Of a stretch of 64,000 nt of DNA, positions 1-64,000 are shown in pieces. Both the position numbers and the translations under genes were made by a program. The notes under the pieces were generated by a model. The model did no database searches, was not told the origin of the DNA, and saw only the letters and a list, made by a program, of their open reading frames with translations. Within the stretch, counting starts at the first letter, position 1, and each line of letters opens with the position of its first letter. The stretch is from Burkholderia sp. USMB20. GTDB taxonomy: Bacteria; Pseudomonadota; Gammaproteobacteria; Burkholderiales; Burkholderiaceae. Location: positions 868,001 to 932,000 of the forward strand of contig NZ_JTAN02000021.1 in NCBI RefSeq assembly GCF_000949135.2, in the 5' to 3' direction.

Positions 1-2
1 AG

Positions 3-380
3 GACAGCCCCGAGATCGACTGGCGCAACTGGGCCGTGCACTTCGGCCTGCCGGACGACTTCGAGACGAAAATCGTCCGTTACAGCAGTTTCAGCCAGGT
101 GATCGGCGCGGCCGTGGGCGGCGCGGGCATCGCGCTCGGCCGTGTGCCGCTGATCGAGCCCGAACTGCGCAGCGGCCGCCTGGTGCCGCTGGTGCCGGGC
201 CTCGAGCGCGATGCGTCGTGGCGCTTCGTGCTGCGCCGCAATCCGTCGGCGCGGCACCGGCTGCTCGATCCGTTGATCGCGTTCCTGCGCCGCGAAGCCG
301 ATGCCCCGCCGCTCCAGCGCGCGAAGATCGTTGCGCCCGCATCCAACGACAGTCACGCGCGCGACGCGGGCGGTGCGTAG
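3..380 (+). CDS. LysR-family regulator, C-terminal part (cut by window start)
   Basis: The reading frame is open from base 3 and ends at 380. The true start lies outside the window. The visible part, about 125 residues, is the end of a LysR effector-binding domain. It contains a segment of the type YSSFSQVIGAAVGGAGIALGR, followed by a conserved PLIEPELRSGRLVPLVP stretch. This pattern is typical of GcvA-like LysR proteins, in which a loop-strand pair precedes the last helix. The tail after about residue 100 is alanine- and arginine-rich and probably disordered. The DNA-binding domain cannot be seen, so target genes cannot be assigned. The following MAPEG gene is convergent and so is not an obvious target. 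Confidence 0.8.
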   Translation, partial: DSPEIDWRNWAVHFGLPDDFETKIVRYSSFSQVIGAAVGGAGIALGRVPLIEPELRSGRLVPLVPGLERDASWRFVLRRNPSARHRLLDPLIAFLRREADAPPLQRAKIVAPASNDSHARDAGGA

Positions 381-428
381 CGCGCCCGCGCGCACAGCGG
401 GCGCAGGCATCGCCGGTTCGCTACCGCG

Positions 429-800
429 TCACGGCGTCGCGAAGAACAGCGCGACGACGCACGCCATCCCGCCGGACCACACGAGCGAACGCAGCGACGC
501 CCAGTTCAGCAGGTACATCAGCGCATAGACGACGCGAATCGCGACGAACCCCATCGCGAGCTGGTCGACGTGGTGCGCATTCGCGCCGTTGTGCCATGCG
601 ACGACCAATCCGGCCGTGAACAGCGCCAGCGCTTCCCACGCATTCTGGTGCGCGGCCTGCGCCCGCGCGCGCCAGCCTTCGAGCTTCGCGAGGTACTCGC
701 GCGGCGTGTGGTTGTCGTAACCCTTGCGGGCCTTGGCCAGGAACGTCATCGGGAACGGCAACAGCGCCGCGATGAACAGGCACAGCTGGGACGTCGTCAT
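429..800 (-). CDS. MAPEG-family membrane protein
   Basis: A 123-residue protein with about four hydrophobic segments. Features matching the small MAPEG family (membrane-associated proteins in eicosanoid and glutathione metabolism) are the motif KARKGYDNHTPREYLAKLEGWRAR between the first two segments, an AHQNAWEALALF segment, and an RVVYALMYLLNWASLRSL segment. Proteobacterial members of this size are mostly uncharacterised, so the substrate is unknown. The ATG at 800 is chosen because AAGGAGGGGAC lies eight bases upstream. A longer start at 839 would run through that ribosome-binding site and through the palindrome at 824-835. The gene is divergent from alr. Confidence 0.8.
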   Translation of the reverse strand: MTTSQLCLFIAALLPFPMTFLAKARKGYDNHTPREYLAKLEGWRARAQAAHQNAWEALALFTAGLVVAWHNGANAHHVDQLAMGFVAIRVVYALMYLLNWASLRSLVWSGGMACVVALFFATP

Positions 801-823
801 CAAAGTCCCCTCCTTTATGATTA

Positions 824-835
824 CATTGATCAATG
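824..835. promoter_or_regulatory. Perfect 12-base palindrome upstream of the MAPEG gene (putative operator)
   Basis: CATTGATCAATG is a perfect palindrome lying 24 bases upstream of the MAPEG start, just ahead of its ribosome-binding site. The position suits a repressor operator overlapping the transcription start. No bound protein can be named from the sequence. Confidence 0.35.
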
Positions 836-1099
836 ACATGGTCGCGCAGAGCTTAGCATTGCGTCGCGCCGTTCGCGCACCGGTTTTCTAGACGGGAGAC
901 TCGGCAAGGCAGGCTGGCGAAGGCCGTGTCGACATGGATTCGGCACAAAAAATTCCACCAAATCGCCGACAAATACGTTAATTAAAACTGGTCGAACACC
1001 AATAAGATAGCGCTCAACACTGGTTGGGTGCGCAAACGCACCAGCCACTGACCCGCGCCGCCGCGCGCGCACCGAACGACTTTCGACCCGAGCCCGCCC

Positions 1100-2221
1100 A
1101 TGCCCCGTCCCATCGTCGCCCATATCCGTCCCGACGCCGTCCGCCACAACCTCGACGTCATCCGCCGCACCGCCGCGCAATCGCGCGTATGGGCCGTGAT
1201 CAAGGCCAACGCCTACGGTCACGGGATCGAGCGGATCTATCCGGGCCTCGCGGCCGCCGACGGCATCGCGCTGCTCGATCTCGACGAAGCCGTGCGCGTG
1301 CGGGAACTCGGCTGGGACAAGCCGGTGCTGCTGCTCGAAGGCATCTTCGAGCCGGCCGACGTCGAACTGGCCGATCGTTACCGGCTGACGGTGGCCGTGC
1401 ACTGCGACGCGCAGCTCGACCTGCTGATCGCCGCGAAGCCTCGGCAACCGATCGACATCCAGCTGAAGATGAACTCCGGGATGAACCGGCTCGGCTACCG
1501 CCCCCACGCATTCCGTGCCGCGTGGGAGCGCGCGGCGGCCGCGCCGTCGATCGGCAAGATCACGCTGATGATGCATTTCGCAAACGCCGACGAAGGCGAA
1601 GTCGACTGGCAGCTCGAGCAGTTCGATGCGGCCACCGCCGGGATTCCGGGCGAGCGCTCGACATCGAATTCCGCGGCCGTGCTGTGGCATCCGCGCGCGC
1701 ATCGCGACTGGGTCCGGCCGGGCACGATCCTGTATGGCGCGTCGCCGACCGGCGCGTCACGGCACATCGCCGACACGCCGCTGATGGCCGCGATGACGCT
1801 GACCAGCAAGATCATCGGCGTGCAGACGCTCGCGCCGGAAGAAACGGTCGGCTACGGCCGCCGCTTCACCGCCGACCAGCCGATGCGGATCGGCGTCGTC
1901 GCGTGCGGCTACGCGGATGGCTATCCGCGCCACGCGCCGACCGGCACGCCGATCGCGGTGGACGGCGTGATGACGCGCGTCGTCGGCCGCGTGTCGATGG
2001 ACATGCTGACCGTCGACCTGACGCCGTGCCCGGACGCGGGCATCGGCTCGAGCGTCGAGCTGTGGGGCGATCAGGTGAAGGTCGACGACGTCGCGGAAGC
2101 CAGCGGCACGATCGGCTACGAGCTGATGTGCGCGCTCGCGCGCCGCGTGCCGGTCGTGGTCGTGCCGTCCGGCGCGTCGACGGTGCAGCCGGCGCCGCGC
2201 ACGGGCAGCTACGGGCGATAA
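1100..2221 (+). CDS. alr: Alanine racemase (PLP-dependent)
   Basis: A 373-residue fold-type III PLP enzyme that interconverts L- and D-alanine, for peptidoglycan precursors or alanine catabolism. The PLP lysine is in [13 protein letters not shown] (residues about 30-42). Further family motifs are [17 protein letters not shown], the catalytic tyrosine segment [10 protein letters not shown] and [10 protein letters not shown]. Length and motif order fit a complete enzyme. It could be the biosynthetic (Alr) or the catabolic (DadX) isozyme. No dadA lies beside it, so the neutral symbol is used. A convergent crotonase gene follows after 200 bases. The 299 bases upstream (801-1099) are shared with the divergent MAPEG gene and are AT-rich around 960-1010, where promoters would be expected. 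Confidence 0.93.
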
Positions 2222-2423
2222 CCGGGGCGCGGATGCGGCGGCACGCTCGCGGGTCGCTGCGCATCCGGACGCTCGGAATCCGCTTGCGGGCCGCGTCGGG
2301 CGGTCCGCTTGTTTTGTGCGGTCTGCTTTTGCGGCCTGCTTTTGCCGCATGTACCGACGGCGAAGCACAGGCGGGACGCAGCGCGCAACCGGTCCACGGG
2401 CGCCACACACTACGAACTACGAA

Positions 2424-3218
2424 CTACTCACGCCACGTCGGCTTGCGCTTCTCGAGGAACGCATCGATCCCCTCGCCGGCGTCCTCTTCCATCATGTTGC
2501 GCGCCATCACGTCGCCCGCAAAAGCGTATGCGTCGTCCAGCGGCCGTTCTCGCTGCCGGTAGAACATCTGCTTGCCGTAGCGCACCGCCGCCGGGCTCTT
2601 CGCGACAATCTCCGCGACCTTGCGCGCGACGGCCGCGTCGAGCGCATCCTCGGGCACGGCCTCGTTGACGAGCCCCCACGCGGCGGCCGTCGCCGCATCG
2701 ATGAAACGCCCGGTGACGAGCATGTCGAACGCGCGCTTCGCCGACACGTTGCGGCTCAACGCAACGGCGGGCGTCGAACAGAACAGCCCGACGTTGATGC
2801 CCGACACCGCGAAGCGCGCGGTGTCGGCCGCCACGGCAAGGTCGCACGCGGCGACGAGCTGGCAGCCGGCCGCCGTCGCGATGCCCTGCACGCGCGCGAT
2901 GACCGGCACCGGCAGCGCGCGCATCGCGAGCATCACGCGGCTGCATTGCGCGAACAGCGTGCGGTAATAATCGAGTTCGGGCTTGCCGCGCATCTGCCGC
3001 AGGTCGTGGCCCGCGCAGAACGCCTTGCCCTGCGCGGCGAGCACGACACAGCGCACGTGCGGATCGGCGGCCAGCGAATCGAACGCGTCCTGCAGGCTCG
3101 CCAGCATCGCCTCCGACAACGCGTTGAACTGTTGCGGCCGGTTCAGCCGCAGCGTGACGACGCCGTCGTGGGCCTCGCGCAGCAGGATCGGCTCGGCTGT
3201 CTCGTGAATGGGTTCCAT
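2424..3218 (-). CDS. Crotonase-superfamily protein, ECHDC3-like
   Basis: A 264-residue crotonase fold. Oxyanion-hole motifs are present: KAFCAGHDLRQM, and the ATAAGCQLVAACDLAVAA helix. The two glutamates that catalyse hydration in classical enoyl-CoA hydratases are replaced. The first position reads Gln in GCQLVAACD. The second falls in the segment FAVSGINVGLFCSTPAVALS, which is characteristic of the ECHDC3 subgroup. Hydratase activity is therefore doubtful, and the physiological substrate is unknown. The ATG at 3218 is chosen because the crotonase fold begins about 15 residues later. Upstream sequence in the same frame has no crotonase features. It is transcribed alone, convergent with alr. 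Confidence 0.85.
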   Translation of the reverse strand: MEPIHETAEPILLREAHDGVVTLRLNRPQQFNALSEAMLASLQDAFDSLAADPHVRCVVLAAQGKAFCAGHDLRQMRGKPELDYYRTLFAQCSRVMLAMRALPVPVIARVQGIATAAGCQLVAACDLAVAADTARFAVSGINVGLFCSTPAVALSRNVSAKRAFDMLVTGRFIDAATAAAWGLVNEAVPEDALDAAVARKVAEIVAKSPAAVRYGKQMFYRQRERPLDDAYAFAGDVMARNMMEEDAGEGIDAFLEKRKPTWRE

Positions 3219-3601
3219 GATGCTCCGCTCGATGGGGTTCGATCGGACGCGAACCGGCGGCACGGGCAACACGCGGCCGGATTCGCGATCGACATGATCA
3301 CGAATCGTCCTCCAGTTTGCGCGAGACGTCCAGCGAAGCGGACGGACCGCCGGCGCAGCAGACGTTCGCGGGAATCGGGCTGCGCGCCACTCGCGTGCGT
3401 GGTCAGGGCCGCGTGCAGGAGCGCACATCGCGAATTTCAACCGTCGCGCCGTCCTGAATGCGGATCGCACCGCCCTGCACGTACTCGGCATGCTCGCCTG
3501 CGAACATCCCGTTGCAACCGGCGACGCAGCGGTCGCACGTCCCGAATCGCAAACTCGAACACGCAACCGGTATCGAGCCCGCTCCCCCGCCGAATATCGG
3601 C
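3219..3601. other. Gene-poor interval between cheY and the ECHDC3-like gene
   Basis: 383 bases holding the 3' end region of the chemosensory-type operon and the promoter region of the ECHDC3-like gene. On the minus strand about 3403-3600 a frame reads a cysteine-rich stretch (CDRCVAGCNGMFAGEHAEY) ending in a TGA at 3405-3403. It has no ATG or GTG with a ribosome-binding site, so I do not call it a gene. No clear terminator hairpin was found. Confidence 0.4.
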
Positions 3602-3967
3602 TCAGCCCGCGAGCTTCTTCAGCGCGTCGAGCACCGCGTCGCCCTTGAACGGCTTCACGATCCAGCCCTTCACGCCGGCGGCCTTGCCGCGCTCCTTCAT
3701 CGCCGGGCTGCTTTCGGTCGTCAGCATCACCACGTTGACCGACGTGTTCGCCAGCTCGCCGCGGATCTTCTCGACCATCGTCAGGCCGTCCATGTTCGGC
3801 ATGTTCACGTCGCTGATCACGAGACGCACGCCGGGCGTCGCCTTGAGCTTCGCGAGCCCGTCCTTGCCGTCCACCGCCGTCGCGACGTCGAGCCCGTGAT
3901 TGCGCAGGAAACCCGCGACTTCGTCACGCACCGTGCCCGAATCGTCGACCACCAGAATCTTTGCCAT
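3602..3967 (-). CDS. Stand-alone CheY-like response regulator
   Basis: A 121-residue single receiver domain. The acidic pair is Asp8-Asp9 (ILVVDDS), the phosphoacceptor is Asp53 (VISDVNMPNMDG), the switch Thr is in MLTTES, and the Lys is at 105 (WIVKPF). All key residues are intact, so it should be phosphorylatable by the CheA-like kinase at the head of this operon. It is the last gene of the five-gene minus-strand cluster and lies 36 bases after the receiver-CheX gene. It lacks an output domain, so it presumably acts by protein-protein contact. It need not contact the flagellar motor. The ATG at 3967 follows AAAGGGGAAGACGGC as ribosome-binding site. Confidence 0.9.
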   Translation of the reverse strand: MAKILVVDDSGTVRDEVAGFLRNHGLDVATAVDGKDGLAKLKATPGVRLVISDVNMPNMDGLTMVEKIRGELANTSVNVVMLTTESSPAMKERGKAAGVKGWIVKPFKGDAVLDALKKLAG

Positions 3968-4003
3968 GCCGTCTTCCCCTTTCGTCGTTGCCGACTTCAA
4001 CAT

Positions 4004-4972
4004 TCAAAACAGTTCGAGTTCGCCCGCTTCCACCATCGGCCCCACGTCCTGCACGGATTCGCGGAAATCCTCCGGCGACCAGCTCAGGCTGAACACGAAA
4101 CGCTGGTCGAGCCGCACCGACCGCCCCGATGCGGGGTCGGTCATCCGGTACTTGAAACAGAGCTGCGGACAGTCGCCGCCGAACGAAATGAACTTCTGCT
4201 TGTGATTGACGACGAGCGGCACCTGCACCGGATGGCGCGCAAGGGCCTCCGCGTCGCCGAGATAGCGGTTCTTGAACGCGCCCCACACGAGGTTGGTCAG
4301 CTCGCCGAGCACGCTGTTCACGTCGCGGAAATCGGGTGCGCGGCCGTCGTCGCGCGTGCCGCCGATCATGTCGAGCAGCGGCTGCTCGCTCGTCTGCAGC
4401 AGCATGTAGCCGCGGCACCATGCGCTTTCCAGCGCGATCAGGCTGAACACCTCGCCGAAGATGATCTGGTCGCGCACGATGCACGGCGTGTCGCGCTCGA
4501 TCGTCATGCCGGGGAACAGGCTGTCGAGCCGCGCCTCGGTGATCTCCGCGATGCCGCGCACCAGTGCGTTCGGGTAGTCGCGGCCGAACAGGTATTCGTC
4601 GATCGCGCGCTTGAGCGGCGTCAGGTCGTCGGCGACGTAGGCCGCGCACGCGACGCGTGCGAGCGCATCGGGCAGCCCGTCGCGCGACGCGTCCCCTGCA
4701 TTCGACATGCGGCGCAGGATGATCGGCAGCTCGGGTCGCAGCGCATCGATCTGCGTCGCGACGATCGCGCTTTCGTCCGGCGAGCCGCCGTAGTCCTCGG
4801 CGAGCAGGATCGCGCCGAGATCGATGTTCGAGCGCAGCACCTTCAGCAGCCGGTTGCGCCGCACGGTCAGGCCGACCAGGTTGTGCTCGTCGCAGAAGCG
4901 CTTGAGCGTCGCCGCATGCGCGCGGCTGTCGTCGAGCACGAGCACCTTGCTGACGGGTTGATCTACGGTCAT
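4004..4972 (-). CDS. Receiver domain fused to a CheX-like domain
   Basis: A 322-residue two-domain protein. Residues 8-120 resemble a receiver (KVLVLDDSRAHA, acidic pair Asp14-Asp15). The strand that normally ends in the phosphoacceptor reads AILLAEDYGGS, with Ala where Asp is expected and Glu-Asp just after, so phosphorylation is uncertain. Residues about 125-322 match the CheX/CheC-like class found in chemosensory phosphatases (for example the segment VNSVLGELTNLVWGAFKN). The protein ends in GELELF, the same hexapeptide that ends the next gene upstream. The ATG at 4972 has GAGGA about 9 bases upstream. A TTG at 4990 would overlap that site. Confidence 0.78.
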   Translation of the reverse strand: MTVDQPVSKVLVLDDSRAHAATLKRFCDEHNLVGLTVRRNRLLKVLRSNIDLGAILLAEDYGGSPDESAIVATQIDALRPELPIILRRMSNAGDASRDGLPDALARVACAAYVADDLTPLKRAIDEYLFGRDYPNALVRGIAEITEARLDSLFPGMTIERDTPCIVRDQIIFGEVFSLIALESAWCRGYMLLQTSEQPLLDMIGGTRDDGRAPDFRDVNSVLGELTNLVWGAFKNRYLGDAEALARHPVQVPLVVNHKQKFISFGGDCPQLCFKYRMTDPASGRSVRLDQRFVFSLSWSPEDFRESVQDVGPMVEAGELELF

Positions 4973-4994
4973 GTCGCGGAGTCCTCGCAATCGG

Positions 4995-5579
4995 TCAAAA
5001 CAGTTCGAGCTCGCCGCCCGTGTCCACGCTCGCCGCTTCCGACACGTGGAAATCGACCGGCGCGTTCGCGCACACGCACAGCGTCGTGCCGATCCGCACG
5101 TCGCCGTCGAGCGTCACGTCGTACGCGGCCACGTGGCCGGGATTCAGCGCCTGCAGGTAGTCGATGCTCGCGCCGCTCAGCAGGTAAGGCGTCGACATCC
5201 CGAGATCGGGGAACGGCACGGTCAGCGCCTGGTTGATCGCGCCGCAGCACAGGTTCGCGACTTCCATGAACGCCTCGGGCAGCGGCCGCTGCGCGCTCGC
5301 GCCGGGCGCCGCCGCAGCGAAATGGCGGCGCGTCGGCTCGTCGTCGCGAAAACGCAGCGCGAGCAGCAGCCGGAAATGCAGCGCCGAGATCGTCAGCACT
5401 GCGACGTGTTCCGCGATCTTCGGCATCGCGCGCGACTTCGTGCGGGATGGGTCATGCGACGCGCCGTGTGCGTCGTCGACAGCCGGCCGGATCTCGCACA
5501 CGCCGCCGGACGCGAGCCGCGTGCGCGCCGCATCGAAGAAGATCCGCTCGAAACCGGCGCGGGCCTGCGCACTGATCAC
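4995..5579 (-). CDS. CheX-like chemotaxis-type protein
   Basis: A 194-residue protein of the CheX/chemotaxis-phosphatase class. It contains the helix EAFMEVANLCCGAINQALT (residues about 95-115), corresponding to the conserved helix carrying E-x-x-N in this family. A beta-rich half follows, ending GTTLCVCANAPVDFHV. The C-terminus is GGELELF, shared with the downstream receiver-CheX fusion. The start is a GTG at 5579, overlapping the TGA of the upstream MCP-like gene in a GTGA arrangement, so the two are probably translationally coupled. If active, CheX proteins remove phosphate from CheY. Here the likely client is the CheY two genes downstream. Confidence 0.75.
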   Translation of the reverse strand: MISAQARAGFERIFFDAARTRLASGGVCEIRPAVDDAHGASHDPSRTKSRAMPKIAEHVAVLTISALHFRLLLALRFRDDEPTRRHFAAAAPGASAQRPLPEAFMEVANLCCGAINQALTVPFPDLGMSTPYLLSGASIDYLQALNPGHVAAYDVTLDGDVRIGTTLCVCANAPVDFHVSEAASVDTGGELELF

Positions 5580-6322
5580 GCCGCCGCTCCTTCGAGCCGC
5601 GCATGCAGCTGCCCCGCCAGCGTCTCGACCGTCGCGAGCGCGGCCGTGATCATCTTGCCGCCGGCCTGGATGTCCTGGAACGTCGCGGCCGTCACGAGAT
5701 CGTTGCGGTTCAGGCTGTCGCGATAGCTGTTCGACAGTTGCTGCGAGCGCGCGGCAAGCCCGCGCACCTCGCTCGCGACGATCGAGAAGCCGCGTCCCGC
5801 GGCGCCCGCGCGCGCGGCCTCGATCGATGCGTTCAGCGAGACGATCGACACGTGCGCGACGATCGCCGACAGCTCCTGGTTCTTCGTGCGCATGTCCTGG
5901 TTCTGCGTGGTCAGCGAGATCATCTGCTCGTGCCAGCGCTCGAACGTGCCGGCCAGCCCGCGCAGGCGCGCGGCTTCGCCGGCGAGCTTCGCCGCGTGCT
6001 GCGACAGCGCGGCGCGCTCGGCCGCGAGCGCCTGCAGCGCGTCGCGTTGCTCGCCGGTGCCGGCCGCCTCGCGCGCCCGCGTTTCCTCGAGTTCCGTTTC
6101 GCGGCGCGTCCATGCCTGTGCGGCTTCCGCATGTGCGGCCGCGGCTTCGTCGGCCCGCGCATCGGCCGCGCCGAGCGCGGCGCGCAACGCGTCCGCTTCG
6201 CGCGTCAGCGCGGCAACGAGCCGCGCGCGTGCGATGCGCCACGCGAACGCGGCGATCGCCGCGACCACGAGGCCGCCCGCCAGCGCGGCACCGATCGGGA
6301 TCATCCACGCTTGCACGATCAC
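5576..6322 (-). CDS. MCP-like membrane protein with shortened signalling region
   Basis: A 248-residue protein. Residues 6-28 form one transmembrane segment, and residues about 33-120 are an alanine/glutamate-rich coiled coil. Residues 160-193 keep the post-tip part of a methyl-accepting chemotaxis signalling domain (LNASIEAARAGAAGRGF then SEVRGLAARSQQ). The periplasmic sensor domain, the HAMP domain and most of the hairpin of a normal receptor are missing, so it is unlikely to be a ligand receptor by itself. It starts with a GTG at 6322, overlapping the kinase stop codon (GTGA). It probably works as a scaffold or partner of the adjacent membrane kinase. Confidence 0.8.
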   Translation of the reverse strand: MIVQAWMIPIGAALAGGLVVAAIAAFAWRIARARLVAALTREADALRAALGAADARADEAAAAHAEAAQAWTRRETELEETRAREAAGTGEQRDALQALAAERAALSQHAAKLAGEAARLRGLAGTFERWHEQMISLTTQNQDMRTKNQELSAIVAHVSIVSLNASIEAARAGAAGRGFSIVASEVRGLAARSQQLSNSYRDSLNRNDLVTAATFQDIQAGGKMITAALATVETLAGQLHARLEGAAA

Positions 6323-8727
6323 TCCGTTGCGTCGACGTTCACGGCGTGCGCCGGCTGCCCGGCTTCGCGCGCCGCAGCGTTGGCCACGCCGTTGACCGCA
6401 CCGTCCGCCGCGAAACGCGCCGGCAGCGACACGATCGTCTCGAACGTGCGATACGACGCGCCGACGCGATCGTCGGTAAAGCGCAGCGCGATATCGCCGC
6501 CGTCGCGCTTCAGGAAGTTGCGCACCGCGTCCATCCCGACGCCGCGCCCCGATACCTCGGTCACCGCGCGCGCGGTCGAGAAGCCCGGGCGGAAGATCAG
6601 TTCGGCCACTGCTTCGTCGGTCAACCCGGCTTCGTTGCCGGCGTCGATCCAGCCGCGCTCGCGCGCGATCCCGCGAATCCGGTCGAGCGCGAGGCCGCGG
6701 CCGTCGTCGGCGAGCACGAAGCGCAGTGCATCGCCGTCGACGTCGACCGCGATGTCGATCTTGCCGGCCGGCGCCTTGCCGGCCGCGCGACGCTCGTCCG
6801 ACGTTTCGATGCCGTGGTCGATCGCGTTGCGCAGCAGGTGCATGAACGCGTTCGCAAGCGTCGCGCCGATCTCGCTGCGCACGCGATGGCCGTTGCTGTC
6901 GATATGCACGACCGGCGCCGCCTTGCCGAGTTCGGCCGCGAGCGACGGCAGCGATTCGATCACGCCGCCCAGCGCATCGCCGATGCCCTGCGTGCCGAAC
7001 TGGCTCAACAGGCGGCGCACCGAATCGCGCGCCGCGTGCCAGTCGCCCGCGTTCGCCGGATCGGCGCCGTCGAGCATGCGCAGGCTCTCGCTGATATGCG
7101 CGCGCTCGACCATCAGGTAGTCGGCGCCGCCATGCTGCGCCGCCTCGCCGTGGCGGCCGAGCGTGACCGCGTTGATCGTCGCGTAGCGGTCGACCGCCTC
7201 GCGCACGCGGGCGAGGTCGTCCATCAGCGCATCGCGGTTCCACTCGGGGCCGCCGTCGGCGCGGCGCAGCGATTCGTACGCCTGCTCCGCTTCGTGCACG
7301 ATGTTGGTCAGGTGCTGCAGGCTGTACGTGCGCGCATTGCCCTTGATCGTGTGCATGTTGCGGAACAGCGCCGCGACGATCGAGTGATCCGCGCGTTCGT
7401 GCTGGCGGATCATCCGCTCGCTCTCGCTGAGGAAACCCTTCGCGCTGTGCACGAAGTCGTGGAACTTGTCCTGGCTGATCGACAGGATCTCGCCGATCAT
7501 CTCGAGGCGGCGCTGCTGCTCGCCGGCCTGCGCGGTCAGCTCGCGGATCTCCGTCACGTCGCGCACGCACAGCATCAGCCGCGCGACCGTGTCGGTCTCG
7601 TCGGTGATCGCCGACCAGCTCAGGTCGAGCCATTTCTCGCGGCCGTCCGGCATCCGCTTCGCGACTTCGTTGACGAGCAAGTGCTCGTTGAACGCGAAGT
7701 TCATGCTGTCCTCGCCGAGGCACGCATGCACGGCCGCGTCGACCTGCGAGCGCGCGTCGGAACCGATGCCCGAATCGTCGAACACGAGTGCCATCAGGTC
7801 GCGGCCGGCGATGTCGTTCGTTTCGAAGATGGTTTCGAGGTAAGCCGAATACTCCGCATGCACGACCCCGCCTTCGACGACAGTCAGGATCCCCTGCTGC
7901 ATGTTCTGCAGCATCGCCTGGATGTCGGCCGTCTTCTGCTTCAGTTGCGCGGCGTTCTCCTGGATCTTCTCGATCATCCCGTTGAACGCGACGATCGAAT
8001 GGCCGATCTCGTCCATCCGGCCCACCGGCACGCGGCGCGTGAAGTCCTGGCTCGTCGCAATCTCGCTCATCGCCGTCTGCATCCCGATCAGCGGACGCGT
8101 GATCTGGCGATACAGCACGAAGCCGAGCGCGGTCAGCAGCACGACCACCGTGCCCGCCACCCCCGCGATCGCGGTGGCCGTCGTCGCGAGCATGCCGTTC
8201 AGCGCACGGATCGCGTCGTCCTTCTGGCGGTTCTTCTCGACGCGCAGCGTGTCGACGATGCTTTCGAGTTCGTCGCGATACTGCGCGACGTTCGCGAACA
8301 GGTACGCCTGCGCCATCCCGGGCTTGCCGTCGGTCTTCATCTTCACGGTGTCGTCGATCGCGGCGAAGTAGTTCGCGGCGCTGTCCTTCGCCTGCGCGAC
8401 GAGGCCTTCCTGCGCGCGGCCGACCGCCGATTTCGCCTGGGCGTCGAGCGCGGCGCGCAGCGCACCCTGCTTCGCCTTCAGCTCGTCGTGCGCCTGCGCG
8501 GCGGTGTTCGCGTCGGGCGCGTACACCAGCGTCATCGTCGCGATCTGGATGTTCTTCACGTCGGCGACGAGATCCGCCGACGCGAGCGCGCTCGGCACGA
8601 TTCCCTGGGTAACCTGACGCACCTCGGACGCGCTCTTGCGCGTCTGGTACACGGCGTACACGCCGATCGCGGACAACGCGAAAAACGTCAGGACGACTAG
8701 CAGCGTAATGCGATGACGGATGGTCAT
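6319..8727 (-). CDS. Membrane CheA-like hybrid sensor kinase (HAMP-PAS-Hpt-HATPase)
   Basis: An 802-residue protein and first gene of the five-gene operon. TM1 is residues 8-28, a helical periplasmic sensor spans 30-180, TM2 is 183-205, HAMP is 206-260, and a PAS-like domain is about 270-395. The Hpt-type phosphotransfer segment carries His459 in NMHTIKGNART. The CheA-type ATPase domain shows an N-box (LLRNAIDHGIE, 631-641), VLADDGRGL (671-679), IFRPGFSTA and GRGVGMDAV. It ends soon after the ATPase domain, with no CheW-like regulatory domain, so coupling to a canonical receptor array is unlikely. The kinase senses directly through its own periplasmic domain. The ATG at 8727 begins a short positively charged N-terminus followed by TM1. 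Confidence 0.88.
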   Translation of the reverse strand: MTIRHRITLLVVLTFFALSAIGVYAVYQTRKSASEVRQVTQGIVPSALASADLVADVKNIQIATMTLVYAPDANTAAQAHDELKAKQGALRAALDAQAKSAVGRAQEGLVAQAKDSAANYFAAIDDTVKMKTDGKPGMAQAYLFANVAQYRDELESIVDTLRVEKNRQKDDAIRALNGMLATTATAIAGVAGTVVVLLTALGFVLYRQITRPLIGMQTAMSEIATSQDFTRRVPVGRMDEIGHSIVAFNGMIEKIQENAAQLKQKTADIQAMLQNMQQGILTVVEGGVVHAEYSAYLETIFETNDIAGRDLMALVFDDSGIGSDARSQVDAAVHACLGEDSMNFAFNEHLLVNEVAKRMPDGREKWLDLSWSAITDETDTVARLMLCVRDVTEIRELTAQAGEQQRRLEMIGEILSISQDKFHDFVHSAKGFLSESERMIRQHERADHSIVAALFRNMHTIKGNARTYSLQHLTNIVHEAEQAYESLRRADGGPEWNRDALMDDLARVREAVDRYATINAVTLGRHGEAAQHGGADYLMVERAHISESLRMLDGADPANAGDWHAARDSVRRLLSQFGTQGIGDALGGVIESLPSLAAELGKAAPVVHIDSNGHRVRSEIGATLANAFMHLLRNAIDHGIETSDERRAAGKAPAGKIDIAVDVDGDALRFVLADDGRGLALDRIRGIARERGWIDAGNEAGLTDEAVAELIFRPGFSTARAVTEVSGRGVGMDAVRNFLKRDGGDIALRFTDDRVGASYRTFETIVSLPARFAADGAVNGVANAAAREAGQPAHAVNVDATE

Positions 8728-9125
8728 GAGTACAGCTCCCCGCAGCGATCCGGCTTCGATCGCGCTCTGGCCTATTGAAAGAATGTGAGCGGCGAATTAT
8801 CGGGGATGGTGTATGACCGTCCGATGACTAAAAATCAATCGGCCGTTGAGGAAATCGCAATGATTAATTGCGACGGGAAAATCCTAAAGTTTTCCGCGAA
8901 TGAGCCGTTAACCTTCGGCGCCTCCAGGCTCCGGCCGCTTGCCGGGCCGCGCGGAATAATCGCATCCGGAAATTTATTCTTCGATTCTCGATTCGGCAAT
9001 TCAATCCGGTCGAATACCGGTGAAACGTTTGCGCATTATCCGTGAATCGAATCGCTCGCGCAGTCATCTACGCGCGATAACGGAGATCATGCGCGGACCG
9101 GGTCGGCGGGCCGCGTCATTGCCGC
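8728..9125. other. AT-richer intergenic region upstream of the kinase operon
   Basis: 398 bases between the end of the AstE-like gene and the kinase start, both on the minus strand. The stretch 8780-9060 is visibly poorer in GC than its neighbours. It must hold the promoter of the kinase operon and the end of the aruH operon. I could not identify a -35/-10 pair or terminator with confidence. A short plus-strand open frame (8785-9045) has no family features and is not called. Confidence 0.4.
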
Positions 9126-10136
9126 TCACGGATCGAGCGCACCGCCCGACCAGCCTGCCGACGGCCGCGACCCGGTCAGCTTCAACGCGACGTCGCCCTG
9201 CGCGACCAGTCGCTCGCGATTGCGCGTGACGATGCGCCCGGCTTGCGGCGCCACCAGCACGTGCTCGCAGCCGGGCACGCCCGGCTGCGCGACGATCCGC
9301 GCGATGCGCTCGCCGGCGTCGACCGTCGCGCCGAGTTCGCGTTCGTACACGAGCACGCCCGACACTGGCGCGAGCACGGTTTCCATGTGCGCGATCGGCA
9401 CGGCGTCGCCGTTCCAGTCGCGCGCGCCGGCCGGTTCCGCGATCACGCCGCGGCCGCGCAGGAACGCAAGGACGCCGTCGGCATCGCGTTCGGCGAGCGT
9501 GTCGGACACGTCGGATTGGCCGCGCAATTCGATCGTCGCGACGAGTCGCTCGCGCAAACCGCCGTTGCGCGCCCAGTGCGCGGCGATCGCGCCTTCGAAC
9601 GCGCCGTCGTCGTCCTCGTCCCACAGGATCGCGACGTCCACGCCGAGCGCGGCCGCGAGATCGCGGCCGGCCGGCCACAGATCGCGATGCAGGTATACGT
9701 ACGGCAGCGCCTCGGAATCGGTGTGCAGATCGAGCACGATGTCGGCGTCGCACGCGGCGTCGAACACCGTGCGCTGCCACGCGGCGAACGTCGTCGCGGG
9801 CCGGCGCGCCGCAGCCGATTCGTGGAAATGCCGGTTGAAATTGCGATGCGTCGCGTCGTGGAAGCGGCCGAGCAGCCGCCCTTGCCGGAACTGCGCGAGC
9901 CCGAGCGGATTCGCCTGCGGCACGACCGTCACCGTGCCGCGCAGCACGCCGCGATCGTGGGCCGCGCAAAGTTGCGGCAGCAACCGGTGCAGCACGAGCA
10001 TGCCGGCGATCTCGTCCGCATGCACGCCGGCCTGCAGGTGTACGCGCGGCCCGTCGCCGCCCGACAGCCGCCATGCGCGGATCGCGAGCGGCTGGCCGCC
10101 GTCGCCCGGCACCTGCCACGTCAGCGTTTCGATCAT
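9126..10136 (-). CDS. AstE/aspartoacylase-family zinc hydrolase (amide deacylase)
   Basis: A 336-residue M14-type zinc hydrolase. The zinc-binding H-x-x-E is in LQAGVHADEIAGM (residues about 33-45). The segment NPLGLAQFRQGRLLGRFHDATHRNFNRHF carries family Arg and Asn residues, and DIVLDLHTD supplies the third zinc ligand. Relatives remove acyl groups from amino acids: succinylglutamate desuccinylase, aspartoacylase and the N-acetyl-diaminobutyrate deacetylase DoeB. Being the last gene of the minus-strand operon with a polar amino-acid ABC transporter and an AruH-like transaminase, it plausibly frees the amino acid from an N-acyl conjugate. The exact substrate is unknown. GGAGGAG precedes the ATG at 10136. 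Confidence 0.82.
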   Translation of the reverse strand: MIETLTWQVPGDGGQPLAIRAWRLSGGDGPRVHLQAGVHADEIAGMLVLHRLLPQLCAAHDRGVLRGTVTVVPQANPLGLAQFRQGRLLGRFHDATHRNFNRHFHESAAARRPATTFAAWQRTVFDAACDADIVLDLHTDSEALPYVYLHRDLWPAGRDLAAALGVDVAILWDEDDDGAFEGAIAAHWARNGGLRERLVATIELRGQSDVSDTLAERDADGVLAFLRGRGVIAEPAGARDWNGDAVPIAHMETVLAPVSGVLVYERELGATVDAGERIARIVAQPGVPGCEHVLVAPQAGRIVTRNRERLVAQGDVALKLTGSRPSAGWSGGALDP

Positions 10137-10167
10137 CGTCGCTCCTCCTTCCGGTTCCGGCTATGCA

Positions 10168-11361
10168 TCACGACGCCGCGCGCGCGTTCCCGCCGAGGCT
10201 CGCGACAAATGCCGCGATGCGCTCGCACGCGTCGGCGAGCTTCGCATCGTCGACGACGAAGCCGAAGCGCACGAAACCCGACGCCGTCTCGCCGAACGCG
10301 CTCGCATCGAGCAGCGCGACCTGCTTCGCGCGGAACAGCCCCCACGTGAAAGCGTGCGCATCCAGCCCCGTGCCGCGCACGTCGACCATCATGAACATCC
10401 CGGCTTCCGGCAGCAGGCAGCGCAGCCCCGGCACGTCGCGCAGGCGCGCGTACGCGAGGTCGCGGCGGCGCCGATACAGGTCGCGCATGTCGGCGACGAT
10501 CGCGGCCTTGTTGTCGAGCGCGGTGACGGCCGCCTGCTGGACGAAGCCGGGCAGTCCGTACAGCATGCACAGCGCGAGCCGTTCCGCATGCTCGATCAGC
10601 TCGGTCGGGCCGATCGCCCAACCGACCCGCCAGCCCGGCATCGCATGCGATTTCGACAGGCTGCCGATCGTCACCGTGCGCGCGGCCATCCCCGGCAGCG
10701 ACGCGATGCTGACCATGTCGCGCTCGAACGTCAGCTCCGCGTAGACCTCGTCGGACACGACCCACAGGTCGCGCTCGCATGCGAGCCGCGCGATCCGTTC
10801 GAGATCGGCGCGCGGCATCACGACGCCGGTCGGATTGCACGGCGTCGCGAAGAAGATCGCCTTCGTGCGCGGCGTCACGGCCGCTGCGAGCGCGTCGACG
10901 TCGAGATGAAAACCGCAAGCCGCATCGACCGGCACAGGCACGAGCGTCGCGCCCGACGCGCGCACGCTGGCTTCGTACGTGAGGTACATCGGCTCCGGCA
11001 CGAGCACCTCGTCGCCGGCCTCGCACAGGCACAGCGCCATCGCGAACAGCGCGTTCTGCGCGCCGGCCGTCACGATCACGTGCTCGGCGCCGACCGCCTG
11101 CCCGCACGCCTTCGCATGCTCGCGCGCGATCGCCGCGCGCAGCTCGGCACGCCCGCGCACTTCGCTGTAGTGCGTATCGCCGCCGCGCAGCGCGGTGACC
11201 GCGCGTTCGACGATCACGTCGGGGGTCGGGAAATCCGGATCGCCGACGCTCAGCACGATCGCCGGCTCGCCCGCCGCGACGGCCGCCTGCGCCGCGTAAT
11301 GAATGTCCCAGGCGGTCGTGCGCTTGCCCTGCAGGCGCTCGACCAGCTTCGAATAGTTCAT
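10168..11361 (-). CDS. aruH: Arginine:pyruvate transaminase-like aminotransferase (AruH-like)
   Basis: A 397-residue class I/II fold-type I aminotransferase. The PLP lysine is Lys237 in GSLSKSHAMPGWRVGW. Other motifs are LSVGDPDFPTP, THYSEVRGR and VVSDEVYAEL. The segments AWDIHY, EPMYLTYEA and LALCMLYGLPGFVQ closely resemble Pseudomonas AruH as I remember it. AruH transfers the alpha-amino group of L-arginine to pyruvate, giving 2-ketoarginine. An AruI-like decarboxylase for that product is encoded 4 kb away in the same putative regulon, which strengthens the call. It lies in the operon ATPase - binding protein - two permeases - aruH - deacylase, 52 bases after the permease. Activity on related cationic amino acids is possible. 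Confidence 0.78.
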   Translation of the reverse strand: MNYSKLVERLQGKRTTAWDIHYAAQAAVAAGEPAIVLSVGDPDFPTPDVIVERAVTALRGGDTHYSEVRGRAELRAAIAREHAKACGQAVGAEHVIVTAGAQNALFAMALCLCEAGDEVLVPEPMYLTYEASVRASGATLVPVPVDAACGFHLDVDALAAAVTPRTKAIFFATPCNPTGVVMPRADLERIARLACERDLWVVSDEVYAELTFERDMVSIASLPGMAARTVTIGSLSKSHAMPGWRVGWAIGPTELIEHAERLALCMLYGLPGFVQQAAVTALDNKAAIVADMRDLYRRRRDLAYARLRDVPGLRCLLPEAGMFMMVDVRGTGLDAHAFTWGLFRAKQVALLDASAFGETASGFVRFGFVVDDAKLADACERIAAFVASLGGNARAAS

Positions 11362-11413
11362 GTGTTCTCCGTCGCGCGGCGCCCGCCCGGCCGCCGCGCC
11401 ATCAAGGGTTCGT

Positions 11414-12109
11414 TCAACGCGGCATGCGCACCGGCACACGCCGCTCGAGCCGGCCGAACGCGCGCTCGATCGCGAACGCGAGCACGACGTAGATCACCGC
11501 GATCGCCAGCAGCGGCTCGTAGGTCCGCAACGTCTGCGCGCGGATGTAGTTCGCGGCGCCGAGCACGTCCATCACCGCGACCGTCGACGCGAGCGCGGTC
11601 GATTTCAGCAGCATCACCGTCTCGCCCGCGAGCGTCGGCAGCAGGATCTGGATCGCGCGCGGCAGCCACACGCGCCGCGCGATCATCGACGGGCGCATCC
11701 CCATCGCGCGCGCGGCCTCGATCTCGCCCTTCGGCACACCGCGCAGCCCGGCGCGCAGCACTTCGCCAACGTACGCGCCGACGCTGATCACCAGCGCGAA
11801 CGCGACATACCAGAAGCCGTCGCGCAGGAACGGCCACAGCACGCTGTCGCGCAGCGCGGGCCAGCCGGCGAACAGCGAGCCGACGCCATAGTAGATCAGG
11901 TAGATCTGCACGAGCAGCGGCGTGCCGCGGATCACTTCGGTGAACGCCTTGCTGACGCGAGCGACGACTGCATTGCCCGACAGCCGCGCGAACGCGACGG
12001 CGATCGCGAGCCCGAAGCCGAATACGGCCGACACGACGAGCAGCTTGACGGTGGTCAGCACGCCGAGCAGCAGCAGCGACCCGTAGGAAGACAGTACGCT
12101 CAGATCCAT
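11414..12109 (-). CDS. Polar amino-acid ABC transporter permease (HisM-type)
   Basis: A 231-residue inner-membrane permease with five or six hydrophobic segments. The EAA loop reads GVPKGEIEAARAMGMRPSMIARRVWLPRAI, and RGTPLLVQIYLIYYG is the hallmark of the His/Glu/Gln/Arg/opine permease subfamily. It pairs with the permease encoded immediately upstream (12171-12887), the binding protein and the ATPase in the same operon. The likely cargo is a cationic amino acid or opine-like derivative, inferred from the AruH-like enzyme that follows. The ATG is at 12109. Confidence 0.9.
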   Translation of the reverse strand: MDLSVLSSYGSLLLLGVLTTVKLLVVSAVFGFGLAIAVAFARLSGNAVVARVSKAFTEVIRGTPLLVQIYLIYYGVGSLFAGWPALRDSVLWPFLRDGFWYVAFALVISVGAYVGEVLRAGLRGVPKGEIEAARAMGMRPSMIARRVWLPRAIQILLPTLAGETVMLLKSTALASTVAVMDVLGAANYIRAQTLRTYEPLLAIAVIYVVLAFAIERAFGRLERRVPVRMPR

Positions 12110-12170
12110 GGCATTGATCCGGTTCGGTCGAAAGATGCGTGGAAAGGCGGGACGTGGGTCACGGCGCGGG

Positions 12171-12887
12171 TCACGATGCGGGCATCCAGCGGCCGAAGCG
12201 CCGCTCGATCTCGCGGAACAGCATGCCCGACAGCGACGTGATCGCGAAATACACGGCCGCGACCATCAGGTAGTAGTGCAGGTACTCGCGCGTCGAACCG
12301 GCCGCCTGCTTCGCGGTGTAGAGCAGCTCGCTGTAGCCGACCACGCTGATCAGCGCGCTGTCCTTCACGAGGATCAGCCACAGGTTCGTGAAGCCGGCCA
12401 GTGCATACGGCGCCATCGCGGGCAGCGTCACGCGGCGGAACACGAGCGCGGGCGGTGCGCCGAACGCGCGCGCGGCTTCGATCTGCCCGTACGGGATCGC
12501 GAGGATCGCACCGCGGATGATCTCGGCCGCATACGCGCCCTGCACGATGCCGAGCACGATCACCGCGGCCGCGAAGCCGTTGACCGCGACCGGCCCGACG
12601 CCGATCGCCGTCATCAGCAGGTTGATCGCGTCGGTGCCCGCGTAGTAGAGCAGCAGGATCAGCAGCAGCTCGGGCACCGCACGGCACAGCGTCGTGTAGC
12701 CCTGCGCGAGCCGCTCGAACGCGCGCACGCCGGACAGCTTCGCGACCGCGCCCAGGAGCCCGAGCACGATGCCGACGACGAACGCGCCGAGCGAAATCTC
12801 GAGCGTCACGCCCGCGCCCTGCAGCAGCGCGACGCCCCAGCCGTCCGGGTCCATGCCCAGGTAGCTCACCCATCCCCAACCGTCCAT
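12171..12887 (-). CDS. Polar amino-acid ABC transporter permease (HisQ-type)
   Basis: A 238-residue permease of the same subfamily as its downstream neighbour. It has the segment LCRAVPELLLILLLYYAGTDAI and an EAA loop, IPYGQIEAARAFGAPPALVFRRVTLPAM. Five hydrophobic helices are visible. It forms the heterodimeric membrane channel with the 11414-12109 product. It begins 48 bases after the binding-protein gene and has a GAGGAGGCGGC ribosome-binding site before the ATG at 12887. Confidence 0.9.
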   Translation of the reverse strand: MDGWGWVSYLGMDPDGWGVALLQGAGVTLEISLGAFVVGIVLGLLGAVAKLSGVRAFERLAQGYTTLCRAVPELLLILLLYYAGTDAINLLMTAIGVGPVAVNGFAAAVIVLGIVQGAYAAEIIRGAILAIPYGQIEAARAFGAPPALVFRRVTLPAMAPYALAGFTNLWLILVKDSALISVVGYSELLYTAKQAAGSTREYLHYYLMVAAVYFAITSLSGMLFREIERRFGRWMPAS

Positions 12888-12935
12888 GCCGCCTCCTCGT
12901 CCGTGCGTGGCGCCCGTCGGCGCGAAATCGTGCGA

Positions 12936-13733
12936 TCAGTGCGGCCAGAGGTCGATCGGGAAATACTTCTTCGCGATCTGCGCGTACTTGCCCGACGCAT
13001 GCAGCTGCTCGAGCGCCTGGTCCATCTGCTGCTTGAGCGGCGCATCGGCCTTGCGCATTCCCGCGCCGACGCCGTAGCCGAAGATCGCCGGATCCATCTT
13101 CACGCTGCCGGGCCCTTTCAGCTCGAACGTCGCACCATCCTTCGACTTCAGGAAATCGAGAATGCCGAGCTGGTCGAGATACATCGTGTCGATGCGGCCC
13201 GCGACGAGGTCCGAGTTGCAATCGTCCTGCGTGTTGTAGAGCCGCACCGTCGCCGTCTTGCCGTACGCCATCTTGATGAACTCGGCGTTCGCGGTCGAAC
13301 CCTGCACGCCGATCACCTTGCCCTTCAGGCCGTCCGGCGTCAGCGTGAGCTTCTGGTTCTTCGCGCCGACGAAGGTGCCCGGCGTCTCGTAGTACGGCCG
13401 CGAGAACGCGATCACCTTCTGGCGCTCCGGCGTGATCGACATCGAGTTGAAGATCACGTCGATCTTGTCGCTGAGCAGCGCCGGGATGATGCCGTCCCAC
13501 GCGACTTCCTTGATCTCGCACTTCGCCTTCATCTGCTCGCACACCGCGCGGATCAGGTCGGCCTCGAAGCCGCTCCACTGCCCGGTCGGGCTCTTCATCA
13601 GGAACGGCGGATACGGCTCGGCGGCGACGCCGAAGCGCAGCACGCCCGACGACGCATGCGCGGAACCGAACGGCGCAAGCGCCGCGAGAACGAGACTCAA
13701 CAGGCACAGCAGACTGCGAACGATACGCTTCAT
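12936..13733 (-). CDS. Periplasmic amino-acid-binding protein (HisJ/ArgT-like)
   Basis: A 265-residue family 3 solute-binding protein. A Sec signal peptide spans about residues 1-26 (MKRIVRSLLCLLSLVLAAL to SAHA). The mature domain starts RFGVAAEPYPPF and has the family segment SGFEADLIRAVCEQMKAKCE. The ligand-region motifs IPALLSDKIDVIFNSMSITPERQKVIAFSRPYY are typical of lysine/arginine/ornithine- and histidine-binding proteins. It feeds the two permeases downstream. An arginine-type ligand fits the neighbouring aruH gene but is not proven. Confidence 0.9.
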   Translation of the reverse strand: MKRIVRSLLCLLSLVLAALAPFGSAHASSGVLRFGVAAEPYPPFLMKSPTGQWSGFEADLIRAVCEQMKAKCEIKEVAWDGIIPALLSDKIDVIFNSMSITPERQKVIAFSRPYYETPGTFVGAKNQKLTLTPDGLKGKVIGVQGSTANAEFIKMAYGKTATVRLYNTQDDCNSDLVAGRIDTMYLDQLGILDFLKSKDGATFELKGPGSVKMDPAIFGYGVGAGMRKADAPLKQQMDQALEQLHASGKYAQIAKKYFPIDLWPH

Positions 13734-13842
13734 GGTCGGACTCCTGGCTGGAAAGATACGAAATCGGTATGGCCGGTATCGGTGTGGCCGGCATCGGTGC
13801 GGCCGGCCGCGCAGGCAGGCACGCGCGAGCCGTGCCATCGGT

Positions 13843-14649
13843 TCAGTGACGTTGCCGGTGCGCGTTGACGAACTGGCGGCAGCGTTCGCTCTGCGGCGCA
13901 TCGAAGATCTCGGCCGGCGTGCCGCTCTCCTCGACGCGTCCCTCGTGCAGGAACAGCACCTTGTTCGACACGTCGCGCGCGAATGCCATCTCGTGCGTGA
14001 CGAGGATCATCGTGCGGCCTTCGCACGCGAGATCGCGGATCACCTTCAGCACTTCGCCGACGCGTTCGGGATCGAGCGCGGAAGTCGGCTCGTCGAACAG
14101 CATCACTTTCGGCCGCATCGCGAGCGCGCGCGCGATCGCGACACGCTGCTGCTGGCCGCCGGACAGGAACGCCGGATAGACGTTGCGCTTGTCGGCGAGG
14201 CCGACGCGTTCGAGCAGCTGCTCGGCGCGCGCGAGCGCTTCGGCGCGCGGTTCGCGCAGCACGTGCACGGGCATCTCGATCACGTTCTCGAGCACCGTGC
14301 GGTGCGCCCACAGATTGAAGCTCTGGAACACCATGCCGAGCCGCGTGCGAATGCGTTCGACCTGGCGCGGATCGGTCGGCACGGTGCGGCCCTTGCGATC
14401 GAGCTTCAGCCCGATCTCCTCGCCATCGACGACGATGCGCCCGCGGGTCGGCGTCTCGAGCAGGTTGATGCAGCGAAGCAGCGTGCTCTTGCCCGAGCCG
14501 CTCGCGCCGATCAGCGAGATCACTTCGCCTTCGCGCGCGCTCAGCGACACGCCCTTCAACACCTCCAGCTCGCCGAACCGCTTGTGCAGGTCCGTCACCT
14601 GCACGCGCTCCTCGACCGCCGTCTTCACGCTCTCCACCCGCGCCAACAT
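13843..14649 (-). CDS. Polar amino-acid ABC transporter ATP-binding protein (HisP-like)
   Basis: A 268-residue ABC ATPase. Walker A is GASGSGKST, the Q-loop is in GMVFQSFNLWAH, the signature is LSGGQQQRVAIARAL, Walker B is VMLFDEPTSALDPE, and the H-loop is LVTHEM. It is the first gene of the minus-strand operon that runs to 9126. The promoter with the TetR-type operator lies about 90 bases upstream (14736-14768). The conserved IGLKLDRKGRTVP loop is typical of the HisP/ArtP branch. Confidence 0.93.
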   Translation of the reverse strand: MLARVESVKTAVEERVQVTDLHKRFGELEVLKGVSLSAREGEVISLIGASGSGKSTLLRCINLLETPTRGRIVVDGEEIGLKLDRKGRTVPTDPRQVERIRTRLGMVFQSFNLWAHRTVLENVIEMPVHVLREPRAEALARAEQLLERVGLADKRNVYPAFLSGGQQQRVAIARALAMRPKVMLFDEPTSALDPERVGEVLKVIRDLACEGRTMILVTHEMAFARDVSNKVLFLHEGRVEESGTPAEIFDAPQSERCRQFVNAHRQRH

Positions 14650-14735
14650 GCTGTCTCCTGTGTCGAATTCTCACGCCCGTCCCGCGCGGGATCGCGGCGT
14701 CTTGTTGAATGGCCGACCAACCTCATGCGGAGTCG

Positions 14736-14768
14736 AGTATAGGCTCTGTTGAACAAGGGTTCAACAGA
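14736..14768 (-). promoter_or_regulatory. Sigma70-type promoter overlapped by a 24-base TetR-type operator (aruH operon)
   Basis: Read on the minus strand, TTGAAC (14764-14759) is followed by a 17-base spacer and TATACT (14741-14736). A perfect inverted repeat, TCTGTTGAAC-N4-GTTCAACAGA, covers 14745-14768, that is the -35 and most of the spacer. Binding there would block RNA polymerase. The tetR gene is divergent and starts 108 bases away. Closely related sites with the same geometry lie at 22913-22942 and 29916-29945. Confidence 0.75.
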
Positions 14769-14815
14769 TTTCAATAATCCGGAAGCAAGGGTTTTCGCGG
14801 GTTCCATCGCTGTAA

Positions 14816-14845
14816 TTGAACAAGCGTCCGACACTCCCCTATAAT
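14816..14845 (+). promoter_or_regulatory. Putative promoter of the BetI-like tetR gene
   Basis: On the plus strand, TTGAAC (14816-14821), an 18-base spacer and a consensus TATAAT (14840-14845) lie 31 bases before the GTG start. The -35 includes the TTGAAC half-site of the operator described at 14745-14768 but no second half, so autoregulation might use the larger site nearby. Confidence 0.55.
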
Positions 14846-14876
14846 CGGTGCCATGACGATTCCGTAAGGTCACCCC

Positions 14877-15533
14877 GTGAAAAAGACTTCTGGCAGCGCA
14901 CCGGTTCAGACCCGCAGCCGCGGCATCCGAGAAACGCCCGCGGTGCGGCAGCAATCGATCATCGACGCGACGATGCGCTGCATCGCGCGCTACAGCTATT
15001 CGGAAACCACGATCGACCGCATCTGCGCGGAAGCGAAGGTGTCGCGCGGGCTGATCAACCATCACTTCCAGTCGAAAGACGAGCTGATGGCGCAGACCTA
15101 CAAGCGGCTCGCGGCCGACCTGCTCGACGTGTCGCGCGCGGCCGCCGCGAACGCGACGGGCCCCGAGGACAAGCTCGACGCGATCATCAAGGTGTGTTTC
15201 GCCGCGCCGGTGTTCGCGCCGAAGAACGTGAAGGTCTGGCTCGGCTTCTGGAGCGTCGCGCACAGCGATCCGGTGATCCGCAAGGCGCACAAGGAGCTGT
15301 ATGCCGGCTACCGGCAGGCGTTGAAGAAGCTGTTCGACCAGATCGCGGAAGTGCGCGGCGGCACCGTCGACAGCGAACTCGCTGCGCTGACGGTGACGGC
15401 GGTGATCGACGGCTTCTGGCTCGAACTCGCGCGCGACCCGACGTCGTTCACCGCGGAAGACGCGCTGACGAGCTGCCTGCGCGTCGTCGATTCGTTCCTG
15501 CCGCCGTCGAAGACGGCGCGCAAGCGCGCGTAA
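14877..15533 (+). CDS. BetI-like TetR-family repressor (local regulator of the catabolic island)
   Basis: A 218-residue TetR protein. The helix-turn-helix is at about residues 40-65, with the pattern YSETTIDRICAEAKVSRGLINHHFQSK. This is strongly BetI-like, as is the GFWSVAHSDPVIRKAHKELY segment in the ligand domain. It starts with GTG at 14877. An in-frame ATG does not occur nearby, and the N-terminal 20 residues are polar. It is divergent from the aruH/ABC operon and sits between that operon and the aruI/pot operon. I infer that it binds the GTTGAAC-N4-RTTYARCA sites at 14745, 22913, 29925 and 29995. Its effector may be a CoA thioester or guanidino/quaternary amine intermediate, but nothing in the sequence proves this. 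Confidence 0.85.
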   Translation: MKKTSGSAPVQTRSRGIRETPAVRQQSIIDATMRCIARYSYSETTIDRICAEAKVSRGLINHHFQSKDELMAQTYKRLAADLLDVSRAAAANATGPEDKLDAIIKVCFAAPVFAPKNVKVWLGFWSVAHSDPVIRKAHKELYAGYRQALKKLFDQIAEVRGGTVDSELAALTVTAVIDGFWLELARDPTSFTAEDALTSCLRVVDSFLPPSKTARKRA

Positions 15534-15585
15534 CGCACACAACGCGCCGCGCCGGCAAGCCGGCGCACTCGCGCCGCAACCGGCA

Positions 15586-15618
15586 CGACGGCCTCGCATT
15601 GCGAGGCCGTCGCATTTT
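15586..15618 (+). terminator. Hairpin terminator between convergent tetR and aruI
   Basis: CGACGGCCTCGCA and TGCGAGGCCGTCG form a 13-base inverted repeat around a single T (so a loop of about 5), followed by CATTTT on the plus strand. It lies 53 bases after the tetR stop. The short T-run favours termination of tetR. The stem could also protect the opposing aruI transcript. Confidence 0.6.
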
Positions 15619-17225
15619 CAGCCCGCGCGAATCTCGATCAGGTACGGCGCGTCGTGCGCGGCCGCTTCGCCGAGCGCACCGGCCAGCGACGCACCCTCTT
15701 CGACGCGCTGCGCGCCCCATCCATACGCGCGCGCGAGCGCGACGAAATCGGGCGTATGCAGATCCACGCCGACCGGCTCGACGCCGCCGTCGACCATCGC
15801 ACGCTTGATCTCTCCGTAACCGCCGTTGTTCAGCAGTACGACGATTACGCGCGCGCGATGCTGCACCGCGGTGCCGAGTTCGGCGAGCGTGTACTGGAAC
15901 CCGCCGTCGCCGGCGAGGCAGACCACCGGCCGCGATGCATCGCCGAGGCTCGCGCCGACCGCGGCCGGCAGCCCGTAGCCGAGCGAGCCGAAGCCGACCG
16001 ACGCGTTGAACCAGCTGCGCGGACGCGACGCCGCGAAGCCGACGTTGCCCGCATAGACGATCCGCGTCGAATCGCCGACCAGCGCCGCATCGGGCAGCGC
16101 GTCGCGCACGCTGTCGAGCAGCGCGAGATCGCGCCGCATTTCGTCGTTCAGTTCCTGCCGCGCGGCCAAACGGCACGTCGCCGCGCGCTCGACGCCATCG
16201 CCGCGGCCTTCGCTGTGCGCCCGCGCATCGGCCGGCCATACGCGCCGCAGCGCGCGCAGCGTTTCGCCGACGTCGCCGAGCAGCGGCAGCGCGGGCACCG
16301 CGTTGCGGCACAGCTGCTGCGGATCGATGTCGATCCGCACGAGCGGCGCGGGCATCGAGAAGCTGCGCGTCGCATACAGGTCGTAATCGGTCGGGCCGAG
16401 CTCGGTGCCGAGCGCGACGATCAGGTCGCTGTCGCGCATCAGCGCGCGCACCGCGTCGCTCGACGCCGACCACGACACGCCGAGCGGATGCGCGCTCGGC
16501 AGCACGCCGCGCCCGTTGATCGTCATCACGACCGGCGCGTCGAGCGTCTCCGCGAGCCAGCGCACGTCGGCGGCCGCGTCGAGCGCGCCGCCGCCCGCGA
16601 GAATCACTGGTGCGCGCGCGGCGGCGGCCTTCGCACGCAGTGCGTCGATGCCGTCGGCCGATGCGGGGCCGGGCGTGATGCGCGGCGGCACGGTCGGCAC
16701 CGACGGCAACGTGTCGGCCGGCGCCGCGAGCACGTCGAGCGGAATCTGCAGATGCACGGGGCGCGGCCGGCCGCCCGAGAACACCGCGAACGCGCGTGCG
16801 ATCGCCTGCGGCAGCGCGTCGGCGCGCGGCACCGTGTAGCTGAACGCGGCGATGTTCTCCGCGAACGCATGCTGGTCCGGCAGCTCGTGCAGATGGCCGT
16901 TGCCGGAGCCGATGTCGCCGGACGCGTTGACGCTCGAAATCACCAGCATCGGAATCGAATCCGCATACGCCTGCGCCATCGACGTCGCGATGTTCGTCAT
17001 CCCGGGGCCGGTGATCACGAAACACACGCCGGGCTTGCCGGTCGCGCGCGCATAGCCGTCCGCCATGAAGCCGAGGCCCTGCTCGTGGCGTGCGCTCACG
17101 TGGCGCAGCGCGCTGCCGGCGAGCCCGCGGTACAGCTCGATCGTATGCACGCCGGGAATGCCGAACACCGTGTCGACGCCGTAGGCGGCAAGCAGGTCGA
17201 CCAGGTACATGCCAACTGTTTTCAT
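15618..17225 (-). CDS. aruI: Thiamine-diphosphate decarboxylase, AruI-like (2-ketoarginine decarboxylase)
   Basis: A 535-residue acetolactate-synthase-fold enzyme with three domains: N-terminal TPP-pyrimidine, middle, and C-terminal TPP-diphosphate. The catalytic Glu48 is in SARHEQGLGFMADGYAR. The metal/TPP motif is CLAGDGGFQYT followed about 30 residues later by NNGGYGEI. The segments FGIPGVHTIELYRGL, CFVITGPGMTNIATSMAQAYADSIPMLVISS (read in two parts) and IDIDPQQLCRN closely match Pseudomonas AruI as I recall it. AruI decarboxylates 5-guanidino-2-oxopentanoate to 4-guanidinobutyraldehyde. It is the last gene of the minus-strand potA-to-aruI operon. The ATG at 17225 is preceded by a weak ribosome-binding site. 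Confidence 0.75.
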   Translation of the reverse strand: MKTVGMYLVDLLAAYGVDTVFGIPGVHTIELYRGLAGSALRHVSARHEQGLGFMADGYARATGKPGVCFVITGPGMTNIATSMAQAYADSIPMLVISSVNASGDIGSGNGHLHELPDQHAFAENIAAFSYTVPRADALPQAIARAFAVFSGGRPRPVHLQIPLDVLAAPADTLPSVPTVPPRITPGPASADGIDALRAKAAAARAPVILAGGGALDAAADVRWLAETLDAPVVMTINGRGVLPSAHPLGVSWSASSDAVRALMRDSDLIVALGTELGPTDYDLYATRSFSMPAPLVRIDIDPQQLCRNAVPALPLLGDVGETLRALRRVWPADARAHSEGRGDGVERAATCRLAARQELNDEMRRDLALLDSVRDALPDAALVGDSTRIVYAGNVGFAASRPRSWFNASVGFGSLGYGLPAAVGASLGDASRPVVCLAGDGGFQYTLAELGTAVQHRARVIVVLLNNGGYGEIKRAMVDGGVEPVGVDLHTPDFVALARAYGWGAQRVEEGASLAGALGEAAAHDAPYLIEIRAG

Positions 17226-17280
17226 GTGATTTCCATCGTTCAGGGTAAGGAGGTGGATCGCGCGCGGCCCCGCGAGGCCG

Positions 17281-17919
17281 TCAATGCGCGAGCCCCGGCA
17301 ACAGTTCGCGCACGCCCTGCGCGAGCATCTGGAACGCGATCGCGGTCAGCACGATGCCCGACAGCCGCTCGACCAGCGTCCTGCCGATCTCGCCGAGCCG
17401 CCGGCACCACGACGCCGAGCACGCATACGTGAGCCCGATCACGCCCGCGTGCAGCACGCACGCCGCGCTCAGCGCCAGCAGGTCGGCCGGCGTATGAAAG
17501 CGCGTCGCGGTCGTGATCACGAGCGACATCACCGCGCTGCCGATCGACAGCGGGAAGATCAGCGGCACCGCGATGTAGCTGCGCCATTGCGCATATTCGA
17601 GCCGCGTGTCGCCGCCGCTGCGCTCGTCGTTCGCCGTGCCGCGCATCATCGGGATCGACCACAGGCACAGCACGAGGCCGCCCGTCAGCGTCAGCGCGCC
17701 GAGCGTGAGGCCGAGCATGCGCAGCAGGAACTGGCCGCCCCACACCGCGCCGATCATCAGCGCCGCGATCCACGCGAACAGCCTGAACGCGATCTGCCGC
17801 TGTGTCACGTCGGGAAAATGCCCGGTGACGGCCGCATACATCGGGATCGCGACGGGCGGACAGAACAGCGTCACGAGCCCGGTCAGGAACAGCAGCACGT
17901 CGCTCGACGTCAGGGTCAT
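17281..17919 (-). CDS. MarC-family inner-membrane protein
   Basis: A 212-residue MarC/UPF0056 protein with six hydrophobic segments. Diagnostic stretches are GLVTLFCPPVAIPMYAAVTG, PLIFPLSIGSAVMSLVITTAT and the C-terminal RLSGIVLTAIAFQMLAQGV. MarC proteins resemble amino-acid exporters, but no transport substrate is established for this branch. It lies between the quinone reductase and aruI in the same minus-strand operon (gaps 61 and 55 bases). A safety-valve export role for an intermediate would be speculation. Confidence 0.88.
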   Translation of the reverse strand: MTLTSSDVLLFLTGLVTLFCPPVAIPMYAAVTGHFPDVTQRQIAFRLFAWIAALMIGAVWGGQFLLRMLGLTLGALTLTGGLVLCLWSIPMMRGTANDERSGGDTRLEYAQWRSYIAVPLIFPLSIGSAVMSLVITTATRFHTPADLLALSAACVLHAGVIGLTYACSASWCRRLGEIGRTLVERLSGIVLTAIAFQMLAQGVRELLPGLAH

Positions 17920-17980
17920 CGCTCGAACTCACATGCGGTCGGGTGGATAAGCAGCGCGGCGGCGACGCGGCCGGGCGCGA

Positions 17981-18709
17981 TCAATCCTGCGTGGCGTCCT
18001 GCGGCGCGCGTTCGCGCGGCCGCATGTCGCCGTCGAAATCGTCGAGCGTCGGAAACGCCATCGGTTCGTGCCGGTCGAGCTCTGCGAGATAGGCGTCGTA
18101 GCGTTCGAGCACGGCCGCGCGCTCCGCGTCGCCGATGTACGGCACGTGATAGCCGACGAACGACGGCAGCACGTCGAAGCCTGCGTAGCCGAGCGTGCCG
18201 CGCAACACGTGGCGCAGCATCAGGTCCATTTCGCCGTGCACGCCGTCCGCACCGAACATGTAGTCGCGGCCGCCGCACGTATAGGCAAGCAGCGCGCGCT
18301 TGCCGCGCATCCCGCCGCGATCGTAGAAGCGCACGCCGCCGTACACCTTGCCCGACACGAGCACGCGGTCGATCCAGCCTTTCATGATCGCCGGCACCGA
18401 GCACCAGAACAGCGGAAAGCTCAGGATCAGCAGGTCGCACGCGGCGAGCTTGTCGAGTTCCGCGGCGATGTCCGGCGCGATCGCGTGCGCGGCGACGTTC
18501 TCGCGCTGCTCCAGCGCGTAGACGAGATAGTCGGGGTTCTTGCGCACGCCGAAATCGGCCGCGCTCGCGACCGGATTCCACTGCATCGCGTACAGGTCGG
18601 ACACCGTCACGGTATGCCCCTGCGCTTCGAGCGTGCTCACCGCGCGGTGCAGCATCGACGTCGTGAACGACTGCGGTTCGGGATGGGCGTGAACGATCAG
18701 GACTTTCAT
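17981..18709 (-). CDS. Flavodoxin-fold NAD(P)H:quinone oxidoreductase
   Basis: A 242-residue protein of the NQO/KefF/MdaB family. The FMN-binding N-terminus reads MKVLIVHAHPEPQSFTTSM. The conserved DLLILSFPLFWCSVPAIMKGWIDRVL and LLAYTCGGRDYMFG segments form the isoalloxazine and NAD(P)H pockets. It reduces quinones or related electrophiles in the cytosol. Its place between the PotC-like permease and the MarC gene (41 and 61 base gaps) puts it in the pot-aruI operon, but a pathway role is not evident. Confidence 0.85.
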   Translation of the reverse strand: MKVLIVHAHPEPQSFTTSMLHRAVSTLEAQGHTVTVSDLYAMQWNPVASAADFGVRKNPDYLVYALEQRENVAAHAIAPDIAAELDKLAACDLLILSFPLFWCSVPAIMKGWIDRVLVSGKVYGGVRFYDRGGMRGKRALLAYTCGGRDYMFGADGVHGEMDLMLRHVLRGTLGYAGFDVLPSFVGYHVPYIGDAERAAVLERYDAYLAELDRHEPMAFPTLDDFDGDMRPRERAPQDATQD

Positions 18710-18750
18710 GGTGCGAGTTTTCTCCGCGACGTAACGTTGAACTGCTGGAT

Positions 18751-19545
18751 TCAGACGGACCCGGCCGCACGCTTGCGCAGCAGCGACAGGCCGATCGCGA
18801 CGCAGGTCGCGACGAGCAAAAGCGTGGATACCGACGCGATCGCCGGATCGACGTTCTCGCGCATTCCGTCCCACATGCGGCGCGGCAGCGTATAGACGTT
18901 CCGGCTCGAGATGAACAGCGTGACGACGAGCTCGTCCCACGACAGGATGAACGCGAACACCGCGGCCGACAGCACGCCCGGCCGGATCGACGGCAGGATC
19001 ACGTAGCGCAGCGTCTGCGCGACGTTCGCACCGAGGCTGCGCGATGCCTGCTCGATGCGCAGCCCGACGGTCGCGAGCGACGCCGAAACCGCCACCACGA
19101 CGTAAGGCACCGACAGCACGACGTGCGACAGGATCGCGGCGGGGTAGCTGTCGAGCATCCCGAGTTCGCCCCACAGCCGGTAGAACGCGAGCGCCGACAC
19201 GATCGGCGGCACGATCAGCGGGAACAGGATCACGCCGCGCACGAACTCGCCGCGCCGCGACGCGACTTTCCACAGCCCGATCGCGCACAGCGTGCCGAGC
19301 CCGACCGAGATCGCCGACGACACCAGCGCGATCAGCCCGCTCTGCAGGAAGCTCGACACCCAGCCGTCGTCGTCGAGCAGCACGCGGTAGTGCCGCAGCG
19401 ACAGCGCGCCGTCCGGCATCGACAGGTAGTCGCTCGGCGTCAGCGAGACGGGCACCGACACGAGCAGCGGCAGCATCAGGAACAGGATCGCGGCCCACGC
19501 GATGCCGACCACGAGCGCGCGTCCTGCGGTCATTCGGGTGTTCAT
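18751..19545 (-). CDS. PotC-like ABC transporter permease
   Basis: A 264-residue inner-membrane permease with six hydrophobic segments. The EAA-type loop is IEQASRSLGANVAQTLRYVILPSIRPGV, followed by FILSWDELVVTLFI, a hallmark of PotC/PotI spermidine-putrescine permeases. It pairs with the PotB-like permease just upstream (20-base gap), the binding protein and the ATPase. A CCTCC-type complement (GGAGGTTCCG) precedes the ATG at 19545. Confidence 0.9.
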   Translation of the reverse strand: MNTRMTAGRALVVGIAWAAILFLMLPLLVSVPVSLTPSDYLSMPDGALSLRHYRVLLDDDGWVSSFLQSGLIALVSSAISVGLGTLCAIGLWKVASRRGEFVRGVILFPLIVPPIVSALAFYRLWGELGMLDSYPAAILSHVVLSVPYVVVAVSASLATVGLRIEQASRSLGANVAQTLRYVILPSIRPGVLSAAVFAFILSWDELVVTLFISSRNVYTLPRRMWDGMRENVDPAIASVSTLLLVATCVAIGLSLLRKRAAGSV

Positions 19546-19565
19546 CGGAACCTCCTCCGTTCGGG

Positions 19566-20441
19566 TCAGCGCGCGCCGAACAGCTCGCGCAGGTCGACGA
19601 AGCGCGCGAGCAGCGCGAGCGCGGCCAGGATCGACGCCAGCAGCAGCGACGCGAGCGCCGCCCCGCTGCCCCAGTTCACGAGCTGCAGGATCTGCGTGCT
19701 GATGTATTCGGCGATCATCACGGTGCGGCCGCCGCCGAGTATCACCGGCGTCACGTAGAAGCCGAGCGAGAAGATGAACACGAGGATCGCCGCGCCGACG
19801 ATGCCCGGTCGCGTCTGCGGGAAATACACCTTGCGGAACGTGACGAACGCGCCCGCGCCGAGCCCTTGCGAGGCGCGCGCGAGCTGCGGATCGATGCCCT
19901 TCATGTTCGCGTACAGCGGCAGCACCGCGTACGGAATCATGAAATGGATCATCCCGATCACGACGCCGACCTCGTTTCGCATCAGCGGCAGCGGCGCGTC
20001 GATCAGCCCGATGCGCAGCAGCAGCGTGTTGACGAGCCCCTGCTCGCCGAGCAGGAACAGCCACGAGAACGCGCGCACCAGCACCGACGCCCAGAACGGC
20101 ACGAGCAGCCCGAACATCAGCGCCATCCGTTGCCGCGGGCCGACGTGCGCCATCGCATACGCAATCGCATAGCCGAGCGCGACCGAACACACGGTCGTGA
20201 CCGCGCACACGCGCAGCGTGGTCCACAGCACGCGATGCACGCCATGATTGCCGAGCAGCCGCGCATAGTTGTGCAGGCCCGGCTCCGGCACCGTGAAGCC
20301 GAGCCACAGCACGCGCACGAGCGGATACACGTACAGCACGATCAGCACCGCGAGCAGCGGCACGACGAGCAGCCAGTAACGATCGGCCTTCGTACGGCCG
20401 AGCGGCACCGCGCCCGCGACGGGAGTAGACAGGGTATTCAT
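19566..20441 (-). CDS. PotB-like ABC transporter permease
   Basis: A 291-residue permease with six hydrophobic segments. It has VPFWASVLVRAFSWLFLLGEQGLVNTLLL and the EAA loop ASQGLGAGAFVTFRKVYFPQTRPGI, both typical of PotB/PotH. It forms the channel with the 18751-19545 product. It follows the binding-protein gene by 22 bases. Cargo of this subfamily includes polyamines, quaternary amines and some acidic or guanidino compounds, so the true substrate is open. Confidence 0.9.
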   Translation of the reverse strand: MNTLSTPVAGAVPLGRTKADRYWLLVVPLLAVLIVLYVYPLVRVLWLGFTVPEPGLHNYARLLGNHGVHRVLWTTLRVCAVTTVCSVALGYAIAYAMAHVGPRQRMALMFGLLVPFWASVLVRAFSWLFLLGEQGLVNTLLLRIGLIDAPLPLMRNEVGVVIGMIHFMIPYAVLPLYANMKGIDPQLARASQGLGAGAFVTFRKVYFPQTRPGIVGAAILVFIFSLGFYVTPVILGGGRTVMIAEYISTQILQLVNWGSGAALASLLLASILAALALLARFVDLRELFGAR

Positions 20442-20463
20442 GGCGTCACGCTCGCGAGGCGGC

Positions 20464-21573
20464 TCAGGACGACATCAGGTCGGTGTACTGCGCGAGCGTC
20501 GCTTCGTAGTGCTGCGCCCACCACTCGGGATTCACCTTGCACTGCTTTGCCCAGTTCTCCGGCGTGCCCGGGTTGTCGGCGCGTAGCGCCTGCGGCACCG
20601 CGGCGGTCGCGGCCGGCGTCACCGGCCCGTTGCCGAGCAGCGACAGCAGGCGCACCTGCGGCTCGACGCCCTGCACGAACTTGATGAACTGCCAGACGGC
20701 ATCGCCCGACGGATTGTTCTTCGGCACGCCCCACACGTCGCACGACGCGAGCCCCTGCTCCCACGTATAGCGGAACCGGCCATTGCTCTCGCGCTGGATC
20801 ACGTTCGCGCGCGTATGCCAGATGCACGCCATGCTGACTTCGCCGTTGCGCAGCAACTGCAGGCTGTCCGCGCCCGAATCCCACAGCAGCACGTTCGAGC
20901 GCAGTTCCTTCAGCTTTTTCAGCGCGCGCGGCACGTCGATCGGATAGACCTTGTCCTTGTCGACGCCGTCGGCCATCAGCGCGGCTTCGAGCGCGCCGCC
21001 CATCCATTTCCACAGCCCGCGCTTGCCCGGAAACTTGCCGACGTTCCAGAAATCGGCCCAGTTCTTCGGCGGATTCGCGCCGAACTTGCGCGCGTCGTAG
21101 ACGAGCACGTAGCTCAGCAGGTACGACGGCACGCCGAAGTCCGATGCGAGCCCCGGCAGCGTGTTGCGGCCGACGACCGAATAGTCGATCGGCCGCAGGA
21201 AGCCCTGCTTGCCGAGCTTGATCGCCGCGAAGCCGTCGAGATCCATCACGTCCCAGATCACGTTCCGGTTCTCGACCATCGCCTTGATCTTGCCGTCCTC
21301 CGGCGACGAGTCGTAGCCCATCCGGATGCCGCTCGCCTTCGTGAACGGGTCCATGTACGCGGAGCGGAACGCCGAACGCGCTTCGCCGCCCCACGCGCTG
21401 AGCACGATTTCCTTCGGGTTCGACGCGAGTGCGTCCTTCGCGCCGAGCGACAGCAGCGTCGGCGCGATGCCGGCCGCCGCGCACAATCGCAGAAAATCGC
21501 GGCGGCGCTGCGACGTCGCCGGTTGAAGTTCGCGTGCTTGGTCGAGCAGGTCCTGCAGATGGCGGTTCGTCAT
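20464..21573 (-). CDS. PotD-like periplasmic binding protein with Tat-type signal
   Basis: A 369-residue family 1 spermidine/putrescine-type binding protein. The N-terminus has QRRRDFLRLCAAAGIAPTLL followed by ALA, which is a twin-arginine leader rather than a plain Sec signal. Mature motifs include VLSAWGGEARSAFRSAYMDPF, WDVMDLDG and CIWHTRANVIQRE. The ATG at 21573 has GGAGGAGACACC upstream. A longer in-frame start at 21627 lacks this. It is the second gene of the potA-to-aruI operon, and its ligand is unknown. Confidence 0.88.
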   Translation of the reverse strand: MTNRHLQDLLDQARELQPATSQRRRDFLRLCAAAGIAPTLLSLGAKDALASNPKEIVLSAWGGEARSAFRSAYMDPFTKASGIRMGYDSSPEDGKIKAMVENRNVIWDVMDLDGFAAIKLGKQGFLRPIDYSVVGRNTLPGLASDFGVPSYLLSYVLVYDARKFGANPPKNWADFWNVGKFPGKRGLWKWMGGALEAALMADGVDKDKVYPIDVPRALKKLKELRSNVLLWDSGADSLQLLRNGEVSMACIWHTRANVIQRESNGRFRYTWEQGLASCDVWGVPKNNPSGDAVWQFIKFVQGVEPQVRLLSLLGNGPVTPAATAAVPQALRADNPGTPENWAKQCKVNPEWWAQHYEATLAQYTDLMSS

Positions 21574-21719
21574 GGTGTCTCCTCCAGGCTGGTCAGCGCC
21601 CGCACGCGTCTCGTCGTTTTCGGGCATCGGTGAATCGGTGAATCAGTGAATCCGTCAGTCGGTGAGTCGGCGGCGACGGCAGCTTGTGCCGCGTCGTGCG
21701 GGATGCAACGTGCGCCGCG

Positions 21720-22883
21720 TCAGTCGGCCGCGATCCGGCATGTCGCGTCGCGCTCCCACTGCACGAACACGTCCATGCCGCCGCGCGGCGACGCGAGCCC
21801 GCGCCATGCGGGCACGTCCGCCGTCACGCAGCCGAGCGCCGGCGTCTCGATCTCGAAGCGGTACGACGAACCGAAATAGCTCCAGTGGCGAATGCGGCCC
21901 GCAACTTCGTTGTGGGCGCCGCCGCACGACGTCGCCGACACCGCGACCTTCTCAGGGCGCAGCGCGAACAGCAGCGGCTCGTCGGGCCGCGCACCGCACG
22001 CGGGCGCGACGAAGCGCGCATCGCCGACGCGGTAATGCGTCGTCGAAGCATCGCCGCCGAGCGCGACACCTTCGATGAAATTGCTCTTGCCGAGAAAGTC
22101 CGCGACGAAGCGGTTGGCCGGCTGCTCGTAGAGCCCGTCCGGCGTGCCGATCTGTTCGAGCCGGCCGTCGCGCATGATCGCGACCCGGTCCGACATCGAC
22201 AGCGCTTCCTCCTGGTCGTGCGTGACGAACAGGAACGTCGCGCCGAGCCGCTCGTGCAGCGCCTTCAGCTCGACCTGCACCTCGCCGCGCAGCTTGCGGT
22301 CGAGCGCGCCGAGCGGCTCGTCGAGCAGCACGAGATCGGGATCGAACACCAGCGCGCGCGCGATCGCGACGCGCTGCTGCTGGCCACCCGACAACTGGCG
22401 CGGCAGGCGATCGGCGAGATGGCCGAGCCGCACGAGATCGAGCGCGGCCTTCACGCGCTTCACCGCGTCGGGCCCTTTCTGCTTGCGCACCATCAGCGGA
22501 TACGCGACGTTCTGCTCGACCGTCATGTGCGGAAACAGCGCATAGCCCTGGAACACCATCCCGAAGTTGCGCTTCTCGGGCGGCAGCGCGACGATGCTGC
22601 GGCCGCCGACGCGCAGGTCGCCGCTGCTCGGATGCTCGAAGCCCGCGACGATCGTCAGCAGCGTCGTCTTGCCCGAACCCGACGGCCCGAGGATCGTCAG
22701 GAATTCGCCGCGCGGAATGTCGATCGTCGTTTCGCGCAGCGCATGCACGCTGCCGTAGCGCTTCGACACGCGATCGATCTGCAGGCCCGCGCCGCTCGCC
22801 GCATGCTGCGCCGCCGCGCGTGCCGCATGCGCCCCGGTCCTGCCGTCCTCCACGCCTGCCGACGTCTCCATCACCGCGCTCAT
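21720..22883 (-). CDS. PotA-like ABC transporter ATP-binding protein
   Basis: A 387-residue ABC ATPase. Walker A is GPSGSGKTT, the Q-loop is in GMVFQGYALFPHM, the signature is LSGGQQQRVAIARAL, Walker B is LVLLDEPLGALDRK, and the H-loop is FVTHDQEEAL. A C-terminal TOBE-type regulatory domain follows from about residue 290. It is the head of the seven-gene minus-strand operon potA - potD - potB - potC - quinone reductase - marC - aruI. The ATG at 22883 follows CCAGGAGACACACG. An operator-like site lies 30-40 bases upstream, shared with the divergent crotonase gene. Confidence 0.92.
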   Translation of the reverse strand: MSAVMETSAGVEDGRTGAHAARAAAQHAASGAGLQIDRVSKRYGSVHALRETTIDIPRGEFLTILGPSGSGKTTLLTIVAGFEHPSSGDLRVGGRSIVALPPEKRNFGMVFQGYALFPHMTVEQNVAYPLMVRKQKGPDAVKRVKAALDLVRLGHLADRLPRQLSGGQQQRVAIARALVFDPDLVLLDEPLGALDRKLRGEVQVELKALHERLGATFLFVTHDQEEALSMSDRVAIMRDGRLEQIGTPDGLYEQPANRFVADFLGKSNFIEGVALGGDASTTHYRVGDARFVAPACGARPDEPLLFALRPEKVAVSATSCGGAHNEVAGRIRHWSYFGSSYRFEIETPALGCVTADVPAWRGLASPRGGMDVFVQWERDATCRIAAD

Positions 22884-22912
22884 CGTGTGTCTCCTGGTCG
22901 ACTCACAATTGG

Positions 22913-22942
22913 GTTGAACGTTCATTTAACAGAACTTATACT
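22913..22942 (+). promoter_or_regulatory. Promoter with TetR-type operator between potA and the crotonase gene
   Basis: On the plus strand, TTGAAC (22914-22919), a 17-base spacer and TATACT (22937-22942) match the aruH promoter exactly in both hexamers and spacing. The overlapping repeat reads GTTGAAC-N4-ATTTAACAGA (22913-22933). It differs from the 14745-14768 operator at two arm positions. Binding would control the crotonase operon and, by position, also potA transcription in the other direction. Confidence 0.72.
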
Positions 22943-23029
22943 ATGCCGAAATGCGGTCCGCAAGTAGCGGCGACCCTTGCCGGCTCTGACACCACCCCGA
23001 CACACAACAACCAGGAGACAGTGATCAGC

Positions 23030-23818
23030 ATGAGCATCGAGGACATTCGAATCGAACGGCACGACGGCGTCGTGACCCTTCGCCTGAACCGCCCGGCGAA
23101 ACGCAATTCGCTCGCGCGGCCGCATCTCGACTTTCTTCGCGAGACGCTCGACGCGCTCGCGAACGATCCGGCCGTGCGCTGCGTCGTACTGACCGGCACC
23201 GGCAGCGCGTTCTGTGCGGGCGCGGACGTCGACGAATGGGCCGAGGCCGAGCGCAACGGCGAACTCGACACCTACGGCTGGACCGAGCGTGCGCACCGTT
23301 TCGTGCAGACGCTCGCGGCATTTCCGCGTCCGACGATCGCCGCGCTGAACGGCTCGACGGTCGGCGCCGGCACCGACATCGGCTTCGCGTGCGACTTCCG
23401 CATCGCGAGCACCGCTGCGACGCTGCGCTGCGGGTATACGGGCATGGGCTACAGCCCCGACATGGGCGGAAGCTGGTTCCTGCCGCGCATCGCGCGCCCC
23501 GACGTCGCACGCCGCTTCATCTTTCTGAACGAACGCTGGAACGCGCAGGATGCGCTCGCCGCGGGGCTCGTGTCCGAAGTCGTCGACGCCGACGATTTCG
23601 CGACGCACGTCGCCGCGTTCGCCGCGCGTCTGGCGCAAGGGCCGAGCGTCGCGTTCGGCCACACCAAGGCGCTGCTCGCGCAATCGCTCACGCACACCCT
23701 CGCCGAGCAACTGCGCGGCGAGCTGGCGGCCGGCGTCGCGTGCGGTCACAGCGAGGACGGCCAGGAAGCGCTTCGCGCGTCGGTCGAAGGTCGCGCACCT
23801 CATTTTGTCGGGAGATGA
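23030..23818 (+). CDS. Crotonase-superfamily enzyme (PaaG/isomerase-type active site)
   Basis: A 262-residue crotonase. The oxyanion-hole stretch SAFCAGADVDEW and NGSTVGAGTDIGFACD are present. The first catalytic Glu of hydratases is Asp (GAGTDIG). The second is absent, but the segment GYSPDMGGSWFLPR carries an Asp in the PDxGG-W-x-LP context used by PaaG-type isomerases. An isomerase or non-classical hydratase is therefore more likely than a standard enoyl-CoA hydratase. The ATG at 23030 follows CCAGGAG. It is the first gene of a plus-strand operon with the acyl-CoA dehydrogenase (3-base gap) and the acyl-CoA synthetase. Confidence 0.85.
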   Translation: MSIEDIRIERHDGVVTLRLNRPAKRNSLARPHLDFLRETLDALANDPAVRCVVLTGTGSAFCAGADVDEWAEAERNGELDTYGWTERAHRFVQTLAAFPRPTIAALNGSTVGAGTDIGFACDFRIASTAATLRCGYTGMGYSPDMGGSWFLPRIARPDVARRFIFLNERWNAQDALAAGLVSEVVDADDFATHVAAFAARLAQGPSVAFGHTKALLAQSLTHTLAEQLRGELAAGVACGHSEDGQEALRASVEGRAPHFVGR

Positions 23819-23821
23819 TCG

Positions 23822-24979
23822 ATGGATTTTTCGCTGACCCAAGAGCAGGAAATGCTGGTGACGTCGCTGCGTCAGTTCGTCGAGAAGGAACTGCAGCCTC
23901 ATGAATTCGCGGTCGATCGCGCGGACGACGTGCCGCCCGAACTCGCCGACTCCATCCGCCGCAAGTCGCTCGAGCTCGGCTTCTATGCGTTCAACATGCC
24001 AGAGAGCGCCGGCGGCCCGGGGCTCGACTACGTGACGCAGGCGCTCGTCGAACGCGAGCTCGGCCGCACGAGCTGGGCGCTGCACGTGTTCGTCGCGCGG
24101 CCGAGCAAGATCCTGATGGCGTGCAAGGGCGACCAGGTCGAGCGCTACCTGAAGCCGGCCGTGCGCGGCGAGCGCGTCGACTGCTTCGCGCTGACCGAGC
24201 CGGGCGCCGGCTCCGACGCGATGGGCATCCGCACGCGCGCGGTGCGCGACGGTGACGACTACGTGATCAACGGCAGCAAGCACTTCATCAGTCATGCGGA
24301 CACGGCCGACTTCGTGATCCTGTTCGCCGTCACCGGCGAGGAGGAAGTGCGCGGCCAGAAGCGCAAGCGCGTGACCTGCTTCCTGATCGACAAGGACACG
24401 CCGGGCATGACCGTGCGGCGCGGCCCGCACTGCACGAGCCTGCGCGGCTATCACCAGTCGGAGATCTTCCTCTCCGACTGCCGCGTGAGCGCCGCGCAGA
24501 TCCTCGGCGAAGAGCATCGCGGCTTCGAGCTCGCGAACGACTGGCTGACCGCCGGCCGCGTGATGGTCGCCGCGAACAACATCGGCCGCGCGCAGCGCGC
24601 ATTCGAGATGGCCGCCGAATGGGCCGCGACGCGTCATCAGTTCGGCAAGCGCATCGGCGACTTCCAGGGCACGTCGTTCAAGCTCGCGGACATGCAGACC
24701 GAGATCCGCGCGGCGGAACTCGTCACGCTGTACACCGCGCAGAAACTCGACCAGGGCACGATGACCGACGGCGACGCCGCACTCGCGAAGCTGCTCGCGA
24801 CCGAAACGCTCGGCCGCGTGACCGATCACGCGGTGCAGATCTACGGCGGCATGGGGCTGATGGACGAACTGCCGATCGAGCGCTTCTGGCGCGATGCGCG
24901 CATCGAGCGCATCTGGGAAGGCACGTCCGAGATCCAGCGCCATATCCTGTCCAAGGAAATCCTCCGACGCTACAGCTGA
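23822..24979 (+). CDS. Acyl-CoA dehydrogenase
   Basis: A 385-residue FAD-dependent dehydrogenase of normal length. Motifs are CFALTEPGAGSDAMGIRTRA (flavin/substrate region), FGKRIGDFQGTSFKLADM, VQIYGGMGLMDELPIERFWRD, and a C-terminal IWEGTSEIQRHILSKEIL carrying the usual helix. The enzyme forms a trans-2-enoyl-CoA and passes electrons to ETF. Here it sits between the crotonase and an ADP-forming acyl-CoA synthetase. This resembles the gene set used for gamma-butyrobetaine/carnitine-type acids, so the acyl group may be a short, polar, N-substituted butyrate. Specificity cannot be read from the sequence alone. Confidence 0.92.
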   Translation: MDFSLTQEQEMLVTSLRQFVEKELQPHEFAVDRADDVPPELADSIRRKSLELGFYAFNMPESAGGPGLDYVTQALVERELGRTSWALHVFVARPSKILMACKGDQVERYLKPAVRGERVDCFALTEPGAGSDAMGIRTRAVRDGDDYVINGSKHFISHADTADFVILFAVTGEEEVRGQKRKRVTCFLIDKDTPGMTVRRGPHCTSLRGYHQSEIFLSDCRVSAAQILGEEHRGFELANDWLTAGRVMVAANNIGRAQRAFEMAAEWAATRHQFGKRIGDFQGTSFKLADMQTEIRAAELVTLYTAQKLDQGTMTDGDAALAKLLATETLGRVTDHAVQIYGGMGLMDELPIERFWRDARIERIWEGTSEIQRHILSKEILRRYS

Positions 24980-25029
24980 CGCGAATCGTCGCGCCGGCGC
25001 GTCCGGTGCGACTTCCGAAAGGACCTTTC

Positions 25030-27159
25030 ATGACTTCCTCTCCCGCAGTCAGGGATCGCCGCGCGGCCGCCGCGGCCAATCTGCGCCGGCTGCTCGACCC
25101 GGCCAGCATCGCGTTCGTCGGCGGACGCGGCATCGCGGGCGCCGTGCAGCGCTGTCGCGATTACGGCTATGCCGGCGATATCCGGCTCGTCAATCCGAAT
25201 CATGCGGAGATCGACGGCGTGCGCTGCCATGCGAGCGTCGCCGACCTGCCCGCCGCGCCGGACGCCGTGTTCGTCGCGGTGCCCGCGCGCCAGGCGATCG
25301 ACGTCGTGCGCGCGCTCGCCGCACGCGGCGCCGGCGGCGCGATCGTCTATGCGTCGGGTTTCTCCGAAACGGGCGCCGACGGCGCCGCGCTGCAGCTGGC
25401 GCTGGTCGACGCGGCCGGCGACATGGCCGTGCTCGGCCCGAATTGCTACGGCCTGATCAACGGGCTGAACGGCAGCGCGCTGTGGCCGGTCGCGCATTGC
25501 GCGCCGCGCGTCGAATCGGGCGTCGCGGTGATCACGCAGAGCGGCAACCTCGCGTACAACCTGTCGATGAGCGCGCGCTCGGTGCCGTTCGCGTATCTCG
25601 CGAGCGTCGGCAACCAGGCGTCGGTCGATATCGCGCGCCTCGTCGATGCGTTCGTCGACGATCCGCGCATCCGCGCGATCGGCGTGCATCTCGAAGGGCT
25701 GAAGGACGTGCGCGCGTTCAGCGAGGCCGCGGCCCGCGCGCTCGCGCGTGGCGTGCCGATCGTCGCGCTGAAGAGCGGCACGTCGACGCTCGGCGCGCAG
25801 CTCGCGATGAGCCACACGAGTTCGCTCGCGGGCTCGGACGCGCTGTACGACGCGCTGTTCCGGCGGCTCGGCGTGATTCGCGTGAAGGACCCGGTCGGCC
25901 TCGTCGAGACGTTGAAGCTGCTCGCGATCGCAGGCGTGCCCGAGCGCCGCACGCTCGCCGCGCTGGCGACGTCCGGCGGCGATGCGGGGCTCGTCGCCGA
26001 TCTCGGCGAAGCGCGCGGCATCGTTTTTCCGCCGGTCGGCGATGCCGGCCGCGACGCGCTCGGCAACGTGCTGCCCGCGTACGCGACGATCGCGAACCCG
26101 CTCGACTTCACGACCACGCCGTGGGGCGCCCCCGACAAGATGCGCGCGTGCTGCGACGCGCTGCTCGCCGATCGCCCGGGCGCCGCCGCGATGATCCTCG
26201 ACTATCCGCAGGAAGCGACCGGCGAGCGGCCGCTGTGCGATATCGCCGCGGACGCGTTCGCGGCGTCCGCACGCCAGCACGGCGTGGTCGGCGCGGTGAT
26301 TTCGGTGTTTCCGGACCTGACGCCGCCCGATCGTGCGGCCCGCATGGCCGCCGCCGGCATCGCGCCGCTGCAGGGGCTGGCCGACGGGATCGCTGCGATC
26401 GGCGCGGCGATGACCTACGGCGACACGCGCCGCCGCGTGCTCGACGCCGACGCGCTGAACGCGCTGCCGGTACTGCGCGCGGGCGACGGCGGCCACGGCA
26501 CCGCGACGCTGCACGACGAATGGGCGAGCAAGCGGATGCTGGCCGCGCACGGGCTCGACGTGCCGCCGGCCGAATGCGTCGCGCCCGCCGATGCGCCGGC
26601 CGCCGCGCAGCGGCTCGGCTTTCCGGTCTGCGTGAAAGTGGTCAGCGATCGCCTGCCGCACAAGACCGAGGCCGGCGCGGTCGCGCTGAAGCTCGGCTCG
26701 CCCGAAGCCGTCGCCGCGGCCGTCGTGCGAATGACCGAACAGGTCGCGCGTTATGCGCCGGATGTGCACGTCGAACGCATTCTCGTCGAGAAGATGGCCG
26801 ACGCGCCGCTGCTCGAGCTGATCGTCGGCGTGAAGCGCGAGCCGAATTTCGGTCTCGCGCTGGTGCTCGGCACCGGCGGCGTGCTGGTCGAACTGATCCG
26901 CGACACCGCGACGCTGCTGCTGCCGGTGCGCGAAAGCGACGTGCGCGACGCACTGCTCGGGTTGAAGCTCGGCCCGCTGCTGACCGGCTATCGCGGGCGG
27001 CCGAAGGCCGATCTCGATGCGGTCGTCGCGAATGTGATGGCGATCGCACGCTTCGCACAGGCGCATGCCGACACGCTCGTCGAACTCGACGTCAATCCGC
27101 TGCTGGTGATGGAACGCGGCGCGGTGGCCGTCGATGCGCTGGTGAGGCTCGACGCGTGA
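25030..27159 (+). CDS. ADP-forming acyl-CoA synthetase (acetate-CoA ligase family)
   Basis: A 709-residue fused NDP-forming synthetase. A CoA-binding domain spans residues about 18-115 (LLDPASIAFVGGRG). Succinyl-CoA-ligase-like domains span about 130-460, with the phosphohistidine segment MSHTSSLAGSDALYDALFRR. An ATP-grasp domain spans about 485-700 (CVKVVSDRLPHKTEAGAVAL and VLGTGGVLVELIRD). It activates a carboxylic acid to its CoA thioester using ATP, giving ADP and phosphate. It follows the dehydrogenase by 50 bases, so it probably makes the substrate for that enzyme. The ATG at 25030 follows AAAGGA. Confidence 0.9.
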   Translation: MTSSPAVRDRRAAAAANLRRLLDPASIAFVGGRGIAGAVQRCRDYGYAGDIRLVNPNHAEIDGVRCHASVADLPAAPDAVFVAVPARQAIDVVRALAARGAGGAIVYASGFSETGADGAALQLALVDAAGDMAVLGPNCYGLINGLNGSALWPVAHCAPRVESGVAVITQSGNLAYNLSMSARSVPFAYLASVGNQASVDIARLVDAFVDDPRIRAIGVHLEGLKDVRAFSEAAARALARGVPIVALKSGTSTLGAQLAMSHTSSLAGSDALYDALFRRLGVIRVKDPVGLVETLKLLAIAGVPERRTLAALATSGGDAGLVADLGEARGIVFPPVGDAGRDALGNVLPAYATIANPLDFTTTPWGAPDKMRACCDALLADRPGAAAMILDYPQEATGERPLCDIAADAFAASARQHGVVGAVISVFPDLTPPDRAARMAAAGIAPLQGLADGIAAIGAAMTYGDTRRRVLDADALNALPVLRAGDGGHGTATLHDEWASKRMLAAHGLDVPPAECVAPADAPAAAQRLGFPVCVKVVSDRLPHKTEAGAVALKLGSPEAVAAAVVRMTEQVARYAPDVHVERILVEKMADAPLLELIVGVKREPNFGLALVLGTGGVLVELIRDTATLLLPVRESDVRDALLGLKLGPLLTGYRGRPKADLDAVVANVMAIARFAQAHADTLVELDVNPLLVMERGAVAVDALVRLDA

Positions 27160-27180
27160 TGCCGGCCTGAAAAGCGGCGG

Positions 27181-27205
27181 CCCGCTCGCGCGATGCGCGA
27201 GCGGG
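27181..27205. terminator. Hairpin between convergent synthetase and FAD-oxidase genes
   Basis: CCCGCTCGCGC-GAT-GCGCGAGCGGG is an 11-base perfect stem with a 3-base loop. It begins 22 bases after the synthetase stop and 52 bases before the FAD-oxidase stop on the other strand. It lacks a T-run, so it may act as a transcript-stabilising stem or a weak bidirectional terminator. Confidence 0.5.
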
Positions 27206-27256
27206 TCGCTGCCTGATTGCCAAGCCGTCCGTCGAAAACGAAGAACGATCCGCCGT

Positions 27257-28648
27257 TCAGATCACTTTGCCAGGATTCAGAAGTCCGAACGGATCGAATG
27301 CATGCTTGAGATGTCGCATCGCGGCGATCTCGGCGTCGCTGCGCGAACAACCGAGCCAGTCGCGCTTGTAGCGGCCAATCCCGTGCTCGGCCGACACCGA
27401 GCCGCCCGCATCGCGCACGAGCGGATACAACACCGCGTCGACGTCGTGCGCGCCCTCGCCCGTCGCATACGGCGCGGAAACGCACACATGCAGGTTGCTG
27501 TCGCCGAGGTGGCCGAAGAAGAACACGTGCGCCCCGGGCCAGCGCGCGTTCCGCGCGCGCTCGCACGCGTCGATGAACTTCTCCGTCGCGCGCGGCGGAA
27601 TGCCGACGTCGAAATTGACGAGACCAGGGAGATCGTCGATCGCGAGCCCTTCGCGCACCGTCCAGAATGCCTGCGCATCGGCCGCGGTCTGCGCGAGCGC
27701 CGCATCGTCGATCAGCCCGCGTTCGAGCCAGTCGGCCAGCACCGCTTCGAACCGTTCGGCCGTCTGCACGGCATCGCCGCTCGCGCATTCGATCAGCACC
27801 TTGACGCCGCCGTCCGCCGGCAGCGGCGCGCGCATGCCGGGCGTATGCGCGCACACGTAGCCGTAGAACGCCGGCCACATCGCCTCGAAGCTCAGCAAGT
27901 CCGCGCATGCGGCACGCGCGTCGCGCAGCAGCGCGAGCGCCGCCGCCGTATCGCGCACCGCGCACAACGCGGTGGACGGCGCGGCGAGCCGCGGATGGAG
28001 CCGCAGCACGACGCGCGTGATGACGCCGAGCGTGCCTTCACTGCCGACGAAAATCTGCCGCAGGTCGTAACCCGCGTTGTTCTTCAGCATCTTGTTCAGC
28101 GAACTCAGCACGGTGCCGTCGGCCAGCACGACCTCGAGGCCGAGTACCTGCTCGCGCGTCGTACCGTAGCGGATCACGCGATTGCCGCCCGCATTGGTCG
28201 CGACGTTGCCGCCGATCTGGCACGAGCCGCGCGCGCCGAGATCGATGCCGAGTGCGAATCCCGCGTCGTCCGCTGCCTGCTGCAGCTCCTGCAGCGTCGT
28301 GCCGGCCCACGCGGTGACGGTGGCCGCGTCCGCATCGATCTCGACGATCCCCTTCATGCGTTCGAGCGACAGCACGACGTCCTGCGCACCGGGCCCGGCG
28401 CCTGCCGCGAGCCCCGTCATTCCGCCCTGCGGCACGACCGTCTGACGATACGCGGTGCAGATCGCGAGCGCGCGGCTCACGTCGTCGACGCTGCGCGGCC
28501 GCACCAACGCGCGCGGCCGCGGGCCGGCCGCTTCGCCGTAGTTCGTGAAATGACGCGCGCCGATCGCGTCGCCCACGCCGATGCAATCGGCGCCGAGTGC
28601 GTCGCGCAATGCGGCGACGACGTCGCCGTTCAAGGAAGGATCGGACAT
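27257..28648 (-). CDS. FAD-linked 2-hydroxyacid oxidase/dehydrogenase (GlcD/DLD-type)
   Basis: A 463-residue protein of the FAD_binding_4 plus FAD-oxidase C-terminal family. The FAD motif is VVPQGGMTGLAAGAG. Further segments are GIDLGARGSCQIGGNVATNAGG, SLNKMLKNNAGYDLRQIFVGSEGTLG (in parts) and the C-terminal SAEHGIGRYKRDW. Relatives oxidise D-lactate, glycolate or D-2-hydroxyglutarate at the membrane. It follows the porin gene by 43 bases on the minus strand, behind the 29916-29945 promoter/operator. It is therefore probably part of the TetR regulon. The substrate is unknown. Confidence 0.88.
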   Translation of the reverse strand: MSDPSLNGDVVAALRDALGADCIGVGDAIGARHFTNYGEAAGPRPRALVRPRSVDDVSRALAICTAYRQTVVPQGGMTGLAAGAGPGAQDVVLSLERMKGIVEIDADAATVTAWAGTTLQELQQAADDAGFALGIDLGARGSCQIGGNVATNAGGNRVIRYGTTREQVLGLEVVLADGTVLSSLNKMLKNNAGYDLRQIFVGSEGTLGVITRVVLRLHPRLAAPSTALCAVRDTAAALALLRDARAACADLLSFEAMWPAFYGYVCAHTPGMRAPLPADGGVKVLIECASGDAVQTAERFEAVLADWLERGLIDDAALAQTAADAQAFWTVREGLAIDDLPGLVNFDVGIPPRATEKFIDACERARNARWPGAHVFFFGHLGDSNLHVCVSAPYATGEGAHDVDAVLYPLVRDAGGSVSAEHGIGRYKRDWLGCSRSDAEIAAMRHLKHAFDPFGLLNPGKVI

Positions 28649-28691
28649 GATCGACGGGGCCGGCCGAACCCGGCCCGGGAACGAGTGAGGA

Positions 28692-29822
28692 TCAGAAATT
28701 GTGCCGCATGCCGATGCGCGCGGCGGCCTGCGTGCGGCTCGTCGACGGCGTGAAGCTGTAGCCGATCACCGCGTCGACGCCGTTCGATGCACGCATCCAG
28801 TCGACCGCCGCATACACGTCGGTGCGCTTCGACAGCGCGTAATGCGCGCCGAGCGCGACTTCGTGCCAGTGATGACCTTCGAACGTCGTGTACTGATAGC
28901 CGGCGACGAGCGACAGCGGCACGGTCGCCTGGTACAGGCCGCCCGCTTCGTACACGCGCATCGTCGACGATTGTCCGTAGCCCTTGAACGTCGTGTTGCT
29001 GAAGTCCGCGTTCAGCGTCAGCTTGCCGAACGTGTACGACGCGCCGACACCGAAGATCGATTGCGAATCGATCGAGAACGGCGTCGAATCGTGCAGGTCG
29101 GTGACGGCGCCCGTCGCCGGGTCGACCGTCGCGACCGTCTGCCCGAGCATCGTCCGCACGCCCATCTGCGCATACGGATCGAGCGCGGCGAGCCTGCGCG
29201 GCGCGTTGAGCCGCGTGTAGTTGCCGCCCGCCGAGAAATCGCCGTGCGTGTAGCTCGCGCCCACGCTCCATGCGCTCCCGTCATGGAAGCTGCCCGCGTC
29301 GTTGCTGAACGAATACATGCCGCCGACCACGAGCCCGTGGAAGCTGTTGCTGACGAATTTCACCGCGTTCTGCAGCCGGCCCCCGCTCTGGCGGTCGAAA
29401 TCGCCGAGATGCACGCCGTAGCCGCTGCCGAACGCGCTGACGTTGTACGCGGCCGTGAAGTCGAATGCGAAGTCGTACTGATTACCGAACGTCAGCGTGC
29501 CCCAGTCGTTGCCGAGCCCGACGTACGCCTGCCGCCCGAACATCGCGCCACCCTGGTTCAGCCTGCCGGTGCCGAGCCGGAAGCCGCTCTCGAGCTTGAA
29601 CACCGCCTTGTTGCCGCCGCCGAGATCCTCGGTGCCCATCAGGCCGAAGCGGTTGCCGTACGACACGCCGTCGTCGAACAGGTACGCATGCGCGCCGCCC
29701 GTGTTGTTCACGTAAGTGATGCCGCCGTCGATGATCCCGTACAGCGACACGCTGCTCTGGGCATGGGCGTAGCCGTGGACCATCACCGACATCATGCCGG
29801 CCAGCAGGAAGCGCTTCTTCAT
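28692..29822 (-). CDS. Gram-negative porin (OmpC-like, Burkholderia type)
   Basis: A 376-residue outer-membrane porin with a 21-residue Sec signal (MKKRFLLAGMMSVMVHGYAHA, cleaved before QSSVSLYG). The mature start SVSLYGIIDGGITYV, the KLESGFRLGTGRLN segment, GRQAYVGLGNDWGTLTFG and the final AARIGMRHNF with C-terminal Phe are all diagnostic of Burkholderia porins. It likely admits the substrate of the catabolic island through the outer membrane, because its promoter carries the same operator as the aruH and crotonase promoters. Confidence 0.95.
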   Translation of the reverse strand: MKKRFLLAGMMSVMVHGYAHAQSSVSLYGIIDGGITYVNNTGGAHAYLFDDGVSYGNRFGLMGTEDLGGGNKAVFKLESGFRLGTGRLNQGGAMFGRQAYVGLGNDWGTLTFGNQYDFAFDFTAAYNVSAFGSGYGVHLGDFDRQSGGRLQNAVKFVSNSFHGLVVGGMYSFSNDAGSFHDGSAWSVGASYTHGDFSAGGNYTRLNAPRRLAALDPYAQMGVRTMLGQTVATVDPATGAVTDLHDSTPFSIDSQSIFGVGASYTFGKLTLNADFSNTTFKGYGQSSTMRVYEAGGLYQATVPLSLVAGYQYTTFEGHHWHEVALGAHYALSKRTDVYAAVDWMRASNGVDAVIGYSFTPSTSRTQAAARIGMRHNF

Positions 29823-29915
29823 TTTCGGTGTCTCCGGTTGCCGCGCACGGCGGCTCGATTTTCGTTGTGCGTGAACGCCGCCCGCCTGCTTCGCTTCGGC
29901 ACCGCGGCGCTGGCG

Positions 29916-29945
29916 AGTATAGGTTTTGCTGAATGAATGTTCAAT
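29916..29945 (-). promoter_or_regulatory. Porin promoter with TetR-type operator
   Basis: On the minus strand, TTGAAC (29944-29939), a 17-base spacer and TATACT (29921-29916) repeat the geometry of the aruH and crotonase promoters. The overlapping repeat reads ATTGAAC-N4-ATTCAGCAAA (29945-29925). It is imperfect but aligned to the same positions. Confidence 0.68.
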
Positions 29946-29994
29946 CGATTGACGAGAGCGGATGCACCGGTGTTTACACCCATCGGCGATTTCA

Positions 29995-30014
29995 TTATTG
30001 AAAAAACGTTCAAC
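29995..30014. promoter_or_regulatory. Fourth operator-like repeat, upstream of the thioesterase gene
   Basis: Read on the minus strand it is GTTGAAC-N4-TTTCAATAAT, the same half-site spacing as the three promoter operators. It lies about 70 bases before the thioesterase start. A matching -35/-10 pair for the plus strand is weak (TTGAAA with CATAAC, spacer 15). The regulatory call therefore rests on the repeat. Confidence 0.5.
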
Positions 30015-30083
30015 CCGTCATAACATCGACCGGCAGCCCCGCGGACGACATGCGGGCCCGTTCCGAACCTCGGAGTGCACTGG

Positions 30084-30689
30084 ATGACGACCACCCTCAG
30101 CCCCGCCGCCGAGCCGCGCCTGCGCTCGGCCTACGAAGGACAGAAGTCGCGCCCGTACGACCCGGCCGCGCCGATCGCGACGCCGCTCGAACTGCATCGC
30201 TGCATCGTGCAGCCCGAGTGGGTCGACTACAACGGCCACATGAGCGAGTCGTGCTACCTGCTCGTGTTCGGCGACAGCAGCGATGCGTTCTTCCGCTACT
30301 TCGGCATCGACGACGACTATCGCGAAGCCGGCTGCTCGATCTATTCCGCGGAAACGCACATCCGCCACCTGCGCGAAGCGATGCTCGGCGAGCCGCTGCG
30401 GCTCACGGTGCGGCTACTCGACCTGGACGATCGCCGGCTGCACGTGTTCCATTCGATGCATCACGCGACGACCGGCGCGCAACTCGCGACCGGCGAACAG
30501 CTGCTCACGCACGTGGACATGCGCGCGAAACGCTCGGCGCCGTTTCCGGACGCGATCCGCCGGCATCTCGACGCGATTCACGCCGAGCATGCGCGCGCGC
30601 CGCGCGAGCCACACGCGGGCCGTGCGATCGCGATCCGCCGCGCGGTGCCTGCCGTTTCCGCTGCTTCCGCTGCTTCCACTTCCCGCTGA
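30084..30689 (+). CDS. Hot-dog-fold thioesterase, betainyl-CoA thioesterase-like
   Basis: A 201-residue single hot-dog domain with the 4HBT signature WVDYNGHMSESCYLLVFGD (residues about 50-68). This includes the conserved Asp, Asn and His, and YSAETHIRHLREAMLGEPL follows. The family includes carnitine-pathway betainyl-CoA thioesterases and general acyl-CoA thioesterases. It is followed 28 bases later by an aldehyde dehydrogenase. In the proposed pathway it would release a short polar acid from CoA. The ATG at 30084 follows CGGAG. An earlier ATG at 30075 has no spacing for a ribosome-binding site. The C-terminal 35 residues are alanine/arginine-rich. Confidence 0.8.
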   Translation: MTTTLSPAAEPRLRSAYEGQKSRPYDPAAPIATPLELHRCIVQPEWVDYNGHMSESCYLLVFGDSSDAFFRYFGIDDDYREAGCSIYSAETHIRHLREAMLGEPLRLTVRLLDLDDRRLHVFHSMHHATTGAQLATGEQLLTHVDMRAKRSAPFPDAIRRHLDAIHAEHARAPREPHAGRAIAIRRAVPAVSAASAASTSR

Positions 30690-30717
30690 CCAAGCCGAAC
30701 CACGACGGAGTTTTCCC

Positions 30718-32205
30718 ATGCAGACGCACGACGCCTGGCGCAGCCGCGCCGGCCAGCTCGACATCGCTTCCCGCGCGTTCGTGGACGGCACGTTCCGCGA
30801 CGCGCACGACGGCGCCACCTTCACATGCACGAGCCCGATCGACGGCCGCGTGCTCGCGCAGGTCGCGCATTGCCGCGCGGCCGACGCCGACCTCGCGGTC
30901 GCCGCCGCGCGGCGCGCGTTCGAAAGCGGCATCTGGCGCGACGCATCGCCGCGCGAACGCAAGCGCGTGCTGCTGCGCTGGGCCGCGCTGATCCGCGAGC
31001 ACGCGAACGATCTCGCGCTGCTCGAAACGCTCGACACCGGCAAGCCGATCGGCGATACGACCACGATCGACATCCCGTCCACCGCGTATTGCGCCGAGTG
31101 GTTCGCCGAGGCGATCGACAAGACCGGCGGCGAAGTCGCGCCGGCCGACGCGCATCTCGTCGGACTCGTCACGCGCGAGCCGATCGGCGTGGTCGCGGCC
31201 GTCGTGCCGTGGAATTTCCCCGCGATGATCGCGATGTGGAAATGCGCGCCCGCGCTCGCGGCGGGCAACAGCGTCGTGCTCAAGCCGTCCGAGAAGTCGC
31301 CGCTGAGCGCGCTGCGGCTCGCCGCGCTGGCCGTGCAGGCCGGGCTGCCGGCCGGCGTGCTGAACGTGCTGCCGGGGTTCGGCGATGCAGGCGAAGCGCT
31401 CGCGCGGCATCCGGACGTCGACTGCATCGCGTTTACCGGCTCGACCGCGGTCGGCCATAAAGTCGCGCGCTGCGCGGCCGATTCGAACCTGAAGCGCGTA
31501 TGGCTCGAACTCGGCGGCAAGTCGCCGCAGATCGTGCTGCCCGATTGCCCCGATCTCGAACGCGCGGCGCGCACCGTCGCGCATGCGGTGTTCTACAACA
31601 CCGGGCAGATGTGCACGGCGGGTTCGCGCCTGCTCGTCCATCGCGCGATCCGCGACGAACTGGTCGCGCGCGTGCTCGCGATCGCGCCCGAGTATGCGCC
31701 CGGCGATCCGCTGTCGCCCGACACGCGGATGGGCAGCCTGATCGACGCCGCGCAGGTCGAGCGCGTGCTCGGCTACGTCGACGCCGGCCGCGACGAGGCG
31801 ACGCTGCTCGCGGGCGGCCGGCGCGCGCGCGCCGCGAGCGGCGGCCAGTACGTCGAGCCGACCGTGTTCGACTGTCCGCGGGCCGATGCGCGGATCGTGC
31901 GCGAGGAGATTTTCGGGCCGGTGCTGGCGGTGACGGCGTTCGACGATCTCGATACGGCCGTCGCGCTCGCGAACGACACGCGTTATGGGCTCGCGGCGTC
32001 GGTGTGGACCGCGAACCTGACGACCGCGCACGAAACCGCGCGGCGGCTGCGGGCCGGCACGGTGTGGGTGAACGGCTACGAGGAAACCGACGACATGAAC
32101 TTCCCGTTCGGCGGCTTCAAGGAATCGGGCAACGGGCGCGACAACTCATTGCACGCGCTGGAGAAGTACACGGAGTTGAAGTCGACGGTGATCCGGTTGC
32201 GGTGA
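30718..32205 (+). CDS. Aldehyde dehydrogenase, KauB/PuuC-like
   Basis: A 495-residue NAD(P)-dependent aldehyde dehydrogenase. The cofactor segment is VVPWNFPAMIAMWK, the catalytic Glu is in WLELGGKSPQ, and the catalytic Cys is in NTGQMCTAGSRLLV. The C-terminal KESGNGRDNSLHALEKYTELK is diagnostic of the PuuC/KauB group. These enzymes oxidise 4-aminobutyraldehyde-type aldehydes, including 4-guanidinobutyraldehyde, which is the product of AruI. It therefore completes aruH and aruI functionally. It sits directly downstream of the thioesterase in one plus-strand operon. Substrate breadth in this group is wide. Confidence 0.88.
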   Translation: MQTHDAWRSRAGQLDIASRAFVDGTFRDAHDGATFTCTSPIDGRVLAQVAHCRAADADLAVAAARRAFESGIWRDASPRERKRVLLRWAALIREHANDLALLETLDTGKPIGDTTTIDIPSTAYCAEWFAEAIDKTGGEVAPADAHLVGLVTREPIGVVAAVVPWNFPAMIAMWKCAPALAAGNSVVLKPSEKSPLSALRLAALAVQAGLPAGVLNVLPGFGDAGEALARHPDVDCIAFTGSTAVGHKVARCAADSNLKRVWLELGGKSPQIVLPDCPDLERAARTVAHAVFYNTGQMCTAGSRLLVHRAIRDELVARVLAIAPEYAPGDPLSPDTRMGSLIDAAQVERVLGYVDAGRDEATLLAGGRRARAASGGQYVEPTVFDCPRADARIVREEIFGPVLAVTAFDDLDTAVALANDTRYGLAASVWTANLTTAHETARRLRAGTVWVNGYEETDDMNFPFGGFKESGNGRDNSLHALEKYTELKSTVIRLR

Positions 32206-32220
32206 TATCCAGCAGAAACT

Positions 32221-32463
32221 TCATTCGAACACGTCCGGCCCGGAGCATTCATGGGCGGCGGGCTCGGTTGTCGCAGCTTCCTCGAAATCGGCATCAACCG
32301 GGCCGATCAGTGGCGTCAACCACGCCCAGCCTTGCGGCACGGGCTCGAGGATGACAGACGCGCCGTGCCGCCGAATCCGGACCTCCGTGGTATCGACGCG
32401 GAAATCCTTCGGCAAGCAAACAGCCTGCGATCCATCATGCTCGAAAATCCTGGCGGTCTCCAT
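32221..32463 (-). CDS. Orphan VapB-type antitoxin
   Basis: An 80-residue protein. Residues 1-40 (METARIFEHDGSQAVCLP, then DTTEVRIRR and SVILEP) form a swapped-hairpin AbrB/SpoVT-like DNA-binding domain of the VapB family. Residues 41-80 are the acidic toxin-binding tail, starting QGWAWL. In intact modules vapC (PIN nuclease) follows directly. Here the next gene downstream is the opposing aldehyde dehydrogenase, ending at 32205, so no toxin is present. The ATG at 32463 starts exactly at the domain boundary. The 262 bases upstream (32464-32725) are less GC-rich and hold no gene that I can see. Confidence 0.75.
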   Translation of the reverse strand: METARIFEHDGSQAVCLPKDFRVDTTEVRIRRHGASVILEPVPQGWAWLTPLIGPVDADFEEAATTEPAAHECSGPDVFE

Positions 32464-32725
32464 CTCGGCACTCCACGCATCGACAAAACGCGGATATTTT
32501 GCCGACTGTGGGTCGCGGCGGCGAGTCGTGCGGTCGACATATTGGTGATGAACGGTCGCCTCTCGGGAAATTTGCTCGCGACGGGACACACGTAGCCGTA
32601 CCCAATATCGGACATTCTGGCTCCACATTCATTCCCAACAGGAAGCAATCAATCACCATCCGGCGATTCATCTCCCCGGTCGCACGTTCTAGACTATCGG
32701 ATCATTTCCCCACCGGACCCACGCA

Positions 32726-33415
32726 ATGACCGATGTCCTGCCGCTGACCACCGACCCCGAATCGGGCCTCCACTACCGGCTGCGCCCGGCCGCCGGCCGC
32801 CCCGCGGGCCGCCTGTTGCTGTTGCACGGCGTCGGCGGCAACGAAACCAACCTGCTGAACCTGGCCGGCACGATCGATCCGCGCGTCGAAATCGCGTTCG
32901 TGCGCGGGCCGCTGACGTTCGGCCCCGGCCAGCACGCGTGGTTTCCGGTGCGCTTCGGCCCGAACGGCCCGGAAATCGATGCGGCCCGCGCGGACGCGAG
33001 CCGTGTGCAGTTGATCGCGCTGCTGCGCGCGTTGCGCGCGCGGGACATCGGGAACGAACCCGCCGCCGTGCCGACCGTGATCGCCGGCTTCAGCCAGGGC
33101 GGCATCATGAGCGCGAGCGTCGGTCTCACCTCGCCGGCCGACGTCGCCGCGTTCGCGGTGCTGTGCGGGCGCATCCTGCCGGAGATCGATCCGCTGATCG
33201 CGTCCCGCGATGCATTGAGCCCGCTGCACGCGCTGGTGATGCACGGCCGCTTCGACGACAAGCTGCCGGTCGCGTGGGCGAACACGGCCGACGCGAAACT
33301 GACGGCGCTCGGCGTCGCGCACGACACGCAGCTCTATGACGCCGGCCACGAGCTGACCGCGCAGATGGCCGGCGACTTCAGCCGCTGGGTCGGCGCACGC
33401 GCCGGGTTGAACTGA
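32726..33415 (+). CDS. Alpha/beta-hydrolase, carboxylesterase (phospholipase/carboxylesterase family)
   Basis: A 229-residue alpha/beta-hydrolase. The oxyanion region is LLLLHGVGGNETNLL, the nucleophile serine is in VIAGFSQGGIMS, an Asp lies in HGRFDDKLPV, and a His lies in YDAGHELTAQM. The order and size match the YpfH/EstB-like small carboxylesterases. It stands alone between the vapB gene and the convergent permease. A stem (CCGGGCG-N6-CGCCCGG, 33421-33440) lies just after the stop and could serve both convergent genes. Substrate unknown. Confidence 0.88.
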   Translation: MTDVLPLTTDPESGLHYRLRPAAGRPAGRLLLLHGVGGNETNLLNLAGTIDPRVEIAFVRGPLTFGPGQHAWFPVRFGPNGPEIDAARADASRVQLIALLRALRARDIGNEPAAVPTVIAGFSQGGIMSASVGLTSPADVAAFAVLCGRILPEIDPLIASRDALSPLHALVMHGRFDDKLPVAWANTADAKLTALGVAHDTQLYDAGHELTAQMAGDFSRWVGARAGLN

Positions 33416-33448
33416 GCGCACCGGGCGGTCGCCCGCCCGGGCCTGTCG

Positions 33449-34948
33449 TCAGACGTTGCTCGCCGGATCGGCAACGATCGGCACGCCAGCCTCGGCAGCA
33501 GCCTCTCGCGCGGCACCGCGCTTGGCCAGCTTCCAGCCGACCACCAGCGCGAGCACGACCACCGGAATCATCGCGACGGTCCACGTGCCGCCCGGGTAAT
33601 CGAACGCCATCAGCACCAGCACGCTGACCAGGAACCCGAGCGTGAGCCACGACGTGAACGGCGCGCCGGGCATCCGGAACGACACGGGGCTCAGCTCGCC
33701 GCGATTGACCGCGCGGCGGAACAGGATCTGGCACATCACGATGAAGCCCCAGGTCGTGATGATCCCGAGCGACGCCATGTTCAGCACGATCTCGAACGCC
33801 TGCGCCGGCACGATGTAATTCAGCGGCACGCCGATCGCATTGACCGCGACCGTGACCAGGATCCCGCCGTACGGCACGCCGCGCGCGTTCATCCGCGACA
33901 CGAAGCGCGGCGCCGAGCCGCCCATCGCGAGCGAACGCAGCACGCGCCCGGTCGAATAGAGGCCGGAGTTCAGGCTCGACAGCGCGGCGGTCAGCACCAC
34001 GACATTCATCACCGTGCCGACGTACGGCACGCCGAGCTTGCTGAAGAACGTGACGAACGGGCTTTCGTGCGCGCTGTACGCGGTCCACGGCAGCAGCATC
34101 GTCAGCAGCACGACGGAGCCGACGTAGAACAGCGCGATGCGCCACATCACGCTGTTGATCGCCTTCGGCAGCACCTTGCGCGCATCGGCGGTCTCGCCGG
34201 CCGCGACGCCGACGAGCTCGATGCTCGCATACGCGAACACGACGCCCTGCACGATCAGCACCGCCGGCAGGATCCCGTGCGGGAAGATCCCGCCGTGATC
34301 CGCGATCAGGTGCAGCCCCGGCATCTGCCCGGCAACCGGATGGCCGCTCGCGAGAAACACGGCGCCGACCGCGAGGAACAGCGCGAGCGTCCCCACCTTG
34401 ACGATCGAGAACCAGAACTCCATCTCGCCGAACACCTTCACGCCGATCATGTTCATCACCGACACGATCCCCAGCGCGCCGAGCGCGAACACCCACTGCG
34501 GCACGTCGGTGAACACGGCCCAGTACTTCATGTAGATCGCCACCGCGGTGATGTCGACGATGCCGGTGGTCGCCCAGTTCAGGTAGTACATCCAGCCCGC
34601 GACGAACGACGCGCGCTCGCCCATGAACTCCCGTGCGTACGACACGAACGAGCCGCTGGTCGGCCGGTGCATCACGAGCTCGCCGAGCGCGCGCATGATC
34701 AGGAAGGCGAATGCGCCGCACACGAGATACACGACGGCCAGCGCGGGCCCCGCGCTCTGCAGGCGGCCGCCCGCGCCGAGAAAGAGGCCGGTGCCGATCG
34801 CACCGCCCATCGCGATCATCTGTACGTGGCGGGGCTTCAGGTGCTGCGCATAGCCGGCTTCGTGCGACGCGAACATCGCATCGCGATCGGCGTGACGGGG
34901 GTCCGCGCCGCCGGCCGGGTCGGCCGCGCGCTCGCTGGCGTGCTTCAT
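33449..34948 (-). CDS. Amino-acid permease, APC family (AnsP/GabP-like)
   Basis: A 499-residue APC-superfamily transporter with about 12 hydrophobic segments. Family motifs include MIAMGGAIGTGLFLGAG, ELVMHRPTSGSFVSYAREFMGERASFVAGWMYYLNW (in parts) and SLNSGLYSTGRVLRSLA. It follows aspartase by 102 bases on the minus strand, and an asparaginase is encoded nearby. Asparagine or aspartate is therefore the likely cargo. Position supports AnsP over GabP, but sequence alone does not settle it. Confidence 0.88.
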   Translation of the reverse strand: MKHASERAADPAGGADPRHADRDAMFASHEAGYAQHLKPRHVQMIAMGGAIGTGLFLGAGGRLQSAGPALAVVYLVCGAFAFLIMRALGELVMHRPTSGSFVSYAREFMGERASFVAGWMYYLNWATTGIVDITAVAIYMKYWAVFTDVPQWVFALGALGIVSVMNMIGVKVFGEMEFWFSIVKVGTLALFLAVGAVFLASGHPVAGQMPGLHLIADHGGIFPHGILPAVLIVQGVVFAYASIELVGVAAGETADARKVLPKAINSVMWRIALFYVGSVVLLTMLLPWTAYSAHESPFVTFFSKLGVPYVGTVMNVVVLTAALSSLNSGLYSTGRVLRSLAMGGSAPRFVSRMNARGVPYGGILVTVAVNAIGVPLNYIVPAQAFEIVLNMASLGIITTWGFIVMCQILFRRAVNRGELSPVSFRMPGAPFTSWLTLGFLVSVLVLMAFDYPGGTWTVAMIPVVVLALVVGWKLAKRGAAREAAAEAGVPIVADPASNV

Positions 34949-35050
34949 GGTGTGTCTCCGTTTCTTGATGTGTCGCGCCCGTCGACGGGCGCTGCGGGAA
35001 CGGCCGCGCGCGGGCCGCCGGCGGCATGCGCCGGCGCCGCGCGGCCGGAA

Positions 35051-36457
35051 TCAGTACGCGCGCGGACGGATCAGCGCTTCAGGCTGCAGCGCCTCGTCCA
35101 GTTGCGCGGCGGTCATCAGCTGGCGATCGAGCACGACTTCGCGGATCGACTTGCCGCTCGCGTGCGCCTCGGCGGCCACGGCGGTCGCGCGCTTGTAGCC
35201 GATGTACGGGTTCAGCGCGGTCGCGAGCGCGACCGACCGCTCCATCGTTTCGCGCAAGCGCTCGGGGTTCGCGGTGATTCCGCTCACGCAGCGGTCCGCG
35301 AGCGTCGTGCAGGCGGCCGTCAGGTGGCCGAAGCTGCGGAACAGCGCGCTCGCGATCACCGGCTCGAACGCGTTGAGCTGAAGCTGGCCGGCCTCGGCGG
35401 CGAAGGTCACCGTCAGGTCGTTGCCGAACACTTCGAACGCGACCTGGTTCACGACTTCCGGAATCACCGGGTTCACCTTGCCCGGCATGATCGACGAGCC
35501 GGCCTGCACCGGCGGCAGGTTGATTTCGCCGAAGCCGGCACGCGGGCCGCTCGACAGCAGCCGCAGGTCGTTGCAGATCTTCGACAGCTTGACCGCGATC
35601 CGCTTCAGCACGCCGGAGACCTGCACGAACGCGCCGCAGTCCTGCGTCGCCTCGATCAGGTTCGGCGCGGTGCTCAGGTCCAGGCCGGTGATGCGGCGCA
35701 GCGCGGCCAGCGCCTTCTCCGCGTACTGCGGATGGGCGGTGATGCCGGTGCCGATCGCGGTCGCGCCGAGATTGATCTCGCGCATCAGCAAGCCGGCTTC
35801 CTGCAGGCGCGCGATGTCTTCCGTCACCATCACCGCGTAGGTCGAGAACTCCTGGCCGAGCGTCATCGGCACGGCGTCCTGCAACTGCGTGCGGCCGAGC
35901 TTCAACAGATCCGAGAACGCGTCGGCCTTCTCCGCGAACGCATCGCGCAGGCGCGCCATCGCGTCGAGCAGATGCTCGACCGCGAAGCAGGTCGCGATCC
36001 GGATCGCGGTCGGGTAGACGTCGTTCGTGCTCTGGGCGAGGTTGACGTGCTCGTTGGGATGCAGGTATTCGTACTGCCCGCGCGCATGCCCCATGATCTC
36101 GAGCGCGCGGTTGCAGATCACCTCGTTGGCGTTCATGTTGGTCGACGTGCCGGCCCCGCCCTGAATGATGTCGACCACGAACTGGTCGTGCAGGCGGCCT
36201 TCGCGGATCTCGACACAGGCGGCGGCGATCGCGTCGCGATACGCGTGCGGCAGCAGCCCGAGCTCGCAGTTCGCGTCGGCCGCGGCTTCCTTCACCGCCG
36301 CGAGCGCCATGACGAGGTACGGTAGCGACGCGATCGTGCGCCCCGAAATGTCGAAGTTCTCCTTCGCGCGCAGCGTATGGACGCCGTAGTACGCAGACTC
36401 CGGAATGCTTCGTTTCCCTAAGAGATCCGCTTCGACGCGGAAGCCGTTTTCCGTCAT
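35051..36457 (-). CDS. aspA: Aspartate ammonia-lyase (aspartase)
   Basis: A 468-residue member of the aspartase/fumarase superfamily. The signature GSSIMPGKVNPVIPE is the mobile catalytic loop with the essential Ser. Other motifs are GGAGTSTNMNANEVICN, HPNEHVNLAQSTNDVYP and GRTQLQDAVPMTLGQEF. It deaminates L-aspartate to fumarate and ammonia. Length matches Escherichia coli AspA (478). AGGAGGGG precedes the ATG at 36457. It forms an operon with the permease and is divergent from a LysR gene that probably controls it. Confidence 0.94.
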   Translation of the reverse strand: MTENGFRVEADLLGKRSIPESAYYGVHTLRAKENFDISGRTIASLPYLVMALAAVKEAAADANCELGLLPHAYRDAIAAACVEIREGRLHDQFVVDIIQGGAGTSTNMNANEVICNRALEIMGHARGQYEYLHPNEHVNLAQSTNDVYPTAIRIATCFAVEHLLDAMARLRDAFAEKADAFSDLLKLGRTQLQDAVPMTLGQEFSTYAVMVTEDIARLQEAGLLMREINLGATAIGTGITAHPQYAEKALAALRRITGLDLSTAPNLIEATQDCGAFVQVSGVLKRIAVKLSKICNDLRLLSSGPRAGFGEINLPPVQAGSSIMPGKVNPVIPEVVNQVAFEVFGNDLTVTFAAEAGQLQLNAFEPVIASALFRSFGHLTAACTTLADRCVSGITANPERLRETMERSVALATALNPYIGYKRATAVAAEAHASGKSIREVVLDRQLMTAAQLDEALQPEALIRPRAY

Positions 36458-36613
36458 GGGTGCCCCTCCTGAAATGTCTCGTGCCGCCGCGGCCAGGCGG
36501 CTGCGTTCACCGCTTCCCCGTGCGACGGGATCGCATTCTATGCCTTTGCATAAAGAAGCTCGCCTCTGTATTATCGAAAGCGGTTTTGCGTGGGACGCAA
36601 CAGCGAGAGACGA

Positions 36614-37588
36614 ATGAAAACAATGGCAAGAGACACCGGCATCGATCACCTCGGCGCGATGCGCGCGTTCGTGCGGGTCGTCGAAATGGGGAGTTTTTCC
36701 GCGGTCGCGAAGGAGATGCACGTGTCGACGTCCACCGTCGCGCGCAAGATCACGGCGATCGAGGACGCGCTCGGCGTCGCGCTGCTGCATCGCTCGACGC
36801 ACAGCGTGACGCTGACCGAGGCCGGCCACATCTACCTGGAACGCGCGGTCACGCTGATCGCCGATCTCGACGACACGCTGCGCGTCGTCGCCGAGCTCAA
36901 TTCGCAGCCGAGCGGCCCGCTGAAGCTCACCGCGCCGGTCGGGTTCGGCCGCCGCCACCTCGCGCCGCTGATCGCGCCGTTTCTCGCGCGCTACCCGACG
37001 ATCCAGCTCGACGTGCGGCTCACCGACAACCACAACGACCTCGTCGCCGGCGGCTTCGACCTCGACATTCACGAGGGCGAGAACTACCTGGACAACCTGG
37101 TCGTCCACCGGTTGTCGCGCAACGACAGCATCCTGTGCGCGACGCCCGGCTATCTCGACCGCTGCGGACGCCCCGCGACGCCGGACGATCTCCGGCATCA
37201 CAACTGCCTGCGCTACGTGCACCCGGAAGGCGATCCGCGCTGGGAGCTCGTGCGCGGCGACGCGCGGCACAGCGTGCTGCCGGCCGGCAACCTCGTCACC
37301 GATCACTCGGAACTGCTGCTGGATGCGACCTGCGCGGGGCTCGGCATCGCCGAATTCGAGATCTGGCTGGTGCGCGACCTGCTCGCGAGCGGCCGGCTCG
37401 AAGCCGTGCTGCCGCGCTACCGGCTGCAGAACAAGCTGACGGGCGACTACATCTACATCGCGTATCTGTCGAACCGGCGCAGCTCGGCGAAGCTGCGCGT
37501 GCTGAAGGACTTCCTCATGGAGCACCTCGCGCACATCGGCGAGCTGTCGGAAGTCGAGCTGGCGAAGATTCGCGACGCGGGCGCGTAG
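36614..37588 (+). CDS. LysR-family regulator divergent from aspA
   Basis: A 324-residue LysR protein. The winged-helix N-terminus is at residues about 10-70 (MRAFVRVVEMGSFSAVAKEMHVSTSTVARKI), and the effector-binding domain includes PSGPLKLTAPVGFGRRHLAPLI. It starts at the ATG at 36614 (an ATG nine bases later is possible). It is divergent from aspA, with a 156-base shared promoter region, so control of the aspartate genes is the likely role. Confidence 0.88.
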   Translation: MKTMARDTGIDHLGAMRAFVRVVEMGSFSAVAKEMHVSTSTVARKITAIEDALGVALLHRSTHSVTLTEAGHIYLERAVTLIADLDDTLRVVAELNSQPSGPLKLTAPVGFGRRHLAPLIAPFLARYPTIQLDVRLTDNHNDLVAGGFDLDIHEGENYLDNLVVHRLSRNDSILCATPGYLDRCGRPATPDDLRHHNCLRYVHPEGDPRWELVRGDARHSVLPAGNLVTDHSELLLDATCAGLGIAEFEIWLVRDLLASGRLEAVLPRYRLQNKLTGDYIYIAYLSNRRSSAKLRVLKDFLMEHLAHIGELSEVELAKIRDAGA

Positions 37589-37663
37589 CGGTTGCCGTCG
37601 CGCCGGCCGGCAACGCGGCGCCGCTGCGCACCGCGGCCCGCGGCACCGGTGCGCCGACGCCCG

Positions 37664-38728
37664 TCAGGCCGGCTGCAATTCGAACGGGAACGTCGCGTGC
37701 CCGATCTCGACACCCTGCGTGTTCAGCATCCGCGGCCGGTGGAACGCGGCGAGCCGCGCGCGCTGCGCGTCCGTGCCGATCTGCAGACGCTCGAGCAGTT
37801 CGCTGACCATCATGTACAGCACGTCGATGTTGCCGTCCTCGATCTTCACCGAGAGGCCGAGCGCGCCGTCGGCGCCGAGCGCCCGCGTGCGCGCCGATGC
37901 GCGTACGCCGATCCCGTAGCACGCATCCGCACCGAGCTTGCCGACGACCTGCCCTTCGAACGCATCCATCAGCACCGTGCAATAGCGCCCTTCTCCGGCG
38001 ACCAGCTCCGGATGGGCCGTCATCGCATGATGAATGTGCGCCAGCGCGCGCACGCGACCGGCCGCCGCGGCGCCGCCGGCTGCCACCGTATCCGCGCCGT
38101 CGGCCAGCGACGCGTAAAGACGCGCGAGGCGATCGAGCGGGAACGCCGGCGTCGGCAGGTTGCAGCCGTCGATCGCCCAGTCGACCTCGTCGTCGCGCAG
38201 GCCGCACGCGTTGGCGACCACCTGTTTCACGCGCACCTGCATCGGATGCTCCGGCAGATGATAGTCGGCGATCGCGGCGCCGATCGCCCGCGCGCCGGCC
38301 AGCATCCCGACATGCTTGCCCGAACAGTTGCTGCAGACGCCGGTCGGCGTGTAGTCGCGCTTGATCCACGACCGGTACACCGCGTCCGACAGCGGCGCAT
38401 GCCCGCCGCACCGCAGATCCGACTCCTGCGCGTCGACCTTCTCCAGCATCGCCCGCGTGCGCGCGATGTGCCGCTCCTCGCTGCTGTGCGACGCGCACAT
38501 CAACGCGATGTCCGCGTCGTCGAAACCGAACCGCTCGGGCGCGCCCGTCTCGATCACGGACAGCGCCTGGGCCGGCTTCGCCGCCGAGCGCGCGAGCGTC
38601 ATCCGGTACGGATCGCCGAGCCGGAACAGCAGCTTGCCGCCGGCATCCACCACCGCCACGTCGGCGACGTGTTTATTCTCGATCGCCTTGCCGCGGTACG
38701 TCACGACCGCTGCGCGTTGGGTGTCCAT
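37664..38728 (-). CDS. L-asparaginase, rhizobial (class 3, AnsA-like) type
   Basis: A 354-residue enzyme of the thermolabile rhizobial asparaginase family, unrelated to the E. coli type. The serine-lysine motif appears as ARSAAKPAQ (residues about 47-55). A zinc-site segment is CSNCSGKHVGM, and a second cysteine is in DGCNLPTPAFPL. It hydrolyses asparagine to aspartate and ammonia. This feeds the aspartase encoded in the same neighbourhood. It is a single minus-strand gene, convergent with the LysR regulator. Confidence 0.85.
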   Translation of the reverse strand: MDTQRAAVVTYRGKAIENKHVADVAVVDAGGKLLFRLGDPYRMTLARSAAKPAQALSVIETGAPERFGFDDADIALMCASHSSEERHIARTRAMLEKVDAQESDLRCGGHAPLSDAVYRSWIKRDYTPTGVCSNCSGKHVGMLAGARAIGAAIADYHLPEHPMQVRVKQVVANACGLRDDEVDWAIDGCNLPTPAFPLDRLARLYASLADGADTVAAGGAAAAGRVRALAHIHHAMTAHPELVAGEGRYCTVLMDAFEGQVVGKLGADACYGIGVRASARTRALGADGALGLSVKIEDGNIDVLYMMVSELLERLQIGTDAQRARLAAFHRPRMLNTQGVEIGHATFPFELQPA

Positions 38729-38882
38729 CTGTCTTGTCTCCTTCGTCGGGGCCTGAATGCCGGGGCCCGTGCAACCGGTACGGCAGTGTATCGAGTCTGC
38801 CGCCGGGTCGAGCCGGTCGGCCGGTGGAAAGTGGTATTGCGCCGGATGCAAAGCCGTCGGCCCCCACGAAAACCTGACAGAT

Positions 38883-39914
38883 TCAGTACACGGAGCCTTC
38901 GATCGCCAGCAGCGCGAACGTCGCGAGCCAGTGCTCGCCCATGTAATCGCCGGCCACGTGCGCGAGCGCGCTCGCGAGATGCCGGTCGGCCGCATCGAGC
39001 AGCCTCGCGTGCCGTGCATCGTCTGCCGGCAGCGCGCCGGCCAGCGCGCGCTGGCACCACGCGCGGCTCAGGTTCAAGCCGTCCAGATGCGCGATCTTGC
39101 CGTCGCTGCGGTCGCTGACCGTCGCCGGCACGAACAGCGTCGCCGGCTCGCCGCGCGCGAGATCCGGCAGGAAACGCGCGAACCAGCCGTCGAATTCGGC
39201 CGCCGGCAGCACGCGCCGCATCAGCTCCGCCTCCATCAGCGCGGGCGACAGGAACTCGTCGCCCGACGGCTCCCACGCCTGGCACGCGACATCGTTCAGG
39301 TGCCAGCGTTTCGCGGTATCGACGATCAGCGCCGCGAGCCCGTCGCGCTGCGTCGCGCGCGCGAAGTCGAGTGCGAGCGCCAGTGCGAACGCGGTGTTGA
39401 AGTGCGTGCCGACCCGCAGCGGATAGGTCGCCTTCGGCAGGAAGGTCTCGAAGCGCGCGACGAACAGGTCGGCGAGCGGCGCGATCGTCTTCGCCCAGCG
39501 GGCGGCCTGCGGCACCACGCCCTTCAGCGCGAGCCGCTCCAGCTGCGCGGACAGCGCCAGCAGCCACGCCCATCCGTACGGCCGCTCGAAGCCGCTGTTG
39601 TGCGGCAGCGCGAGATACGCGCGTTCGCCGGCGACGTTCGCGTCGGTGAAATGCGCGTCGACGACGGCGATGATCCGCTCGGCTTCCGCCAGCGCCGGAT
39701 AGCGTTCGAGCACGCGCAGCACGAGCCAGTAGCCGTGCACGCACGAATGCCAGTCGTAGCTGCCGTAGAAGATCGGGTGCAATGCGCGCGGCCCCTGCAC
39801 GTCGTGCGGGCCTTCGAGCGAATGAGTGAGCCTGTTCGGATATTCGCGGGTCAGGTGCGCGAGCGCGAGCGACGCGAATTTCGAGGCGAGTTCGGGGGTC
39901 AGTCGGTCGGTCAT
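38883..39914 (-). CDS. DUF2891 protein
   Basis: A 343-residue cytosolic protein of the DUF2891 family. It is rich in Trp and His and reads like an alpha/alpha-barrel (SYDWHSCVHGYWLVLRVL, GGH-like LPHNSGFERPYGWAWLLAL, VGTHFNTAFALALALDFA). Function is unknown. The ATG at 39914 has GAGATGCCC upstream. The alternative ATG at 39920 would sit on that site. It follows the DUF969/DUF979 remnant by 10 bases, so the three were once one operon, and its transcription may now depend on the scarred leader. Confidence 0.85.
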   Translation of the reverse strand: MTDRLTPELASKFASLALAHLTREYPNRLTHSLEGPHDVQGPRALHPIFYGSYDWHSCVHGYWLVLRVLERYPALAEAERIIAVVDAHFTDANVAGERAYLALPHNSGFERPYGWAWLLALSAQLERLALKGVVPQAARWAKTIAPLADLFVARFETFLPKATYPLRVGTHFNTAFALALALDFARATQRDGLAALIVDTAKRWHLNDVACQAWEPSGDEFLSPALMEAELMRRVLPAAEFDGWFARFLPDLARGEPATLFVPATVSDRSDGKIAHLDGLNLSRAWCQRALAGALPADDARHARLLDAADRHLASALAHVAGDYMGEHWLATFALLAIEGSVY

Positions 39915-39924
39915 GGGCATCTCG

Positions 39925-40235
39925 TCAGAAGCGGAATACGAACGCGTACATCAGCAGCGTGTTGACGGCCAGCAGCAACACGGCGGTCGGCCACTGCGCC
40001 TTGATCACGCCGTTCTTGTCCTTCAGTTCGAGCAGCGCGGCCGGCACGATGTTGAAGTTCGCGGCCATCGGCGTCATCAGCGTATCGCAGAAGCCGCTCG
40101 GCATCCCGATCGCGCCGAGGATCGCATCCCGCCCGCCAGCCCCGTCGCGAGGCCCGCGATCGTCGCCACCAGCAGCGCGTTGAAGCGCAGCGCGAAACCG
40201 ATCACGACGATCGGCACGCCAATCAGCACCAGCAT
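39925..40235 (-). pseudogene. DUF969-DUF979 permease pair collapsed by an internal deletion
   Basis: From the ATG at 40235 (preceded by AAGGAGGAG) the frame reads MLVLIGVPIVVIGFALRFNA to GLATGLAGG, the start of a DUF969 membrane protein. Near 40125-40110 homology jumps to a different frame reading SGFCDTLMTPMAANFNIVPA and ending MYAFVFRF at 39925, which is the C-terminus of a DUF979 protein. The DUF969 frame itself stops at 40077 after about 35 genuine residues. Most of both genes is missing, and the junction is frameshifted. This is a deletion scar rather than a functional transporter. Confidence 0.8.
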
Positions 40236-40623
40236 TGCTCCTCCTTGTGTTGGATGCGCGGCGCCGTGACGACGTGCCGCCCGCCCGGTTTCGACCGGGT
40301 TCAGGCCGCAAAATCCAACACCAGATTTTATCGATAAAAAGTCGACAATTTAAGGCTTCGGCTAAACGTTGAAACCGGTACTACCGTGCGCCGGCCTTGT
40401 GCCTGCCGTATGTCAGCCGTGTGCCAGAGGTGTGTCAGCGGTGTTTCGACCGTGTGCGGCCCGAGCGGTCGGCAGCGGTCGGCAGCGGGCGGCAACGGCG
40501 GCGCGCGCGGCATGGACGCTTGCGCCGCGCGAACCGCGGGCGGCCCGCGCGGCCGCCGCGCATGGCGGAGCGCCGGTGCGCCGACTAAACTGGAAGGCAT
40601 CGGCAACGTTCGGGAGAGCCGCC
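40236..40623. other. Gene-free region with palindrome TTTTATCGATAAAA
   Basis: 388 bases between the DUF969/979 scar and the 74-residue hypothetical gene. A perfect 14-base palindrome (TTTTATCGATAAAA, 40326-40339) sits about 90 bases upstream of the remnant start. It is a likely operator of the former operon. The right part (40390-40600) is very GC-rich with repeated GTGTGCC/GTCGGCAGCG-like words. I see no gene there. Confidence 0.4.
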
Positions 40624-40848
40624 ATGATTGACGTATTCCAGACCATCGGCAGCCGCGCGTTCTCCGCTCATCTGGCGAAGGACGGGATGGTGACGCTGAT
40701 GGAACAACGCCACGAAGTCGACCGCGTGACGCTCGCGACCGCCTATGCCGCGCTCGTCGAGGAATCGGAGCAGGAGGCCGACCTGCTCGACGCAACCGTC
40801 GAAGGGATGATGCGCGCGCTGATCCAGGGGTACGCGCGCAGCCATTGA
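40624..40848 (+). CDS. Small hypothetical protein
   Basis: A 74-residue acidic, mostly helical protein starting MIDVFQTIGSRAFSAHLAKD and containing a VEESEQEADLLDATVEGMM helix. No family recognised. The ATG at 40624 follows GGGAGAGCCGCC, a reasonable ribosome-binding site. Base composition matches neighbouring genes. It stands alone, 391 bases before wspF. Confidence 0.6.
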   Translation: MIDVFQTIGSRAFSAHLAKDGMVTLMEQRHEVDRVTLATAYAALVEESEQEADLLDATVEGMMRALIQGYARSH

Positions 40849-41239
40849 TCGACTGAACGCGCCCCGGGCGCGGTGCGCCGGCCTGCGCGGCCTGCGCGGC
40901 CGGCTCGCCGATGCCCGCGCATGCGCCCGCCCGTTTCCCGCCGAAACGAACGCGCCGGCAACGGGTTTCCGCACTGCCGCATCGTCCCGCAGATGGCCGT
41001 CCGCCTTCGCGGGCGGCAAAAAATGTCGCCCCGGAATAGGGAAAAGGGGCTGAAACGACGCAATGCGCAATTTTTTCGATTGCCGCCGCTCGCGTCGCAT
41101 GACAGCATGCGGACGTCGCCAATCGAAAAGAATTCCGTGCCGCGCGCCCGCCGATGCCGTTCGGCGGCGCCGAACCGGCACTGCCTTTCATGAACCCGGC
41201 CCATACCCAACACTACGAACCGACCGGAGCATCCCGCTT
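40849..41239. other. Gene-free leader upstream of wspF
   Basis: 391 bases. A stem GCCGTCCGC-N4-GCGGGCGGC (about 40998-41019) is followed by an A-run on the plus strand, so it is not a standard terminator for either strand. The region 41025-41120 is richer in A and T and is the likely location of the wspF promoter, though no clear hexamers were assigned. Confidence 0.35.
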
Positions 41240-42244
41240 GTGAATATCGGCATCGTCAACGACCTCCCGCTTGCCGTCGAGGCGATGCGCCGCGCGCTCG
41301 CGCGCCGGCCCGAGCATCGCGTGCTGTGGGTCGCGACCGACGGCGCGCAAGCCGTCGAACTGTGCGCCGCGCAACCGCCCGACGTCGTGCTGATGGACCT
41401 GGTCATGCCGAAGTGCGACGGGATCGAGGCGACGCGGCGGATCATGCGTTCCGCCCGCCCGTGCGCGATCCTGATCGTGACGAGCTGCATCGGCGCGAAC
41501 GCATGGCGCGTGTTCGAAGCGATGGGTGCCGGCGCGCTCGACGCGGTCGATACGCCTCGCCTCGGCGAAGACGCGGCCGGCGACACCGCGCGGCTGCTGC
41601 TCGCCAAGATCGACCAGATCGGCCGCCTGCTCGACGCGCCCGGCGGTGTCCGCGCGGCCGGCACGGCCTCGCGCACGGGCGGCGGCCCGCTGATCGCGAT
41701 CGGCGCGTCCGCCGGCGGCCCCGGCGCGCTCGCGTCGATCCTCGGCAGCCTGCCGGCCGACTTCAGCGCGCCGATCGTGATCGTCCAGCACGTCGATCGC
41801 GCGTTCGCCGAAGGCATGGCGCAATGGCTCGACGGCCAGACGCCGCTGACCGTGCGCGTCGCGCACGAAGGCGACCGCCCGCAGCCGGGCGTCGCGCTGC
41901 TCGCGGCGACCGACGATCACCTGCGCATCACGCGCACCGGCACGCTCGAATACACGCGCGAACCGGCCGCCACGCCGTACCGGCCGTCGGTCGACGTGTT
42001 CTTCAACAGCCTGACCGAGCACTGGCCGGGCCGCGTGATCGGCGTGCTGCTGACCGGCATGGGACGCGACGGCGCGATCGGCCTGAAGGCCCTGCGGATG
42101 AAGGGCTATCACACGATCGCGCAGGACGAGGCGACCAGCGCCGTCTACGGCATGCCGAAGGCGGCCGCGACGCTCGGCGCGGCCCGCGCGATCCTGCCGC
42201 TCGAGCGCATCGCGGGCGAGCTGGCGGCACTCGCGCGAATCTGA
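41240..42244 (+). CDS. wspF: CheB/WspF-like protein-glutamate methylesterase
   Basis: A 334-residue receiver plus CheB catalytic domain. In the receiver, the acidic residue is in GIVNDLP (Asn-Asp) and the phosphoacceptor Asp is in VVLMDLVMPKCDG. The catalytic Ser is in AIGASAGGPGAL, the His in IVIVQHVD, and the Asp in GVLLTGMGRDGA. It demethylates chemoreceptor glutamates, and in the Wsp system it resets the WspA receptor and so limits WspR activation. The start is the GTG at 41240 with CGGAGC upstream. WspR follows after 55 bases. No wspA-E genes are in this window. Confidence 0.85.
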   Translation: MNIGIVNDLPLAVEAMRRALARRPEHRVLWVATDGAQAVELCAAQPPDVVLMDLVMPKCDGIEATRRIMRSARPCAILIVTSCIGANAWRVFEAMGAGALDAVDTPRLGEDAAGDTARLLLAKIDQIGRLLDAPGGVRAAGTASRTGGGPLIAIGASAGGPGALASILGSLPADFSAPIVIVQHVDRAFAEGMAQWLDGQTPLTVRVAHEGDRPQPGVALLAATDDHLRITRTGTLEYTREPAATPYRPSVDVFFNSLTEHWPGRVIGVLLTGMGRDGAIGLKALRMKGYHTIAQDEATSAVYGMPKAAATLGAARAILPLERIAGELAALARI

Positions 42245-42299
42245 ACCCAATGAAACCCTGTCACACCCGTCGCAGCCATGGCGCGACCCTGCATCAATC

Positions 42300-43391
42300 A
42301 TGACCAGCGACCTCACCCGCCCGCCCGGCAGCCTGCAGGCGGCGTTCGACGCCTTGCACGTGCCGCCCACGCCGCACGCCGACACCCCCGCGATGGTCCT
42401 GCTCGTCGACGACCAGACGATCGTCGCGGAAGCCATCCGGCGCGCACTCGTCGACGAGGACGGCATCGACTTCCACTACTGCCCGCGCTCGGACGACGCG
42501 CTGGCGACCGCGATCGAGACGCGGCCGACCGTGATCCTGCAGGATCTCGTGATGCCCGGCATCGACGGGCTGAGCCTCGTGAAGGCATACCGCGCGAATC
42601 CGGCGACGCGTGACGTGCCGATCATCGTGCTGTCGACGCAGGAAGAGCCGGTGATCAAGAGCGCCGCGTTCGCGGCCGGCGCGAACGACTATCTCGTGAA
42701 ACTGCCCGACCGCATCGAGCTGGCCGCGCGGATCCGCTATCACTCGCGCTCGTACATGAACCTGCTGCAGCGCGACGAGGCCTACCGCGCGCTGCGGCAA
42801 TCGCAGCAGCAACTGCTCGAGGCCAATCTCGAACTGCGGCGCCTCACGCATTCGGACGGCCTGACCGGGCTGTCGAACCGCCGCTATCTCGACGAATACC
42901 TGGCCGCCGAATGGCGGCGCGGCACGCGCGAGCGCAGCGAGCTGTCGCTGCTGATGATCGACGTCGACAACTTCAAGCTGTACAACGACACGTACGGCCA
43001 CGTGTCGGGCGACAGCGTGCTCAAGCAGGTCGCGACGACCATCGAACGCTGTCTCGGGCAGTCCGGCGATCTCGCCGCGCGTTTCGGCGGCGAGGAGTTC
43101 GCGGTCGTGATGCCGGCCACGTCGCCGGGCGCCGCGCGGCTGCTCGGCGAGAAGATCCGCCTCGCGGTCGAGTCGCTGCGGCTCGAGCATGTGCACGCGT
43201 CGACGGGCCGCTACGTGACGATCAGCATCGGCGGCGCGAGCATCGTGCCGGCCCCCGGCCTGCCGACCACCGCTCTGATCGAGGCGGCCGATCGCGCGCT
43301 GTATCGCGCGAAGCACGACGGCAAGAATCGCGTCGAGATCGACGCGCCGCCGGCGCCCCCGGTTCCGCCGGCCGGCGGCGGTTTCGCCTGA
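42300..43391 (+). CDS. wspR: WspR-like response regulator diguanylate cyclase
   Basis: A 363-residue receiver-GGDEF protein. The receiver (residues 30-150) has VLLVDDQTIVAEAIRRAL, the phosphoacceptor Asp in TVILQDLVMPGIDG and the family-specific IKSAAFAAGANDYLVKLPDRIELAARIRYH (in parts). The GGDEF domain has the active motif ARFGGEEFAV. Closely WspR-like throughout, it makes cyclic di-GMP when phosphorylated. The inhibitory I-site RxxD expected five residues before GGEEF reads QSGD, so product inhibition may be lost. Immediately downstream lies a convergent GGDEF-EAL gene. Confidence 0.88.
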   Translation: MTSDLTRPPGSLQAAFDALHVPPTPHADTPAMVLLVDDQTIVAEAIRRALVDEDGIDFHYCPRSDDALATAIETRPTVILQDLVMPGIDGLSLVKAYRANPATRDVPIIVLSTQEEPVIKSAAFAAGANDYLVKLPDRIELAARIRYHSRSYMNLLQRDEAYRALRQSQQQLLEANLELRRLTHSDGLTGLSNRRYLDEYLAAEWRRGTRERSELSLLMIDVDNFKLYNDTYGHVSGDSVLKQVATTIERCLGQSGDLAARFGGEEFAVVMPATSPGAARLLGEKIRLAVESLRLEHVHASTGRYVTISIGGASIVPAPGLPTTALIEAADRALYRAKHDGKNRVEIDAPPAPPVPPAGGGFA

Positions 43392-43395
43392 ACGC

Positions 43396-45645
43396 CTACA
43401 CGGTGACGAGCCGGCGCGCGTAATCGGTCGGATCGAGCGGCCGGCCGAACAGGTAGCCCTGCTGCATGTCGCAGCCGATCTGCTGCAGGAACCACGACTG
43501 CGCCTGGGTCTCGACGCCTTCCGCGGTGACCTTCATCCCGAGGGAATGCGCCATCGCGACGACGGCCTGCGTGATCGCGACCGAGTCGCGATGATCGGGC
43601 ACGCCCGATACGAACGAACGGTCGACCTTCAGGTTGTGCAGCGGGAAACGCTTCAGGTAGGCGAGCGACGAGTAGCCGGTGCCGAAATCGTCGACCGAGA
43701 TCCGCACGTTCATGTCCGTGAGCGCTTCGAGCATCGGCAGCACGGTGTCCGTGTCGTTCATCAGTAGTCCTTCGGTAATCTCCAGTTCGAGCGCCCCCGG
43801 ATCGAGCTGCGTCTGCGCGAGGCAGTGGTAGACCGACTCGACGAGCCCCTCGTGGAACTGCCGCGGCGACAGGTTGACCGCGAGCGTCAGGTCGGGCGCG
43901 ATCGTGCGGCGCCATTCGGCGGCCTGCCGGCAGGCCGTTTCGAGCACCCACTGGCCGATCGCGACGATCAGCCCGGTATCTTCCGCGACCGGAATGAATT
44001 CCGCCGGCGACATCGGCCCGAGTTCGGGGCTCGTCCAGCGCAGCAACGCTTCGGCGCCGACCGTGCGGCCGCTGCGCGCGTCGACGACCGGCTGGTACGC
44101 GAGCCGCAGCATGTCCGACGAGAACGCGCGCCGCAGCGACTGCTCGATCGCGAAGCGGCGTTGGAGGCGCTGGTTCAGCTGCGCGGTGAAGAACGTGAAG
44201 TGGTTGCGGCCGCGCTGCTTCGCGTCGTACATCGCGGAGTCGGCGTTGCGCATCAGCGTGACCGAATCGTCGCCGTCGCGCGGCGCGACGCTGATGCCGA
44301 TCGACACGCCGAGCCAGTATTCGTTGTTCGCGATCTCGAACGGCTGCGCGATCGTGTCGATCACCTCGCGCGCGAGCACGGCCAGCTCGTCGGGATCGTC
44401 GCAGTGGTCGACGAGGATCACGAACTCGTCGCCGCCGACGCGCGTGAGCGCGTGGCGCCCGCCCGCGCAGGCCGCGAGGCGCGCCGCGACACTGCGCAAG
44501 AGCGCGTCGCCGGCCTCGTGGCCGGCCGTGTCGTTGACCTTCTTGAAGCCGACGAGATCGAGGAACAGGATCGCGACATGCGCAGGCCCGGCCGCCGCCT
44601 CGCGCGCGCCGAACAGCTCGCGCATCCGTTCGGAGAGCCAGCGCCGGTTGTAGAGGCCCGTCAGCGCGTCGCGCGTCGCCAGGTAGCGCAGTTGCTGCTG
44701 CGCTTCGCGCACGGGGCCGATGTCGTGAAACGACACGAGCACCGATTCGGGCTGCGTCTCGCCCGGTTTCACGATCGGCACCGCGTTGCCGCGCACCCAG
44801 ATGACGTCGCCGTCGGCGAGCCCGAAGCCGACCGAGTAGTCGAGCTGCGGCATGGCCGTGGTGAACGCGAGCCGGCTCGGCCAGTCGTCGGGGGCGAGCG
44901 GTGTGCCGTCCTCGCGCAGCTTGTACAGGATCACCGTCGACAGCCGGCGGCCGACGAGGTCGCCCTTCGCACGCATCATCCGGTTCGCGCTCGGATTGCT
45001 CGCGATCACGATGCCGTCGCGCGACACGACGAGAATCCCTTCGTTCAGGCTGTTGACGACCAGGCGGTGATGTTCCTCGCTGCGCGCGAGCTGCCGCGCG
45101 ATCCAGTCCTGGTGCACCGCGAGGCCGACGCTGTTGCCGATATCGCGCAGCAGGTCGGTTTCGGTGTCGGTGGGCCGCCGCGGCGTACGGTGATAGACGG
45201 CGAATGCGCCGAGCACGGTGCCCGTATCGTCCAGGAACGGCACCGACCAGCACGCGCGCAGGCCGTGCGGCAACGCGAACGAACGGTAGGCAGCCCACAG
45301 CGGATCGGTTTCGATGTCTTCGACGGCGATCATCCGGCGCTCGAACATCGCCGTGCCGCACGAGCCCGCGGCGGGCCCGATCGATGCGCCGTCGATCGCC
45401 GCGCTGTACTGCACGGGCAGCGACGGTGCGGCACCGACGTGCACGTGCACGCCGTCCGCGTCGAGCAGCAGGATCGTGCACGACGCGCCGTCGCCGAGCA
45501 GCGCCTCGGCGCGCCGGCAGACCTCGACGAGCAGTTCCGGCAGTGGTGTATTGCGTGTGATCAGCCTCAGCACGCTTTGCTCGGATGCGAGCACTTCCGC
45601 TGCGAGGCCGAGACTGTAGCGAGAACTTTGCGGTTCGGTATTCAA
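43396..45645 (-). CDS. GAF-PAS-GGDEF-EAL cyclic di-GMP protein
   Basis: A 749-residue cytosolic protein. A GAF-like domain spans about residues 10-190 (LLLDADGVHVHVGA), PAS spans 195-320, and GGDEF spans 330-480 with the intact motif RVGGDEFVI. EAL spans about 500-749 with GAEALLRW, ITEGLLM, DDFGTGYSSLAYL and AEGVETQAQ. All catalytic EAL acidic residues appear present, so it may be a phosphodiesterase with GTP-modulated input. The TTG at 45645 with GCAGGA upstream is the best start, because sequence further upstream in frame is not domain-like. Confidence 0.85.
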   Translation of the reverse strand: MNTEPQSSRYSLGLAAEVLASEQSVLRLITRNTPLPELLVEVCRRAEALLGDGASCTILLLDADGVHVHVGAAPSLPVQYSAAIDGASIGPAAGSCGTAMFERRMIAVEDIETDPLWAAYRSFALPHGLRACWSVPFLDDTGTVLGAFAVYHRTPRRPTDTETDLLRDIGNSVGLAVHQDWIARQLARSEEHHRLVVNSLNEGILVVSRDGIVIASNPSANRMMRAKGDLVGRRLSTVILYKLREDGTPLAPDDWPSRLAFTTAMPQLDYSVGFGLADGDVIWVRGNAVPIVKPGETQPESVLVSFHDIGPVREAQQQLRYLATRDALTGLYNRRWLSERMRELFGAREAAAGPAHVAILFLDLVGFKKVNDTAGHEAGDALLRSVAARLAACAGGRHALTRVGGDEFVILVDHCDDPDELAVLAREVIDTIAQPFEIANNEYWLGVSIGISVAPRDGDDSVTLMRNADSAMYDAKQRGRNHFTFFTAQLNQRLQRRFAIEQSLRRAFSSDMLRLAYQPVVDARSGRTVGAEALLRWTSPELGPMSPAEFIPVAEDTGLIVAIGQWVLETACRQAAEWRRTIAPDLTLAVNLSPRQFHEGLVESVYHCLAQTQLDPGALELEITEGLLMNDTDTVLPMLEALTDMNVRISVDDFGTGYSSLAYLKRFPLHNLKVDRSFVSGVPDHRDSVAITQAVVAMAHSLGMKVTAEGVETQAQSWFLQQIGCDMQQGYLFGRPLDPTDYARRLVTV

Positions 45646-45909
45646 GATGAATCCTGCCGTCAGTTCGACCGGGTCTGATGCGCCCGATTCGTAGCGATTC
45701 TTCGTGCCGTATATCGCCCCGAGTCGACTCGCCCCCCCGGTGCGCCCCCATTGCACGCCGGTCACGGCGCGCCAAAATATATTTAACACCAATCCGCGCC
45801 CGCTGGCGTACCCGCGCGCATCGAGGGTATACGCGTGGTCGCGGCCGGCGGGACGCCGCCGCGATTTGTCAGACGATTACTTATAGCGCACCGCCCCCGC
45901 CGGCCGCCG

Positions 45910-46803
45910 TCAGTCCTTGCGGATGTGTTCGGCGAGGAAGTCGATCAGCAGCCGCACGCGCGGCAGGAGCCCGCGCCGGGACGGGAACACCGCGTGAATC
46001 ACGCCGCCCTTCGGCGCCCACCCCGGCAGCACGTCGATCAGCGTGCCGTCGCGCAGGTCGTCCTCGATGACCATGCACGGCAACTGGACGATGCCGACGC
46101 CATGAATCGCCGCGTCGCGCAACGCGTGCATGTCGTCGGAGATGTAGCGCGGATGATGGCGCAGCTGCGCCTGCTCGCCGTTCGGCCCGACCAGCTGCCA
46201 CACGTGCTGCCGCGGCGGCCCCCAGTCGAGGCTCGGCTCGCCGGCCAGCTCGGCCGGGTCGGCCGGCACCGTGCGTCCGGCCAGCCACTGCGGCGCGGCC
46301 ACCAGCCGCTGCGGGCTGTCGCCGAGAATCCGCATCACGAGGTCGCTGTCCTCCAGTGGCGGGAAACGCACGCGCAGCGCCAGGTCGAAGCCTTCGCTCA
46401 GCAGGTCGACCCGGCGGTTCGTCGCTTCGAGATGCACGTGTACCGCCGGATGAATCGCCATGAAGCGCGCGACGAGCTCGCTCACGCGATATTCGAGCAG
46501 CGCGGTCGGGCAGCTCACGCGGACGATCCCGCGCGGCTCCGCGTGCCGGCGCTCGATCACCTCGCGCGCCGCGTCGGCCTCGACCAGCACCGCGAGGCAG
46601 CGTTCGTAGAATTCGCGGCCGGTTTCCGTGACCGTGAAATGACGCGTCGTCCGCTGCAGCAGCCGCACGTCGTAGTGCGCTTCCAGCGCGGCGATGCGCC
46701 GGCTCAGCGTCGACTTCGGGACATCCAGCGCCCGCCCCGCCTGCGTGAAGCCGCCGTGCTCGACCACCTTCACGAAATAGTAGAGGTCGTTCAGGTCATC
46801 CAT
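45910..46803 (-). CDS. LysR-family regulator divergent from the isochorismatase-like gene
   Basis: A 297-residue LysR protein of the LrhA/DmlR-like group. The winged helix is at residues 1-60 (LNDLYYFVKVVEHGGFTQAGRALDVPKSTLSRRI), and the effector domain follows (PRGIVRVSCPTALLEYRVSELVARF). Two LysR-type half-palindromes, GTTC-N8-GAAC (46808-46823) and TTC-N10-GAA (46834-46849), lie in the divergent region and probably mediate autoregulation and control of the hydrolase gene. Confidence 0.88.
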   Translation of the reverse strand: MDDLNDLYYFVKVVEHGGFTQAGRALDVPKSTLSRRIAALEAHYDVRLLQRTTRHFTVTETGREFYERCLAVLVEADAAREVIERRHAEPRGIVRVSCPTALLEYRVSELVARFMAIHPAVHVHLEATNRRVDLLSEGFDLALRVRFPPLEDSDLVMRILGDSPQRLVAAPQWLAGRTVPADPAELAGEPSLDWGPPRQHVWQLVGPNGEQAQLRHHPRYISDDMHALRDAAIHGVGIVQLPCMVIEDDLRDGTLIDVLPGWAPKGGVIHAVFPSRRGLLPRVRLLIDFLAEHIRKD

Positions 46804-47103
46804 GATTGTTCCACCCATAGAACACTGACGGCATTCTACGGGACTGGAAACCCGGTTGTTGCGCGCATAGCATCGTTCTTCGATGGGGATCGATTGCGCG
46901 AACGCGACCGGAGATTTTCCCTGACGGGCGCCTCGCGCGCCGAATCGATTGACTAAGCTTGGAGCATTCGCCCGCCGCGCGCACCGTATCGGACGTGTGC
47001 GACAGCGCGGGCGCCCCGCCGCGACGACGATCCCGACGCCGCGGCCGCCCACCCTGGATCCTCGGGATTTCTCTCACTTCCTGTCCTGTTTCTGGAGGCA
47101 ACC

Positions 47104-47742
47104 ATGGCAAGCGAACCGATTCGCGATCCCGCGAACGACCACCTGCTCACCCCGCGGAACGCAGCGTTCATCGTCATCGACTACCAGCCGGTCCAGGTGA
47201 ACTCGATTGCATCGATGGATCGCCAGCTGCTGATCAACAACATCGTCGGCGCATCGAAGGCCGCGGTCGCGTACGACCTGCCGATCGTCCACTCGACCGT
47301 CAACGTGAAGACCGGCCTGAACAAGCCGCCGATCCCGCAACTGCGCGCCGCGCTCGAAGGCTATCCGACCTACGACCGCACCAGCATCAACTCGTGGGAA
47401 GACGTCGAGTTCCGCAAGGCCGTCGAGGCCACCGGCCGCAAGAAACTGATCATGACCGCGCTGTGGACCGAAGCGTGCCTGACCTTCCCCGCGCTCGACG
47501 CGCTGAAGGCCGGCTACGAAGTCTATGTGGTCGTCGATGCGGTCGGCGGCACGTCGGTCGCCGCGCACGAAGCCGCGCTGCGCCGCATCGAGCAGGCCGG
47601 CGGCCAGATGATCAGCGTCGCGCAGCTGTTCTGCGAACTGCAGCGCGACTGGGCGCGCAGCGCAACCGTCCCCGCGTTCATCAACCTGTTCATCGAAACC
47701 GGCGGCACCGCGGGCATCCAGTTCTCGTACGACAAGAGCTGA
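47104..47742 (+). CDS. Isochorismatase-family hydrolase (YcaC-like)
   Basis: A 212-residue cysteine hydrolase of the isochorismatase fold. The catalytic Asp is in FIVIDYQPVQ, the Lys appears in VNVKTGLN, and the nucleophile Cys is in ALWTEACLTFPALDALKAGYEVYVVVDAVGG (in parts). YcaC-type members form octamers and have unknown natural substrates. It is divergent from a LysR gene 300 bases away, with the ribosome-binding site GGAGGCAACC before the ATG. Confidence 0.9.
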   Translation: MASEPIRDPANDHLLTPRNAAFIVIDYQPVQVNSIASMDRQLLINNIVGASKAAVAYDLPIVHSTVNVKTGLNKPPIPQLRAALEGYPTYDRTSINSWEDVEFRKAVEATGRKKLIMTALWTEACLTFPALDALKAGYEVYVVVDAVGGTSVAAHEAALRRIEQAGGQMISVAQLFCELQRDWARSATVPAFINLFIETGGTAGIQFSYDKS

Positions 47743-48391
47743 GCCGCGACGGCGCATGCCGTTTCGCGCGGTTGCGACCGTCCGGATACCGGCGGTCGCA
47801 ACCGCGACACCACCCTGCATCGACGCATTCCCTCCGATCCGTTACGAATACGCACGCACATCGCGGCGTTCCAGGCCCGCGACCGGGATGCCGTAGACAC
47901 GGTGGAGGTCTATCGCCTCGATCAGATCGCCTGACGCCCGCCGCCGCGCCGGCAAGCACCGGCAGCGATTCGCAGATCGCGCCGCCCCTGGCGGCGGCGC
48001 GATCGATCGTTCCATGCACGGAACACTGAGGACCATCCGGCCCGGCTATCGACACGCGACACGTTCCACTACGCTTGGACTCATACGGATTGCCAACGGC
48101 ATCGGACTCGCATCAAGCTCGCGTAACCCGCCGCGCCCCCGCACTGCCCGTTCGCGCCGCGTTGCAGCGCAGCCGCGCGAAGTCGTTCGCGCGGCCGCGA
48201 CATGCCGGCGGCGCGTTGCGTTTCCCACGCGTCGCAGCCGTTTCGGCGCATGCCGCCGCGCGCCGCGCTTTCGTCACACGATTCGCGCCGCCGGCCGCCG
48301 CCGTCGCGTCGCCCGTCGATCGCCTCGGCATGCGTGGCAGCGCAGCAAACCGCCGCCCTTTACTCATGCCCGACGCCCCTCGGACAGCATC
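47743..48391. other. 649-base region without a recognised gene
   Basis: Between the hydrolase and the next LysR gene, both on the plus strand. On the minus strand a short frame ends GDLIEAIDLHRVYGIPVAGLERRDVRAY near 47842. It could be a remnant C-terminus, but no family is recognisable. The remainder (48080-48370) is GC-rich with high Ala/Arg coding potential in all frames, which is typical of non-coding high-GC DNA. Confidence 0.35.
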
Positions 48392-49354
48392 ATGAAATCC
48401 CTGAACATAGACGATATCCAGGCCTTCCTGTTCGCCGTCGAGCGGCAAAGCATCACCGAATCCGCACGCCGGCTCGGCCTGTCGAAGTCCGTCGTCAGCA
48501 AGCGCATCAGCGACCTCGAGCGCACGCTCGGCGTGCAGCTGCTGATGCGCTCGACCCGCAACGTAACGCCGACCGAAGACGGCATGATCTTCTATCGTGC
48601 CGCGTCGGAATCGATGCGCCGGCTCGTCGACGTCGCCGAGGAAATCGCGGAACGCTCGCACGGACTGTGCGGCGAGCTGCGCATCACGTCGCCGGTGAGT
48701 CTCACTCGCCGCCTGCTCGGGCCGGCGGTCGCGGCCTTCGCCGCCGCGCATCCGCAGCTGCGCGTCACGCTCGACACCGACGATCGCACGATGAACCTCG
48801 AAGTCGAGCGCTTCGACGTCGCGATCCGCTCCGCGCGACTGCCCGACAGCGCGCTGATCGCACGCCGCGTCGCCGCATGCGAGCGCGTCGTCGTCTGCAG
48901 TCCCGACTACCTCGCCGCTCACGGCGAACCGGACTCGATCGACGCGCTGCTCGAGCACCGCTGCCTGAACTACAGCCATACGGCGCCGTCGGCCACCTGG
49001 ACGTTCACGACGCCCGGCAGCCTCGGCAAGCCGCGCGCGATCAGCCCGGGCAGCGTGTTCCTGTCCAACAACGGCGAAACGCTGTGCGACGCCGCGGTGC
49101 AAGGCATCGGCATCGCGATGCTGCCGCGCTACATCGCGGACGACTGCCTGCGCGACGGCCGGCTGGTGCGCGTGCTCGCCGATGAAGCACCGCAGGACGA
49201 AGTGATCTACGCGGTCTATCCGCGCAATCCGTACGCGAGCAACAAGCTGAAGCTGTTCATCGAACACGTGCGCATCGCGCTGCTCGATCCGCCGTCGTCC
49301 GCCGGCACGGACAAGGAGCTGCATGCCGAAATGCTGTCGACGGATTCCGTCTGA
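48392..49354 (+). CDS. LysR-family regulator upstream of the FUSC/HlyD scar
   Basis: A 320-residue LysR protein. The winged helix is IDDIQAFLFAVERQSITESARRLGLSKSVVSKRI, and the effector domain follows (LCGELRITSPVSLTRRLLGPAV). It starts at the ATG at 48392. The scarred efflux genes lie 57 bases downstream on the same strand. An AaeR-like role controlling that former efflux operon is plausible from position only. Confidence 0.87.
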   Translation: MKSLNIDDIQAFLFAVERQSITESARRLGLSKSVVSKRISDLERTLGVQLLMRSTRNVTPTEDGMIFYRAASESMRRLVDVAEEIAERSHGLCGELRITSPVSLTRRLLGPAVAAFAAAHPQLRVTLDTDDRTMNLEVERFDVAIRSARLPDSALIARRVAACERVVVCSPDYLAAHGEPDSIDALLEHRCLNYSHTAPSATWTFTTPGSLGKPRAISPGSVFLSNNGETLCDAAVQGIGIAMLPRYIADDCLRDGRLVRVLADEAPQDEVIYAVYPRNPYASNKLKLFIEHVRIALLDPPSSAGTDKELHAEMLSTDSV

Positions 49355-49411
49355 CGCGATGCGCGCCACCGTGTCGCCGCCGTCCCGCCGGATCCGTCCT
49401 GCCGTCACGCC

Positions 49412-49912
49412 ATGCCGCGGACCAAGCCCGCGCTAGCCAGGCCTGTCAACGCAGCGGCGTTCGCTCGCATGCTGCTCGGCATGAGCCGCGAATACGGCCG
49501 AACCGACGGCGCGCGCCTGTTCCATGTCGCGAAGACCGTCGTTGCCGTCGTGCTGGCAGTGGGCGTGTCGATGCGGCTGGAGCTGGCAGCGCCGCGCATG
49601 GCGATGGTGACGGTCGTGATCCTGATGATGCCGGCGATCCGGCTGCTGTCCGGCGGGCCGTCGCTCACCGGACACGTCGAAAGCGTCGCGCGCGGCATCA
49701 GCGATCGCGACAATCCGGCCGGCGCGACGCTGCTCGCCGACGTCAACCCGATCTTCACGTGGGTGCGGCTCGCGCAGCGCGTGCCGGTCCGGATCCGGCT
49801 GGACGGTATGCCGCGCGACGGCTTCCTCGCGGCGGGCACGACCTGCACGGTCACGCTGCGCCCGATGCCGCACGCGATGGCGCGCGGCACGGCGCCGGAT
49901 ACGCGCCCTTGA
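49412..49912 (+). pseudogene. In-frame deletion fusion of a FUSC permease N-terminus to an HlyD-family C-terminus
   Basis: The open frame encodes 166 residues made of two unrelated parts. Residues about 25-73 (LFHVAKTVVAVVLAVGVSMR to VVILMMP) match the first membrane segments of a FUSC/AaeB-type exporter. Residues about 74-155 (GHVESVARGISDRDN, then WVRLAQRVPVRIRLD, then AGTTCTVTL) match the beta-barrel end of an AaeA/EmrA-like membrane-fusion protein. In intact Burkholderia operons the order is FUSC - DUF1656 - HlyD. A deletion of roughly 2 to 3 kb therefore explains the junction. The product is most likely non-functional. Confidence 0.8.
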
Positions 49913-50262
49913 TGCCGTGGTGCGGCCGTAGGCACAGACGCCCGTGTTCGATATCGGGCAACACCGTGTTCTTGTTCGCGCGCCTTCCGGTGGCCCGGCA
50001 TGCGCTTTTACACTGGGCGTTCGTCGGCGATGCGAGCGGTATGTACTGCGCACCCGCTCCGTCGACGCATCCCGAACCGGCCGCGTCGAGCGCGCGCGGC
50101 CTCGATCGACCCCGCGCCGGCCTCGCCGGCCGGCAGGAGACTGGCAATGGCATTCAGCGTAACTCACGAACTCCGGCGCCGCACCGGGCGGCCGATGCAG
50201 TGCCGTTCGTTGCCGCGCGATGCGGATCGGCGCCGCGGCGGTCGCGCCGAAAGCAATCGATC
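49913..50262. other. Gene-free region before the DUF3331 gene
   Basis: 350 bases after the FUSC/HlyD scar. No family-like translation in any frame and no clear promoter or terminator. It would contain the DUF3331 promoter. Confidence 0.35.
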
Positions 50263-50565
50263 ATGCTGACCGTCTCTTCCGTCGGCATCGCGCCGCGCAT
50301 CTCGTCACCCGGTCGCAGCCAGATTCACGTCACGCTGCTGGAGTGGTCGCACGAATCGCTGCTGGTCCGCTGGGTCGAAAGCGGCCGCCTGCACTACGGC
50401 GAACAGAAATGGCGCCGCGCGGTCGCCCGGCGCGACGGACGGTGCGCGTATTCGGGCCGCGCCATCGTGCAGGGCGAGGCCGTGTTTCGTCCGACCGGCC
50501 GGCCGCGGCCCGCGAATCACCTCGCGATGATCGCGGCAGATGCGGTGGCGTCGCTCGATGCGTGA
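50263..50565 (+). CDS. DUF3331 protein
   Basis: A 100-residue protein with the DUF3331 pattern common in Burkholderia: HVTLLEWSHESLLVRWVESGRLHYGEQKWR, then GRCAYSGRAIVQGEAVFRP and an ANHLAMI(A) helix. The CxxSG stretch is the family hallmark. Function is unknown. The ATG at 50263 is taken as start. Earlier in-frame codons lie in unconserved Ala/Arg-rich sequence. The heptamer repeat begins 20 bases after its stop. Confidence 0.75.
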   Translation: MLTVSSVGIAPRISSPGRSQIHVTLLEWSHESLLVRWVESGRLHYGEQKWRRAVARRDGRCAYSGRAIVQGEAVFRPTGRPRPANHLAMIAADAVASLDA

Positions 50566-51023
50566 TGCGCGGAGCGCGTTGCGCGTTGTGCGTTGTGCGT
50601 TGTGCGTTGTGCGTTGTGCGTTGTGCGTTGTGCGTTGTGCGGAGCGCGTTGCGTTGTGCGTTGCGCGTTGCGTTGTGCGTGGTACGTGGTGTGATGCGGC
50701 GCCGTGTCGTGCAACATTGATCGCGCGGAACGGTACTTGCTGCATCGGCAATTCACTGGCGCGAAGCGAGCCGCGCATCGCCGCGAGCCAAGTCGATCTT
50801 GGCTGCAACGCATCTTTCGCACTCCGGAAGCCCGTTCGCACACGCTTCACCGGATTCGTTGATCAACGAGCGACAGTGCGTCACGCGCATACCGGCTTAT
50901 CGTTCGACGCGATCGCGCGTATCGTCGACCCATGTTGTCCGATCCCGTCGACGTCATCGGCTTCGTTCGCCAACCGGCCGCTCTCGCACGTGTGAACGCG
51001 GCCGTCAAAACAGGAAATTGATC
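50566..51023. other. Gene-free region holding the heptamer repeat
   Basis: 458 bases between the DUF3331 gene and a 66-residue gene. It holds the tandem repeat described separately. The stretch after about 50710 has ordinary composition with no recognisable gene. The promoter of the 51024 gene should be in its last 100 bases. Confidence 0.45.
50586..50641 (+). repeat. Eight perfect tandem copies of TTGTGCG
   Basis: A 56-base array of eight identical 7-base units. It is flanked on both sides by related words: GGAGCGCGTTGCG occurs at 50571 and again at 50641, and two further TTGTGCG-like units follow at about 50654 and 50672. The number of copies is likely to vary between isolates through slipped-strand mispairing. 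It lies 20 bases after the DUF3331 stop and within no recognised gene. Confidence 0.95.
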
Positions 51024-51224
51024 ATGGAATTCGTACTGGACCACTCGCTCGACGAGGATACCGCCCGCGCGGTCGAACATGAAATCTGGCGCGTCGATCC
51101 CGACGCCAAGGTCGAGATCGATCGCGCGACGTCGCACGTGAAGGTCGAGTCGTGGCTGTTCCCCGAGGAATTCGTCGTCGCGTTCGAGGATGCGGGCTAC
51201 AGCGTCAGGATCAAGACTCACTGA
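51024..51224 (+). CDS. Small HMA-like (ferredoxin-fold) protein lacking metal-binding cysteines
   Basis: A 66-residue acidic protein with a beta-alpha-beta-beta-alpha-beta pattern like copper chaperones: FVLDHSLDEDTARAVEHEIWRV, then KVEIDRATSHVKVES, then PEEFVVAFEDAGYSVRI. The MxCxxC metal site is absent (there is no cysteine at all). A role in metal binding is therefore unlikely, and protein interaction is more plausible. The ATG at 51024 follows CAGGAAATTGATC. Confidence 0.6.
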   Translation: MEFVLDHSLDEDTARAVEHEIWRVDPDAKVEIDRATSHVKVESWLFPEEFVVAFEDAGYSVRIKTH

Positions 51225-51307
51225 CGCGCGCCCGGCCGGCGCCGCACGCGAGCGCGACCGTCGCGTTGCGCCGGCGACATTTTCCGCGCCGGCCGGCGGC
51301 CCGCCGC

Positions 51308-51745
51308 TCACCCGCCGATCTTGAATCCTGGCAACTGCTGCCCGAGCCGCGCGCCCATTGCCGCGCCGAGCGCCTGCAGCGCATTGAACGGCCGGATCAT
51401 CACCTCGAATTCGACGATCCGCCCGTCGACGTCGAAGCGGATCATGTCGATCCCCTTCAGCCGCTTGTCGCCGACCGTCGCACTGAATTCCAGCACGACG
51501 CTCGTGCCGTCGTCGTCGGCGAACGCGCGGTGGTATTCGAAGTTCTCGAGGATCGTGAGCACCGTGCGCAGCGCCAGCAGCAGCGCGGGCGCCGGTCCGT
51601 ACGGCTTGAACGCCATCGGCGAGCGGAACACGGCGTCCGGATGGACGATCGTGTCGAGTTCGCTGAAATCCTTGCGCGCGAGCATCGCGTGCCACGTCGC
51701 GAGCGATGCCGCGACGGCGGGTTGCAGTTTCGACAGGGGTTGCAT
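51308..51745 (-). CDS. NTF2-like/SnoaL-fold protein
   Basis: A 145-residue single-domain cone-shaped alpha+beta protein. It starts with ATWHAMLARKDFSELDTIVHPDAVFRSP, then has the segment EFSATVGDKRLKGIDMIRFDVDGRIVEFEVMIRP, typical of SnoaL-like isomerase/hydrolase relatives. No catalytic residues can be assigned. GGAG lies eight bases before the ATG at 51745. An in-frame ATG at 51769 would overlap that site. The gene follows the quinone oxidoreductase gene on the same strand with a 91-base gap. Confidence 0.75.
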   Translation of the reverse strand: MQPLSKLQPAVAASLATWHAMLARKDFSELDTIVHPDAVFRSPMAFKPYGPAPALLLALRTVLTILENFEYHRAFADDDGTSVVLEFSATVGDKRLKGIDMIRFDVDGRIVEFEVMIRPFNALQALGAAMGARLGQQLPGFKIGG

Positions 51746-51836
51746 GCTCAACGACTCCGGTAACGTCACACGAAAGAAACCCGCTCGAAGGCGGCGCCCG
51801 CTCGGGACGCCGCCGCATGATGCCGCGCCAGCGTTG

Positions 51837-52817
51837 TCACGCGTCCGGCAGGATCACGACCTTGCCCTTCACCTGCCGGCTCGCCATGCGCGCGATCGCG
51901 TCGGCCGCGCCCGAGAGCGGCACGCGCTCGGTGATCGCGGGCCGCACCTTGCCGGCCGCGAACCATTGCGCGAGCTGGCGCATGTTCGCCGCATGCTGCG
52001 CGGGGTCGCGCCGTACCGCGTCGCCCCAGAACACGCCCAGGATGTCGCGCTCCTTGAGCAGCGCGAGGTTCAGCGCGATCTTCGGAATCTCGCCGGCCGC
52101 GAAGCCGACCACGAGGAACCGGCCGCGCCACGCGGTCGCGCGCAGCGCCGCCTCGCTGTACGCGCCGCCGACCGGATCGTAGACGACGTCCGCGCCGCGT
52201 CCGCCGGTCAGTTCGTCGACACGACGCCGCAGGTCCTCGGTTGCATAGTCGAGCGTGTCGTCGGCGCCGGCCGCGCGGCACAGCGCGAGCTTGTCCGCGC
52301 TCGACGCGGCCGCGATCACGCGTGCGCCCAGCGCCTTCGCGATCTCGATCGCGGCCAGCCCGACGCCGCCGGCCGCGCCCAGCACCAGCAGCGTCTCGCC
52401 CTGCTGCAGGCGCGCGCGCTGCTGCAGCGCATGCAGCGACGTGCCGTAGGCCAGCACGAGCGCCGCGCCCTGCTCGAACGTCATCCCCGGCGGCAGCGCC
52501 GCGATCTGCTGCACGTCGGCCACGCAATGCTCCGCGAAACCGCCATGACCGGTGAACGCAACCACCTCGTCGCCGGGCCGCCAGGCGCTCACGCCGTCGC
52601 CGACCGCGTCGATCACGCCGGCGAATTCCGCGCCGGGCGAGAACGGCAGCGCCGGCTTCACCTGATAGAGCCCCTGGACGATCAGCGCATCGGGGAAGTT
52701 GAGCGACGCCGCCTTCACGCGAATCCGCACCTGGCCGGCGGCCGGTTCGGGAACCGCGACGTCCTCGATGCGCAAGCGGTCGATCGGGCCGAATGCGGTA
52801 CACAACAGGGCTTTCAT
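51837..52817 (-). CDS. Zinc-independent MDR quinone oxidoreductase (QOR-type)
   Basis: A 326-residue medium-chain dehydrogenase/reductase. GroES-like N-domain motifs are VRIRVKAASLNFPDALIVQGLYQVKPALPFSPGAEFAGVI (in parts). The NADPH Rossmann motif is LVLGAAGGVGLAAIEIAK, with VIAAASSADK following. No zinc-binding Cys/His set is present, as in QOR enzymes. It reduces quinones or enals with NADPH. Immediately upstream lies a remnant of an acyl-CoA dehydrogenase on the same strand, so they may once have been one operon. Confidence 0.88.
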   Translation of the reverse strand: MKALLCTAFGPIDRLRIEDVAVPEPAAGQVRIRVKAASLNFPDALIVQGLYQVKPALPFSPGAEFAGVIDAVGDGVSAWRPGDEVVAFTGHGGFAEHCVADVQQIAALPPGMTFEQGAALVLAYGTSLHALQQRARLQQGETLLVLGAAGGVGLAAIEIAKALGARVIAAASSADKLALCRAAGADDTLDYATEDLRRRVDELTGGRGADVVYDPVGGAYSEAALRATAWRGRFLVVGFAAGEIPKIALNLALLKERDILGVFWGDAVRRDPAQHAANMRQLAQWFAAGKVRPAITERVPLSGAADAIARMASRQVKGKVVILPDA

Positions 52818-52949
52818 GCTCTCCTCTCTCCTCGCGCGACGTCGTCGCGCAGCGATACGGCATCGATACGGCAGCGGGACGCGCCCGCGCGATCGGCGCG
52901 CAGCGCACGCGCATCGGCCCGCGCCGCGTCACCATCATTCGTGCTGCGC

Positions 52950-53136
52950 GGCGCTCTGAACCACGCGTCGCGCATCTCGAGCGTCGTCGTATCGGCGCTC
53001 GCCAGCAGGTCGAGCTGCGCGCCCACCTTCGGCAGCTCCCGGCGAAAGAAGTACCGCGCGGCGGCACGCTTGCCGGCGTGGAAATCGCCATCGCGCCCGT
53101 GCGCGGCGAGCGTCACGTCGAGCCACGGCCACACGA
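52950..53136 (-). pseudogene. Remnant of an acyl-CoA dehydrogenase C-terminus
   Basis: The minus-strand translation WLDVTLAAHGRDGDFHAGKRAAARYFFRRELPKVGAQLDLLASADTTTLEMRDAWF (read in parts) is the C-terminal domain of a long-chain-type acyl-CoA dehydrogenase. The remaining roughly 540 residues of the enzyme are absent. Upstream, about 53170-53220, is promoter-like sequence with the imperfect inverted repeat TTAGAACGACCGTGCTAA. A deletion therefore seems to have joined the original control region almost directly to the 3' end. No start codon with a ribosome-binding site serves it. The remaining bases of 52818-53342 hold no other gene. Confidence 0.72.
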
Positions 53137-53342
53137 CGACCCGACGGCCGAACGCCCCGCAGCCGGATGATCGGGTCGGTGACTGCCAAATGCTGGCGGG
53201 AAATTTAGCACGGTCGTTCTAAACCGACAATGGCGGGTCGCCCCGATGGCGAACCGGGGCGATGGCGGCATGCGCAGGTGAAGGTGGGTCGATGCCGGCG
53301 CGCGACACGCCGGCCGCGATGCCCGACGTGCCCGCGCCCCGC

Positions 53343-54089
53343 TCACGCGTGCGGCGGCGGGTCCGCGTCGTCCGCCAGCGTGCCGAGCGGCACGAAGATG
53401 TAGCCCTTGCCGCGCACCGTGCGGATGTAGCGATAGTCACCGACCGCCTGCTCGATCAGGTTGCGCAGCCGGAAGATCAGCACGTCGAGCCCGCGCTCGG
53501 AGCGTCCGGCCACGGTCAGCCCCAGCAGCGCGAGGATCTCCGCGCGCGACAGGACGCGCAGCGGCTGCGAGATGAACAGTTCGAGCAGCGCGAATTCGCT
53601 CGCGCGCAGCCCGAGGTCGTCTCCCGCGCGGGTCGCGCGCCGCGTGACGAAATTCACCTCGATGTCGCCGAACGCATAGGTTTCGGCATTCCGCGGCCCG
53701 CGCGGCGACTCCGGCCGGTTCGGCGCGTAGCGGCGCATCGCGCTGCGCACGCGTGCGACCAGCTCCATCGGCTCGAACGGCTCCACGACATAGTCGTCCG
53801 CGCCGATCTCGAGCGCGACGACCTTGTCGACCACCTGCGCGTCGCGGCTGATCACGATCACCGGCATGTCGTAACCGGCGCGCCGCAGTGCGCCGAGCGC
53901 CATGTAGAACGTCGTGGCCGGCCGTTCGACCCGCAACACGATCAGGGTGGGCGGTGCCGCGCTCACGTGCGCGAGCAGCATCGACACATCGTCGAGCGCC
54001 GACGTATCGATCTGGCAGCCGCGCAGGAGCGCGCGGATCCTGTCGCGCATGCGCGGATCGGGCTCTACGACGAGAACTTGGGTGGCCAT
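53343..54089 (-). CDS. OmpR-type regulator with a degenerate receiver domain
   Basis: A 248-residue protein. The receiver-like domain (1-120) keeps Glu9 and Asp11 of the acidic pocket. It has Arg53 where the phosphoacceptor Asp belongs (LIVLRVERP) and Glu103 where the Lys belongs (VVEPFEP). The C-terminal winged helix (about 135-240) is intact, with EFALLELF, ILALLG and the recognition region LDVLIFRLRNLIEQ, plus IRTVRGKGYIF. Activity should therefore not depend on Asp phosphorylation. No kinase is encoded nearby. The ATG is at 54089. Confidence 0.86.
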   Translation of the reverse strand: MATQVLVVEPDPRMRDRIRALLRGCQIDTSALDDVSMLLAHVSAAPPTLIVLRVERPATTFYMALGALRRAGYDMPVIVISRDAQVVDKVVALEIGADDYVVEPFEPMELVARVRSAMRRYAPNRPESPRGPRNAETYAFGDIEVNFVTRRATRAGDDLGLRASEFALLELFISQPLRVLSRAEILALLGLTVAGRSERGLDVLIFRLRNLIEQAVGDYRYIRTVRGKGYIFVPLGTLADDADPPPHA

Positions 54090-54206
54090 GGAAAATCGTC
54101 CAGCACGACGGCCCGCACGGCGCATCGCGACGTCACGCCGGCCCGCCGTCCAGCCGGAACGGCCGGGTGCGGCCCGCACGAACCCGCGCGCGCACGACGC
54201 CGGTGA

Positions 54207-54944
54207 CTACACATGCATGCAGCAATCGAGACTCGTCAGGAAATAGCTCAGGCTCTTGCGGATCGACGTCTCGACGTCCCGCACGTCGCGCGCCGCGGGC
54301 GACTGGCCGAGCAGCGTCGCGACGATGTCGAGCGCCTCCCACGGATGCCGGTCGTCGTAGTCGGCGTGCAGCTTGAGCCAGCGCATCGCGCGATGCCGCA
54401 CGGCCGGATCGAACTGCCGTTCGTACGGCGATGCGCACAGCAGCGCGCTCCACTCGCCCGTCACGCCCTCGATCGCATAGTTGGTCGCGGCGATGCTCGG
54501 CGCGAGCGCGTCGGTACTGCCGCTCTTCCAGCACCAGTGGCTCAGCGAGAATCCGGCCAGCGGCGCGTCGCCGCGCAGCAGCATGTCGATCGTCACGCCC
54601 GATTCCGCCGCCCAGTTGGCCCAGTGATCGACGTGGTTCTGCTCGACGCGGATATTGCGGATCAGATAGCGCCGCGCCTTCTCGTCGCCGCGCGACCGGT
54701 AGGCGGCGGTCTTCACCAGGTTCATCGCCATGTATTCCGGAAACTGGCTGACCACCGCCCAGCCGGTCACGAAGAATGCGCGCAGTTGCGACGCGCGCAG
54801 CGTCCCGCCGCTCATCGCCGCGAACACCGGATGCGCACGGACGCGCGCCTTCAGTTCGTCGGTCGCGCCGACCACGTCGCGCAGCCAGGCCGGATAGCTC
54901 GCCAGGTCCATCAGGTCGCCGGTCAGTTCAAATGGAGCACTCAT
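54207..54944 (-). CDS. TenA/PqqC-like iron-oxidase-family protein
   Basis: A 245-residue all-alpha protein of the heme-oxygenase-like diiron fold. Conserved Glu/His motifs are in RNIRVEQNHVDHWANWAAESG and MRWLKLHADYDDRHPWEAL. Glu and Asp residues of TenA/PqqC members are retained in the pattern E-x2-H at the first site. A biochemical role cannot be assigned. It is 20 bases downstream of the GGDEF-EAL gene on the same strand, so the two are probably co-transcribed. Confidence 0.75.
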   Translation of the reverse strand: MSAPFELTGDLMDLASYPAWLRDVVGATDELKARVRAHPVFAAMSGGTLRASQLRAFFVTGWAVVSQFPEYMAMNLVKTAAYRSRGDEKARRYLIRNIRVEQNHVDHWANWAAESGVTIDMLLRGDAPLAGFSLSHWCWKSGSTDALAPSIAATNYAIEGVTGEWSALLCASPYERQFDPAVRHRAMRWLKLHADYDDRHPWEALDIVATLLGQSPAARDVRDVETSIRKSLSYFLTSLDCCMHV

Positions 54945-54964
54945 GCGTTCGTTCCTCGCTTGGT

Positions 54965-57364
54965 TCAATGGAATCCCCCTTCCTGCCAGGGCGCGGGGCG
55001 GCTGAAGTAATAGCCCTGGCAATAGTCGACGCCCAGCGCGCGAAGCATCTCGGCCGTCGCCGTATCCTCGACGTGCTCGGCGACGGTGCGGTACTGCATC
55101 ACGTGCGCGATGTCGTTGATCGCGGACGCGATGCCGCGCTTGATGCTGTCGGACGTCATGGTCGACACGAGGCCGCCGTCGATCTTCAGGTAGTCGATCG
55201 GCAACTGGCGCAGATACGAAAACGACGACATGCCGGCGCCGAAGTCGTCGAGCGCGAAGCGGCAGCCGAGGTCGCGCAGCTCGCACATGAAGCGCGACGC
55301 GACCTCCAGGTTGCGCACGGCGCTCGTCTCCGTGATCTCGAAACACAGCAGCGACGGGTCGAGCCCCGACGCCGACAGTTCGGCGATCACGAACTCCACG
55401 AAGCGCTCGTCGGTGATCGACATCGCCGACAGGTTCACGTTGTATTCGACGTAGCGGCGCTGTTCGAGTCGCGCGAGGCGCCGGATCACGGTGCGCACGA
55501 CCCAGCGGTCGATCATCGTCATGTGGCCGTAGCGCTCGGCGGCCGGCAGGAACACCGGCGAGATCAGCTTGCCGTCGGCGTCCGGGATGCGCAGCAGGAT
55601 CTCCGCGCGCTCCCGCGCGCCGAGCGCGGGCTGGATCGGCACGATCGGTTGCGCATACAACTGGAAGGAATTCGTCTCGAGCGCCGTCTTCACGCGCCGG
55701 CTCCACTGCGTGTGATATGCCTGGCGGCTCGAATGCATGTCGCGCGAATCGGCGACATGCACGCGGTTGCGGCCGCGATCCTTCGCGACGTAGCACGCGA
55801 CGTCGGCCATCTGCATCGCCTTCTCGACGCTCTCGGGCCGGCACGCGAGATCCAGCACGCCGATGCTCACGCTGAGCTTGAACGGCTCGCCTTCCCACAG
55901 GAACGTGAAGTCCTCGAGACTCGCGCGCAGGCGTTCCGCCTTGCCGCCGTCCGGCGCGCCGTCGCGGCCGGCCGGCAGCAGGATGCCGAATTCGTCGCCG
56001 CCCAGCCGGCCGAACACGTCGTCGTGGCCGAGACAGCGCGCGAATACCGCGGTCGCGTCGCGCAGCAGCGCGTCGCCGGCCGCGTGGCCGCACACGTCGT
56101 TGACTTCCTTGAAGCCGTCGAGGTCGAGCACCAGCAGCATCCCGCCGCCGCGCTGCACCAGCGCGTCGCCCAGGCGCCGCTCGAACGCCGTGCGATTGAT
56201 GAGGCCGGTCAGCGCATCGTGGGACGCCTGCCAGGTCAGCTTCTCGATCAACTGGTGTTCGCGCGTCATGTCGCGCAGGATCAGCACGTAGCCGACGCAG
56301 CGGCCCGCGGCGTTGTCCATCTTCGACAGCGACGCGCGCACCGACACCGCCGAGCCGCACACGCGGATCAGGTCGAGATCGCGGGTGAACGTGGGGTCGC
56401 TGCGGTTGCCGAGCGACGCGAGCAGCTTGATCGACATGCCCGTCGACGTGTCGATCAGGTCCAGCACGTCGTTGATCGGCTTGCCGACACACTGCCGCGA
56501 CGACGTGCCGAGCAGCTGCTCGGCCGCCGGATTGACGGTCTCGATACCGCGCGTGAGGCCGATCGTGACGATCGCATCGGCGACCGAGCGCAGCGCGGCT
56601 GCCGCGAATGCCTGGCTCCGGTCCAGCTCGGTCTGCATCGACACCTGCTGGCGTTGCGCGCGGCTCGCCCACCGCACCGACAGCAGGATGATCAGCAGCG
56701 AGGCCACGATGTACGACAGGAACAGCTGGATGACGGCCGAGCGGAATTCGGCGCTCAGTTCGTCGGAAAAGCGCTTCGGAAGCGGTTCGATGTGCGCGTT
56801 GAGATCCCAGATCGCGTGGTTCAGGCTGCTCGTGCGCCGGACGTCGTCCGCATGCACCGACGCGTGCAGCGCGTTCGCGATCCTGCGCAGGTCGACCAGT
56901 TGCCGGTCCGCGTCCTCCCAGTATTGCAACGCGGCGTTCAGGCGTGCGAAGCTGCTCAGGATCGGGTAGAACCACACCACCGCCGCCGCATCGACCGGAT
57001 TGATGCCCGCCTCGATCAGCGCCTGGCGCGCCACGCCGTGGTCCGGCGGCGTACTGGTCATCGCGCGGCGCGCGGCGCCGAGGAAGGTGAGCGTCCGGTC
57101 GACCGCCAGGTATTCGTCGAACAGCTTTTCGTCGCCGGTCTGCCCGTAGCGGCTCAGCAGCAGGATCTCGTCCTTCTGCGCCTTCGACCAGCTGCTTTCG
57201 CCGCCGACGTACACGCGCAACGACATGATCACGATCAGGCTGACGGCGACGAACCCGGCCAGCGCAACGACCACGACGACGATCGGCAGGATGCCGAGCG
57301 CCGGACTCCATGGCCACACGTGGAACGAGCTGCGCTGACTCTGGAGCTTCGAAATGTTTTCCAT
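54965..57364 (-). CDS. Membrane GGDEF-EAL cyclic di-GMP protein
   Basis: A 799-residue protein. TM1 is about residues 20-48 (ILPIVVVVVALAGFVAVSLIVI), a periplasmic helical sensor spans 50-225, TM2 is about 228-248, a PAS domain spans 265-385, GGDEF spans 390-545 (GRLGGDEFGI) and EAL spans 565-799. The EAL signature reads EILLRI, an accepted variant. The acidic residues in EITETSAV and DDFGAGMSSFSYL are kept, so phosphodiesterase activity is likely. No I-site is visible in the GGDEF part. The ATG is at 57364. Confidence 0.87.
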   Translation of the reverse strand: MENISKLQSQRSSFHVWPWSPALGILPIVVVVVALAGFVAVSLIVIMSLRVYVGGESSWSKAQKDEILLLSRYGQTGDEKLFDEYLAVDRTLTFLGAARRAMTSTPPDHGVARQALIEAGINPVDAAAVVWFYPILSSFARLNAALQYWEDADRQLVDLRRIANALHASVHADDVRRTSSLNHAIWDLNAHIEPLPKRFSDELSAEFRSAVIQLFLSYIVASLLIILLSVRWASRAQRQQVSMQTELDRSQAFAAAALRSVADAIVTIGLTRGIETVNPAAEQLLGTSSRQCVGKPINDVLDLIDTSTGMSIKLLASLGNRSDPTFTRDLDLIRVCGSAVSVRASLSKMDNAAGRCVGYVLILRDMTREHQLIEKLTWQASHDALTGLINRTAFERRLGDALVQRGGGMLLVLDLDGFKEVNDVCGHAAGDALLRDATAVFARCLGHDDVFGRLGGDEFGILLPAGRDGAPDGGKAERLRASLEDFTFLWEGEPFKLSVSIGVLDLACRPESVEKAMQMADVACYVAKDRGRNRVHVADSRDMHSSRQAYHTQWSRRVKTALETNSFQLYAQPIVPIQPALGARERAEILLRIPDADGKLISPVFLPAAERYGHMTMIDRWVVRTVIRRLARLEQRRYVEYNVNLSAMSITDERFVEFVIAELSASGLDPSLLCFEITETSAVRNLEVASRFMCELRDLGCRFALDDFGAGMSSFSYLRQLPIDYLKIDGGLVSTMTSDSIKRGIASAINDIAHVMQYRTVAEHVEDTATAEMLRALGVDYCQGYYFSRPAPWQEGGFH

Positions 57365-57504
57365 ACCTGAATGACTGTTTTTCTGATTCTTGTCGATGCC
57401 GCCTGCCCGACGCGTCGCCGCACCGCCTGCGCCAGGCACCTCCCCGTTCCCTTTGCGCGCCGCGCCGCCGTGCATGCCATCGCGCCACGACGCGGTGCCG
57501 GCGA

Positions 57505-58281
57505 CTATGTCGTCCGGACGCGGCGCGACAACTCGGCGCCGGCATCCGTACCGGCATCGGTCGCGAGAATGCGGCGTGTTTCGTCGCGCACGACCCGATG
57601 GCAATCGCAGCCCTGCCGTTCGAGACCGGCGAGATCCGTGAGCACGATGGCACCGCGATGCTGATGGATCAGGCCGAGCTCGTGAAGCTGCCGCGTGGCA
57701 TCGGTGACGGTCTCGCGGCGCACGCCCAGCATCTGCCCCAGCATGCCGTGCGTGACCGGGATTTCGATGCTGCGTGCGCGCTCGTAGGCGATCAGCAGCC
57801 AGCGGCCCAGTTGCTGCCGCATCACGTGATGACGGCTGCAGAACATGACCTGCGACGCCTGGGACAACGCCAGCTGCATCCGCACGAAGACCTGCCGCCG
57901 GATCGCCGCCGACACGTCGCACGCGTCCGCGAAGCGGCGCGCATACAGCCGGTACGCGAACCCGCCGCGGTAGACGACGACGCGGCGCTGCATCGCGCTG
58001 CCGACGACGTCGTCGCACACGATGCCTTCGCGGCCGATTTCCGTCACGCCGAGTGTCGTCTTGCCGCCCGCCGTGTATTGCAGGGAAATGCCCGCCGTCA
58101 CCGGAAAATAGACGGCCTCCAGATTCTCGCCGGCATCGCACAGCACCTGGCCGGTCTCGAGATTCGAAAGCATCAGATGAGGCGCCAATTCGGAACGGTT
58201 AATTCCGTCGAGCGCTGACAGGAAATGATTGGCACCAAGTGCATGCGGCAACTCGATGACGTTGTTGGCCTGATGTATCAC
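57505..58281 (-). CDS. Crp/Fnr-family regulator
   Basis: A 258-residue protein. The cyclic-nucleotide-binding-like beta-roll spans about residues 20-125 (VLCDAGENLEAVYFPVTAGISL), then a long dimerisation helix follows. The helix-turn-helix spans about 175-235 (MLGQMLGVRRETVTDATRQLHELGLI). No Fnr cysteine cluster is present. It starts at the GTG at 58281 with GAGGTG upstream. A GTG start is chosen because nothing upstream in the frame resembles the family. It precedes the GGDEF-EAL gene on the same strand by 140 bases. Confidence 0.85.
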   Translation of the reverse strand: MIHQANNVIELPHALGANHFLSALDGINRSELAPHLMLSNLETGQVLCDAGENLEAVYFPVTAGISLQYTAGGKTTLGVTEIGREGIVCDDVVGSAMQRRVVVYRGGFAYRLYARRFADACDVSAAIRRQVFVRMQLALSQASQVMFCSRHHVMRQQLGRWLLIAYERARSIEIPVTHGMLGQMLGVRRETVTDATRQLHELGLIHQHRGAIVLTDLAGLERQGCDCHRVVRDETRRILATDAGTDAGAELSRRVRTT

Positions 58282-58704
58282 GGCGCACCTCGTACGTTGT
58301 ATCCCTGCCCCTCGGCCACCGGACTTTCCTGCTGTTTTCACCGCACCGGTTTAACGGTTTCTCCGCCTTTTCAGCGCGGTGACATTGAGCAAAAAGGTAT
58401 CACGCAGCCCAACCGTACGCGACACTCCGCTTTTGTTACATGAAGTAATTTGACAGTTCGGCTCGCCATCCGAAGATACTTGCATTGTCAATAAAAAATT
58501 AGCGATTTAAATCCCACCCATATAAAACGGATTGCGCAATGAATCATTGAAAACGGCGCATGAATGTCAATGCGCGGTAATGCGATTTACACTGGAAATT
58601 AAAATCATTCCCGAATCGAAAAGAATGCGGAAAATGTGGGTTATCCCACACTTCTCCCTCGTCAGGTGTGAGCGCCGTGACGGCGTGCACGTCCGAGACG
58701 GGTG
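58282..58704. other. AT-rich promoter region upstream of the Crp/Fnr gene
   Basis: 423 bases, AT-rich especially at 58440-58660, between the lipase foldase stop and the Crp/Fnr start. It likely holds the Crp/Fnr promoter and the end of the lipase operon. Palindromic words such as GGTTTAACGGTTT occur near 58348, but I could not assign a promoter or terminator with confidence. Confidence 0.4.
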
Positions 58705-59730
58705 CTAGTGCGCCGATGCCGTGGCCCGGCCCGCGTCGAGCGATGCGGCCCGCAACGCGTCCGCCGGATCCGGGAAGTCGCGTTGCCGCAATTGCGCGAG
58801 CTGCGCGTCGCGCGCGTCGGGCGCAAGCGGCTGCGCGTCGAGCCGGTCGCGTTCGGCCGCGTAATCGCGATAGCGTGCCCGCCACGCATCGTCGCCCTGC
58901 TGCATCCGCTCGACGCGCGCGGCGACCTCGGCGCCGAGCTGCGCACGCAGCGCATCGGGCGTCGCGCGCTGGCCGTCGAGCCGCGCGAGCGTTGCAAGCG
59001 CATCGCGTTGGCGCGCCGCGCGCTCGCGTGCGTCGCGCTCGTCCGGCGGCAACGCCTGATCGAGTGCGGCGAGGCGTGCGCGCTTCTGCGCGTCATCGAG
59101 CGTCGGATCGCGCGCGATCCTGATCCGGTCGAGATCGCCGCGCTGCCGCCGCAATTCCGCGTCGAAGAACGGCGCGCTCCAGTCGCCGAGCCAGCGGCGC
59201 GCGAGCGCCGCACGCCGCTCGAGTTCGCCTGCGATGCCGTCCGGATCGAGACCGGCGCCTGCCGGCAGCGCGCCCGGCAGCGTGTCGAACGCGGCAATGC
59301 ACGCGCGATAGCGCGGCCACAGATCGAGCGCATCGCGGCGGGCCGGCTCGCCGATCGGCTGCGATGCGATTTCGTGCGCGACCAGCGCATCGAGCGCCGC
59401 GGGCGTCAGGTCATGCTGCGCAAGCAAAAAGTAATCGAAGAATTCCCGCACCGCATGCACGTGCGCGAGGCGCCCGCCGGGCCCGACCGGCAGGCGCGGC
59501 GCACGCGCGCCCGCGAGCGAGGCCGGCAGCGCGAAATCGGACACGGCAAGCACCGGCCGCGGCACCGCCGCACCGCTCGGCGCGGCGTGGCCGGGCGGCG
59601 CGGTATCCGTGGCGGCCACGGCAGCCGCCGACGCAGCCTGACGACCGAACGCGTGCCAAACGGCGGCCGCGGCGATCGCCCCGGTCGCGCCGTACAACAC
59701 CGCGCGGGACAGCATGGTCCGGACCTTCAT
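58705..59730 (-). CDS. lif: Lipase-specific foldase (lipase chaperone)
   Basis: A 341-residue membrane-anchored periplasmic foldase. The N-terminal TM anchor spans about residues 8-30, and an Ala/Pro-rich linker follows to residue 65. The folding domain includes HVHAVREFFDYFLLAQHDLT, carrying the RxxFDY(F/C)LxA motif required for activity. The C-terminal half is charged and helical, as in LimA/Lif proteins. It folds the lipase encoded 3 bases upstream so the latter can cross the outer membrane through the type II system. Confidence 0.92.
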   Translation of the reverse strand: MKVRTMLSRAVLYGATGAIAAAAVWHAFGRQAASAAAVAATDTAPPGHAAPSGAAVPRPVLAVSDFALPASLAGARAPRLPVGPGGRLAHVHAVREFFDYFLLAQHDLTPAALDALVAHEIASQPIGEPARRDALDLWPRYRACIAAFDTLPGALPAGAGLDPDGIAGELERRAALARRWLGDWSAPFFDAELRRQRGDLDRIRIARDPTLDDAQKRARLAALDQALPPDERDARERAARQRDALATLARLDGQRATPDALRAQLGAEVAARVERMQQGDDAWRARYRDYAAERDRLDAQPLAPDARDAQLAQLRQRDFPDPADALRAASLDAGRATASAH

Positions 59731-59733
59731 CGC

Positions 59734-61297
<1,564 letters not shown>

Positions 61298-61313
61298 TCG
61301 AATTCTCCTTGCG

Positions 61314-62642
61314 TCATCGATAAAAAATGCCCAGCACCTGAACGCTCGTCGACTCCGGCATCGCGCCGAAGCGGCTCCACGACGGCCCGCCCTGATGCAG
61401 CCATTGCAGCGCGACGTCGAAGCGGTCGAAACGCCGCCGCAACTCGAGCCAGTATTGCCGGCCGCCGCCGAGATCGGCCTGCACGAAGCCCGACAGGTCG
61501 AGGCGACGCACGCCGACATTGCGCCACGCCGCCATCACGAACACGCCGTGACGGGTTTGCAGTTCCTGCGCGGCAATCGAGGTCTGCACCGCACGGCTCC
61601 AAGCGAGCGGGTTCGCGCGCTGCAACGACCGCCATTGCGCCGCGTTTGCGCCGCCGCCGTTGCTCTGGAATTCGGCGGTCAGCGACAGGTCGACCGGCAG
61701 CGTCCACGTCGCGCCCACCGATGAACTGGTGCGAAACGCACGATCGTCGGCCGCGCCGGTGGCACGCGCGATCAGCGAACGCCGGTAGCCGCCCGTCCAC
61801 TCGACGTACGCGACCACCGAGTTGCCGAGCAGCACGCTCAGATTCTGGCCGAACTGCGGCGCCTGCCCGCTTTCGCCGTAGACGATCCATTGCGGCTGGA
61901 TCGCCGCAGTGAGCCGCTGGCTCGCGACGAGCATCCAGCGGTCGACGCCGTTGGTGCGCTGCAGGTCGGACGACGCGGCCGGATCGCCCGGCAGGCTGCG
62001 GCGCTCGAGCCGCGGCGACAGCAGCGCCGCGAGCGAGCCCGAGTCCCACACCTGTTGTGCGCGCAGCCCGACCGTGCCGAGCCGGTTCGTGTGCCGGCTG
62101 TCCGGATCGGGCGGCACGTCGAGACTCACCGCCCCGGCCCGGAAGAAGTCGGTCGGGTTGTAGCCGATCGCCGCGCCGAGCCGCTCGTTCACGCGCCCCG
62201 CGTCGACGACGAACGCGGGCGACGCGCGCCAGCTCGCATACGCTTCCTTCACGAGCGTCACGTCGCGCGACGACGTGCGCGACGTGCCGAGCGGATCGAA
62301 GCGGTCGAAGCGCATCGAGAAATGCGCGGCGAACGACGGCGTCAGCCACTGGCCGTATTCGAACTCGATCGACAGCTGGTTGCGGCCGGCCTCGCCGCCG
62401 TCGCGATAGCGGCTCGCGCGCAGCGCGTCCTGCACGTTCAGCTTCCACGGCTTCGCGGTGTCGGCGGGCGTCGCGGCCGGCTGGTCGGCCAGCGCGAGCG
62501 CCGCGGCGTCGGCCGCGTCGACGCCGGCCGTGCCATCCGCCGCACCCGCTCCACCCGCCCCACCCGCATCCGCTGCACGCACGAGCGCAGGCAGCAGCAC
62601 GAACGCGAGCGCGGCGATCCGGCCTCGGCGCCGCGCCGTCAT
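61314..62642 (-). CDS. Outer-membrane beta-barrel protein
   Basis: A 442-residue protein with a signal peptide (RRGRIAALAFVLLPALVRAADA) and a glycine/alanine-rich linker. From about residue 65, alternating aromatic-rich strands suggest a beta-barrel, ending in GIFYR (aromatic terminus). Segments RNQLSIEFEYGQWL and NERLGAAIGYNPTDFFRAG occur. It resembles porin-like outer-membrane proteins found next to LolA-like and FtsX-like genes. The ATG overlaps the stop of the LolA-like gene by four bases (ATGA). Confidence 0.7.
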   Translation of the reverse strand: MTARRRGRIAALAFVLLPALVRAADAGGAGGAGAADGTAGVDAADAAALALADQPAATPADTAKPWKLNVQDALRASRYRDGGEAGRNQLSIEFEYGQWLTPSFAAHFSMRFDRFDPLGTSRTSSRDVTLVKEAYASWRASPAFVVDAGRVNERLGAAIGYNPTDFFRAGAVSLDVPPDPDSRHTNRLGTVGLRAQQVWDSGSLAALLSPRLERRSLPGDPAASSDLQRTNGVDRWMLVASQRLTAAIQPQWIVYGESGQAPQFGQNLSVLLGNSVVAYVEWTGGYRRSLIARATGAADDRAFRTSSSVGATWTLPVDLSLTAEFQSNGGGANAAQWRSLQRANPLAWSRAVQTSIAAQELQTRHGVFVMAAWRNVGVRRLDLSGFVQADLGGGRQYWLELRRRFDRFDVALQWLHQGGPSWSRFGAMPESTSVQVLGIFYR

Positions 62643-63418
62643 TGCGCCTGGAAGCGGGACAGGTAGTCGCGCTGCAGCCATGCATCGGGAATGTCGCGCC
62701 ACGCGTAGTCCGAGAAACGCATGACCGTGACCCAGTTGCTGTCGAGCCCGTCGACGATGACGGTCTCGGTCGGCCGCTCGACGCCCAGTTGCATCGTGTA
62801 GCGGCGATAGAACGCGGTCTTCAGCAGCCGGTCGCTTTCCGAATAGAAGCGTGCCTTCAGCGGCCGGTTGTTCGCCGCGTCGATCCAGATCTCGATGCGG
62901 CGATACGTGAGCCCGTCGCCGTGGCCGGCAAGCGCGAGCCGGTACGCGCGACGGGTCTGCCGATCGCCGTCGACGATGTCCTCGACGCCCTTCAGCGCGG
63001 CCGTATAGTCGTGCGCGAGATTGACCGTCACGACGTCGCCGTTCGCGGCCTGGCCGAGCAGCCGCTGGTCCGGCGAGATCCGCACGCTGGCCTGGTTCGC
63101 CGGATCGTAGAACCACAGGTCGTTGCCGTTCTTCAGCATCAGCTTGCCCGTGTCGCGCGCCGGCGCGACGAAGCGCACCAGCGTGCGGAACGCACCGCCG
63201 GGCGCGTCGGGCTTCGAATAGATCGACAGCGTATTGCCGTCGACCTGCTTGCCGGACCGGTACTCGACGAGCGTCGCGGTCAGCACGAACGATTTCTCCG
63301 GTGTGCGGATCGCGTCGCTCGCCGCGAGCACCTTCTGCGGATCGGGCGCCGGCTGCGCACGCGCGACGCCGGCCAGGAACGAAAGACTCAGACAGCATGA
63401 AACGAACAGGCGACGCAC
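62639..63418 (-). CDS. LolA-like outer-membrane lipoprotein-sorting-type periplasmic protein
   Basis: A 259-residue protein with a Sec signal (RRLFVSCCLSLSFLAGVARA cleaved before QPAP) and the LolA/LolB-like half-barrel fold of the outer membrane lipoprotein-sorting family (VRFVAPARDTGKLMLKNGNDLWFYDPANQASVRIS and YRRIEIWIDAANNRPLKARFYSES in parts). These proteins sit beside FtsX-type permeases and may shuttle lipid or lipoprotein. It follows the permease by 51 bases and overlaps the outer-membrane gene by 4 bases. Confidence 0.8.
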   Translation of the reverse strand: MRRLFVSCCLSLSFLAGVARAQPAPDPQKVLAASDAIRTPEKSFVLTATLVEYRSGKQVDGNTLSIYSKPDAPGGAFRTLVRFVAPARDTGKLMLKNGNDLWFYDPANQASVRISPDQRLLGQAANGDVVTVNLAHDYTAALKGVEDIVDGDRQTRRAYRLALAGHGDGLTYRRIEIWIDAANNRPLKARFYSESDRLLKTAFYRRYTMQLGVERPTETVIVDGLDSNWVTVMRFSDYAWRDIPDAWLQRDYLSRFQAQ

Positions 63419-63469
63419 GGGCGCTCTCCCGAAAGTGAAGTGAACGAAAAACGCGGCAATCGGGCGACC

Positions 63470-64000
63470 TCACACGTGCCGCAGCGCATCGACGATCGAC
63501 AGCCGCGCCGCATGCCGCGACGGCAGCCACGCGGACAGCCCGGCCACGCACGCTAGCCCGGCGAACGTGACGGCGATGGTTCGCCACTCGCCCCACACGC
63601 GCACCGTCAGCGCGACGGCGTCGATCCGCGCGGGCGGCGTCCAGGCCAGCCCGCTGCGATTGACGATCGCGGCAATGGCGAGCGCGACCAGCACGCCGAG
63701 CGACGCGCCGGCCACGCCGAGCAGCGCGCCCTCGCAGACGAACAGCGCCTGGATGCCGCCGCGCCGCATGCCCATCGCGCGCAGCGTGCCGATCTCGACG
63801 GTGCGCTCGATGATCGCGGTGCTCATCGTGTTGCTGATCACGAACAGCACGATCGCGCTGATCAGCACGAACACGAAACCGAAGATCACCGAGAACATCC
63901 GGTTGGTCTGGTCGTAGAACGGGTTCAGCGTCGCGAAATCGACGACGTCGAGCGCCTGCCCGTCGAAGCCGCCGTGCAGCAGCTGTTCGATGCGCGCGCG
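63470..64000 (-). CDS. FtsX/MacB-type ABC permease, C-terminal part (cut by window end)
   Basis: The frame is open to the window edge, so the start lies beyond 64000. The visible 176 residues include the tail of a periplasmic domain and three hydrophobic segments: FGFVFVLISAIVLFVI, LLGVAGASLGVLVALAIAAIV and ITVTFAGLACVAGLSAWLPSR-like. The coupling motif ERTVEIGTLRAMGMRRGGIQALF is diagnostic of FtsX/LolC/MacB permeases, and the C-terminal SIVDALRHV is also typical. The matching ATPase should lie outside the window. It heads the operon that ends with lipA and lif. Confidence 0.88.
   Translation of the reverse strand, partial: RARIEQLLHGGFDGQALDVVDFATLNPFYDQTNRMFSVIFGFVFVLISAIVLFVISNTMSTAIIERTVEIGTLRAMGMRRGGIQALFVCEGALLGVAGASLGVLVALAIAAIVNRSGLAWTPPARIDAVALTVRVWGEWRTIAVTFAGLACVAGLSAWLPSRHAARLSIVDALRHV

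Follow-up and report, generated by a model that had tools for sequence, protein, structure and literature searches.

The window, meaning the whole stretch of DNA analysed here, comprises 64,000 nt of Burkholderia sp. USMB20 (assembly GCF_000949135.2, contig NZ_JTAN02000021.1, positions 868,001-932,000, forward strand). It contains a cluster that, by our own count, has 21 genes including that of a TetR-family regulator (Table 1). The predicted targets of this regulator, as judged from their sequences, are an arginine-type uptake system and a second transporter, AruI together with an aminotransferase resembling AruH and an aldehyde dehydrogenase resembling KauB, a module of CoA ligase, dehydrogenase and crotonase, a porin, and a thioesterase. 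More than 15 target genes had been proposed in the original prediction, and our count agrees with this, but the gene for the GlcD-like FAD-linked oxidase is found in just 8 of the 16 full Burkholderia loci.

Table 1. Genes, promoters and operators of the cluster, with positions in the window
Feature	Position	Strand	Basis or remark
AstE/aspartoacylase-family deacylase	9126-10136	-	Pfam AstE_AspA_cat 85 bits; last gene of putative site 1 operon
Class I/II aminotransferase, AruH-like	10168-11361	-	Pfam Aminotran_1_2 234 bits; start codon 11361 chosen here
Amino-acid ABC permease	11414-12109	-	Pfam BPD_transp_1
Amino-acid ABC permease, HisQ/ArtQ-like	12171-12887	-	profile match
Periplasmic binding protein, cationic amino acid type	12936-13733	-	start codon chosen here
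ABC ATPase, HisP-like	13843-14649	-	profile match; first gene behind site 1
Operator-like site 1b, TTGAATGGCCGACCAA	14705-14720	none	degenerate; just downstream of first -10
Promoter TTGAAC-N17-TATACT of putative ABC/aminotransferase operon	14736-14764	-	pattern match
Operator site 1	14745-14768, core 14749-14764	none	10-base arms TCTGTTGAAC/GTTCAACAGA, read directly; core with 0 mismatches to TTGAACNNNNGTTCAA
tetR promoter TTGAAC-N18-TATAAT with half operator	14816-14845	+	conserved; half operator 14816-14831, 2 mismatches to TTGAACNNNNGTTCAA
TetR-family regulator, BetI-type C-terminal domain	14877-15533	+	Pfam TetR_N + TetR_C_6
AruI, 5-guanidino-2-oxopentanoate decarboxylase	15618-17225	-	NF005712 738.7 bits, cut-off 500
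MarC/YchE-like membrane protein	17281-17919	-	profile match
Flavodoxin-fold NAD(P)H oxidoreductase	17981-18709	-	Pfam Flavodoxin_2 163 bits
ABC permease, PotC-like	18751-19545	-	profile match
ABC permease, PotB-like	19566-20441	-	profile match
Binding protein of PotA-type transporter	20464-21627	-	Pfam SBP_bac_8
ABC ATPase, PotA-like	21720-22883	-	profile match
Promoter TTGAAC-N17-TATACT of putative crotonase operon	22914-22942	+	operator site 2 = 22914-22929, 2 mismatches to TTGAACNNNNGTTCAA
Crotonase/enoyl-CoA hydratase family	23030-23818	+	profile match
Acyl-CoA dehydrogenase	23822-24979	+	profile match
ADP-forming-type acyl-CoA synthetase	25030-27159	+	Pfam ATP-grasp_5, Succ_CoA_lig, CoA_binding_2
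GlcD-like FAD-linked oxidase, behind porin	27257-28648	-	variable
Porin	28692-29822	-	Pfam Porin_4 165 bits; first gene behind site 3
Promoter TTGAAC-N17-TATACT of porin	29916-29944	-	operator site 3 = 29929-29944, 2 mismatches to TTGAACNNNNGTTCAA
Promoter TTGAAA-N17-TAACAT of thioesterase	29998-30026	+	operator site 4 = 29998-30013, on -35; 1 mismatch to TTGAACNNNNGTTCAA
4HBT-type thioesterase	30084-30689	+	Pfam 4HBT_2
Aldehyde dehydrogenase, PuuC/KauB-like	30718-32205	+	PDB 4lih 785 bits, 6b4r (KauB) 605 bits

The regulator matched Pfam TetR_N with 54 bits (cut-off 24), so a DNA-binding domain is present. Against the BetI models it scored 125 bits (TIGR03384, cut-off 201.3) and 114.7 bits (NF001978, cut-off 118); it is thus BetI-like but lies under both cut-offs and is not called a BetI equivalog. 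Beside tetR, no scanned neighbour reached any bet cut-off, and the aldehyde dehydrogenase stayed below two betaine-aldehyde dehydrogenase models (495.5 versus 593 for NF009725 and 487.8 versus 668.6) as well as the PuuC model (616.3, cut-off 850). The transcription unit behind site 1 had been named the aruH operon. The aminotransferase gene is indeed there, but the putative operon starts with an amino-acid ABC transporter and the enzyme is AruH by class only; among the matches listed (25 of 101) it reached no NCBIfam cut-off. The binding protein of this transporter scored 217.2 bits with TIGR01096, under the cut-off of 256.35, and the closest protein of known structure is an arginine-binding protein (3tql). 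For the binding protein of the second transporter the nearest PDB entries include 9d57, 6dgv (GABA sensor precursor), 4eq7 (named polyamine) and 6hly (agropine). The thioesterase resembles the thioesterase part of fused carnitine 3-dehydrogenases (NF005716 positions 339-494, 168.8 bits, cut-off 592).

Operators and promoters

The three copies of TTGAAC-N17-TATACT named in the original prediction are the only ones in the 64 kb, and the pattern was absent from all 100 dinucleotide-preserving shuffles of the window. TTGAAC-N4-GTTCAA covers the -35 element and the spacer of each of these promoters, as a perfect palindrome at site 1 and as imperfect repeats at the second and third promoters. When GTTGAACNNNNRTTYARCA was searched with up to 2 mismatches, six rows were obtained in the window (14747-14766, perfect and on both strands, 22913-22931, 29927-29945, 29996-30014 and the weaker 14703-14721), versus 0.09 on average and at most 1 in the shuffles. 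With TTGAACNNNNGTTCAA at the same threshold five sites were found, every one of them inside the three divergent intergenic regions; the shuffles gave a mean of 0.57 and reached five sites in 0/100 cases. The coordinates given for the four originally predicted sites proved correct within a few bases, and the fourth, before the thioesterase gene, is also the -35 element of a promoter with a 17-base spacer. All four are present, but the sequence probably holds six operator-like sites, with the tetR promoter and site 1b added. In the leftward direction there is a tentative promoter, TTGCGG-N17-TATAAG, and site 2 lies downstream of it as well.

At the tetR promoter, the TTGAAC half-site is the -35 element, and the -35, the spacing and the -10 are identical in the window and in 27/27 loci examined. 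The second half of this operator is degenerate; it comes nearest to the consensus in L083 and L086, each with 2 mismatches counted across the full site. L086 belongs to Paraburkholderia polaris, and the locus L064 mentioned below to P. silviterrae. For the thioesterase, TTTACA-N17-TATTGA could be read from the window but was rejected as promoter, since L050 and L064 do not retain its -10. TTGAAA-N17-TAACAT or -TACCAT, by comparison, was kept in the window and in all 17 loci with coverage of the porin-thioesterase region (16 from Burkholderia and L064). A similar stretch is present in L086, where the porin is a fragment and the thioesterase lies beyond the fetched DNA.

Conservation of the operators with the regulator

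Orthologs of the TetR were found in 21/65 genomes of the genus Burkholderia. Site 1 was kept in all 21 orthologous loci, in 18 with 0 mismatches and in three with 1, and sites 2, 3 and 4 were kept in each of the 16 loci whose fetched DNA covers those regions; every covered Burkholderia site was retained with 0-3 mismatches. Site 1b was also present in 21/21 loci, with 2-3 mismatches to TTGAACNNNNGTTCAA. Outside the genus, sites 1 and 2 were kept in 6/6 Paraburkholderia/Caballeronia species with a TetR ortholog (78-88% identity), seven loci of six species carried a variant of site 1b in the same place, and the promoter spacing was retained across genera. Absence of the motif upstream of orthologous genes had been named as the observation that would speak against a common operator. 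This check was run, and the motif was present in every covered ortholog, the exception being L092, a metagenome bin with a 77%-identical TetR, in which no site with up to 2 mismatches was detected within 2.5 kb and most of the cluster is absent.

The genes behind the operators were compared by identity, gene by gene, for all 21 genes in 31 loci. AruI orthologs (85-95%) are present in 20/65 genus genomes, all of them among the 21 TetR carriers; the carrier in which no AruI ortholog was found is an assembly of 82% completeness, where tetR lies close to the end of a contig. In L050, L064 and L086 the pot genes are missing, and site 2 stays in place, facing the oxidoreductase gene, with AruI further on. 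Identities of 34-43% to the potA query in loci without other pot genes belong to other ABC ATPases. L086 also has ABC gene remnants between site 1 and the aminotransferase gene.

Proposed mode of control and reach of the motif

Taken together, these sequences make it likely that, in part of Burkholderia and in related bacteria, one TetR repressor controls its own gene neighbourhood of about 20 genes through copies of one operator. The BetI-like protein would bind the TTGAAC-N4-GTTCAA operators, that is, the -35 element and spacer of the target promoters, and thereby silence, from the three divergent intergenic regions, about 20 genes around it; its own gene would be repressed less strongly. 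A pathway metabolite, with 4-guanidinobutyrate or 2-ketoarginine as first guesses, would bind to the C-terminal domain; the repressor would then leave and RNA polymerase could reach the -35 hexamers. The cluster would import arginine-like and probably omega-amino-acid-like compounds, arginine would be transaminated and decarboxylated by the AruH-like enzyme and AruI, the resulting aldehyde would be oxidised by the KauB-like enzyme, and the acid formed would probably be carried on as a CoA thioester.

With TTGAANNNNNNTTCAACA, 12 distinct sites were found in this cluster and 3 elsewhere in a genome-wide search of 11 genomes (24 rows, most sites being hit on both strands; 1 row with the reversed control). 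If 1 mismatch was allowed, six genomes had 7-11 further matches each outside the cluster, versus 1-7 for the reversed control pattern. Further targets may exist outside the cluster, but with matches this frequent a wide regulon was rejected as a claim. One outside match that recurs between genomes, TCGAACGCAAGTTCAA (L068/L069), the sole one inspected, appeared by eye to be protein-coding. The regulon had been called previously unlinked. A common operator conserved with the TetR is borne out, but the predicted targets adjoin tetR directly; the putative regulon is therefore local and does not tie distant genes together. It would be a tidy, well-conserved instance of ordinary bacterial gene control.

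The repeats could instead be bound by another regulator, for example a different TetR-family protein of the same genome, with the neighbouring tetR acting elsewhere. Indeed, each of the 65 genus genomes encodes at least two TetR-family matches to this protein (E 0.001), and in G001 another TetR-family gene has four sites next to it that differ from the same consensus by 1-2 mismatches (L067). We nevertheless regard this as improbable, because the sites occur together with this TetR in all covered orthologs within the genus and in all six species outside it, the tetR promoter carries a half operator of its own, and the sharper motif is nearly confined to this cluster. Equally improbable is activation, or dual regulation, of these promoters by the TetR. 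Some activators do bind near the -35, but at four promoters the operator here overlies both the -35 hexamer and the spacer, a polymerase-blocking position, and BetI, the best-known relative, represses. That only constrained -35 and -10 elements recur and the inverted repeat is incidental is extremely improbable: TTGAAC does look like a -35 hexamer, and conservation of the -10 elements is strong, but the first site has 10-base arms, and its arm outside the -35 is invariant in 22/22 sequences whereas the -35 arm, which holds all three changes, and the linker vary. This contrast of arm and linker is limited to site 1, because at sites 2, 3 and 4 the linker hardly varies either. Over the four sites, 10, 11, 11 and 12 of 12 operator arm positions are invariant; for the other positions of the three intergenic regions the numbers are 101/230, 69/131 and 98/244.

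Control by the neighbouring TetR as a repressor thus remains the preferred reading, and the operator may extend to distant TetR relatives. Among these, a site with up to 1 mismatch was present at 33/58 loci, the first rank among 180 half-site permutations (next 12, median 0). This signal stems mostly from Mesorhizobium (25/28 loci, one clade); at the remaining 30 loci, 8 had a site, versus 7 for the best control and a control mean of 0.36. A more far-reaching proposal, possible but rather unlikely, would be that the cluster encodes an undescribed branch of arginine degradation, in which 4-guanidinobutyrate is converted to its CoA thioester, dehydrogenated and hydrated with no urea loss via guanidinobutyrase, and that TTGAAC-N4-GTTCAA marks a whole subfamily of BetI-like regulators that govern such CoA-dependent degradation of omega-amino and guanidino acids across several proteobacterial orders.

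Comparison with known systems

BetI of E. coli is the choline-responsive TetR repressor of the bet genes. Like BetI, the regulator described here has TetR_N and TetR_C_6 domains; unlike in E. coli, the cluster consists of different catabolic genes. A BetI gate promoter primer given in a passage of PMC7058928 contains AATTGATTGGACGTTCAATATAATG, which by our own count has 2 mismatches to TTGAAC-N4-GTTCAA. PMC4349456 deals with a different TetR of B. xenovorans that has another operator. Among the papers listed in searches of the open-access literature (PubMed Central), none was found on the TetR described here, on TetR control of aruH/aruI in Burkholderia or on a catabolic 4-guanidinobutyryl-CoA route; of the four listed for guanidinobutyryl-CoA, three deal with Streptomyces or with polyketides from it.

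The arginine transaminase (ATA) pathway of Pseudomonas aeruginosa consists of AruH, AruI, KauB and GbuA, and its control in Pseudomonas is exerted by the AruRS two-component system. No guanidinobutyrase (GbuA) was detected among the scanned cluster genes; outside the cluster, 2-6 rows for the arginase family (PF00491) were obtained in each of 10 genomes searched. The arginine transamination network of Sinorhizobium meliloti likewise has AruH-like and AruI-like genes: according to passages of PMC7268258, AspC is 40% homologous to AruH, the AruI-like ilvB1 lies downstream, and 4-guanidinobutanoate and related compounds are described as substrates of the ureohydrolase SpeB2; these passages mention neither a CoA module nor a TetR regulator. 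With the cluster described here, a regulator without known target gains a candidate operator, about 20 predicted targets and a few candidate effectors, and pairing operator with repressor can help to detect and classify related catabolic clusters elsewhere among bacteria; the understanding of TetR control itself is unchanged by these results. Like the ATA pathway of P. aeruginosa, the cluster has AruI, a class I aminotransferase and an aldehyde dehydrogenase close to KauB; unlike it, the cluster includes a CoA ligase, an acyl-CoA dehydrogenase, a crotonase, a thioesterase and a tetR gene, which places a pathway of the arginine transaminase type beside a CoA-thioester module.

Promoters and operator-like repeats of the cluster

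The original prediction placed three identical promoters in this region, and exact copies of TTGAAC-N17-TATACT were indeed found at sites 1 to 3, with none in 100 shuffles. TTGAAC-N4-GTTCAA runs around all three -35 elements, as had been proposed; the first repeat is perfect and its arms reach 10 bases, and the repeats of sites 2 and 3 have two mismatches each. The fourth copy, expected before the thioesterase gene, was also present, with one mismatch. Since site 4 doubles as a promoter of equal build (TTGAAA-N17-TAACAT), one architecture is common to four target promoters, and the tetR promoter is a close variant of it (TTGAAC-N18-TATAAT). The cluster comprises 21 genes including tetR; the genes listed behind each site would form operons, judging from strand and spacing. 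The nearest solved relatives of the PotABCD-type receptor include a GABA sensor precursor as well as proteins that carry the names polyamine binding and agropine binding. The FAD-linked oxidase gene behind the porin occurs in 8 of the 16 Burkholderia loci that cover sites 2 to 4, and four of these 16 (L037, L043, L044 and L046) have about 1.8 kb of extra DNA between the MarC-like and oxidoreductase genes.

Positions of sites, predicted target genes and neighbouring genes
Feature	Position (strand)	Repeat	Genes
Cluster	9126-32205
Site 1	14736-14764 (-)	14749-14764	First behind (-): amino-acid ABC transporter, arginine-binding-like receptor; further behind (-): class I aminotransferase, AstE-family deacylase; divergent: tetR
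Site 1b	14705-14720
tetR half-site	14816-14831
tetR	14877-15533 (+)
Site 2	22914-22942 (+)	22914-22929	Leftward: PotABCD-type transporter, then flavodoxin-fold oxidoreductase, MarC-like protein, AruI; rightward: crotonase, acyl-CoA dehydrogenase, ADP-forming-type acyl-CoA synthetase
FAD-linked oxidase gene	27257-28648
Site 3	29916-29944 (-)	29929-29944	Porin, GlcD-like oxidase
Site 4		29998-30013	Thioesterase, KauB/PuuC-like aldehyde dehydrogenase
Near cluster	4004-4990 (-)		CheX-domain protein
Near cluster	6319-8727 (-)		Protein with Hpt, histidine-kinase ATPase, HAMP and four-helix sensor domains

Conservation of the sites and gene loss

For site 1, the comparison took in the intergenic regions of 21 loci besides the window; for sites 2 to 4, it comprised the window and 16 loci, since the remaining five end short of these regions. 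Site 1 had no mismatch in 18 of the 21 loci and one in three, sites 2 and 4 were each identical in 15/16, and site 3 read TTGAATGAATGTTCAA in all 16, the window copy having one extra mismatch. The invariant arm positions at sites 1, 2, 3 and 4 numbered 10, 11, 11 and 12 of 12, and the invariant linker positions 0, 4, 4 and 3 of 4; with the linkers of sites 2, 3 and 4 nearly invariant, the contrast between arms and linker is valid at site 1 only. There, the arm outside the -35 element was identical in all 22 sequences and all three changes fell in the -35 arm. TTGAAC-N17-TATACT, with up to one mismatch in the -10 element, was found at site 1 in 18/21 Burkholderia loci and in 6/6 species outside the genus. 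In L048 and L049, the promoter is TTGAAA-N17-TATGCT, and L050 gave no match to the pattern at site 1.

Three loci (L050, L064 and L086) lack the pot genes and keep site 2, which faces the oxidoreductase gene with AruI beyond. The cluster of L086 (Paraburkholderia polaris) is partly degraded, with permease, porin and deacylase as fragments and tetR and the operators kept; the first ABC genes are absent or remnants (46 residues are left of one permease), and no gene that stands before the aminotransferase behind site 1 is whole. In L090, the arginine genes are absent from the 20.7 kb fetched; TetR, sites 1 and 2 and the genes for the MarC-like protein, crotonase, dehydrogenase, synthetase, thioesterase and aldehyde dehydrogenase are kept. 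This persistence of the operators through gene losses argues for the regulator as the owner of the sites, and for the CoA module as the partner that accompanies it most constantly. Synthetase (48%) and acyl-CoA dehydrogenase (36 to 40%) genes also lie near the TetRs of L092 (77% identity), L098 (44%) and L099 (46%). A class III aminotransferase is present in both L098 and L091. L091 (Paraburkholderia solitsugae) contains two extra TetRs, 66 and 41% identical, about 26 to 28 kb from the ortholog on one contig, accompanied by the class III aminotransferase, a DUF3138 porin, a PotA-type transporter and operator-like sites.

Distribution of the regulator and its motif

TetR orthologs (86 to 97% identity) were found in 21 of the 65 genomes of the genus, the next matches dropping to about 30%. 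AruI (85 to 95%) was found in 20/65, each a TetR carrier; further AruI matches in the genus had 54 to 56%. At E 1e-60, TetR was detected in 12/299 genomes of the family, one of them outside the genus. A scan of named records listed 80 of 92 loci and reached only relatives with one of two query peptides. Among the matches listed, the closest were from Burkholderia sp. Nafp2/4-1b and B. anthina (97%), followed by others including B. lata and B. cepacia; orthologs outside the genus (78 to 88%) were from at least five Paraburkholderia species and Caballeronia sordidicola.

Below these, among the matches listed, stood 58 distant loci (L092-L149), whose TetRs do not exceed 77% identity. Of these loci, 33/58 had a site with no or one mismatch, the highest of 180 half-site permutations (next 12, median 0); since one of the two retrieval peptides lies in the recognition-helix region, common operators are expected in these relatives. 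Mesorhizobium, counted as one clade, contributed 25/28 loci with a site (control mean 0.30, best 5), and the others contributed 8/30 (control mean 0.36, best 7). In many of the Mesorhizobium loci L118-L148, about 12 kb separates GTTGTACGAACGTTCAAC-like from GTTGAACGATCGTACAAC-like sites, at about 2450 and 14400, and the TetR and ABC-transporter genes lie between them. L092, a locus in a metagenome bin with the closest of these distant TetRs, had no site with up to two mismatches within 2.5 kb, which may reflect rewiring or decay of the cluster.

A search for TTGAANNNNNNTTCAACA in 11 genomes returned 24 rows, 21 of which represent 12 distinct sites in the cluster and 3 of which lie elsewhere, against a single row for the reversed control. 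A looser search of six genomes, with 7 to 11 matches per genome outside the cluster versus 1 to 7 in the control, is too unspecific to reveal or rule out further targets. The nearest genome compared, which has 23% of sampled words in common with the window, has another TetR-family gene of 25% identity (L067, G001:C2:1696500-1698500), beside which four sites with one or two mismatches to TTGAACNNNNGTTCAA lie within about 330 bases (209-540).

Proposed control and comparison with known systems

Since the operator spans the -35 element and spacer, a bound repressor should exclude RNA polymerase from the four promoters. A tentative leftward promoter (TTGCGG-N17-TATAAG, whose -35 element differs in 5/16 Burkholderia loci) has site 2 immediately downstream of it, and hence one dimer bound there could act in both directions. 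Graded or cooperative binding may come from site 1b and the tetR half-site, which are conserved but degenerate. AruI, both receptors and the aldehyde dehydrogenase make arginine-derived acids the obvious guess for the effector, but since L090 has the CoA module without the arginine genes, it could equally well be an intermediate closer to the acid or its CoA ester.

The cluster enzymes resemble those of the arginine transaminase pathway, but guanidinobutyrase is absent from the window cluster. Arginase-family genes were found outside the cluster in 10/10 genomes searched (2 to 6 rows each), so the ordinary end of the pathway is possible. The finding also carries a possible, testable metabolic novelty. 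In domain make-up and operator, the regulator resembles BetI, and the BetI gate promoter primer printed in PMC7058928 contains a site with, by our own count, two mismatches to the consensus. The regulator fell under both BetI cut-offs and no scanned neighbour attained a bet cut-off; therefore, it is not filed as BetI, although its mode of action is probably that of BetI. The shared TetR operator was seen correctly in the original prediction and, to the extent that sequence can show, was also read correctly; it adds a clean new case to a well-known type of control.
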